Positions 1 to 33,013 of a DNA stretch of 33,013 bases are shown here, one piece after another. The stretch spans positions 1-33,013 of IMG/VR virus record IMGVR_UViG_3300022220_000014. One strand, given 5' to 3'. Numbering within the stretch: position 1 is the first letter of the stretch; each line of letters starts with the position of its first letter. The DNA is from a virus. A program made the translations under genes and the position numbers. The notes beneath the pieces were generated by a model. That model was not told the origin of the DNA, did not search any database, and worked only from the letters and a program-made list of their open reading frames with translations.

Positions 1-123
1 GAGACACACACACGGTCGCGAATTAGGGTTGTAAAAATCCGGCCCGTTAAATCCGGCGCCTTTTGGTCCCGTCCCGTCGGCCCTCGTCGCCGGCCGTCGC
101 CTCGAATGGAGCTCAAACCGTGA
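1..123 (+). CDS. Possible C-terminal fragment of an upstream gene
   Basis: The first reading frame is open from the window edge to a TGA at 121-123, giving 40 codons of a basic, Arg- and Pro-rich sequence ending in MELKP. Its stop overlaps the GTG chosen as start of the next gene (GTGA), the same coupled arrangement used widely in this genome, which is the main reason to list it. Codon choice (several CGT, CCT and CAC codons) is unlike the neighbouring genes and there is no recognisable domain, so it may be non-coding leader instead. The only alternative content of this stretch is an ACACACACAC run near the left edge. Confidence 0.22.
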   Translation, partial: ETHTRSRIRVVKIRPVKSGAFWSRPVGPRRRPSPRMELKP

Positions 124-770
124 CCCTGGACACGACCCGGAACTCGATCCTCGCACCTCGCGGGAAACGCGATCCGGATTTATCGTTTACCGTCCCCTCG
201 ACGCCGGCCGCGAAGGACGCGAAACTCCGCCGCCAGGAGGACGCCGGCGACGCCCTCGGGGAGCTCGCCCCAGGAATCGAGAGATATTTCGTAACGAAAG
301 GACAGTTTTCGTTAATCGACGTCCTCCGGCGGATCCTAGATCAAACCGGACCCGCCGACGTAGTCGTTTCGACTTGGACGTCCGCCGGCGCCGATATCGC
401 GGAGGCATTCGACCTGCTAGACGACGGCCGGATCCGATCGATTCGTTTCCTCGTCGATCATTTTTTCCAGAGGCGAAAGCCGCAATTTTGTGGACAGATC
501 CGTAAACTATTCGGCGACGAGTCGATCCGCGTTACCAGGAACCACGCAAAACTCGTCGTAATAACGAACGAGGAATGGAAAATTTCCGTTTTAACATCGA
601 TGAACCTAAACACGAATCCGCGCCTCGAATATGCCCTCGTTCGCGAGTCGCCGGAGCTCGCGGCGTTTAACCTCCAATGGATCGGCGAAATATTCGAAAC
701 GAAAAAGGCCCGGAAACAATTCGGCGAGCCGGCCGAACATCGATCCCAAGTCGGATTTAAGGAACTATGA
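120..770 (+). CDS. Phospholipase D-like domain protein upstream of terminase
   Basis: A protein of about 216 aa resembling the single-domain PLD-like proteins found beside phage terminase genes. Visible are a strand-rich segment VVVSTWTSAGADI (about residues 81-93), a conserved IRSIRFLVDHFF stretch (105-116) and a half HxK active-site motif, RNHAKLVVI, with His142 and Lys144, followed by SMNLNTNPRLE (160-170), which sits where PLD enzymes carry their downstream Asn. Only one HxK motif is present, so activity would need a dimer. A nuclease or phosphodiesterase role near packaging is inference. GTG 120 is preferred because GGAG lies 8 nt upstream and it overlaps an upstream stop; an in-frame TTG at 63 would add 19 residues but has no Shine-Dalgarno. 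The 3' end overlaps the next gene by ATGA. Confidence 0.6.
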   Translation: MTLDTTRNSILAPRGKRDPDLSFTVPSTPAAKDAKLRRQEDAGDALGELAPGIERYFVTKGQFSLIDVLRRILDQTGPADVVVSTWTSAGADIAEAFDLLDDGRIRSIRFLVDHFFQRRKPQFCGQIRKLFGDESIRVTRNHAKLVVITNEEWKISVLTSMNLNTNPRLEYALVRESPELAAFNLQWIGEIFETKKARKQFGEPAEHRSQVGFKEL

Positions 771-1357
771 GCCCGAAACGGGAACTCCCAGGTAAAAAAC
801 AGGCGAAGCCGGCCCCGGCCGGGAAGTCGGGGAAACTCCCAGGTAAAAACTCGAAAAAGGCACTCCCGCCAGGGAAAACGCCAAAGGCGCCGAAAGGCCG
901 GCGCCAATCGACGAAAAAGTCGGATCCGGCGGGGAAACAAGCCCCCCCGGACCCGACCGTCGTCGATCCCCGAATCGTCGCCCTCCGACAAGTCGCCGAC
1001 TGGATCCTCCGCGGCGAAAACGAAATATCGATCGAGGAGGCGATAAAAGCGAAATTTCCCGAATGGCCGGCGATCGAGCTCCTCGTCGCGGCGTTCGAAT
1101 ATATCGGCGAGCTCGCGGGAACGGATCCGGAGCTCCGGAGGACGTGGCATATCGCCGCCCGACGCGAGCTTTATCGGAGGACCGTCGAAATCCACGATTT
1201 CAAAACGGCCCGCGATATACTTCGCGACCTCGGACAATTGGAGGGACTCTATCCGAAAATGGCGCCGACAAAATCGAAATCCAAGACCGACGACCAGGCG
1301 GAGCCCGCCGGCGAGCTCGCCGCCGATCCGATGGAAGATTATCCTGTAATCCAATGA
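767..1357 (+). CDS. Basic-leader protein preceding small terminase (LPGK repeats)
   Basis: A 196-aa protein of unknown function. Residues 1-60 are a Lys/Pro/Gly-rich, strongly basic, probably disordered leader carrying LPGK at 7-10 and 24-27 and a variant LPPGK at 33-37, each encoded by a copy of the dispersed DNA repeat. Residues 68-165 look like a helical globular domain (VADWILRGENEISIEEAIKAKF, then RRTWHIAARRELYRR) of the kind seen in hypothetical phage proteins next to terminase genes; the first part could be a helix-turn-helix. The C terminus is acidic, with DDQAEP. It starts at an ATGA overlap with the PLD-like gene and ends with an ATGA overlap into terS, so coupled translation and a packaging-related role are plausible, but no function is assigned. 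Confidence 0.7.
   Translation: MSPKRELPGKKQAKPAPAGKSGKLPGKNSKKALPPGKTPKAPKGRRQSTKKSDPAGKQAPPDPTVVDPRIVALRQVADWILRGENEISIEEAIKAKFPEWPAIELLVAAFEYIGELAGTDPELRRTWHIAARRELYRRTVEIHDFKTARDILRDLGQLEGLYPKMAPTKSKSKTDDQAEPAGELAADPMEDYPVIQ
783..878 (+). repeat. Dispersed repeat, locus 1 (two exact copies plus one variant)
   Basis: AACTCCCAGGTAAAAA occurs at 783-798 and again at 834-849, 51 nt apart, so both are read in the same frame as LPGK. A variant with GCC inserted and GGT changed to GGG lies at 862-878. Between the first two copies is a short G+C palindrome, CCCGGCCGGG. The sequence lies inside the 5' end of the 767-1357 gene. Confidence 0.85.
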
Positions 1358-1863
1358 AACCAGGCAGGAAACCCAAACCGACGGCCGTAAAGAAACGCCA
1401 AGGGAACCCCGGCCGGCGTCCACTTAACGAGGCCGAACCAATTTTCGAGGGATCGACAACCCCGCCGAAACACCTCGACAGGATCGCGAAAAACGAATGG
1501 CGCCGCCTCGCGAAACGTCTAACGTTCCATTCGATGTTGTCGCCGGCGGACCGGACCGCGTTCGCGGCGTATTGTTCCGCCTATTCGACCCACGTCCGCG
1601 CCGAGCTCGCCCTCCAAAAAAAGCCAAACGCATTCGGATACAAAACCCCCGGAGGCGTCCTCCGACCATGGCCCGAGGCCGCACAATCGCGGGACGCCTT
1701 AAACCAGATGTACAGATTCCAAACCGAATTCGGATTAACGCCCTCGTCGCGGAGCCGACTTAACATACAGACCCCGAAATCCCCCGCCGGGGACGAGGCG
1801 TTTCTATTCGGGGACGACGAGGCGCCGGCCGGCGATGAATGCAAAAACGACGTCGCAAACTAG
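1354..1863 (+). CDS. terS: Terminase small subunit, P27 family
   Basis: A 169-aa protein starting MKPGRKPKPTAVKKRQGNPG, the typical basic N terminus of P27-family small terminases, followed by the family's NEAEPIF, PPKHLDRIAKNEWRRLAKRL (about residues 38-57) and the helical LSPADRTAFAAYCSAY region (63-78). It ends in a conserved RSRLNI segment and an acidic tail. The small subunit recognises the packaging site on phage DNA and assembles as a ring that hands DNA to the large subunit. The start at ATG 1354 overlaps the previous stop (ATGA). An upstream extension of the same frame (to 1063) is rejected because it would overlap the preceding gene almost entirely. The 3' end overlaps terL by 25 nt. 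Confidence 0.92.
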   Translation: MKPGRKPKPTAVKKRQGNPGRRPLNEAEPIFEGSTTPPKHLDRIAKNEWRRLAKRLTFHSMLSPADRTAFAAYCSAYSTHVRAELALQKKPNAFGYKTPGGVLRPWPEAAQSRDALNQMYRFQTEFGLTPSSRSRLNIQTPKSPAGDEAFLFGDDEAPAGDECKNDVAN

Positions 1864-3533
1864 CCCACGATTGGGAACGTCCACCGACCCATCGATCGAT
1901 CGGGAAACTTGAATCCCTCGCCTATAAACGCCACGCCCGCGACCTCCGGACCGGACACAAACGAGGGATTTATTTCGACGACGAGGCCGGCGATCGCGCC
2001 GTCGAATTTATCGAGCGGTTTTGTAAACACTCGAAAGGACGATGGGCGGGCGATCCGTTCCGCCTGGATCGATGGGAGGAATTTGTCGTCCGGAGCCTTT
2101 TCGGATGGAAACGAGCGAAAACCGGCCTCCGACGATTTCTCCTCGCACTAATTCAAGTCGCGAGGAAGAACGGAAAAACGACCCTCGCCTCCGGAATCGC
2201 CCTCCTCCTAACCGTCGCCGATAAGGAAATGGGAGCGGAAGTCTATTCGGCCGCGACGACGAAAGACCAGGCGAAATTATGTTTCGACGAGGCCGCGAGA
2301 ATGGTCCGCAAGTCGGCGCCCCTCCTCCGACATTGCGACGTTATCGGAGGGAAACCACACTCGCGGACGAATAACGTTTCGGTCGAGGCCCTCGGATCGA
2401 AATTCGAACCCCTCTCCTCGGACTCGGAAACCAAGGACGGATTAAATATTCACGGCGGGATCCTGGACGAGCTCCACAAATGGAAGGATCCAGAATTATT
2501 CGAAGTTATCGAAACCGGAACCGGCGCCAGAACCCAACCGTTAATTTTCGCAATCACGACGCCCGGATCCGGCGAGGAGGGGATTTGTTGGGAACAACGA
2601 GCCCACGTCGAAAGGATTTTGGAGGAAGTCGTCGAGGACGACGCATATTTCGGTTTTATATGCGAGCCGGAACGCGAGGCGAAATTCGACGATCCGAAAA
2701 CATGGGAGCAGGGAAACCCCTCGATCGACGTAATCGTCCAACGGGACGACCTCCAACGGAAATCGGATCGAGCGAAAGAGCTCGTCGCCCGCCAAAACGC
2801 ATTCCGGCGCCTCCATTGCGGACAATGGACGGAGCAAGTCGATCGATGGATCGATCTCGACATTTGGAAAGAATGCGGAGGGACTTTCGATCCGGCGATC
2901 CTCGCCGGCCGGCCTTGCTATGGAGGACTCGACCTCGCCTCGACGAAAGACCTTTCCTCGTTCGTCCTCGCGTTTCCGCCGATCGACGAAAGACCTTGGA
3001 CGTATTTCCTCGCGTGGACTTGGTTTCCGTCGATGAGATTCGAGCACTTGAACCGGACCCTAAAACAACCGATCCGAAATTGGATCGATAACGGATGGAT
3101 CGAAACGACCGACGGCGACGCGACGGATTACGAGGTAATCCGAAATCGAATTAAGGAGGCCGGCGACCTTTACGATATCCAGGAAATCGCGTTCGACCCG
3201 TGGAACGCCGCGGACCTCGTAAACCGATTAATCGAAATCGACGGCCTCGAAATGATAAAAAACGGACAGGGGACCGGCGGAATGTCCGCGCCCTCGAAAG
3301 GTTTCGAACGACTCCTCCTCCAACGGAGAATCCGCCACGGGGACAACCCCGTTTTTACTTTCTGCGCGAAAAATGTCGCGATCTGGACCGACGCGAACGA
3401 CAACATTAAACCGAGCCGTCGGAGCTCCGGCGGGAAAATCGACACCGTTATCGCGGCGATTATGGCATCCGGCCGAGCCGACCTCCACGATACCGGCGTT
3501 TCGATTTGGGAAACAGACGAGGCCCTAGCATGA
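1839..3533 (+). CDS. terL: Terminase large subunit (HK97-type packaging ATPase/nuclease)
   Basis: A 564-aa protein, full length for HK97-type TerL. The ATPase half carries the Walker A-like QVARKNGKTTLAS around residues 106-118 and Walker B GGILDE with Asp210-Glu211. A motif-III-like AITTPGSG lies at 239-246. The C-terminal RNase H-like nuclease shows acidic residues in YGGLDLAST (Asp365), AFDPWNAADL (Asp453) and GGKIDTVIA (Asp535). It pumps DNA into the prohead and cuts concatemers, working with TerS and the portal. Start ATG 1839 gives MQKRRRKLAHDWE; it has only a weak ribosome binding site and probably relies on coupling with terS, which it overlaps. Its stop overlaps the next small gene (ATGA). 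Confidence 0.95.
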   Translation: MQKRRRKLAHDWERPPTHRSIGKLESLAYKRHARDLRTGHKRGIYFDDEAGDRAVEFIERFCKHSKGRWAGDPFRLDRWEEFVVRSLFGWKRAKTGLRRFLLALIQVARKNGKTTLASGIALLLTVADKEMGAEVYSAATTKDQAKLCFDEAARMVRKSAPLLRHCDVIGGKPHSRTNNVSVEALGSKFEPLSSDSETKDGLNIHGGILDELHKWKDPELFEVIETGTGARTQPLIFAITTPGSGEEGICWEQRAHVERILEEVVEDDAYFGFICEPEREAKFDDPKTWEQGNPSIDVIVQRDDLQRKSDRAKELVARQNAFRRLHCGQWTEQVDRWIDLDIWKECGGTFDPAILAGRPCYGGLDLASTKDLSSFVLAFPPIDERPWTYFLAWTWFPSMRFEHLNRTLKQPIRNWIDNGWIETTDGDATDYEVIRNRIKEAGDLYDIQEIAFDPWNAADLVNRLIEIDGLEMIKNGQGTGGMSAPSKGFERLLLQRRIRHGDNPVFTFCAKNVAIWTDANDNIKPSRRSSGGKIDTVIAAIMASGRADLHDTGVSIWETDEALA

Positions 3534-3676
3534 CAAAACCGAACATAGACTCCCGCGACCTCCTCGCCCTCCTCGGAGTCGCAATTCTCGCGACGTCCGC
3601 CGGCGTCGTTTTCCTCCCCGCCGGAGGGATCATCGTCGGAGGTTATTTTCTCCTCGTCGCGAGTCGGAAAGGTTAA
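3530..3676 (+). CDS. Small membrane protein between terL and portal
   Basis: A 48-aa protein starting at an ATGA overlap with terL. After a polar start (MTKPNIDSRD) the rest is almost entirely hydrophobic, with two closely spaced segments (about residues 11-29 and 31-44: LLALLGVAILATSAGVVF, then GGIIVGGYFLLVA) ending in Ser-Arg-Lys-Gly, so one or two membrane passes are likely. Tiny hydrophobic proteins at this position are frequent in HK97-like phages and usually uncharacterised. Codon usage matches the neighbours and it fills the gap between terL and the portal almost exactly, which supports it as a real gene. Confidence 0.72.
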   Translation: MTKPNIDSRDLLALLGVAILATSAGVVFLPAGGIIVGGYFLLVASRKG

Positions 3677-3679
3677 ACG

Positions 3680-5032
3680 ATGGGAATTTTCGCCGACGCC
3701 TTATCCTCCGTTTTCGACGACGGCCGGCGAGCGATCCGCGCCGCGAGCCCGGAAAATCCCTCGACGAACCTTTCGAACCCGGCCGATTGGCTCGTCGATT
3801 GGATGACCGGAGGCGCGACGTATTCCGGCCCTCCCGTTAACGAGTTAAACGCAGTCCGAGCGACCGCGGTTTTTCGATGTATCTCGATAATCGCGAACAC
3901 GATCGCGAGCCTCCCGTTTAACGTTTACAAACGAACCGACGACGGCCGCGAGCCGGCGCCCCAACACCCCCTCCAACGGATCCTCCACGACCAACCGAAC
4001 CGGATAACGAGCTCCTACACCTTTCGCCAGATAATCGCCGGCGGACTCCTAACCAACGGGAACGGGACCGCGGTAATCGGCCGGAACAATGCCGGCCGGA
4101 TCCTCGACCTTATCCAACTTCCGCCCCAGGACGTCGAAGTCGAGCGAAAAGGCCGAGGACAGTCCGGGGATTTTCGCCTCGATTATCGCGTTACGATCGA
4201 CGGGAACCGTTTCGACGTTCCCCAGGAATCAATGATCCACGTCCCCGGATTCGGATTCGACGGCGTCCGCGGGATTTCGCCGATCGCGGCCGTCGGAAAA
4301 CAATCGATCGGACTCGGCCTCGCCCTCGAAGAATTCCAAGGAAGGTTTACGCAAGCCTCCGCCCGCGGATCCGGCGTTATCGAAGTCGATAAAGCCCTTT
4401 CGCCCGAGGGACTCTCGAACCTCCGATCCGCGTTCGAGAAACTTTATTCCGGCGTCGAAAAGTCGGGGAAAACCGTTTTCCTAGATAAAGGGATGCAATG
4501 GAAGTCCATGCAAATCGACCCGAACGACGCCCAAACCCTCGAAACCCGGCGGTATCAGGTTTCGGATATCGCGAGGATTTTCGGCGTCCCCCTCCACCTC
4601 CTCGGGGAAACCGACAAGGCGACGAGTTGGGGATCGGGGATCGAGCAACAATCGATCGCGTTCGTCGAATATGTAATCCGGCCGTGGCTGGTTTCGATCG
4701 AACAAGAATTTAACCGGAAACTTTTCCGCGCCCCGTATTATTGCGAATTCGTCCTCGACGGCCTCCTCCGCGGCGATTCCAAGGCCCGATCCGAATACTA
4801 TTCCAAAGGAATCAATAACGCATTTTTGACGCCGAACGAGGCCCGACGCGCCGAAAATAAACCGCCCAAACCAGGAGGGGACCGCCTCCTCGTAAATTCG
4901 GCGTCCCTCCCCCTCGATTCGATCGACGAGCGAAACGAACCACAAAACCGCCGAGCGACCGACCAGGGGAACACGGCAAACCCAACCCCGCCCGACGACC
5001 AGGCGGACGACGGAAAGGACGGCGACGAATGA
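3680..5032 (+). CDS. Portal protein, HK97 family
   Basis: A 450-aa portal. The region NELNAVRATAVFRCISIIANTIASLPF (split over about residues 54-80) is the classic HK97/lambda-type portal N-terminal helix, and HPLQRILHDQPN (95-106) and the RIFGVPLHLLGETDKATSWGSGIEQQ stretch (about 292-317) are diagnostic. The portal forms the dodecameric ring at one capsid vertex through which DNA passes. The last 40 residues are a disordered acidic tail with DDQADDGKDGDE. AAAGG lies a few bases upstream of ATG 3680. The stop overlaps a tiny downstream ORF (ATGA). Confidence 0.94.
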   Translation: MGIFADALSSVFDDGRRAIRAASPENPSTNLSNPADWLVDWMTGGATYSGPPVNELNAVRATAVFRCISIIANTIASLPFNVYKRTDDGREPAPQHPLQRILHDQPNRITSSYTFRQIIAGGLLTNGNGTAVIGRNNAGRILDLIQLPPQDVEVERKGRGQSGDFRLDYRVTIDGNRFDVPQESMIHVPGFGFDGVRGISPIAAVGKQSIGLGLALEEFQGRFTQASARGSGVIEVDKALSPEGLSNLRSAFEKLYSGVEKSGKTVFLDKGMQWKSMQIDPNDAQTLETRRYQVSDIARIFGVPLHLLGETDKATSWGSGIEQQSIAFVEYVIRPWLVSIEQEFNRKLFRAPYYCEFVLDGLLRGDSKARSEYYSKGINNAFLTPNEARRAENKPPKPGGDRLLVNSASLPLDSIDERNEPQNRRATDQGNTANPTPPDDQADDGKDGDE

Positions 5033-5187
5033 ACCCGACGGACAAACTCCCAGGTAAAAATCCAAAACCGGCGATCGATGGACGCCGGGACCGCCGGCGC
5101 CGGATCCGGGACGCGATCGCGCCGGCGAAACTCCCAGGTAAAAACCCGGCAAAACCGAAACCGCCGGCGAAGGCGAAAAAGGAGTAA
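5029..5187 (+). CDS. Tiny very basic LPGK-repeat protein
   Basis: A 52-aa ORF beginning at an ATGA overlap with the portal stop. It contains LPGKN at residues 7-11 and 35-39, separated by an Arg-rich block (GRRDRRRRIRD), and ends in a Lys/Pro/Ala tail. Both LPGKN motifs are encoded by exact copies of the dispersed repeat. The ribosome binding site of the protease gene (AAGGAG) lies in its last codons. It is either a real short basic protein, perhaps nucleic-acid binding, or a translated spacer that keeps ribosomes moving from portal to protease. Nothing comparable among characterised families is recognised. Confidence 0.5.
   Translation: MNPTDKLPGKNPKPAIDGRRDRRRRIRDAIAPAKLPGKNPAKPKPPAKAKKE
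5045..5144 (+). repeat. Dispersed repeat, locus 2 (two exact copies)
   Basis: AACTCCCAGGTAAAAA at 5045-5060 and 5129-5144, 84 nt apart and in the same reading frame. The spacer between them is rich in G+C palindromes (GCCGGCGCCGG, GGATCC). The pair sits between the portal and protease genes. Confidence 0.85.
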
Positions 5188-5190
5188 CAG

Positions 5191-5946
5191 ATGTATCCAC
5201 AATTCCCAAGAATGACCAAACCAGGCGCCGGCGCCCGCCCGTGGTTCGAATTCAAGGCCGCGACGGAGGACTCCCAGGCGGAAATCCGGATTTACGACTC
5301 GATCGGATGGTGGGGCGTAACCGCGAAGGATTTCGCGGCCGAGCTCGACGCCGTAACCGGCGACGAGATAATCCTCCGGATTAACTCCTCGGGAGGGGAT
5401 GTTTTCGACGGATTCGCGATTTACAACCTCCTCCGCGACCATCCCGCAAAAATCCGGACCGTCGTCGATGGATTCGCCGCCTCGATCGCCTCGATTATCG
5501 CCCTCGCCGGCGACGAAATCGAGGTACACGAGGCGTCGGTAATAATGATCCATGACCCCTGGGGAGTCGGAATCGGGAACGCCGCGGAGCTCCGGCAATT
5601 GGCCGACGTCCTCGATAAAACGATCGCGTCCCCGATGGCGAAGATTTACGCCGACAAAATGGACAAACCGATCGACGAAATTCGGGATCTCATGGAGGCC
5701 GAAACGTGGTACACAGGCGAGGAGGCCGTCGAATCCGGTTTCGCCTCGCGACTTATCACCTCGGACCCACCGGACAAAGGCGCGGACGCCGGCGACGACC
5801 GCGACCTTTCCGGATTCCGAAACCCGCCGGCGGAGCTCGCCGGCGACCAGGCCGCGACGCCCGCCGACTCGGAGGAATCCGCCTCCGACGACGACCTCGT
5901 CGGACTTATGAAACGCCGCCTCGCGTTACAGGAGCTCGACGAATAA
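5191..5946 (+). CDS. ClpP-like prohead maturation protease
   Basis: A 251-aa S14/ClpP-type serine protease. INSSGGDVFDGFAIYNLL (residues 64-81) is the usual oxyanion/strand region, GFAASIAS at 94-101 holds the nucleophile Ser98, and MIHDPW at 119-124 supplies His121. The third position falls in AETWYTGEEA (about 170-179), the form common in phage members. Residues 195-251 are an acidic, probably disordered tail ending in a short helix. The enzyme would cleave the scaffold (delta) region of the capsid protein during head maturation; that gene follows immediately. AAGGAG is 7 nt upstream of ATG 5191. Confidence 0.92.
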   Translation: MYPQFPRMTKPGAGARPWFEFKAATEDSQAEIRIYDSIGWWGVTAKDFAAELDAVTGDEIILRINSSGGDVFDGFAIYNLLRDHPAKIRTVVDGFAASIASIIALAGDEIEVHEASVIMIHDPWGVGIGNAAELRQLADVLDKTIASPMAKIYADKMDKPIDEIRDLMEAETWYTGEEAVESGFASRLITSDPPDKGADAGDDRDLSGFRNPPAELAGDQAATPADSEESASDDDLVGLMKRRLALQELDE

Positions 5947-5980
5947 CGCCCCGAACCAGAACCCTAGAAAGGATCGAACA

Positions 5981-7228
5981 ATGAGAGAAAAGGCCCTTGC
6001 ACTCCGCGAAGAACGAGCGAAGGTTATCGCCGAGGCCCATCGAATCCTCGCCGACGAGACAACCTCCGCCGAGGACCGTAACGCCCGATTCGATGAACTC
6101 ATGGCGAAATCCGACGAGCTCAAAGCAGAAATCGACCGGATCGAGCTCCTCCTCCGGACCGAGGACGAGATGGAGGCCCGAGTCGAGCTCGCCGCGGCCG
6201 AAAACAACACCTCGACAGACGAGGCGACCGCGGACGAAATCCAGGAGGACGCCGATTTTAAAGCGTACCTCGTCGGAGGTTATCCAGCACTTTCGAACGA
6301 GGCCCTCGCCCGAAACCAGGCGCGAAACGCCAACCTCCCCCCCGACGTCCGCGCCGCGATGTCGATCGGGACCGACGCCGAAGGCGGATACACCGTCCCC
6401 GAAGGTTTCCAAAATAAACTCGAAATCGCCGCCCTCGCCTATGCCGGCGGGATGATCGACCCCGGCGTCGTTACCGTCCTCCGGACCGCCTCCGGAAACC
6501 CGCTACCGATGCCCACCTCGGACGACACCTCCAACACCGGCGAGCGAATCGCGGAAAATACCCAAGTCGCGGCCCAGGACGTCGCATTCGGCCAGATCAT
6601 GCTAAATGCGTGGTTGTATTCCTCGAAAGTCGTAAAAGTCCCCGTAACGCTGATGCAGGACTCCGCGTTCGATATGAACTCGTTCCTCGCCGGCCGACTC
6701 GGGGAGAGGATCGGCCGCATTTGGAATACCGACTTGACCGTCGGCGCCGGGACCGCCGGGATTCCGAACGGCATCGTTACCGCCTCGACCCTCGGTAAAA
6801 CCCTCGCAGCAGCCGCCGCGATTACCGAACTCGAATTGATCGATTTGGAGCATTCGGTCGATCCGGCGTACCGTATGAACGGACGCTATATGTTTTCCGA
6901 CGCCGTTCTTGCCCTCCTCCGGAAACTCGTCGATGGAGATTCGCGGCCCGTGTTTTCGGCCGGGATGAACGTCGGCGAATACGACCGGATCCACGGATAC
7001 CCGTACACGATTAACCAGTCCGTCCCCGCGCCGACGACCGGACTTAAATCCGTTATTTTCGGCGATCTCAAAAAGTACCAGACCAGAATCGCCCTCGGGA
7101 TGACTCTCCTACGCTTGACCGAACGTTACGCCGATTACCTCCAAATCGGTTTCCTCGCGTTCGCCCGAGCCGACGGCGACCTCCTCGACGCCGGAACCAA
7201 TCCGGTAAAACACGCCATCCAACTCTAA
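5981..7228 (+). CDS. Major capsid protein, HK97 fold
   Basis: A 415-aa HK97 gp5-like capsid protein. Residues 1 to about 105 are a charged helical delta (scaffold) domain. The mature domain begins near AAMSIGTDAEGGYTVPEGF (125-143), the family's N-arm signature. Other typical parts are VKVPVTLMQDSAFDM, the GTAGIPNGI loop and the C-terminal FARADGDLLDAGTNPVKH. Cleavage by the upstream protease is expected around residues 105-125 but the exact site cannot be read off. AGAAAGG precedes ATG 5981. A strong hairpin lies just downstream, suggesting control of transcript level or stability at this highly expressed gene. Confidence 0.95.
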   Translation: MREKALALREERAKVIAEAHRILADETTSAEDRNARFDELMAKSDELKAEIDRIELLLRTEDEMEARVELAAAENNTSTDEATADEIQEDADFKAYLVGGYPALSNEALARNQARNANLPPDVRAAMSIGTDAEGGYTVPEGFQNKLEIAALAYAGGMIDPGVVTVLRTASGNPLPMPTSDDTSNTGERIAENTQVAAQDVAFGQIMLNAWLYSSKVVKVPVTLMQDSAFDMNSFLAGRLGERIGRIWNTDLTVGAGTAGIPNGIVTASTLGKTLAAAAAITELELIDLEHSVDPAYRMNGRYMFSDAVLALLRKLVDGDSRPVFSAGMNVGEYDRIHGYPYTINQSVPAPTTGLKSVIFGDLKKYQTRIALGMTLLRLTERYADYLQIGFLAFARADGDLLDAGTNPVKHAIQL

Positions 7229-7240
7229 ATCCCAACACCA

Positions 7241-7270
7241 GGCGCCGGCCGGCGAGCTCCGGCCGGCGCC
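7241..7270 (+). other. Strong hairpin after the capsid gene
   Basis: GGCGCCGGCCGG (7241-7252) and CCGGCCGGCGCC (7259-7270) form a perfect 12-bp stem with a 6-nt loop CGAGCT, 12 nt after the capsid stop. No U-run follows (ACTTTCC), so it is not a standard intrinsic terminator; protection of the capsid mRNA 3' end or partial termination is the likelier role. Confidence 0.65.
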
Positions 7271-7308
7271 ACTTTCCAAACGAGTAACCGAAACGAAAGG
7301 CCGGGACC

Positions 7309-7635
7309 ATGAAAATTTTTACTCTAACCTCGATCGCCGGGACCGGGTTTTCCCTCCCGCCGGGAGTCGTTACCGATTACCCGGATAAGGCCGAGGCCCA
7401 ACGGCATATCGACGGCGGGAACGCGAGGAAACCGACGCCGGCGGAGCTCGCCGTCGCCGCCGAAAAGGAAAAGGCCGCGGCCGAGGCCGCGAAAAAGGCC
7501 GCGGACGCCGACGCGAAAACCGCCGAAACCGTCGCGAAGGCGAACAAAAAACGCGCCGCGGACGCGAAAAAGGCGTCCGAAAAGAAACGAGAAACCGCCC
7601 GACCAGTCGGCCGGCCCCCGAAACCGAAAAAGTAA
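7309..7635 (+). CDS. Ala/Lys-rich helical protein with AT-hook-like C terminus
   Basis: A 108-aa protein. Residues 1-45 form a small domain (MKIFTLTSIAGTGFSLPPG, then YPDKAEAQRHIDGGNARK) like the short head-associated proteins often encoded right after HK97-type capsid genes. Residues 45-95 are almost all Ala, Lys, Glu and Asp and should form one long charged helix. The end, ARPVGRPPKPKK, matches the AT-hook core GRP flanked by basic residues, so DNA contact is possible. Function is unknown; a head or connector accessory is suggested only by position. GAAAGG lies upstream of ATG 7309. Confidence 0.72.
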   Translation: MKIFTLTSIAGTGFSLPPGVVTDYPDKAEAQRHIDGGNARKPTPAELAVAAEKEKAAAEAAKKAADADAKTAETVAKANKKRAADAKKASEKKRETARPVGRPPKPKK

Positions 7636-7653
7636 TCGGGGAGAGGAGGCGCG

Positions 7654-8244
7654 ATGTATGACGTAAGGACGACCGTCGAGCCGGCCGTCGAACCGATTCC
7701 ACTCGCGGAGGCGAAAATAAACCTCCGCGTCGATCATTCCGACGAGGACGGAGAAATCGGCCGGATGATTCGCGCCGCCCGGAGACATTGCGAGAACCTC
7801 GCCGGCCGAACCTTTATTACTCAAACCAAAGCGATAAACCTCGATCAATTTCCGACGGCCGCGGCCGGCCTTATCCTCCTCCCGCGAGCCCCGGCGATTT
7901 CGATCGTATCGATCAAATATTACGACGTGGACGGAATCGAACAGACCCTCGACCCCGCCGATTATGAATTCGACCCGAACACGAAGCCGGGACGCCTCCG
8001 GCCGACTCTCGGAAACTCATGGCCGGCAACCGAGGAACGATTTTCGGCCGTCGAAATCGAATGGATCGCCGGATATGGCGACGACCCGACCGACGTCCCC
8101 GAGGAAATCCGATCGGCGATGAAACTCGCCCTCGGGGACCAATACGAACAACGCGAATCGATCGTCCTCGGATTGAATATTAATTACTCGAAACAGATCG
8201 AAATCCTCCTATCCGACCAACGTCTATCGGAGGGAAATTACTAA
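7654..8244 (+). CDS. Head-tail connector, phiE125 gp8 / HK97 gp6-like
   Basis: A 196-aa protein with the layout of the phiE125 gp8 family of head-tail connectors: PIPLAEAKINLRVDHSDEDGEIGRMI (split over about residues 15-39), then AARRHCENLAGRTFITQT (42-59), a central strand-rich part, and a helical C terminus (VPEEIRSAMKLALGDQYEQRE). Such proteins form a ring on the portal and seal the head. GGAGG lies upstream of ATG 7654. The stop TAA overlaps the next ATG (TAATG). Confidence 0.88.
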   Translation: MYDVRTTVEPAVEPIPLAEAKINLRVDHSDEDGEIGRMIRAARRHCENLAGRTFITQTKAINLDQFPTAAAGLILLPRAPAISIVSIKYYDVDGIEQTLDPADYEFDPNTKPGRLRPTLGNSWPATEERFSAVEIEWIAGYGDDPTDVPEEIRSAMKLALGDQYEQRESIVLGLNINYSKQIEILLSDQRLSEGNY

Positions 8245-8564
8245 TGTTACGCGCCGGCCGTTTCCGGCACCGAATCGCACTCCAACGAAACACGCCAACC
8301 CAGGCGGACGACGGATCCCGCGTCGATAGTTGGACGACCGTCGCGACCGTTTGGGGAGAATTCCTCGAAACCCGCGGCCGGGAATACCTCGCCGCACAAG
8401 AGGCCCACTCCGAAATAAACGCGAAAATCCGAATCCGGTATCGATCCGACGTCCGCGTCGAATGGCGAGCTATATTCGACGACCGGACTTTCGATATACA
8501 ACACGTCGCCGACTTAAAAGGCCGGCGACGCGAGCTCGAATTATTCGTCGCGGAGATTCGATAA
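8244..8564 (+). CDS. Head closure / head-tail joining protein (SPP1 gp16-like)
   Basis: A 106-aa protein with the standard head-tail joining family pattern: MLRAGRFRHRIALQR at the start, DDGSRVDSWTTVATVWGEF (about residues 22-40), then the EINAKIRIRYRSDVRVEWRAIFDDRTFDI core (57-85) and a short C-terminal strand. The family closes the portal channel after DNA packaging and provides the tail docking surface. It overlaps the preceding gene by one base and abuts the next. Confidence 0.9.
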   Translation: MLRAGRFRHRIALQRNTPTQADDGSRVDSWTTVATVWGEFLETRGREYLAAQEAHSEINAKIRIRYRSDVRVEWRAIFDDRTFDIQHVADLKGRRRELELFVAEIR

Positions 8565-8930
8565 ATGATCGAGGAATCATTCGTTACGCTCCTCGCGGAC
8601 CTCGCCCCGGTTTATCCGGCGTATCTGCCCGAACGGGTCGATCGGCCGGCGATCGTCTATCGACGAGTTTCGACGGATCGAGCCCTCGACCACGACGGAC
8701 CCCGCGAAATCGTCGAGGCCCGTTTCCAATTCGCCGCCCACGCTACAACCCACCCCGAGGCCCTCGCCCTCGCCCGATCGATCCGAGAACGGATCCACGG
8801 CCGCGAGGGAGGCGTTACGACCGACGGGATCCTCCTCGTTTCGGTCGAAAACGAATTCGACCTCGGATACACCCCCGACGCCGAGGGATGGGAATTCACC
8901 CTCGACGCCCTCGTAAAATATAAGGAGTAA
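8565..8930 (+). CDS. Tail completion / terminator protein (DUF3168-like)
   Basis: A 121-aa protein with the DUF3168 tail completion pattern: an N-terminal helix (ESFVTLLADLAPVYP), RPAIVYRRVSTDR (27-39), an antiparallel sheet with EARFQFAAHA (50-59), HPEALALARSIRERIHG (62-78) and a final strand pair. These proteins cap the tail tube at the head-proximal end. It starts directly after the head closure stop and ends 3 nt before the next gene. Confidence 0.82.
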   Translation: MIEESFVTLLADLAPVYPAYLPERVDRPAIVYRRVSTDRALDHDGPREIVEARFQFAAHATTHPEALALARSIRERIHGREGGVTTDGILLVSVENEFDLGYTPDAEGWEFTLDALVKYKE

Positions 8931-8933
8931 CCA

Positions 8934-9296
8934 ATGGCCCGAACTGCTATAACCTCCGCCTCGATCCGGAACCTTGTCGCCCAACATACGACAGTTATCG
9001 CCGGATCCGCCGACCTCGACGTCGAGGCCGGCGACGATGTAAACGGAAACGAAACCGATTGTGCAGGAGGCGACCTAATCGTCGTCGAAAATACCGACGC
9101 CGGCGCCCAAACCGTGTCATTTACCGCGGCCCCCGACGAAATCGGCCGATCCGGAGCGATTACCGATTACTCCCTCGCCGCCGGCGCCGTCGCGATTTTC
9201 GGACCTTTCCAGTCCGCCGGATGGAGACAAACCGACGGAAAACTCTATATCGACGTTTCCGACGCCCTCGTTTTCGTCGGCGTCCTCCGAACCTAG
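8934..9296 (+). CDS. Beta-rich putative virion decoration-like protein
   Basis: A 120-aa, almost all-beta acidic protein: GDLIVVENTDAGAQTVSFTA, then GRSGAITDYSLAAGAVAIFGPF and GWRQTDGKLYIDVS. Similar short proteins with the same GRxGDIT, GP and GWRQ-DGKLYID pattern are found in head-tail regions of many siphophages and are thought to be virion surface or minor capsid components; that assignment is from memory of the pattern, not a search. Position between tail completion and tail tube genes fits a structural role. A dispersed repeat copy follows its stop. Confidence 0.65.
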   Translation: MARTAITSASIRNLVAQHTTVIAGSADLDVEAGDDVNGNETDCAGGDLIVVENTDAGAQTVSFTAAPDEIGRSGAITDYSLAAGAVAIFGPFQSAGWRQTDGKLYIDVSDALVFVGVLRT

Positions 9297-9307
9297 CCCG
9301 CCGGCGA

Positions 9308-9323
9308 AACTCCCAGGTAAAAA
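9308..9323 (+). repeat. Dispersed repeat, locus 3 (single non-coding copy)
   Basis: One exact AACTCCCAGGTAAAAA in the 65-nt gap between the 8934-9296 gene and the tail tube gene. The LPGK frame is open here but has no start codon after the preceding stop, so this copy appears untranslated. The tail tube ribosome binding site (AAGGAG) lies about 25 nt further on. Confidence 0.85.
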
Positions 9324-9361
9324 TCCACGACCGAACGAACCCAACGTAAGGAGCTCGAAAA

Positions 9362-9769
9362 ATGGCCCAACTAGCACACGGAGCCGAATTGTTTATGGGC
9401 GACGGAGCAACCCCGACCGAGGTATTTACAAAAGTACCCGGCCTCGGGGACGTCGAATTTACTCCGCCCCAGGCGGAAAAGGTAGACGTGACGAATCACG
9501 ACAGCACCGCCCGCGAGCACCTCCTCGGACTCGCCGGCGACGGCGAGTTAACGTCGGAATTCTTTTTCGACGCCGGCGAGCCGATGCACATCGAACTACG
9601 CGACAAGGACGCCGAACCGGATCCAACGAATTTCCAAATTCGTTATCCAGACGTCCAAAACACGATCGGCCATTTCGCGGCGACCGTGAAATGGACGCAA
9701 CGCCTCCCCGTCGGCGACGCCGCGGTAATGGCCGTAACCCTCGAAATTTCCGGCGCCTTGACTTGGTAA
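9362..9769 (+). CDS. Tail tube protein
   Basis: A 135-aa protein with the features of short siphophage tail tube proteins: N-terminal GAELFMGDGATPTEVFTKVPGL (split over residues 7-28), the KVDVTNHDSTAREHL motif (40-54), a central ELRDKDAEPDPTNFQIRYPD loop region, and a C-terminal AAVMAVTLEISGALTW strand pair. It polymerises around the tape measure to form the tail tube. AAGGAG lies upstream of ATG 9362. The next gene starts 3 nt after its stop. Confidence 0.86.
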   Translation: MAQLAHGAELFMGDGATPTEVFTKVPGLGDVEFTPPQAEKVDVTNHDSTAREHLLGLAGDGELTSEFFFDAGEPMHIELRDKDAEPDPTNFQIRYPDVQNTIGHFAATVKWTQRLPVGDAAVMAVTLEISGALTW

Positions 9770-9772
9770 CGA

Positions 9773-10249
9773 ATGGGCGGGACGCGATACCCGACGAAAC
9801 CCTCCGGATCCTCCGCCGGGTTATGGATTAAAGTAGACGACCGCGAGCTCCTCGCGGCCCTCGTTCGCCTCGAACGAGTCGCGAAAAAACGAGTCGCGTC
9901 GAAAGTCGTCCGCCGAGCCGCGGCCCCAATCCGCGCCGACGCGAAAACTCGCGTCCCCGTAAAAACCGGCGATCTCAAACGATCGATCCGGACTTACGTA
10001 AAAGTCGGCCGTTACGCGATCTCGGGGAAAGTCGAATCGCGCCTCCCATACGCCCACCTCGTCGAGCTTGGAACGAAACCGCATTATCAAACGCGAAAAC
10101 TCAAACACGAGAAGAAAAAACGCGCCGTGAAACACCCAGGCGCGAAACCGAAACCGTTCCTCCGGCCGGCGTTCGATAGTCGAAAGGAGGAATCCGTCGG
10201 AATCGCGAAAAAGACACTCCGCGAGGAGATTCGCAAAACGACAAAATAG
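9773..10249 (+). CDS. HK97 gp10-like tail component
   Basis: A 158-aa basic protein with the HK97 gp10 family pattern: VDDRELLAALVRLERVAKKRVASKVVRRAA over about residues 21-50, VPVKTGDLKRSIR (63-75) and RLPYAHLVELGTKPHYQ (90-106), then FLRPAFDSRKEESV. It is usually placed before the tail completion gene; here it follows the tail tube gene, an unusual order. The family's role is in head-tail or tail assembly. It is followed by a 77-nt gap holding a hairpin. Confidence 0.87.
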   Translation: MGGTRYPTKPSGSSAGLWIKVDDRELLAALVRLERVAKKRVASKVVRRAAAPIRADAKTRVPVKTGDLKRSIRTYVKVGRYAISGKVESRLPYAHLVELGTKPHYQTRKLKHEKKKRAVKHPGAKPKPFLRPAFDSRKEESVGIAKKTLREEIRKTTK

Positions 10250-10251
10250 AC

Positions 10252-10285
10252 GAGAATCGAGGCGCCGATCGCCCTCTTGATTCTC
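10252..10285 (+). other. Hairpin in the gap before the chaperone gene
   Basis: GAGAATC (10252-10258) pairs with GATTCTC (10279-10285), and the inner GAGGCG pairs with CGCC-CTC with one bulged C; the loop is CCGAT. The sequence after it is ATTTACC, so there is no proper U-run. It may attenuate transcription or protect RNA ends between the tail tube block and the chaperone/tape measure block. Confidence 0.5.
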
Positions 10286-10326
10286 ATTTACCAACCAGGT
10301 ATCGCGACCGAAAGGAACCCCGTCAA

Positions 10327-10707
10327 ATGGACGAAAACAAACCCGCCGAGCTGTTAAACCGCGAGACAATCCTCGCCCACAAATCCCTAAAATCGGAGCT
10401 CGTTTCCGTCCCCGAATGGGGAGGGACCGTCCGCGTTCGCGAGCTCACCGGCGCCGAACGGGACTTATACGAGGCCGCACTCGTTAGGATGCAAAAAGGC
10501 GGAAAACACTCGTTAACGATGGATAACGCCCGAGCTCGCCTCGTTTCGTTATCCGTTATCGACGAAAAGGGATCGAGGATATTCACGGACGCCGACGTCG
10601 TCCGCCTCGGGAACCTTTCCTCGACTGGACTCTCGACCGTTTTCGACGTCGCCGCCCGACTCTCGAAAATTACGGCCGAGGATATGGAAGAACTCGCGGG
10701 AAACTGA
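10327..10707 (+). CDS. Tail assembly chaperone, G-like
   Basis: A 126-aa protein in the position of lambda gpG, directly before the tape measure. It has a small N-terminal beta part (SELVSVPEWGGTVRVRELTG, residues 24-43) and a helical C terminus (LSSTGLSTVFDVAARLSKITAEDMEELAG). It ends AGN-stop exactly at a GGGAAAC slippery heptamer, so most ribosomes make this product while a fraction make the G-T fusion. The chaperones coat the tape measure before tube polymerisation and are absent from the finished virion in lambda. GAAAGGA lies upstream of ATG 10327. Confidence 0.86.
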   Translation: MDENKPAELLNRETILAHKSLKSELVSVPEWGGTVRVRELTGAERDLYEAALVRMQKGGKHSLTMDNARARLVSLSVIDEKGSRIFTDADVVRLGNLSSTGLSTVFDVAARLSKITAEDMEELAGN

Positions 10708-10729
10708 AACGCCGCCCCGAGCGGCGTTT
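10698..10729 (+). promoter_or_regulatory. Programmed -1 ribosomal frameshift signal
   Basis: The heptamer G GGA AAC (10698-10704) sits in frame directly before the TGA (10705-10707) of the G gene, a textbook X XXY YYZ slippery site. A 9-bp hairpin follows: AAACGCCGC (10707-10715), loop CCCGA, GCGGCGTTT (10721-10729). Slipping back one base continues as GGG AAA CTG AAA CGC and joins the downstream T frame without a stop. Gene order matches lambda G/GT. The hairpin also ends in T residues and so looks like an intrinsic terminator, but its placement at the slip site favours a frameshift stimulator. Confidence 0.88.
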
Positions 10730-11123
10730 TTGGTTTCTCCTCGCCCTCGCCCTCGGGATCCCCGTCGGCGAATTACAATCGAGAATGAGCTCCGGCGAAT
10801 TCGCGGAATGGCAAGCGTATTATTCGACGGAGCCTTTCGGCGACCTCCGCGCCGATTATCGGAACGGGATCCTCGCCTCCCTCGTCGCAAATCTGATGAT
10901 CGGGAAGAACCAAAAACCCGCCGAGCCGATCGATTTTGTAATCCACGAGAACGGGAAAAAAGGCGAAACCGTCCTCGACCCGAACCCCGACGACCAGGCG
11001 GACGACCAGGCGGACGACCAGGCGGAGCCCGACGCCGAGCTCCGCCGGCGATCGCAACAAGCACAGATCGACGCGATTAAACGATTCACGGCCGCACGTT
11101 ATCCGAAAGGACCGCCGACATAA
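10704..11123 (+). CDS. Tail assembly chaperone, T part of the G-T frameshift fusion
   Basis: The -1 frame is open from the slippery site to TAA 11121-11123, giving a fusion of about 265 aa (126 from G plus 139). The junction region reads RRFWFLLALALGIPVGELQSRMSSGEFAEWQAYY (split across the first 45 residues), matching the DUF4035-type T domain in which a helix precedes M-S-S-x-E-F-x-E-W. ATG 10785 begins that motif, but independent initiation there would lose the conserved helix and has no clear ribosome binding site, so fusion is preferred. The C terminus carries three DDQA units. The fusion is expected to link the tape measure to tail tube subunits. The stop overlaps the tape measure ATG. 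Confidence 0.85.
   Translation: MKRRPERRFWFLLALALGIPVGELQSRMSSGEFAEWQAYYSTEPFGDLRADYRNGILASLVANLMIGKNQKPAEPIDFVIHENGKKGETVLDPNPDDQADDQADDQAEPDAELRRRSQQAQIDAIKRFTAARYPKGPPT
10989..11024 (+). repeat. Three tandem 12-bp units in the chaperone T part
   Basis: GACGACCAGGCG is repeated three times back to back (10989-11000, 11001-11012, 11013-11024), encoding DDQA three times. The same 12-mer occurs singly at 1289-1300 and 4994-5005, in the C-terminal tails of the 767-1357 protein and the portal. Confidence 0.9.
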
Positions 11124-13363
11124 TGGCAACCCTCGCCCGATTAAACGTAATCCTCGGATTAACGACGTCCAAATTTACAAAGGGACTCGCGTCCGCACAG
11201 TACAAGCTAAAGAAATTCGGCCGCTCCGCGGATCGAGCCGGCCGAACGTTAACGACCTCGTTAACCGTCCCGATGGGACTCGCGGCCGTCGCCTCCGTAA
11301 AAATGTCGTTAACATTCGAAGACACCATGACGCGGATTATTACCCTCGTCGGCGTTTCCGAAAAACAGGTTAAAGAATGGTCCGACGAGCTCCTAAAACT
11401 CGGTCCCGAACTCGGGAAAACCCCCCTCGAACTCGCCCTCGGCCTCGAAAAAATCACCTCCGCGAGTTTCCGAGGCGCCGCCGCGATCGACGTCCTAACT
11501 TATGCCGCCCAAGGATCGAACCTCGGCCTCGGGGAAACCGTCGTCGTCGCCGACGCCGTTACCTCCGCGATTAACTCTTGGGGAAAAGCGAACCTATCAG
11601 CGGCCGACGCGACGGCGATCCTCCGCGCCGCGGTAAAGGAGGGAAAGGCGGAGGCGTCATCGATCGCGCCTGTTATCGGGACCGTCGCGAACGTCGCCGC
11701 GACGATGGGAGTCGAATTTCACGAAGTCGCCGCGGCGATCGCGGTAATGACCAAAACCGGAGCTCCGGCCGAAATCGCAGTAACCCAATTGTCGGCGATC
11801 CTCTCGACGATCCAGAAAGGCGCCCCAAAAACGCGGCAAGCCCTCCTCGGCCTCGGGACGAGCTTAGAGGAGGTACGAGACACCCTCCGCGGGGATGGGC
11901 TTAACGCCCTCCTAACGACCCTCGTCGAGAAATTCGGCGATAACGAGGACGCCGCGGCCCAGGTTTTCGGAAACGTCCGAGCCCTCCGCGGCCTTTTCGG
12001 ACTTGTCGGCGCCGAGGCCGAATCGAACGCCGAAATATTCGCGAACCTCGCGAAAATTACCGGGGAGGACTTGAACGACGGCCTCGCCGTCGTCGCCGAA
12101 AAATCCGGGTTTAAACTCGCCCAAGTTTTCGCCCAACTGTCCGCCTCCGCGATCGTCCTCGGGGACGCGATCCTCCCGTATCTCGTCCCCGCGGCCCAAA
12201 AACTCGGAGAATATATTCGCCTCGCGACGGAGGCGTTTTCCGGCCTCGATCCCCAGGTACAAAAAGTAATCCTCGCGATCGCCGGCCTCGTCGCCGTCGC
12301 CGGCCCCGTTTTAATCGTCGTCGGATTAATCGCGACCGGCCTCGCGGCCGTTTCCCTTTCGATGGTGGGATGGGGCGCCGCGATCGGCGTCGCCGCGATC
12401 CTCCTCGCGAAACATTGGGGGACCGTGAAAAAGGCCCTCGCCGATTTCGTCGCGTTCGCGTCGCCGGCCCTCAACGCCTTAAAGGATTTCGCGATCGAGG
12501 TTTTCGAAAAAATAAAGGCGTTCGCGATCCGCGTTTGGCCGGCGATCCAATCGATCGTCGAGGAAATCGTTACGAATATCTCGGAGATTTGGGAGAAACA
12601 CGGAGCGACCGTCCTCCGCGTTCTCGATCGTGCTTGGAAAGTCGCGAAAACTGTAATCCTCGGAACCCTGGACGCGATCCTCGGAGCCGTCGAAATTCTC
12701 CTCCATGTTATTAACTCCGATTGGCCGGCCGCATGGAACGCCGCGAAGGATACGATTAAAGGCGTTTTCGGAACGATTTACGCGATCGTAAAATCCGCGA
12801 TCCTCCGAATGTCCGCCGGATGGATCGACTTTTCGGCCGCGGCCGATTCCGCGATGGTAAAGGTAATCGGAGGGATCCGACGCCTCGTAACCGCTTGGCT
12901 CGCGATTCCTTTTATCGATCCAGTCCAACGAAAACTCGGGGACGTCGCCCTCGCCGCGATCGATGGCGCGATGGGCGATATTGCGGATCGGATTAACCTC
13001 GCGAAACTCGAATCGCAACTCCTAAACATGGAGGCCGATAAACTCGTCGCCCCACTCGAACGAGCGAAAACCGGCCTCGTCGAGATGCGCGGGGAATGGG
13101 TTACAGTTTCCGGCGCCGCAAAACAAGCCGCGGACGAAACCGTTATTTCGATTACCCGCGCCGGCGAGGAGATAAAAGGAAAGCTAAAAGGAGGATTCGG
13201 GAACGGAGTCGCGGAGGGAGTCGAGGCCGCGAAATCGTCTTATGACGACCTCCAACGATATATTTCGGACCACCCCCTCCGGCCCGAATTCGATATGGAA
13301 TACGTCCAACGGCAATTCGACGCGATAAACGGAGCCCCGAACACCGGCGGAGCCCTCCCGTAA
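11123..13363 (+). CDS. Tail tape measure protein
   Basis: A 746-aa TP901-type tape measure. Residues 1-60 are basic and helical; 60-345 carry the family core (MSLTFEDTMTRIITLVGVS, then LTYAAQGSNLGLGE, SSIAPVIGTVANVAATMGV and AEIAVTQLSAILSTIQKGAP). A strongly hydrophobic block at about 381-430 is the membrane-active segment these proteins use during DNA entry. The rest is long helical coil. No peptidase or lysozyme domain is evident. At the usual ratio of roughly 0.15 nm per residue this predicts a tail near 110 nm, an inference only. AAGGA precedes the ATG, which overlaps the chaperone stop; the stop overlaps the next tiny ORF (TAATG). Confidence 0.92.
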   Translation: MATLARLNVILGLTTSKFTKGLASAQYKLKKFGRSADRAGRTLTTSLTVPMGLAAVASVKMSLTFEDTMTRIITLVGVSEKQVKEWSDELLKLGPELGKTPLELALGLEKITSASFRGAAAIDVLTYAAQGSNLGLGETVVVADAVTSAINSWGKANLSAADATAILRAAVKEGKAEASSIAPVIGTVANVAATMGVEFHEVAAAIAVMTKTGAPAEIAVTQLSAILSTIQKGAPKTRQALLGLGTSLEEVRDTLRGDGLNALLTTLVEKFGDNEDAAAQVFGNVRALRGLFGLVGAEAESNAEIFANLAKITGEDLNDGLAVVAEKSGFKLAQVFAQLSASAIVLGDAILPYLVPAAQKLGEYIRLATEAFSGLDPQVQKVILAIAGLVAVAGPVLIVVGLIATGLAAVSLSMVGWGAAIGVAAILLAKHWGTVKKALADFVAFASPALNALKDFAIEVFEKIKAFAIRVWPAIQSIVEEIVTNISEIWEKHGATVLRVLDRAWKVAKTVILGTLDAILGAVEILLHVINSDWPAAWNAAKDTIKGVFGTIYAIVKSAILRMSAGWIDFSAAADSAMVKVIGGIRRLVTAWLAIPFIDPVQRKLGDVALAAIDGAMGDIADRINLAKLESQLLNMEADKLVAPLERAKTGLVEMRGEWVTVSGAAKQAADETVISITRAGEEIKGKLKGGFGNGVAEGVEAAKSSYDDLQRYISDHPLRPEFDMEYVQRQFDAINGAPNTGGALP

Positions 13364-13455
13364 TGGCGCCGGCAGGACTCCCAGGGAAAAACCAGGGGAT
13401 CCGGCGGGACTCCCAGGGGGAAACCGAAATGGAGGCGAGCTCGTGGCATTCCTGA
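13363..13455 (+). CDS. Tiny LPGK ORF after the tape measure
   Basis: A 30-aa ORF starting at a TAATG overlap with the tape measure stop. LPGKN lies at residues 6-10, encoded by one repeat copy; the second copy, 32 nt later, is out of that phase and is read as DSQGE. It overlaps the start of the 13443 gene by 13 nt and carries that gene's GGAGG within it. It may be only a translated spacer. Kept because it starts the same way as the 5029 ORF: a coupled start followed at once by LPGK. Confidence 0.35.
   Translation: MAPAGLPGKNQGIRRDSQGETEMEASSWHS
13377..13423 (+). repeat. Dispersed repeat, locus 4 (two diverged copies)
   Basis: ACTCCCAGGGAAAAA at 13377-13391 and ACTCCCAGGGGGAAA at 13409-13423, 32 nt apart, each with GGT changed to GGG. 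They lie between the tape measure and the first tail-tip gene. The spacing is not a multiple of three, so the two copies are in different reading phases. Confidence 0.75.
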
Positions 13456-13856
13456 CAACCGAAACAGGTTTCGAACGGGACGCGACCCAAGTAATCCTCG
13501 ACCGCGAGCCGCGACACCTCAACCGATACAATCGATCGGGACCGGCGAGGGATTCGTCGATCGCCTTAACCGGGAAACCGATTACCGTCGAATATCATCA
13601 AACGGCCGGAGAATGGTTAATCGAGCTCGCCCTCGAACAAGTAACCGACGCGAAAGCCGCGATCCTCCGGACCCTCGCCGATACCGCCGGCCCGTTAACC
13701 GCGAAATGGACCGCCGGAGTCGCGACGACCTACACCGTAACGATTAACCGGATCCAATTCGACCCGGTAATCGGACACTACACCGACGGAGCTCCGGCCG
13801 GGATCCGGTATCAACGGATCGAGATCGAGCTCGCCGTCCAGGAGGAAATCCCGTAA
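13443..13856 (+). CDS. Unrecognised tail protein (137 aa)
   Basis: A 137-aa protein with a GTG start, supported by GGAGG 7 nt upstream and by the absence of another in-frame start. It is mixed alpha/beta: GKPITVEYHQTAGEWLIELALEQ in the middle and YTVTINRIQFDPVIGHY towards the end, finishing in RIEIELAVQEEIP, which looks like an edge of a beta sandwich. It is first in the tail-tip module, where a distal tail protein or tape-measure-tip partner is expected, but sequence gives no family. The stop overlaps the next ATG. Confidence 0.75.
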   Translation: MAFLTTETGFERDATQVILDREPRHLNRYNRSGPARDSSIALTGKPITVEYHQTAGEWLIELALEQVTDAKAAILRTLADTAGPLTAKWTAGVATTYTVTINRIQFDPVIGHYTDGAPAGIRYQRIEIELAVQEEIP

Positions 13857-14869
13857 TGAGCTCCGAAATTATGCTCCGCGACGCCGCCGCACCCTCGGAC
13901 CCGGATTCCGACCTCCTCCTCCGATGGGAAAATACGATAAATACGCCGATCATTTCCGCGACCTATCCCGCCAACGGGAAAGCAGTCGCCGGCGTTTATA
14001 CGCTCGTCGGCGCCTCCTCCTCCTCGATCGATATCACGGCGGAGGATCCAAAAAACGAGCTCGTCGGAACCGGCGTCGCAGTCGTCGCGAACGGGACGAC
14101 TCCGAACGACCTCGGTTTCGCCTCGATCATTTTCTCGGGATCCCTCGCCGTCGGATGGACCGCGAAGGTTTCCGTCGGCGCGTTAATGGCCGGCGACGGA
14201 TCGACGACCAGGCGCCTTAATACCGGGACGATTATCGCCGGCGCCACCTCGACCCAAAGAAAAATTACCGCGGTAAACGTCGGGACCGCGGACTCCGCGG
14301 AATCGAAAGTTTACGGCCTCCCCGGATTTTACGTCGCCGGCGCCGGAGTCGAGGATTACATCGAATTTATCCGGAACCATACCGACCCGGCCCGACACGA
14401 CCTCGCGATCGCCGGCGATTACGACATAACGTTTTCGGATTTCCAATCGGGACCGCCGGAAACGGCCGACGTCTATATCGACGACGGCGGAGGCGCCGTA
14501 AAATGTATCGAGGACGCGAAACTAGACGGGACGCTTTACGAATACGGCGTCGCCGGATATATCGACGCCGCGGACGAGCTCCGCGGCCTCGGAATCGCGT
14601 TTATCGTCGATCCAGGCGACCCGACCTCGAAAACCTTTACCCTCCACGTTAGGGACTCGTTCGATTGGCTCGAATTCGCGCCCGACGTCGCGGGATCGCC
14701 GGGGACGTGGAGCTCCGGCCCGTTAACCTTGACCGAGGACGGCGAGGTTTCCGGCGTTATTACGCCCTCCGGATTCGTCCATTTTTGGGTAAGGACAGTC
14801 GTCCCGAGCTCCGCGAGCCCCGGCGATATGCGACTCCATGTTTACCGCGTCCGCGGTTTAACGGTCTAG
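13856..14869 (+). CDS. Unrecognised beta-rich tail-tip protein (337 aa)
   Basis: A 337-aa protein with no family recognised. It is rich in Gly, Thr, Ser, Val and acidic residues with alternating hydrophobic strands, as in virion proteins. A stretch near residues 18-75 (LLLRWENTINTPII, then YPANGKAVAGVYTLVG) and a C-terminal domain (GTWSSGPLTLTEDGEVSGVI, then FVHFWVRTVVPSSASPGDMRLHVYRVRG) look like separate beta sandwiches; the C-terminal one resembles Ig-like or jelly-roll folds. AGGAGG upstream supports ATG 13856. It starts by overlap with the 137-aa gene and is followed by GGGAGG for the next gene, so it is part of one structural operon. Confidence 0.76.
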   Translation: MSSEIMLRDAAAPSDPDSDLLLRWENTINTPIISATYPANGKAVAGVYTLVGASSSSIDITAEDPKNELVGTGVAVVANGTTPNDLGFASIIFSGSLAVGWTAKVSVGALMAGDGSTTRRLNTGTIIAGATSTQRKITAVNVGTADSAESKVYGLPGFYVAGAGVEDYIEFIRNHTDPARHDLAIAGDYDITFSDFQSGPPETADVYIDDGGGAVKCIEDAKLDGTLYEYGVAGYIDAADELRGLGIAFIVDPGDPTSKTFTLHVRDSFDWLEFAPDVAGSPGTWSSGPLTLTEDGEVSGVITPSGFVHFWVRTVVPSSASPGDMRLHVYRVRGLTV

Positions 14870-14879
14870 GGAGGCGACG

Positions 14880-15332
14880 ATGGCGATTGGATCCGCGACC
14901 CTGTTTAACGAGGAGGCCCTCGATTCGAGAAAAGGCGTCCACGTCCTCGGGACCAATACCTTAAAACTCGTGATCGTGGACGACACGATAACCCCGGCCG
15001 CGGACGACGCGACGCCTCGATATGCCGATTATTCGGCGAACGAGGTTTCGAACGCCGGCGGATATACGACCGGCGGAATCGCGTTAACGACCGTGACATA
15101 TACGATGATCGATGACGTTGCGACGTTAAAAGCCGACGACGTAAACCTCGCGATCAACGCCTCCGGATTTACCGACGGATATTTCGGGATCCTGATAAAC
15201 GACTCCGCGACGAATAAGGAGGCGATCGGTTTTTGGGATCTCGGAGGCCCCGTTTCGGAGCAGGCCGGCCCGATCGCCCTCGAATTTACCGACGGAGTCG
15301 TCGCCGAATTTCCCGCCAACGTCGCAGCGTAA
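14880..15332 (+). CDS. Tail-associated structural protein (150 aa)
   Basis: A 150-aa acidic protein. The region TLKLVIVDDTITPAADDATPRYADYSANEVSNAGGYTTGG (split over residues 27-67) has the pattern of a common phage structural protein family in which a 'DxxPxxxDYSANEVxGxGY' segment precedes a short beta domain; the family has no settled function and is often encoded near fibres or tail tips. The rest is beta-rich (DGYFGILINDSATNKEAIGFWDLGG). GGGAGG lies upstream of ATG 14880 and AAGGAG follows its stop for the next gene. Confidence 0.75.
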   Translation: MAIGSATLFNEEALDSRKGVHVLGTNTLKLVIVDDTITPAADDATPRYADYSANEVSNAGGYTTGGIALTTVTYTMIDDVATLKADDVNLAINASGFTDGYFGILINDSATNKEAIGFWDLGGPVSEQAGPIALEFTDGVVAEFPANVAA

Positions 15333-15344
15333 GGAGCTCAGAAA

Positions 15345-17444
15345 ATGCGTTTTTGGAATTTCGGACTATACGCCACGCAACACGCCGCGATCAGTTATCA
15401 GGAAATCGGATCCGGAAATTCGATCGTCGTTTACGGATCGACGACAAACGCCGAACAGACAGTTTTTAACGTAGATGGTACAGATTGCGGCGTCGGCGTT
15501 TTCCCCTCCGCGAATACATCGTTTACCCTCCTTTTCGTAAACGTCGAGAAGGAATTGATAAAAGCGAAACTCGGCCAAATCCCAATCCTCGTTAAAGTCG
15601 AATGGGGAACGATTTCCTACAACGTCGAAAAATTAGGCGTTACGACGTACATTTATCGTTTTATCAATGGCCGACAACCGACCCAAGGCGACGCCTCGAA
15701 CCGATATCGAGATCGGACCGGGACGATCCCGTGGTACGAGGACGCCTATGCACCAGTAAAAGGACGGGACATCGAGGAACCCGCCGCGCTATACATCCCC
15801 GGCGATAATATTTATTTCGGCGAACGGAAATATTGGGACGTTACCTCGATCTTCGAACGAGCCCTCCGCGATAACGTCGATATCGATTTTATGTTGGAGA
15901 TGTGGAACACCGGCGGAGGCCCGTGGCAAACGACATATTCGCCCGCCGGATATTGGCCGGATTTCAACTTTTACTATTTTTACCCCGTGGAGTTTTATCA
16001 ATCCGACGGCGCCGGAAATATTGACCTCCTCGCCGTCGTCGATGATATGCCGGGGAACGAGTATTATCTCGGCGCCGTCGAACGAGGACAAACCGGCGCC
16101 CCAATCCAAGGATTTCTCCGAAACTATACCGACGCGACCCAACAGATCGAAGTTTTCGACGACCATCCGGAAAACGAGGAACCCGTCCAGCGAGTCGGGA
16201 CCGGGACCGGCCTCCTCGATTACGTCGTCCTTTCGGATAATTCCGTTTCGCAACTCTATACAGTCGTATTCTATTCGGCGACGGAATTCGAAATTAAGGC
16301 CGTCGCCTATCGCGACAACCCGACGAGCCTCCACCCTCAGATCGACGCCGATTCACAATGGAGGGGAACCGTCGGGACGGACTTTTCCGCGCCGACGGGA
16401 GGACTTTCGATCCCCGCGGCCGCTTGGCAACCCGGAACCCTGTTAAACGACGAATTCGAAATCGGCGTCCGCGGAAATACGACCGATACCGATTGGCCGG
16501 CGGACTCTAACGACCAAGTCGAGATTACATTCGACGACGCCGGATCCGCGGATTCCGCCGAATGGAGGCCCGTCGCCGGCCGGCGATCGAAAACGACCGC
16601 GGCCGTAACGATCGACGCGACGACGAAACTTATCCCGACCCGTTACGTCCTCCCGAGCGATTGGCCCGTCGGAAATAAGGCGTTTATTCACGACCTTTCG
16701 AACTACGACGCCGGGACCGTTAAGTCGGTCCAGGAGGCCGATATCGGGACGCCTGTTTTCTCCGGAACGGGAACGGACGACCTTAGCGTCTCGGGAAATC
16801 ATAACGGCCCAATAACCGACGATTACGTCGTCGAGATCGACGCCGGCGGGACGCCGGGGACGTACAAATGGAGCAGGGACGGCGGATCGACTTGGGTCGC
16901 GACCGGGATCGTCCCGACCGGATCCGCCCAACTCCTCGAAAATGGGATTTACGTAACGATCCCGTCGGGGACCGCCCATACACTCGCCGACACCTGGACG
17001 ATCGCGATCGCGGCGTTCGCCGTCGAGCTCGAAGGACTCACCAGCGGATCGACGAGTTACGGAGTCGGCGCCGTCGTCGGGACGACCCTCCCATTTCGCG
17101 ACGTCGCCCCGGCCGTTTTCTCGCAAGTGGACGCCGACTCCGGCGCCTCCGAATCGCCGCCCTCCCGCGTTTACCTCGAATCGACGGCCGGATTTACGCA
17201 AGGCGACGCGATTCTCCTATCACAAGCCGGCGAATCCCCGGCCTCCGAGCTCGCGACGATCGCGACCGGAGGCGTCCAGCCCGATTACCTCGATTTGACC
17301 GCGTCCCTCGTTAACGATTACACCTCCGGCGATTTCGTAACGAAAACCGACTCCGGCCAAACGCCGTTTTGGTTACGCGCCGTCGCGACCTCGACGACGA
17401 TCGAGGAATTAAAAACGCTCCGACTCAATGCCCGACTTTTGTAA
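15345..17444 (+). CDS. Large multi-domain tail-tip protein (699 aa)
   Basis: A 699-aa multi-domain virion protein. Residues 1-270 include aromatic-rich stretches (WPDFNFYYFYPVEFYQSD). About 270-380 looks like a linker or sheet domain. Residues near 466-560 form a beta domain with the pattern GTGTDDLSVSGNHNGPITDDYVVEIDAGG followed by YKWSRDGGSTW and LADTWTIAI, a module widely repeated in phage tail and fibre proteins. The last 140 residues are again beta-rich. No enzymatic motif was seen. AAGGAG precedes ATG 15345; its stop directly abuts the next gene. A baseplate-like or central tail-tip role is inferred from position only. Confidence 0.8.
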   Translation: MRFWNFGLYATQHAAISYQEIGSGNSIVVYGSTTNAEQTVFNVDGTDCGVGVFPSANTSFTLLFVNVEKELIKAKLGQIPILVKVEWGTISYNVEKLGVTTYIYRFINGRQPTQGDASNRYRDRTGTIPWYEDAYAPVKGRDIEEPAALYIPGDNIYFGERKYWDVTSIFERALRDNVDIDFMLEMWNTGGGPWQTTYSPAGYWPDFNFYYFYPVEFYQSDGAGNIDLLAVVDDMPGNEYYLGAVERGQTGAPIQGFLRNYTDATQQIEVFDDHPENEEPVQRVGTGTGLLDYVVLSDNSVSQLYTVVFYSATEFEIKAVAYRDNPTSLHPQIDADSQWRGTVGTDFSAPTGGLSIPAAAWQPGTLLNDEFEIGVRGNTTDTDWPADSNDQVEITFDDAGSADSAEWRPVAGRRSKTTAAVTIDATTKLIPTRYVLPSDWPVGNKAFIHDLSNYDAGTVKSVQEADIGTPVFSGTGTDDLSVSGNHNGPITDDYVVEIDAGGTPGTYKWSRDGGSTWVATGIVPTGSAQLLENGIYVTIPSGTAHTLADTWTIAIAAFAVELEGLTSGSTSYGVGAVVGTTLPFRDVAPAVFSQVDADSGASESPPSRVYLESTAGFTQGDAILLSQAGESPASELATIATGGVQPDYLDLTASLVNDYTSGDFVTKTDSGQTPFWLRAVATSTTIEELKTLRLNARLL

Positions 17445-19490
17445 ATGGTAACAATTAACCTCGATCCACTCCGAGGAGGCGGGATAATGCCCCGAGCCTC
17501 CGTTAACGGCCTCCACTTTATCGAGGCGGAACCGTTACGAGGCGGAGGCGTCCTCGCCGACGCCCCGATCCGGAGCTCGCGAAACGTCCATAACGTTCTC
17601 GACTGGACGCCGGAGGATGACTCCGAAGGCGCCGAAATCGGGAACCCCGTAACAGTAAATTTCGAGGCCGAAAATACGGAGCTCGCGGAGCTCGATTTTA
17701 CCGATACGGAATCGTTTGACGCCGACGGAACCCATAACGGAACCGTCCAGGCCGTAACCGCGATCGAGCTCGCGACGAGCTCGCCCTCGACGGATTTCGA
17801 AAATTACAACGCCGGATTAATAACGGGAGCAACTCAGCCCGACGAATGGACGAACCTTTCGCCAGTCGATAACAACTCGGCGAACGATTGGCTTTCCGAC
17901 GGGAACACGGAAGTAAAAGCCCTGTATTGGTCCGACGATCTTTTCGTCCAATACGACCCCGCCGGAGTCCTCCGAGCGGGTGTAATGAAAATCCGTTTTC
18001 GATTCGACGGGACAAGCGGACGATTTCGTTTCGCCCATCTCCTAACCGGATCCGGAACCGCCCTCCGCGGACACTATATCCAATTCGAAGTCGGTTCGCA
18101 TTACACCTATTACGGCCGATTCACCCGTTACGATAACCTCCAGGCGATCCGATTTGACACCGGCGGAGCCGGCGTTTTGGCGGAAGATACTTGGTATTGG
18201 GGAAAAATCCGATTCGCCCACGATCCAGGCGTCCGCGTTTACGCTCAATACAAGATATGGGAGGAAGGGGACACCGAGCCCGCCTCCTATAGTTGGGGAG
18301 GCGAGGATACCGCCTATGTAAACGACGGAACCGTCGGCGTCCAAACGTGGCATTCGAGTTATAACCAAGTCTATTATTGGGACGATATTTCCGTCGAGCC
18401 CGAGCCGGCCGTTTACGGCGCCTCCGGAAATTGGGAATCCGATCCCCTCGACGTTTCCCTCGCCGACGTCGCCGCCGGCCATCGAATAAATTTCGACGCG
18501 ACGACTCCGGCGAACACGACCGCGGCCGTTAAATGCCGATGGGGAGTCGGAGATACGTGGTTAACTTGCACCGCCGGCGAGAAACTCCCCGGCCTCCTAT
18601 ACCGCGAAGATATGCGAACCGGATCCGCCAGAGCTTTCCTTTACCTCCGAATCGAGCTCGCGACGACGGACACCTCCGCGACGCCGGAAATCGACAACCT
18701 CGTTATAAATTTCGACCCGTGCTTATTCGAGGATATCGAGTTAACCGTCGATAATCAGCTCGCGACGATCGCGAACGGACACCTCGCGAAATGGGGACGC
18801 GAACAAATTTCCGGAGGCGTTAAAGTCGAGGGATTCGACGACCTTTACGTCCAAGCGCATTCGTTCCAAAATTACCGCCTCCAAGGGGAATCGCTCCTCG
18901 CCGTTTTCGAATACGACGGATTTACGATCGGCGAAATTACGTTCGCGCAACTCCTCCAAGCATGGAAAGCCGGGACCGCCGACGGATATTTCGCGTTTTC
19001 CTCCGGAGCGATCGAGGCCGTCGCCCTCGCCCAATATACGGCGAGGACGACTTGGTCGATCGCCGGCCATAACTATCAATGGACGCTTATCGACAAAACG
19101 CAAGGGATCCACGCCGACGCTTGGTTTTGGGTTGGACACGCACAAACGGACGATTTCCCCGGATCCCTCGTTTCCGGCGAGCTCCAATTATCCGACCACC
19201 TCGGAGCACTCCTCGCGAACGCATATAAACGCGACGATTTCGTCGGGAACAATATTATCCAGGGATACCGATTCGACGACTCGATCGGGAACGTCCTCCC
19301 CGGAGTCGAGGCGATGAACGATTTCCTCGGGACGAACGTCGTCGCGATTCGACACCTTACCGACGTCCCCGGATCCCTCCTCGTTTTCGGAGTGAACAGG
19401 AAAAACGAAATCGAAATCCAGACGATCGACGCCGACACCGTCGCCGAGCTCGTTAAACTCGGATTCGTTTTCCCGGCGGAGGCGCCTTAA
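17445..19490 (+). CDS. Large tail-tip protein with ConA/LamG-like domain (681 aa)
   Basis: A protein of up to 681 aa. About residues 110-320 look like a concanavalin/LamG-type beta sandwich, ending in a characteristic WYWGKIRF, then RVYAQYKIWEEGDTEPASYSW (about 243-284). The C-terminal half (about 440-681) is a different, unrecognised domain. Such lectin-like domains bind glycans, so a host-surface contact is possible. Start is uncertain: ATG 17445 abuts the previous stop without a ribosome binding site, whereas in-frame ATG 17487 has GAGGAGG 7 nt upstream. If 17445 is used, the N terminus carries two similar PLRGGG peptides. The next gene begins right after its stop. Confidence 0.78.
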   Translation: MVTINLDPLRGGGIMPRASVNGLHFIEAEPLRGGGVLADAPIRSSRNVHNVLDWTPEDDSEGAEIGNPVTVNFEAENTELAELDFTDTESFDADGTHNGTVQAVTAIELATSSPSTDFENYNAGLITGATQPDEWTNLSPVDNNSANDWLSDGNTEVKALYWSDDLFVQYDPAGVLRAGVMKIRFRFDGTSGRFRFAHLLTGSGTALRGHYIQFEVGSHYTYYGRFTRYDNLQAIRFDTGGAGVLAEDTWYWGKIRFAHDPGVRVYAQYKIWEEGDTEPASYSWGGEDTAYVNDGTVGVQTWHSSYNQVYYWDDISVEPEPAVYGASGNWESDPLDVSLADVAAGHRINFDATTPANTTAAVKCRWGVGDTWLTCTAGEKLPGLLYREDMRTGSARAFLYLRIELATTDTSATPEIDNLVINFDPCLFEDIELTVDNQLATIANGHLAKWGREQISGGVKVEGFDDLYVQAHSFQNYRLQGESLLAVFEYDGFTIGEITFAQLLQAWKAGTADGYFAFSSGAIEAVALAQYTARTTWSIAGHNYQWTLIDKTQGIHADAWFWVGHAQTDDFPGSLVSGELQLSDHLGALLANAYKRDDFVGNNIIQGYRFDDSIGNVLPGVEAMNDFLGTNVVAIRHLTDVPGSLLVFGVNRKNEIEIQTIDADTVAELVKLGFVFPAEAP

Positions 19491-20288
19491 ATGGAATTCG
19501 GATTTCGCGTTTATATGAATACTCGCGACGTTACCGATTGGGTTACGAGCCTCGAAATCGAACACCCGCGGAAAACCTTATATCGCCAATGGACGTTCCA
19601 TTTCGCCGGATGGTCCGCGATCGAAGAAAACGCGACTTGGGATTTATTCGGATCGTATACGCCGGGGACCGATCCCCGCGCCGAAATCCTATCCCGCGCC
19701 GGCATCCTCCCGCCGGATCGCGAACGCGCCCGCCTCGTCGTCGCCCGCGGGGAAATGCCGCGCCTAACGATCCGAGGTTACGATTACGTTTGGTCCGCCC
19801 AACGGAAACGGCCGCGGGAAACGATCGTCGTCGTCCCGAGCTCCGCCTATATCGTCGAGGAGATCGACGGCCGGCCCGTCCTCCGCGAGAACTCCGTCGC
19901 CGGCGCCTTAAACCGCCACGAGGGACCAGTCGGAAAATATCGCGTTTGGACTCACGTTTCGACGATCGCGACGGCCCTCCGGCGCCTCGGGAACGCCGCC
20001 GGCGTCCGCGTCCAATGCCGCCTCCCCTCCGCGCCAATGATCCCCTATGTTATCCCGCCGGATAAATCATTTTGGGAGGCGATTCTCGACCTCGCGGCCC
20101 CGTGGAAACCAAAGTTTTATTACCGGGATTCGACCCGGACCCTCGTAATCGTCGATCCTCTCCATTCGCATTACGCGATGGGAGGCCCGTTAACCGTTCC
20201 AGGCGACGCCGTTAAACGGATTACCGGAGCTCCTATTTACGAAAAACGAACCCGTCGAATCCTGATTCGGATCCCCCCATGTCGTTAA
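19491..20288 (+). CDS. Putative tail hub-like protein (265 aa)
   Basis: A 265-aa protein. Its start (FGFRVYMNTRDVTDWVTSLEIEHPRKTL, split over residues 3-31) resembles the 'xVxINGxDVTDxVxSLxI' opening of phage tail hub or Tal-type proteins, and RLTIRGYDYVWSA (about 87-99) and the repeated-strand C terminus fit a hub barrel. The middle contains AIATALRRLGNAAGV-type and PPDKSFWEAILDLAAPW segments that are common in hub or late-control-D-like proteins. The hub assignment is inference from these patterns and position. Its end overlaps the next gene by 10 nt. Confidence 0.62.
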   Translation: MEFGFRVYMNTRDVTDWVTSLEIEHPRKTLYRQWTFHFAGWSAIEENATWDLFGSYTPGTDPRAEILSRAGILPPDRERARLVVARGEMPRLTIRGYDYVWSAQRKRPRETIVVVPSSAYIVEEIDGRPVLRENSVAGALNRHEGPVGKYRVWTHVSTIATALRRLGNAAGVRVQCRLPSAPMIPYVIPPDKSFWEAILDLAAPWKPKFYYRDSTRTLVIVDPLHSHYAMGGPLTVPGDAVKRITGAPIYEKRTRRILIRIPPCR

Positions 20289-21934
20289 ACCCGACACGAT
20301 GGACCGAGGAAACGATTACCGAGCTCGCCGCCGCGGACGATTACTCCGAGGCCCTCGAAACGTTAACGATTAAAGCCGGATGGCACGACGACCCCGGAAC
20401 CGGAGAATCGTTATTGATCGAGGAGGAAACGATCGGCGTTAACCAATACGGACAACTCGTTCGAAGGGACGTTAAAGAATTTACTTATGACGTCCCCGGA
20501 ACCCCCCCCCTCCTCTATTCCAGGGACACATACGCCCGACCGTACCTCCCAAGCGCCAACGAGGGGAGAGGGACTCTCCTCGTCGAATCCGAGCGAGTCG
20601 AATATCACCCGTGGACACTTTTCCAGCAGGGATCGCCGAACCTTTCCCGAAAACGCCTCCTTTCCGGATACGTGGTTTACGACCTTACGAAACGAGGGAC
20701 CGCGTTAACCCAGGAACAACGCGACGAGCTCGTCGAAAAGGGGATAAACCCCGACGGGAATCCGGAGATTATCGTCGATTCCGCCCGCCTATGGTCCGAG
20801 GCGAACCACCGCGCCGAAACCGTCGAATCGCCCTCCGCGCCTCAATTGGCTAAATGGGTCGATCCCGTCGAATCCGAATTCGAAATCGTTTTCGAAGAAC
20901 CCGATAAATATACGATTTACTCGTATCGGAAAAACCACCTCCGACCGCAGGATATGAGCGTTTCCGGCCCGAGGCACCAGCGAAAGGAATCCTATACCTA
21001 TCGCCTCCCCGTCGCGATCGAGCCCCCGGACATTAAGGCGACGGTCCAGGCGGACGACGGGATCCGCCTCGACGTTACCGGAGGCGGAGCGACCGTCCTC
21101 GACAAACGGATCCAGCCGGAAAAATACCGGATCCTCCGGCGGACCATTTCCTCGCCGGCGCCGGCCGCGGATCCGGATCCGTTCGAGCTTTACGACACCC
21201 CGCCCGCCGCGACCTCTAAATCGACCCTGTGGACGGATACGGCCGTTACCGACCTCGACGGGACGCCGACGAGCCCGTTACCCGCCACGACGCCTTACAC
21301 GGAGCCAGGGGACATTACAGAGCCCGACGGCGACGATTGGAGCGTAATCGGGGAGATCGACAACGAACAACCGGCCGAGCCCGTCGGATTCGGGACGATC
21401 CTCGACGCCGACGTTATCCAAACCGCGGTTTACGAATACGTCGCGACCGCGATAATCGGATCGGATGAGTCGGCCCCGAGCTCGCCTTATCGGATCCAAT
21501 ACGGCGGAGAAACCAGGAAATCGCGGATAACCGCCCACGTAACCCGCGCCGACGATAACGGCCTCGAAATCGACGTCCTCGCCCCGGATCCGGACCTTTA
21601 CGGAGAAACGATCGAATTCGAAATCCCCGTCGAAATTTACGAGGACGAGGCCGAGGAATTCGGGGAGGAAATCGGCCGGCGCCATTTCGCCGACGACCTC
21701 GAATCCGGGTTAAACGTCGATCTCGAATTAAACGTCCCCCTCGCGATCCTCGAACGAGGACAGCGAGTTAAAACGCCGGCGATCGAATGGACGACGACCG
21801 GAAACGGCCTCGTTATCGAATCCGAATCCGACGATCGCGAATGGATCCTCGACGGATTCCGATTAACGGCGACGATGGACAAAACCAAAAAACTCACCGT
21901 CGAGGGGACGACCCTTTATTTAACCGAACGATGA
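20279..21934 (+). CDS. Unrecognised large tail protein (551 aa)
   Basis: A 551-aa protein starting within the last 10 nt of the hub-like gene, with no visible ribosome binding site, so it probably relies on reinitiation. Residues 1-240 have a long beta-rich part with many acidic residues (LTIKAGWHDDPGTGESLLIEEE). Around 375-405 the pattern ADVIQTAVYEYVATAIIGSDESAPSSPYRI (split) looks like a fibronectin type III-type strand pair. The C terminus (EWTTTGNGLVIESES, then GFRLTATMDKTKKLTVEGTTLYL) resembles closing strands of hub or Tal proteins, so this and the previous gene may form one split hub. No family is firmly recognised. Confidence 0.72.
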   Translation: MSLNPTRWTEETITELAAADDYSEALETLTIKAGWHDDPGTGESLLIEEETIGVNQYGQLVRRDVKEFTYDVPGTPPLLYSRDTYARPYLPSANEGRGTLLVESERVEYHPWTLFQQGSPNLSRKRLLSGYVVYDLTKRGTALTQEQRDELVEKGINPDGNPEIIVDSARLWSEANHRAETVESPSAPQLAKWVDPVESEFEIVFEEPDKYTIYSYRKNHLRPQDMSVSGPRHQRKESYTYRLPVAIEPPDIKATVQADDGIRLDVTGGGATVLDKRIQPEKYRILRRTISSPAPAADPDPFELYDTPPAATSKSTLWTDTAVTDLDGTPTSPLPATTPYTEPGDITEPDGDDWSVIGEIDNEQPAEPVGFGTILDADVIQTAVYEYVATAIIGSDESAPSSPYRIQYGGETRKSRITAHVTRADDNGLEIDVLAPDPDLYGETIEFEIPVEIYEDEAEEFGEEIGRRHFADDLESGLNVDLELNVPLAILERGQRVKTPAIEWTTTGNGLVIESESDDREWILDGFRLTATMDKTKKLTVEGTTLYLTER

Positions 21935-23112
21935 TAACCGCCCACCTCCTCGACGTCGGGACGATCCCGCTAATCAACCCCGCATCATGGGATCCAGTCC
22001 CCGGAATGGATCGAGCGTATTACAACGAGGAGGATTTCGAGGAGGACAACACCAACCCGCGGCCGAACGAAATAAACGACCTCATCCTCGGGACCGACGA
22101 GATCGAGCTCCAACCATGGCCGGCGAAATTCTCGAATCGATGTTGGATCGATAACACCTCGCGATATGAAACCGACGGGTTATCCGGCCTCCAATTAAAC
22201 CTCCACCGATTCGACAGACTGACCGAGGAAACGCCGTTCGTCCCCGCCGGCGAATGGGATCTCGACCTCGGGGAACCGCAACAGACCGACCGCGAACTCG
22301 GCCGGATCGTCCGCGAATTGACCTGGACGGAAGTCCAGGAACGCGCCGAAAACCCGGCCGAATGGTTACGCCTCGACCTGATTAATCGAGCGACCGCGGG
22401 GACGGCGTTAAAGGATCCACTATTCGCGAATTGGGAGGGACTCCGCGGGAACGAATTCCGATTGGAGCTCCCCGATAATATACTTTTCGCGCCTTTCGAC
22501 TTGACCGAGGAGGACCGTTATCGCGTCCTCGACGAGAACGGCGATCGAGTCGATCCCGACCTCTCCCCGCACCTTTTGAACCTTTACAACGGAGGAAATT
22601 ATCGGATTTACCTCCGGCCGCGAAAATGGCGTTACGTCGCGACCCTCGTCGCGCATTATTGGTATATTTCCGGATTCGAGTATTTCCGAGCCCAGGAGAT
22701 ATTTACGCGAGCCCATACGCACAGACCCCCGTTTTATCCGATCCGCCATAACCTTATCCAGACGACGAAAACCGCGGACCTCCCCGATTATTTCGGGAAT
22801 AAACACTCATGGGACACCGGGATAAATTGGCAATGGGAACACTCGCGATCGGCCGCGGCCCTCTCCCGCGAGGTTATCGAAGGCCAATACTGGACGAAAC
22901 TCGTCGTCAAAATATTCGGAGGGAATGCCCCCCCCTGGGTTACGATCTCGACCAGGCCCCCCGACCCCGGCGATATAGTCCTCGGGATCGGCCGAATCGA
23001 CTCCTCCGGCCGCGAATCGCGTTATTGGATCCAGCAGACCCAAGACCTTACCTCGTTTTACCCCTGGGAGGTTTTGGGCTCGTATCTCGTCCCGTGGTAT
23101 GTCACCGAATAA
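21931..23112 (+). CDS. Unrecognised tail protein, aromatic-rich (393 aa)
   Basis: A 393-aa protein with start at an ATGA overlap with the preceding gene; an in-frame extension upstream to 21787 is rejected because it would lie inside that gene. It is rich in Trp, Tyr, Asn and acidic residues (WDPVPGMDRAYYNEEDFEED near the start; YRIYLRPRKWRYVATLVAHYW at about 227-247; FPWEV-like strands near the end). No domain is recognised. It closes the tail-tip block, and a repeat-bearing gap follows its stop. A tail-tip or receptor-related structural role is inferred from location. Confidence 0.74.
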   Translation: MITAHLLDVGTIPLINPASWDPVPGMDRAYYNEEDFEEDNTNPRPNEINDLILGTDEIELQPWPAKFSNRCWIDNTSRYETDGLSGLQLNLHRFDRLTEETPFVPAGEWDLDLGEPQQTDRELGRIVRELTWTEVQERAENPAEWLRLDLINRATAGTALKDPLFANWEGLRGNEFRLELPDNILFAPFDLTEEDRYRVLDENGDRVDPDLSPHLLNLYNGGNYRIYLRPRKWRYVATLVAHYWYISGFEYFRAQEIFTRAHTHRPPFYPIRHNLIQTTKTADLPDYFGNKHSWDTGINWQWEHSRSAAALSREVIEGQYWTKLVVKIFGGNAPPWVTISTRPPDPGDIVLGIGRIDSSGRESRYWIQQTQDLTSFYPWEVLGSYLVPWYVTE

Positions 23113-23115
23113 CAG

Positions 23116-23172
23116 AACTCCCAGGTAAAAAAGGAGGGAGAAACCCCGGCCGGGGAAACTCCCAGGGAAAAA
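23116..23172 (+). repeat. Dispersed repeat, locus 5 (two copies flanking a palindrome)
   Basis: AACTCCCAGGTAAAAA at 23116-23131 and AACTCCCAGGGAAAAA at 23157-23172, 41 nt apart, flank the perfect palindrome CCCCGGCCGGGG (23144-23155). The second copy runs straight into the AGGAG of the next gene. This fills the gap between the tail-tip block and the 23183 gene. A frame reading LPGKK is open here from GTG 23094, but the second copy is out of that phase. Confidence 0.85.
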
Positions 23173-23182
23173 GGAGAGATCG

Positions 23183-23416
23183 ATGGCGAACGAACTAGCC
23201 GACGCCCTCGTTATGATGGCGAACGCGATCGCGAACCTCGCCGACGCACAAACCGCCCTCGTCGAAAATACGGGAGCGATCCGCGGCGAGCTCCGGAACC
23301 AATCGAAAACCCTCGCCCGATCCGTCGCGAACCAGAAGAAACGCGCCGGCGAGATGATGGACGCCGCGAAAAAGATATCGAAGGCGGATTCGAATGCTAG
23401 AACTCCGACCCGTTAA
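23183..23416 (+). CDS. Small coiled-coil protein (77 aa)
   Basis: A 77-aa protein, almost all helix-forming: Ala, Asn, Met, Glu and Lys with heptad-like spacing (MANELADALVMMANAIANLA, then RGELRNQSKTLARSVANQKK), ending basic. AGGAG lies 7 nt before ATG 23183. It overlaps the next gene by 23 nt in another frame. Small helical proteins of this type occur near tail-tip and lysis genes; no function can be given. Confidence 0.68.
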   Translation: MANELADALVMMANAIANLADAQTALVENTGAIRGELRNQSKTLARSVANQKKRAGEMMDAAKKISKADSNARTPTR

Positions 23417-23723
23417 CGGAGCTCGCGAAATCGTCCGGATCCCCGCGGATTTCGTCGTCGTCGGGAACTCTTACGATTTCGAGCTCGAAGTCGTCGCGAC
23501 GGAGGCCCATTCGATCGCCCTCCTCGCGGCCGAAATCGAAAACTATTTGGAAGTTAACGCCGGCGTTTCCTGGGAGGACGTCCCCGACGACGTCGAATCC
23601 GGATTCGACCTCGGAGCGTTTTCCGCCGGCGAACGAAAGGCTATAACTCTAAGGTTAACCGTCCCCGGAGGGACTCCACTACGAACAAGATCGATCGAAA
23701 TCCTCCTCGGGATGGGAGTCTAA
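23394..23723 (+). CDS. Small beta-sandwich protein (109 aa)
   Basis: A 109-aa protein that looks like one Ig-type or BppU-like beta sandwich: REIVRIPADFVVVGNSYDFELEV (split over residues 11-33), a loop with AGVSWEDVPDDVESGFDLGAF, then ERKAITLRLTVPGGTPLRTRSIEILLGMGV. Short proteins of this form are often virion surface or baseplate accessories. It starts within the end of the coiled-coil gene and ends 3 nt before the next. Function is unassigned. Confidence 0.7.
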   Translation: MLELRPVNGAREIVRIPADFVVVGNSYDFELEVVATEAHSIALLAAEIENYLEVNAGVSWEDVPDDVESGFDLGAFSAGERKAITLRLTVPGGTPLRTRSIEILLGMGV

Positions 23724-23726
23724 TTA

Positions 23727-24161
23727 ATGTCGCAGGAACGCCGAGCAACTTTCGCGAAAGTTTTAATCGAAAATGGAGAGGACGCCCGAACGATTTACTC
23801 GTTTCGCCTCGAAAGGATTCATTGGATTTTCGGGATCCTCGCCTCGATCGCGGCGATCGCCGTCGCCCTCGTCGTCCTCCGAGGCGCCGTTTATGCCTCC
23901 GTCCAGGACGTCGCCGGCGCCGAGTTTAAAACCCAACTCGGCCGTTTCCACTCCGAGGCCCAACCCGCGATCCGAGCCCTTATCGATGAACGGATCGAAT
24001 CCGCGGCCGTTTACTATATGGCCCAGGCGGACGCGAAGGATTTCGAAACCGAAACGCGAACCGCGGAGGCCCTCGCCGAAATCGCGGAAACCCTCGCCCG
24101 CCTCGACGAACGCCTCGGAGCGATCGATCGCCGATTAAGCCGGATGGAGGCGAACCCGTGA
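23727..24161 (+). CDS. Single-pass membrane protein with coiled coil (144 aa)
   Basis: A 144-aa protein with a cytoplasmic-looking N terminus, one hydrophobic segment at about residues 33-56 (WIFGILASIAAIAVALVV) and a helical, charged C terminus with heptads (105-144: EALAEIAETLARLDERLGAIDRRLSRME). It sits immediately before the endolysin and overlaps it by 4 nt (GTGA), so a lysis role (holin, antiholin or signal-anchor regulator) is possible, but topology with a long C-terminal coil is not typical of holins. Confidence 0.7.
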   Translation: MSQERRATFAKVLIENGEDARTIYSFRLERIHWIFGILASIAAIAVALVVLRGAVYASVQDVAGAEFKTQLGRFHSEAQPAIRALIDERIESAAVYYMAQADAKDFETETRTAEALAEIAETLARLDERLGAIDRRLSRMEANP

Positions 24162-24619
24162 CCCAATTAACCGACCACTTTTCCGACGCCGAGCTCCAAT
24201 GTTCCGACGAATGCGGATTCGGATCGGCCCCCGATCATTACGCGAACGGATTCCTCGATTTCCTCGAAATCCTCCGCCTGATTTTCGGCCGGCCAATACA
24301 CCCCACCTCCGGCGCCCGTTGTCCCGCCCATAACCGCGCCGTCGGAGGCGTTAACCTTTCCGCCCATACCCGCGCCGCGGCCGGGGATCTCGCCGCCTCG
24401 AACGGATACGATCGATACGGCCTCCTCGTCGCCTCAGTCCTCGCCCAATGCGTTATCCGGGGATGGATGGAGCTCGACCAGGCGATCGCGATCGCCGCGG
24501 ACCTCGCCGCCCACGGAGGCGGATTCGGAATCGCGAAAACTTTCGTCCACGTCGATACCGACGTCCACCTCCCCCGCCCGTCGGCATGGGGTTACAAACC
24601 GAACACGAGTAACACGTAA
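24158..24619 (+). CDS. Endolysin-like peptidase, M15 family
   Basis: A 153-aa protein with the short M15A-type D,D-peptidase layout: SGARCPAHNRAVGG (residues 51-64), the zinc-binding motif SAHTRAAAGDL with His70 and Asp77, and the third ligand in FVHVDTDVHLP with His131. These enzymes cut peptidoglycan crosslinks; here it is the likely endolysin (a virion-associated role cannot be excluded). No signal peptide or membrane segment is seen, so export would depend on a holin. Start is GTG 24158 (GTGA overlap) with GGAGG upstream. Confidence 0.86.
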   Translation: MTQLTDHFSDAELQCSDECGFGSAPDHYANGFLDFLEILRLIFGRPIHPTSGARCPAHNRAVGGVNLSAHTRAAAGDLAASNGYDRYGLLVASVLAQCVIRGWMELDQAIAIAADLAAHGGGFGIAKTFVHVDTDVHLPRPSAWGYKPNTSNT

Positions 24620-24631
24620 AAAGGGGATCGA

Positions 24632-26164
24632 ATGGCGACCGTAACCCTCGGGAACACTCCAACCACGATCGACGACGCCGAATCGAGTACCGGCTGGACG
24701 CTGCTCACGACGCTCGACACCGATCTGGTCAAAGAGAACGCCAACTCAGTGTCGGGCATCATGCGGACTGCCTTGGCGATGGGCTATTACGACATCATCA
24801 CTGACGGTGGGTCCGCAATCAACCTCTCCGGACAACACGTTCGCGTTTGGATTAACTTCTCGACCGTAGCGTTTCTCGATATCGAGGCTAACGGCGGGAT
24901 GGAATTTTATATGTACGATGGATCGACGACGGAATATTTCGTCGCGTTTGGAATCGATACCTATTCCGGCGGATGGAAAAATTTCGTAGTCGATGCAGAC
25001 TTATTTACGACTCTAACCCTTTCCTCGATCCAACGATGGGGATTTCGATTTAATCGAACCGCAGCACCGGCGAACAAAATTAACACTTGGGTCGATTACA
25101 TCAGATACGGAGACGGGTATTACGCGACGGGCGGGACGAGCGGGGACGAGATAAACCTATCCCTGATTTTCGCGAGTGATTTCGCGGCCGGATACGGGAT
25201 TCTCGATCTCGTCGAGGGAGTTTATTTCGCATACGGCGAGCTCCAATTCGGGAACGGATCGACCGTTACGTGGTTCGAAATGTTAGGCGAGGTTTTAATT
25301 TTTACAAACCAACCCGTCGCGGCCGGCCTTTATACGATTCGAGGCGAGGGGACCGGCGCCCGAGTCGTTATCGCCGACTCCGTTATCCAATCGTCTGGAA
25401 CGACCGACGCGACCCGCTTTATCCTCGATATGGACGACGCGGACCTCGTTTCGTTTTCGATGACTGGATCTTTTCTCAAACGAAGCGGAGAATGTAGATT
25501 TAAGGCGGGACAGACAGTTACCGGAAACACTTTTAACGACTGCGGACAGATAACCGCCGGAGGCGCCGATCTCTCCGGATCCGTCGTTTCCGGATACGAG
25601 GGGACCGCCAACACCTCCGCGCTGATCTATAACGTCGCGGCCGATCCCGACGGCGAGCTCGACAATATGGCGTTTGTGATGGGAACAGCAGAAACCCACG
25701 CGATCGAATTCGGGACGTCCTCGCCCCTATCGATGACCCTCCGCGGGATCGACTTTTCGGGATACGATTCCGCCACGATTAACCAAAACGATTCGCCGAT
25801 CCACGTTAAACGGACCTCGGGGACCGTCGAAATCGCGTTGATCGACTGTACCGGATTAACGTCCACCGGATACCGAACCGACGGCGCCACCGTCGTTATT
25901 ACCGCCTCGAAATCCGCGACTTTTACGCCCCTCGAAAACGGATCGGCGTTTACGATTACCAAGGACTCGGATAATTCAGTTTTAAAGGACGTCGCCTCAG
26001 TTACAGGAGGGGAGGTCGTTTATTCTTACGACGGATCGATCGACGGAACCGCGACGACCGTCCATATCATTATCGCGGGAAAGGAACCGATCGATTTTCC
26101 ATGGACTATCGCCGAGGGGACGGTCCCCATTTCGCAAATAACCGACCGGGTTTACAGCACCTAA
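24632..26164 (+). CDS. Tail fibre-like protein with recombinant N-terminal segment (510 aa)
   Basis: A 510-aa beta-rich protein in the fibre module. Residues 1-165 include SGQHVRVWINFSTVAFLDIEANGG and a jelly-roll-like block, followed from about 195 by repeated strand-turn units (GVYFAYGELQFGNGSTVTWFEM, VVIADSVIQSSGTTD, GQTVTGNTFNDCGQI) that look like a beta-helix as in tailspikes. No catalytic residues are recognised. The 24690-24840 segment has codon use unlike its surroundings (CTG, GTG, GGC, ACT), pointing to recent recombination in the N-terminal region. GGGG lies upstream of ATG 24632; the next gene has its own AGGAGG. A receptor-binding role is inferred. Confidence 0.75.
   Translation: MATVTLGNTPTTIDDAESSTGWTLLTTLDTDLVKENANSVSGIMRTALAMGYYDIITDGGSAINLSGQHVRVWINFSTVAFLDIEANGGMEFYMYDGSTTEYFVAFGIDTYSGGWKNFVVDADLFTTLTLSSIQRWGFRFNRTAAPANKINTWVDYIRYGDGYYATGGTSGDEINLSLIFASDFAAGYGILDLVEGVYFAYGELQFGNGSTVTWFEMLGEVLIFTNQPVAAGLYTIRGEGTGARVVIADSVIQSSGTTDATRFILDMDDADLVSFSMTGSFLKRSGECRFKAGQTVTGNTFNDCGQITAGGADLSGSVVSGYEGTANTSALIYNVAADPDGELDNMAFVMGTAETHAIEFGTSSPLSMTLRGIDFSGYDSATINQNDSPIHVKRTSGTVEIALIDCTGLTSTGYRTDGATVVITASKSATFTPLENGSAFTITKDSDNSVLKDVASVTGGEVVYSYDGSIDGTATTVHIIIAGKEPIDFPWTIAEGTVPISQITDRVYST
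24690..24840 (+). other. Composition break within the tail fibre gene
   Basis: The segment has three CTG codons and a GTG, which are otherwise rare, plus ACT, GGC, GGT and GCA codons. In 24721-24780 the counts are about 5 TG, 5 CA and 5 CG, while a sampled native stretch, 12421-12480, has 1 TG, 1 CA and 11 CG. It is in frame in the fibre gene. The right edge is gradual. It looks like a recently acquired piece. Confidence 0.6.
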
Positions 26165-26177
26165 ACAGGAGGATTCG

Positions 26178-27767
26178 ATGGCAAAACTGACCGACCCTGA
26201 TTCACTAAATTTCGGAACCGAAATCGTAATCGATACGACCGGCCCGAAAACGGTCCAGCTTATCGCGACGGGAAACCTTTCCGACGCCTCCCCCTCCGCG
26301 ACGAGCGGAGTAACCGGCCAGGCCGTTTATTCGAAACTCGTGGACGGATGGGAATCGACCCTCGCCTATCGCCGGCATTCGTTCCCGTTAAAAGCCTATG
26401 GCAAACAGGAAGGCGAATTTATTAACTCGTGGGGACCGGATGACGAGGCGACCCGAAACCTCCTCCGCGATTTTGGCTGGATCGAAACCGACGGCCGAAA
26501 AGAAACTTGTATTTTGACCCTCGGGGATTTTCCAGCCGATACGGACCAAGCGTATTTCGCATCCGTCGCCGGCGAGGACGCGACCGTTATCGATTTCGAC
26601 AAAACCGGCGAGGTAAACGAACGGGTTACGATTATCGGGACCGGCGGGACTCCGGATACAACGGATTATCGAGCCGTTTACTACAGAACGCGACCGAATT
26701 TTTACGACTTTTACGACGTCGTCGCCGGCCTCCAACTTTCGGAGCTCGCCCCGATCCGTTATTCGATCCCGTTGTCCTCCCTCGTCGATCCGAATATCGT
26801 TGAATCCGACGCCACGATCGACGGCGCGACGGAGCCGTGGCAATCGATGAGCCTCGATTACCTCACCGGCGCCTATGGTTACGCCGGCGCCGCCGGAGGC
26901 GCCGAAACGTGGGTAATATCGCAGGTTTACGTCGCCGGCGACGCGATCGCCAATTCGTCGGGACGATATTTCCGCGTTACCGTCGGAGGAACCTCCGCGG
27001 GGAACGATTCCGATCTCGCCGGCGGATCCGATACCGGCGTTTCGTATGAAGTCCACCCCGGCGAGCGAGCGATCGGAGCGACTTACTACCTATTTTCGAG
27101 GGTTATCGCCGGCGCCTCCTGCACTCTCGCCGAGGGTTATCAATGGGGCGCCCGACAGGAACGGCAGACGACCGATATAAACGGCGACGCGAACGGCGAC
27201 GGATACGGAACCGTTTACGGACAACTCGCGAAGCACCTATTCCAAGACAAAGGCGCCGGATTCGACGGAACAATCCTCAAACTCGCCGAAGGCGTTATGT
27301 TGGACTCCCCCGCCGCGGCCGAGGCGAATAACGTCCTATTCTTCCCCCACTCCCTCGACGGCGTTTACCCGAACTCGAATCAAGGCGTCCAATATCCGTT
27401 TACCGTGAACATCGAAGTTATTATGACCTCGAACCTCGTCGGAGGACGCCTAACGGCCTTTTTCGAGAACGACGACGCCGGCGATGATAACGGATATGAT
27501 TTCGACACCGACGACGCGATCGTCGTCCAGGAGGACGACTCGACCCCGATCGATAAAGTAATCGCCTCCGCGACCGAAAACTTTACGTATGATTACGACG
27601 TGAACGTCCAGCGAGGAACCGGATCGAACGGGACGCCGGCCCCGCTAAAAGTCGTCGCCTTGTTCGCGGGATCCGCGGAATGGGTCGTCGCCGACGCGAC
27701 GATAACCCGGATCGATAACGTCCAAGTCCGGATTAACGCGATCGATGATAGGAATTACGCAACCTAG
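26178..27767 (+). CDS. Tail fibre/receptor-binding module protein with DGWEST motif (529 aa)
   Basis: A 529-aa protein. Near residues 51-71 it carries YSKLVDGWESTLAYRRHSFP, matched in the 28128 gene by WSDLLDDWESTLALRRFTFP, which shows that the two share a module. The rest is beta-rich, with acidic, calcium-loop-like DINGDANGDGYG (about 332-343) and DDAGDDNGYDFDTDD regions. No enzyme motif was found. AGGAGG lies upstream of ATG 26178. Placement in the fibre module suggests a fibre or fibre-attached role; not established. Confidence 0.74.
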   Translation: MAKLTDPDSLNFGTEIVIDTTGPKTVQLIATGNLSDASPSATSGVTGQAVYSKLVDGWESTLAYRRHSFPLKAYGKQEGEFINSWGPDDEATRNLLRDFGWIETDGRKETCILTLGDFPADTDQAYFASVAGEDATVIDFDKTGEVNERVTIIGTGGTPDTTDYRAVYYRTRPNFYDFYDVVAGLQLSELAPIRYSIPLSSLVDPNIVESDATIDGATEPWQSMSLDYLTGAYGYAGAAGGAETWVISQVYVAGDAIANSSGRYFRVTVGGTSAGNDSDLAGGSDTGVSYEVHPGERAIGATYYLFSRVIAGASCTLAEGYQWGARQERQTTDINGDANGDGYGTVYGQLAKHLFQDKGAGFDGTILKLAEGVMLDSPAAAEANNVLFFPHSLDGVYPNSNQGVQYPFTVNIEVIMTSNLVGGRLTAFFENDDAGDDNGYDFDTDDAIVVQEDDSTPIDKVIASATENFTYDYDVNVQRGTGSNGTPAPLKVVALFAGSAEWVVADATITRIDNVQVRINAIDDRNYAT

Positions 27768-27779
27768 AAAGGGGAACCG

Positions 27780-28124
27780 ATGCCCGAGATTATGGACGAC
27801 TCGATCGAGGTATGGGATCCCGAGGCCGGATCCTCCGACCCAAAAACTCGCCGGCAATGGCGGACGAATCGAAACGCCGCCTATCGACTCGGATACAAGG
27901 ATCGCGCCGGCGAACCTCACCCCGCGTCGAAAAACAAGGAACCGAAATCGGCCGAAAAAAAACTCCTCGCGAAAGCCGAACCGCCTCGCGGGATGGATTG
28001 GAACGATTTCGGGAGTCTATGGGATTTCCACCCGGAACACCCGTTTACGCCAGTCCTCCGCCGGCGATCCGTAACGGACCAATTCGAGGCCGCGATCGAG
28101 GCGGAAAACTCCGCGAAAGGTTAA
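27780..28124 (+). CDS. Unrecognised small polar protein (114 aa)
   Basis: A 114-aa protein with a basic, Lys-rich middle (ASKNKEPKSAEKKLLAKAE) between a polar N terminus (MPEIMDDSIEVWDPEAGSSD) and an aromatic C terminus (GMDWNDFGSLWDFHPEHPF). There is no signal peptide or membrane segment. It lies between two genes that share the WESTLA module, so it may be an accessory or chaperone for fibre assembly. AAAGGGG precedes the ATG and 3 nt separate it from the next gene. No family is recognised. Confidence 0.65.
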   Translation: MPEIMDDSIEVWDPEAGSSDPKTRRQWRTNRNAAYRLGYKDRAGEPHPASKNKEPKSAEKKLLAKAEPPRGMDWNDFGSLWDFHPEHPFTPVLRRRSVTDQFEAAIEAENSAKG

Positions 28125-28127
28125 CGG

Positions 28128-28634
28128 ATGGGCGTTAAACTTTACGCCAACCCGACGACGAAAACGCTAATCGTAACCCTCGCCCCGGATGGGAACGATA
28201 AAGTTAACGTGAACGTCCAACGGGATATTTGGTCCGACCTTTTGGACGATTGGGAATCGACACTCGCCCTCCGGCGATTTACGTTTCCAGTTATCGCGAT
28301 CGGCGGACAAACCGTTTCGACCGGGAAACTCGGGACGAGTTACGTCCTCCGCGACCCGTGGCGGATCGCGCCTTACGAGGCCGACCACGAATTTACAATC
28401 GACGGGAACCTATCGACGGAGCTCGAAACCGCGATCCTCGTCCTCCCGACCGTCGGCGCCTATACCGTTTCCGCGCCTCAAAAGGTTTCGACCCTCGTCG
28501 AAGTCGTCGAAACTGGCACCTCGGGATTGACGCCGGAGGAATCGACGAAACTCGATAACCTCGACGTCGCGGTTTCGACCAGGGGAACCGACGCCGGGAC
28601 CGCCGACGCCGTTTGGGATAAAACCCTCCCATGA
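28128..28634 (+). CDS. Fibre-module protein with WESTLA and LTPEESTKLD motifs (168 aa)
   Basis: A 168-aa protein. Residues 35-54 (WSDLLDDWESTLALRRFTFP) match the module in the 26178 gene. The C terminus contains LTPEESTKLDNLD and ends in DAVWDKTLP, the pattern in many phage fibre proteins of 'LT.EE...LDnLD..vS.r....adaVW'. Such regions normally continue into a longer sequence; here the frame stops and the next gene starts inside the last codons (CCC ATG A), so the two may be a split of one ancestral protein. AAAGG precedes ATG 28128. Confidence 0.75.
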   Translation: MGVKLYANPTTKTLIVTLAPDGNDKVNVNVQRDIWSDLLDDWESTLALRRFTFPVIAIGGQTVSTGKLGTSYVLRDPWRIAPYEADHEFTIDGNLSTELETAILVLPTVGAYTVSAPQKVSTLVEVVETGTSGLTPEESTKLDNLDVAVSTRGTDAGTADAVWDKTLP

Positions 28635-28876
28635 CAACCGGGGAAAAACTCGTCGAGCTTTCGAGCCTATCCACCGGGACCGCCCTCCAACACCTCCTCG
28701 CGATAACGACCGGAGGAGGAGGAGGCCCCGGCGAAACTGTTTATATCGACCACGTCCTCGGGACCGTCGCCGAGCTCGTCGCCGGCGCCGTCGCCGACGA
28801 TACGATCCACGCGAGAATTCACGACGACCAGGCCGCCGAGCTCGACGGCGATATCGAGGGAAAGGTTTACCAATGA
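28631..28876 (+). CDS. Short fibre-module protein with polyglycine linker (81 aa)
   Basis: An 81-aa protein starting at a 4-nt ATGA overlap. It has a helical N terminus (EKLVELSSLSTGTALQHLLAI), a GGGGGP flexible stretch (29-34) and a small acidic end. It follows a truncated-looking fibre-like protein and precedes a BppU-like one, and may be a fragment in a modular fibre locus. Its last codons overlap the next ATG by 4 nt. No function is assigned. Confidence 0.6.
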   Translation: MTTGEKLVELSSLSTGTALQHLLAITTGGGGGPGETVYIDHVLGTVAELVAGAVADDTIHARIHDDQAAELDGDIEGKVYQ

Positions 28877-29895
28877 TCGACACCCAACCGATTACCAGGC
28901 GCCGAGGCGACACCTATCGGATCCGAATAGGATTCACGCAGGACGACGGGACGCCCCTCCCACTCGACGGAACGTTTCGCCTCGTCGTAACGGAACAGTC
29001 GGCGCCGTCGGCCCTCGATCCGGCCGTTATGGAGCTCGACGGCGCGATCGTCGGCGACCCCCTGGACGGGATCGTCGATTTCCAACAGACCCTCGCCGAC
29101 GCCGATAACGTCGGGGACTTTTTTTTCGAAGTCGAAAACACGACCGCGGCCGGCGATATTCGAACGATCCTCGAAGGACCGTTTACGATGGTTCAGGACC
29201 GAGCGAAAAACGAATTCGACGAAACTTTCGTCCTCGATTCATTCGGACCAGACGGAACAAAATTACTCCTTGACGGGAACGATACAGTTTTCGTGACCTC
29301 ATATTGGAACGCCCCAGGCGATTTCAGCTTGGAGGCGGGAACCAGGGACACGAGGAGGACGGTCCGTTTTATTTCCGAAGTCGGGAGCAATTATTCGCCG
29401 GGTTATATCGAGTTAACGGGAACCGCCTCGCCCGTCCGTATCCTCCGCCCGTGGCTCGAAAATATCGAGGTTACGGCCCTCGCTTATGTCGATAATGCGG
29501 GGATTACCGCCGGGATCCATTCGATCGACGGATACGGATTTTTCGATGCTACGGTCCGCCACGATCCAATCGAGGGAACCCGCGCCTCGCTCCTCGATTA
29601 TGAAGTCGTTCCCGGACCCGCCCAAATTTGGGAGGCGCCCGACGGCGCATGGAACGCCGCCGGCGTCCCCGGATGGTTTTATGTGAAACTCCTACTCGAA
29701 AAGGATTTCGCCGACCTTAAGGCGAAATACTGGAAACTCGGAGACGATGAGCCGGCCGCTTGGGATGTCTCGGTCGTTCCAACTTACAAACCGCGAATCG
29801 GCGTAAAACTCCACTTCCTCGCGAATTATTGGGCAACTTACGCCGGAACCGAAATCGCCGACGTCGCCGAATACCGCGTCCACATTTGGAAATAA
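28873..29895 (+). CDS. BppU-like N-terminal domain plus LamG-like domain protein (340 aa)
   Basis: A 340-aa protein with two recognisable parts. Residues 1-110 (RRGDTYRIRIGFTQDDGTPLPLDGTFRLVV) match the BppU-type N-terminal Ig-like domain used to anchor phage receptor-binding complexes. Residues about 120-340 resemble a LamG/ConA-like sandwich, with GWFYVKLLLE then LKAKYWKLGDDEPAAW (about 266-300), the same pattern as in the 17445 gene. The C terminus runs on to YRVHIWK. A glycan-binding adhesin attached to the tail tip is a reasonable inference. It begins by ATGA overlap. Confidence 0.72.
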   Translation: MIDTQPITRRRGDTYRIRIGFTQDDGTPLPLDGTFRLVVTEQSAPSALDPAVMELDGAIVGDPLDGIVDFQQTLADADNVGDFFFEVENTTAAGDIRTILEGPFTMVQDRAKNEFDETFVLDSFGPDGTKLLLDGNDTVFVTSYWNAPGDFSLEAGTRDTRRTVRFISEVGSNYSPGYIELTGTASPVRILRPWLENIEVTALAYVDNAGITAGIHSIDGYGFFDATVRHDPIEGTRASLLDYEVVPGPAQIWEAPDGAWNAAGVPGWFYVKLLLEKDFADLKAKYWKLGDDEPAAWDVSVVPTYKPRIGVKLHFLANYWATYAGTEIADVAEYRVHIWK

Positions 29896-29897
29896 TT

Positions 29898-30182
29898 ATG
29901 GACCCGAACCGAACCGGCCCGATCGAACGAGCGACCGACGGCCGGGACTCCTCGCGGAAATGGCGCCTCGCGATTTTCGGGATCCTCCTCTATACCTTTA
30001 TCCACCTCGTTAACGCCGGCGGGATCCTCCTCGCCGCGCATAACAAATGGGTTATGGCCGACGGAGTCGTTTCCCTGTGGACGCATTCCGTAACCGTTTG
30101 GTCCGGAGGCGTCGTGTTTTTCGCGGGACTTTATAAGGCCGCGAACGTCCTCCAAAAATTCAGCCCCAACGGAGGCAAATAA
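29898..30182 (+). CDS. Putative holin (two-TM small membrane protein)
   Basis: A 94-aa protein with two hydrophobic segments at about residues 22-47 and 57-84, charged N and C termini, and a position directly before the Rz/Rz1-like genes. That fits a class II holin-like protein that permeabilises the inner membrane to release the endolysin, though no holin family signature was recognised. ATG 29898 is used; an in-frame extension to 29760 is rejected as it overlaps the preceding gene. No good ribosome binding site is visible upstream (only GGAAA), which might be deliberately weak. Confidence 0.6.
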   Translation: MDPNRTGPIERATDGRDSSRKWRLAIFGILLYTFIHLVNAGGILLAAHNKWVMADGVVSLWTHSVTVWSGGVVFFAGLYKAANVLQKFSPNGGK

Positions 30183-30635
30183 ATGCCGATTCCAGTCGCA
30201 ACCCTCGCCGCCCTACCCTGGAAACAAATCGGGATCGGCGTCGCCGGAGCCCTCGTCCTCGCGGTTCTAGCGGCCCCCTGGATCCTATGGAGAGGCGCCG
30301 TAAAGGATCGGGACGTCGCCCGCGCCGAGCTCGTCGTCGTCGAGACGGAACGCGATACGGCGATCGCCTCCGCCCTCCGCGCCGGCGAGAACCGGGAACG
30401 GATCGAGCTCGCCCTCGAATCGATCGGATCCGCGACCGAGGCCCTCGCCACAAACTCGGCCGAGGCCGTCGCCCTCGCCGGCCGAACCGGGATCCGCGCC
30501 CGCGAGCTCGCCTCGGCCCATTCCGAAATCGCCGAGCTCCGAACCGCCGCGGCCGAGCTCCGAGCCCGAACCCAAAACCTCGATTATTGCGAAACCCTCG
30601 AAATCGTAATCCGCGACCTCGCCGGAGGCCCGTAA
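30183..30635 (+). CDS. Inner-membrane spanin, Rz-like
   Basis: A 150-aa protein with an N-terminal membrane segment (about residues 15-36, QIGIGVAGALVLAVLAAPWI) and a long periplasmic charged helix from about 40 to 140 with coiled-coil heptads (ERDTAIASALRAGENRERIE, then ARELASAHSEIAELRTAAAE). It contains one Cys near the end. This is the Rz plan: with the adjacent lipoprotein it would bridge inner and outer membranes and fuse them after peptidoglycan is cut. GGAGG lies 7 nt before ATG 30183, which is adjacent to the preceding stop. Confidence 0.82.
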   Translation: MPIPVATLAALPWKQIGIGVAGALVLAVLAAPWILWRGAVKDRDVARAELVVVETERDTAIASALRAGENRERIELALESIGSATEALATNSAEAVALAGRTGIRARELASAHSEIAELRTAAAELRARTQNLDYCETLEIVIRDLAGGP

Positions 30636-30636
30636 A

Positions 30637-30999
30637 ATGCGACGCCAAATAATTATTTTCCTCCTCGCCGGCGTCCTCGCCGGATGCCAGTCCACGCGAC
30701 CCGCGCCTCCATGCGAGCCGGAGATCGTCCCGAAACCCTATCCCGTCCCGTTTTTCGTCGGCGTTATGATTCCGCCACTCCCGCCGATGGAGCTCCCCGC
30801 CTATCCGACCCCGCCACCCGCCGGCGCCTCCGAGGAGGATTACAAGGATTTCGCGCACCGGACCGGAGAGGTAACGAAGGAACGAGCCGCGAGGCGAAAC
30901 GCTCGAATCCTCGCCCTCGAATTACAGATAAACGCGAATAACGATTTCGCCGCGAAACACCCGGCGCCGGAGGCGTCCCCAACACCCCCTCCCGAATGA
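30637..30999 (+). CDS. Outer-membrane spanin, Rz1-like lipoprotein
   Basis: A 120-aa lipoprotein: MRR start, hydrophobic core and LAGC lipobox with Cys17, followed by a Pro-rich stretch (PPCEPEIVPKPYPVP, PPLPPMELPAYPTPPP) and a charged C-terminal helix. Lipid-anchored, Pro-rich o-spanins of this form pair with Rz in Gram-negative phages; here it lies after Rz rather than nested in it. It is longer than typical Rz1, the extra part being the helix at about 72-103. GGAGG precedes ATG 30637. Confidence 0.85.
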   Translation: MRRQIIIFLLAGVLAGCQSTRPAPPCEPEIVPKPYPVPFFVGVMIPPLPPMELPAYPTPPPAGASEEDYKDFAHRTGEVTKERAARRNARILALELQINANNDFAAKHPAPEASPTPPPE

Positions 31000-31127
31000 A
31001 CTACGACAAGCGCCGCGATAGGATCGAGGCCGCGATCGCCGTCCTCGTCGTCGCCCTCGTCCTCGCCGTCGGCGCCGTTTACGTCCTCGGCCGATTCCTC
31101 CTCGACGCCGTTTTTAAGGCGTTTTAA
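30996..31127 (+). CDS. Small single-pass membrane protein (43 aa)
   Basis: A 43-aa ORF starting at an ATGA overlap with the Rz1-like stop. It has a basic N terminus (MNYDKRRDR), one hydrophobic segment at about residues 12-36 (AAIAVLVVALVLAVGAVYV) and ends FKAF. It could be an extra lysis regulator (antiholin-like) or a membrane accessory. Codon use and overlap support it as real. It is the last gene of the rightward late block. Confidence 0.6.
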   Translation: MNYDKRRDRIEAAIAVLVVALVLAVGAVYVLGRFLLDAVFKAF

Positions 31128-31170
31128 CGGCGTCCAGGCGAACCCCGCCCGATCGCCCTCCCTCCCCGCT

Positions 31171-31199
31171 ACGACGCGAGGCGTCCGCCTCGACGTCGT
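31171..31199 (+). terminator. Hairpin in C-rich gap after the late block
   Basis: In the 189-nt gap between the late block and the next gene, ACGACG-CGAGGC (31171-31182) and GCCTCG-A-CGTCGT (31187-31199) form a 12-bp stem with one bulged A and a GTCC loop. No U-run follows. The surrounding sequence is C-rich and G-poor, as in Rho-utilisation regions, so a Rho-dependent or structured end of the late transcript is plausible but unproven. Confidence 0.4.
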
Positions 31200-31267
31200 C
31201 CCCTGCTATGTCCTCGACCGTTATCCCCCCTCCTCGCCCGAGCTCCGGCCCCCTATGTCTTAAATAT

Positions 31268-31297
31268 TTGACATATCGAACCGAATTTGTCTAAAAT
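31268..31297 (+). promoter_or_regulatory. Sigma70-type promoter for the second operon
   Basis: A perfect TTGACA (31268-31273) and TAAAAT (31292-31297) are separated by 18 bp in an A+T-rich island unlike the surrounding G+C-rich sequence. Transcription would start near 31304, only about a dozen bases before AGGAGG (31306-31311) and ATG 31317. It is the clearest promoter in the window and marks the switch from the late block to another operon. No operator pattern was recognised. Confidence 0.75.
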
Positions 31298-31316
31298 AGT
31301 AGACCAGGAGGCCCCC

Positions 31317-31853
31317 ATGGAAAACGCAGCGACAACCAGTAACCCCGAAACAAAAACTTACGAGGACGAGCTCGCGGCCGTCGCCGCGGCCGTCGCCGAA
31401 TTCCCCGCCGAATTCGGCCTCCGCGGATACCCTGGAAAAACCTTTCGAGTTTCCCCGACGGCGTCCTATTACTCCGCCGGATGGGATCATGGCGGAGGGG
31501 ACCGACAGCCGGCCGGCGTCCAGGTTTATACCCAAGTCCAGGCCGACGAAAATTCGCGTTACGGGAACGCCGGCGATTGGCTGGATTTCGCGAAAGGGAC
31601 CGTCGAGGAACTCCGCCGCGAGGTTATCGACTCCCCGCGATATGCAAACCGCCGAAACGAGATCGAGGCCGAGGCCGAAAAGATCGACAAAAAATTCGAG
31701 GAAATCGACGAGGCCCAACACGACCTCGACGAACGCCGGCGGAAACTCGGAGAACGTTACGACACCCTCATCGCGAACGCGACCGACGAGCTCGACAGGG
31801 ACGATTATTACGACATTTTCGGAACCTATCCCGACGAATCCGGGAAAAAATAA
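31317..31853 (+). CDS. Unrecognised acidic helical protein, first gene of second operon (178 aa)
   Basis: A 178-aa protein starting at ATG 31317 with AGGAGG 5 nt upstream. A TTG at 31287 in the same frame is rejected because it lies between the promoter -35 and -10 elements. Residues 1-100 contain a compact domain (LRGYPGKTFRVSPTASYYSAGWD, then VQVYTQVQAD). Residues 115-160 form a charged helical coiled coil (EIEAEAEKIDKKFEEIDEAQ). The end is acidic. No family was recognised. Being promoter-proximal in the separate operon, it is likely an early or middle gene. Confidence 0.72.
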   Translation: MENAATTSNPETKTYEDELAAVAAAVAEFPAEFGLRGYPGKTFRVSPTASYYSAGWDHGGGDRQPAGVQVYTQVQADENSRYGNAGDWLDFAKGTVEELRREVIDSPRYANRRNEIEAEAEKIDKKFEEIDEAQHDLDERRRKLGERYDTLIANATDELDRDDYYDIFGTYPDESGKK

Positions 31854-31863
31854 GGAGGCCGCA

Positions 31864-32625
31864 ATGGACAGGAAAGACCAAATTATGATGGACGCCGCGG
31901 ACAAATGTTTAGAGGCCCTCGACGCCGCCGATCGCGCCGGCGACGCGATCCAAACGATCGAACCCCGCGAGCCCCGGATCGCCCTCCATGAGTTTTACTC
32001 GTATTGGCGAATGGACGCCGACGCCGCCGGCGCCGATCCCGACCACGCGCCGGAGGACGAGCTCACCCGCGCCGAGCTCCTCGAACGCCTCGACGGACAC
32101 GTTATCGACCCGGCGATGGCAGTCGCCGACCTCGAAGCGAACGCCGGCGTTTGGACTCGACTTACCTCGTTTGCGTTTTACCGCGCCGTTTACGAACCGG
32201 AGCCGGCGCCGGAACCCCCCTACACCCGCGGCGAGGAACTCCCCGGATCCTATCGACCCGGATCGATGTACGACGACGGCGCCCTCGACGACGACGGCGC
32301 CGAGGCGGAGGAACTCCCCGACCGGATCCATAAACGTTTCCCGATTTACGTCCAAACCCTCCTCGTTCGAAATATCGCGATCGCCTGTTACCTCCCCGAC
32401 CTTACAATCGCGGACCTCGACCAATGGACGGACGCCGAGCTCGCAAATAAGGCCCTCTCCTATTTACCTCGGCGCCAATACCCGACCGACGCGGACCGCC
32501 GGCGAAACTCGTATGTCCGGATCCTCGCAACGGCCCTCCGCCACTTCCAGGACGACCCCGCGAAAGTTACGGCCTCGATTCTCGTCGTTAAGATGATCGC
32601 CGAAACCGGGAACTCGAACCCATGA
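31864..32625 (+). CDS. Unrecognised acidic protein (253 aa)
   Basis: A 253-aa protein from ATG 31864, with AAGGAGG upstream; an in-frame extension upstream to 31489 is rejected because it overlaps the previous gene. It has a helical N terminus (MDAADKCLEALDAADRAGDA), an acidic, Pro-rich linker (EPEPAPEPPYTRGEELPGSY, then DDGALDDDGAEAEE, about 108-147) and a helical C-terminal domain (LPDRIHKRFPIYVQTLLVRN onward). No catalytic motif or family was recognised. It overlaps the next gene by 4 nt (ATGA). Confidence 0.7.
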   Translation: MDRKDQIMMDAADKCLEALDAADRAGDAIQTIEPREPRIALHEFYSYWRMDADAAGADPDHAPEDELTRAELLERLDGHVIDPAMAVADLEANAGVWTRLTSFAFYRAVYEPEPAPEPPYTRGEELPGSYRPGSMYDDGALDDDGAEAEELPDRIHKRFPIYVQTLLVRNIAIACYLPDLTIADLDQWTDAELANKALSYLPRRQYPTDADRRRNSYVRILATALRHFQDDPAKVTASILVVKMIAETGNSNP

Positions 32626-32876
32626 GCTCCGCGAAGGTTTACCAACGGATCGCGATCGACTCGATCCTCGGGATCCTCAACCGTCCCGATATCGACGCCG
32701 AGCTCGTCGCCGCATATCTCGAAATCGGGGACGTTTCGACGTTTCGGTTTCAACACTTGACGATCGCCGCATCCCGCCGCGCCGTCGTCGTCGCCGTCGA
32801 TTCGATCGACCAGGACTCCGAACCCGTTCGAAACCACGTCCTCAGACTCGCCGAGGAGAAACGGAGAACCCCATGA
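32622..32876 (+). CDS. Unrecognised small helical protein (84 aa)
   Basis: An 84-aa protein starting by ATGA overlap. It is mostly helical (YQRIAIDSILGILNRPDID, then VSTFRFQHLTIAASRRAVV), ending in a basic tail EEKRRTP. No domain was recognised. Its position in a coupled run of small acidic or helical proteins fits the early region of a phage. Confidence 0.65.
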   Translation: MSSAKVYQRIAIDSILGILNRPDIDAELVAAYLEIGDVSTFRFQHLTIAASRRAVVVAVDSIDQDSEPVRNHVLRLAEEKRRTP

Positions 32877-33013
32877 GTTATTCGATTAAACAAATGGAGG
32901 ACCGGATCGAAAACCTCCGCCAAAGGAGGACCGAACTCGCCTCCACTTTCGAAACGTGCTCGACCCTTTTCGCCGTCGGAGCGATCGACGACGCCCTTTT
33001 GATAATCGCCGAG
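32873..33013 (+). CDS. Unrecognised protein, 3' truncated by window end
   Basis: ATG 32873 overlaps the preceding stop (ATGA). The 47 codons present are open to the window end and encode a helical sequence (MSYSIKQMEDRIENLRQRR, then DDALLIIAE). Codon use matches the rest of the operon. No family can be named from this much. Confidence 0.6.
   Translation, partial: MSYSIKQMEDRIENLRQRRTELASTFETCSTLFAVGAIDDALLIIAE

Follow-up and report, generated by a model that had tools for sequence, protein, structure and literature searches.

Transcription-oriented repeats at late-gene boundaries of a siphophage: conserved, possibly stoperator-like sites

The late (structural) region of the phage studied here carries a short asymmetric repeat that runs in one direction only and returns at the same gene boundaries in the closest relative, where it is conserved beyond neutral expectation. 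We tentatively regard these repeats, at somewhat less than even probability, as DNA-binding, stoperator-like cis sites for a putative regulator of late expression. The stretch analyzed (the window) is a 33,013-base virus fragment from IMG/VR and represents an incomplete genome. In our reading, the repeats would be asymmetric cis-acting recognition sites of about 12-14 nt that share the core RAACTCCCAGGTA, are read in the sense of the late transcription unit and lie mainly just behind stop codons. A sequence-specific protein, probably encoded by the phage outside the fragment, would bind these sites, mostly in pairs separated by about 3-8 helical turns. The bound protein may then block or modulate late transcription at the ends of gene blocks, as the L5 repressor does at stoperators.

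The 16-mer AACTCCCAGGTAAAAA occurs in six exact copies, at 783, 834, 5045, 5129, 9308 and 23116, and in two near-exact ones, at 23157 (one mismatch) and 13376 (two mismatches; Table 1). A first-pass annotation of the same DNA had listed ten copies. These eight stand, the one given at 13377 being shifted to 13376, while the copy at 13409 retains only ACTCCCAGG and the "862 variant" CTCCCGCCAGGGAAAA, which codes for LPPGK, is only loosely related to the family. The latter is not counted because it contains a 3-nt insertion and because the peptide ALPxGK is also present in the relative L018, which is devoid of the element. All eight matches with at most two mismatches lie on the + strand (8/0); the one-way orientation claimed before thus holds when both strands are searched. 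Dinucleotide shuffles yield 0.17 expected matches and never reached eight. The 8-mer CTCCCAGG is found ten times forward and two times in reverse. Outside the window, the exact 16-mer matches six other contigs, one time each, and a paired-motif scan of IMG/VR returned the contig G3, described below, as the only real case besides the window. A regular spacing of about 4.2 kb between the loci was considered and fails at the last locus; tRNA fragments were considered as well, and no tRNA was found in the window.

Table 1. Repeat copies in the window and the reading frames that hold them.
Feature	Position	Strand	Description
Copy 1a	783-798	+	Exact; within gene 767-1357 reads E-LPGK-K at codon 7; CTCCCAGG begins 14 nt past the upstream TGA (768-770)
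Copy 1b	834-849	+	Exact; reads K-LPGK-N; 51 nt past 1a
Copy 2a	5045-5060	+	Exact; K-LPGK-N within the 52-aa ORF; 14 nt past the portal stop
Copy 2b	5129-5144	+	Exact; 84 nt past 2a (G3: 81)
Weak copy ACTCCCAGG	5270-5278	+	Within the protease gene; absent from the first-pass annotation
Copy 3	9308-9323	+	Exact, single, untranslated; 13 nt past the gene 8934-9296 stop codon; 38 nt upstream of the major tail protein start; 14-nt block identical with G3
Copy 4a GACTCCCAGGGAAAAA	13376-13391	+	14 nt past the tape-measure stop; G-LPGK-N in the 30-aa ORF
Copy 4b ACTCCCAGGGGGAAAC	13409-13424	+	Degenerate, retains ACTCCCAGG only; 32 nt past 4a (G3: 41)
Copy 5a	23116-23131	+	Exact, untranslated; 5 nt past the tail gene stop
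Copy 5b	23157-23172	+	One mismatch (GGG); 41 nt past 5a; adjoins the Shine-Dalgarno AAGGAG of gene 23183
Gene 767-1357	767-1357	+	Holds copies 1a/1b in its 5' coding end; not TerS; identity 76% to G3, 61% to L018
52-aa ORF MNPTDKLPGKNPKPAIDGRRDRRRRIRDAIAPAKLPGKNPAKPKPPAKAKKE	5029-5187	+	Stop codon 5185-5187; start overlaps the portal stop (ATGA)
30-aa ORF	13363-13455	+	Overlaps the tape-measure stop (TAATG); G3 also has a 30-aa ORF

According to PHROG profiles, the window encodes an endonuclease (63-770), TerS (about 1357-1863, phrog_83; the first locus, formerly placed "before terS", lies in gene 767-1357, which is a different gene), TerL, portal, protease, capsid and neck genes, the major tail protein (9362), tail chaperones, the tape measure (11123-13363) and an endolysin (24158). 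Inter-gene gaps make up 3.6% of the region, yet hold four of the five repeat loci (P about 8e-6). The proposed gene-boundary placement is retained; the copies at 783 and 834 lie inside the 5' coding end of gene 767-1357. Four further gaps of at least 60 nt in the region are free of copies. Gene 767-1357 has no family match; its K/P-rich tail, which carries the copies, is predicted to be disordered, and its core to form a helical bundle, the latter at low confidence. Its product was rejected as a candidate DNA-binding protein, given no PDB sequence match, a low-confidence helical model and no fold match. The contrast drawn earlier with a "second operon" free of the repeat is not supported: in the right third of the window about 2 loci would be expected at equal density (P(0) about 0.12), and all its main genes are also on the + strand.

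With respect to stop codons the placement is more regular. At loci 1-5 of the window, the CTCCCAGG of the first copy follows the upstream stop by 14, 14, 13, 14 and 5 nt, and in G3 the corresponding distances are about 14, 14, 10, 14 and 3 nt. For four of five first copies to fall into one 2-nt bin, random placement in gaps gives P of about 3e-4, a post hoc value, and we treat the stop-codon-proximal placement as a lead noticed after the fact. At three loci a start codon overlaps the upstream stop. Counted from the 8-mer core, the nearest annotated start downstream is 16 to 564 nt away, hence the repeat is not a start-associated sequence.

Copies 1a, 1b, 2a, 2b and 4a share the LPGK frame, and 4b is read in another frame. 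In the translated copies LPGK is spelled CTC-CCA-GGT-AAA. In this phage GGT accounts for 2.5% of Gly codons, in agreement with the earlier remark that it is seldom used, and CCA for 12.8% of Pro codons; such a spelling is only about 0.0016 likely per copy. Since the rare-codon spelling is kept where the repeat is translated and the same DNA recurs untranslated or in another frame, the element was selected or spread as DNA or RNA, not as protein.

The closest relative found, called G3 here, is a 27-kb contig, IMGVR_UViG_3300037246_001125 (locus L017, genome handle G003). Taken as its reverse complement, it shares 78% nucleotide identity with the window over about 24 kb. In G3, ACTCCCAGGTA is present at the same five boundaries and in the same orientation, so that the conservation at these boundaries on which the earlier proposal depended is indeed seen in a related phage. 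Nine copies of AACTCCCAGG stand at the five shared boundaries of G3, along with one degenerate copy at locus 1 and a lone copy at 17712, with an orientation count of 10/0 forward. The pair spacings given before for the window (51, 84, 32 and 41 nt) are correct and compare to 51, 81, 41 and 41 nt in G3, and both genomes have a single site ahead of the tail tube; helical phasing of the spacings is weak (Monte Carlo p 0.067). At nine orthologous sites, 99 of the 108 positions of the 12-nt core are identical between window and G3 (92%), compared to 65% at fourfold-degenerate sites of orthologous genes (P about 1e-10 for the core excess). At locus 9308, which is untranslated, the flanks have diverged around a 14-nt block that is identical in the two genomes. 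Flank identity amounts to 48% between orthologous sites, and to 49%, 41% and 42% between copies within the window, within G3 and across the two, respectively. As the flanks are thus without positional conservation (48%), selection is on the core. The earlier assumption that DNA or RNA is the level of selection or spread is corroborated by a core kept beyond synonymous divergence, also where untranslated (9308 and 23116), and by rare codons where translated.

Spread, which had likewise been suggested, is documented in G3 by an identical 57-bp motif-spacer-motif cassette that occurs twice, once behind the tape measure and once behind the tail-tip gene, 9.7 kb apart; other loci are linked by identities of 25 bp and 24 bp. 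Thus, cassettes longer than the core have occasionally been copied between sites of a genome, and selection holds the core alone. The repeat is absent from two near relatives, L018 and L015, whose portal proteins are 80% and 83% identical. In both, the protease start follows directly on the portal stop, and the end GAAAAGGAGTA is shared. At this position, window and G3 possess about 150 extra nt, which form the 52-aa ORF and whose end matches the portal end of the relatives. The ORF is 63% identical in G3 (53 aa there) and absent from L018 and L015; its product has an Arg-rich center flanked by the two LPGK copies. Because portal and protease overlap in the more distant Agrobacterium phage Rivra, insertion is likelier than deletion. 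Bacterial-genome scans with portal and TerL, carried out as a host search, reach 42% identity at best.

A different motif was found in the sister lineage represented by L018 and L131. These contigs, 7.4 and 18.9 kb long, come from the metagenome that also yielded G3 and are possibly parts of one genome (identity to the window: TerL 84%, tape measure 68%). ACTCCCAGG was not found in these contigs. CCACGGGGGGG occurs there eight times forward and zero times in reverse, both contigs taken together, and the expected count of CACGGGGGGG is 0.005. The copies lie in the tail of the homologue of gene 767-1357, behind the tape-measure stop, behind another stop (in both latter cases with 4 nt from the stop to CACGG) and inside conserved genes. 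In the genes counted, GGG is a minority Gly codon (45/426), and Gly-Gly after ACG or CAC is always GGG-GGG. In a screen for dispersed over-represented 10-mers among 98 retrieved loci, each 10 kb or longer, the L018/L131 lineage, G3 and the window ranked first to third (scores 51, 43 and 29; next 20). The locus L095, flagged in a first repeat screen, proved to be a coding repeat of a tail-fiber-like gene and was discarded. We infer that ACTCCCAGGTA and CCACGGGGGGG may serve an equal role in the two lineages. A different one-way motif in a sister lineage is expected if site and binder co-evolve, and the stoperator consensus likewise varies in the L5 clade (PMC6550527). A more general notion, which we consider rather unlikely, is that of "stop-associated" sites: each lineage within this group of siphophages would have its own transcript-oriented motif (ACTCCCAGGTA in the window and G3, CCACGGGGGGG in L018/L131), written in minority Gly codons within genes and placed a few nt behind stops between genes. 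The motif would be targeted by a fast-evolving regulator of late genes that acts on terminating or freshly read messages. New here are the stop-proximal first copies, the absence in near relatives together with the insert ORF, and the different motif of the sister lineage. If the motif was indeed swapped, site and binder specificity would turn over between phages whose TerL is 84-89% identical.

RNA folding at the repeat loci is ordinary (z between -1.1 and +1.9 relative to genome windows), and a special role for the G+C palindromes described earlier is thus not supported. A conserved RNA structure was rejected, as all ten loci fold ordinarily and Rfam gave no match; in each of the two genomes the single untranslated site shows less structure than the average (z +1.9 and +1.8). 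Several window copies resemble antisense intrinsic terminators (a GC palindrome with a T run on the - strand). This candidate was dismissed given 38 hits in the scan versus 30.5 in shuffles (sd 6.0), and it is further weakened by the A run missing from G3. A -1 frameshift slippery site was discarded likewise, the A run being interrupted in G3. Sequestration of the downstream Shine-Dalgarno sequence by CUCCC was also rejected: these sequences contain GGAG, but a stable fold is lacking and locus 1 has no nearby Shine-Dalgarno sequence. No sigma-70 promoter matches at the repeat sites, and the only strong sigma-70-like promoter found in the window, which is a fragment, lies at 31268-31297 and carries no copy. 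PHROGs and Pfam searches returned no candidate regulator or binding protein within the 33 kb of this incomplete genome, and no integrase or repressor was seen in the window.

The reading of the repeats as sites of a DNA-binding regulator is favored by their polarity, the conservation of the core, its spelling in rare codons and the motifs specific to each lineage, and also by the same five boundaries and the similar pair spacing in G3. Against it count the lack of a regulator in the 33 kb, with neither integrase nor repressor seen, the promoter at 31268-31297 without a copy, whereas the L5 repressor sites include an early-promoter operator (PMC6550527), and the near relatives L018 and L015, which live without the repeat. 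Moreover, the stop-proximal placement suits a role in RNA or translation at least equally. For this reason we rank next an action at the RNA level, unlikely as it is, in which the motif would be bound or cut in the mRNA behind stops and thereby control processing, termination or re-initiation between gene blocks. The exclusive sense orientation, the distance of the first copy from the stop, the start codons overlapping stops at three loci and the low structure of the single untranslated site would all fit such a role. Against these points stand the failure to find a conserved structure, second copies located 46-98 nt past the stop, a first locus 500 nt away from the next start, and downstream start distances that are not constant.

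The repeated cassettes of G3 could also suggest a functionless, self-copying or duplicated short unit that recombination or template switching carried into places tolerant of it; its location in gaps and disordered tails and its absence in L018 and L015 agree with this. We nevertheless judge it rather improbable, because the orthologous core, and not its flanks, is kept far beyond neutral divergence, the polarity is strict and no mobility gene was seen. Still less probable are promoter elements of late sub-operons for a phage sigma factor or activator. The repeats are dispersed, oriented and ahead of gene blocks, the intergenic repeats of halovirus HF2 offer a precedent (PMC8707807), and in Microbacterium cluster EC a phage that has a sigma factor carries its motifs upstream of starts, but here no site matches sigma-70, a -10-like hexamer at constant distance is lacking, copy 5b adjoins a Shine-Dalgarno sequence and hence leaves no leader, and copies 1a and 1b lie within a gene. 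Protein selection on the peptide LPGK, to which the five in-frame copies and the conserved 52-aa protein might point, is highly improbable: it is contradicted at loci 3 and 5a, where the same DNA is untranslated, and argued against by the other frame of 4b and by the unlikely codon spelling.

Compared to stoperators and SAS, the repeats show likeness in style only, as the first-pass annotation had already put it. They would work like the known systems below, but membership in any of these, the L5 stoperators and the cluster K SAS included, is not supported. The core AACTCCCAGGTA looks different from the published L5 stoperator consensus. Stoperators of cluster A are 13-14-bp asymmetric sites, oriented with transcription and present in 20-30 copies per genome with a lineage-specific consensus (PMC6550527). 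The present repeats resemble them in being short, asymmetric, without dyad symmetry and transcription-oriented (8/0 in the window, 10/0 in G3), and related phages have a similar but distinct consensus in both cases (PMC6550527, PMC9283540). They differ in having five loci instead of 20-30 sites, in pairs and close to stop codons, with neither a repressor in the 33-kb fragment nor an operator copy at the visible promoter. The SAS of cluster K belong to the non-structural half, where they stand 3-7 nt ahead of starts and overlap the ribosome-binding site (PMC3203893). Together with the ESAS and those of Microbacterium cluster EF they share with our repeats the one-direction 13-bp type at gene junctions (PMC3203893, PMC7302621). 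Here, the distance from 8-mer to start is 16-564 nt, only copy 5b lies near a start, all copies are in the structural half, and the core ACTCCCAGGTA is without the AGGAG that pairs with 16S rRNA. Microbacterium cluster EC contains twelve copies of the asymmetric 18-bp motif TAGaCTCTaGGTgTaAgC, of unknown function, 21-30 nt before start codons (PMC7302621), a placement not shared by our repeats. The EC/EI motif is similar in its asymmetry, single orientation and location in short gaps, some of them terminase-portal and pre-protease, with a superficial ACTC/AGGT likeness (PMC7302621), and it has 0 matches in the window at up to 3 mismatches. The repeats of cluster O (e.g. Corndog), 17-bp palindromes in 34 copies and without orientation, are likewise dispersed and partly inside genes near 5' ends, and recombination between copies was seen (PMC4351075). 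In halovirus HF2 the repeats are promoters (PMC8707807); of such promoters the sigma-70 type was covered here, and no match lies at the sites. Short one-way repeats of unknown function recur in unrelated phage clusters (SAS, EC, EI), and among the asymmetric kinds reviewed only stoperators have a worked-out mechanism. The present case adds material that is usually missing: the motif marks the same boundaries in two related phages, is absent from near relatives, is replaced by another one in a sister lineage and keeps a regular distance to stop codons, so that regulator, RNA and selfish-copy explanations become separable by experiment.

Contigs of a sister phage lineage carry a one-way motif, CCACGGGGGGG (7-9 G), which differs from the repeat of the window and was found in eight forward and no reverse copies. 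Many of the copies fall within coding sequence at a conserved Gly-Gly, written with a minority Gly codon.

Copies of CCACGGGGGGG on the sister contigs
Contig	Positions	Orientation
L139 (=L018)	606, 7214	forward
Contig of L131, as reverse complement of L138	2441, 5427, 6646, 10193, 13722, 17121	forward

On L131, a gene (5422-6141) is inserted directly 3' of the tape measure, at the place occupied in the window by a 30-aa ORF with the repeat pair. Judged from its ..VVTDPPYG.. stretch, it reads like a DNA methyltransferase, and the poly-G motif lies within its first codons.

Within the window regions scanned, the sole strong promoter match is a near-perfect sigma-70-like site within 31254-31330 (TTGACA, 18 nt, TAAAAT), whose -10 element is covered by a small dyad (GTCTA...TAGAC) and which is shortly followed by an SD-ATG. 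It is possibly the start of a regulated operon. A strong + strand hairpin at 10706-10730, resembling an intrinsic terminator (10 pairs, then T-rich), lies between the two ORFs of the tail chaperone region, 10327-10707 and 10785-11123, a site at which a frameshift product would be expected.

The portal/protease junction of the window contains a 52-aa Arg-rich ORF (5029-5187; AIDGRRDRRRRIRDAI), kept in the closest relative, G3, and missing from the near relatives. The ORF product resembles arginine-rich nucleic-acid-binding peptides.
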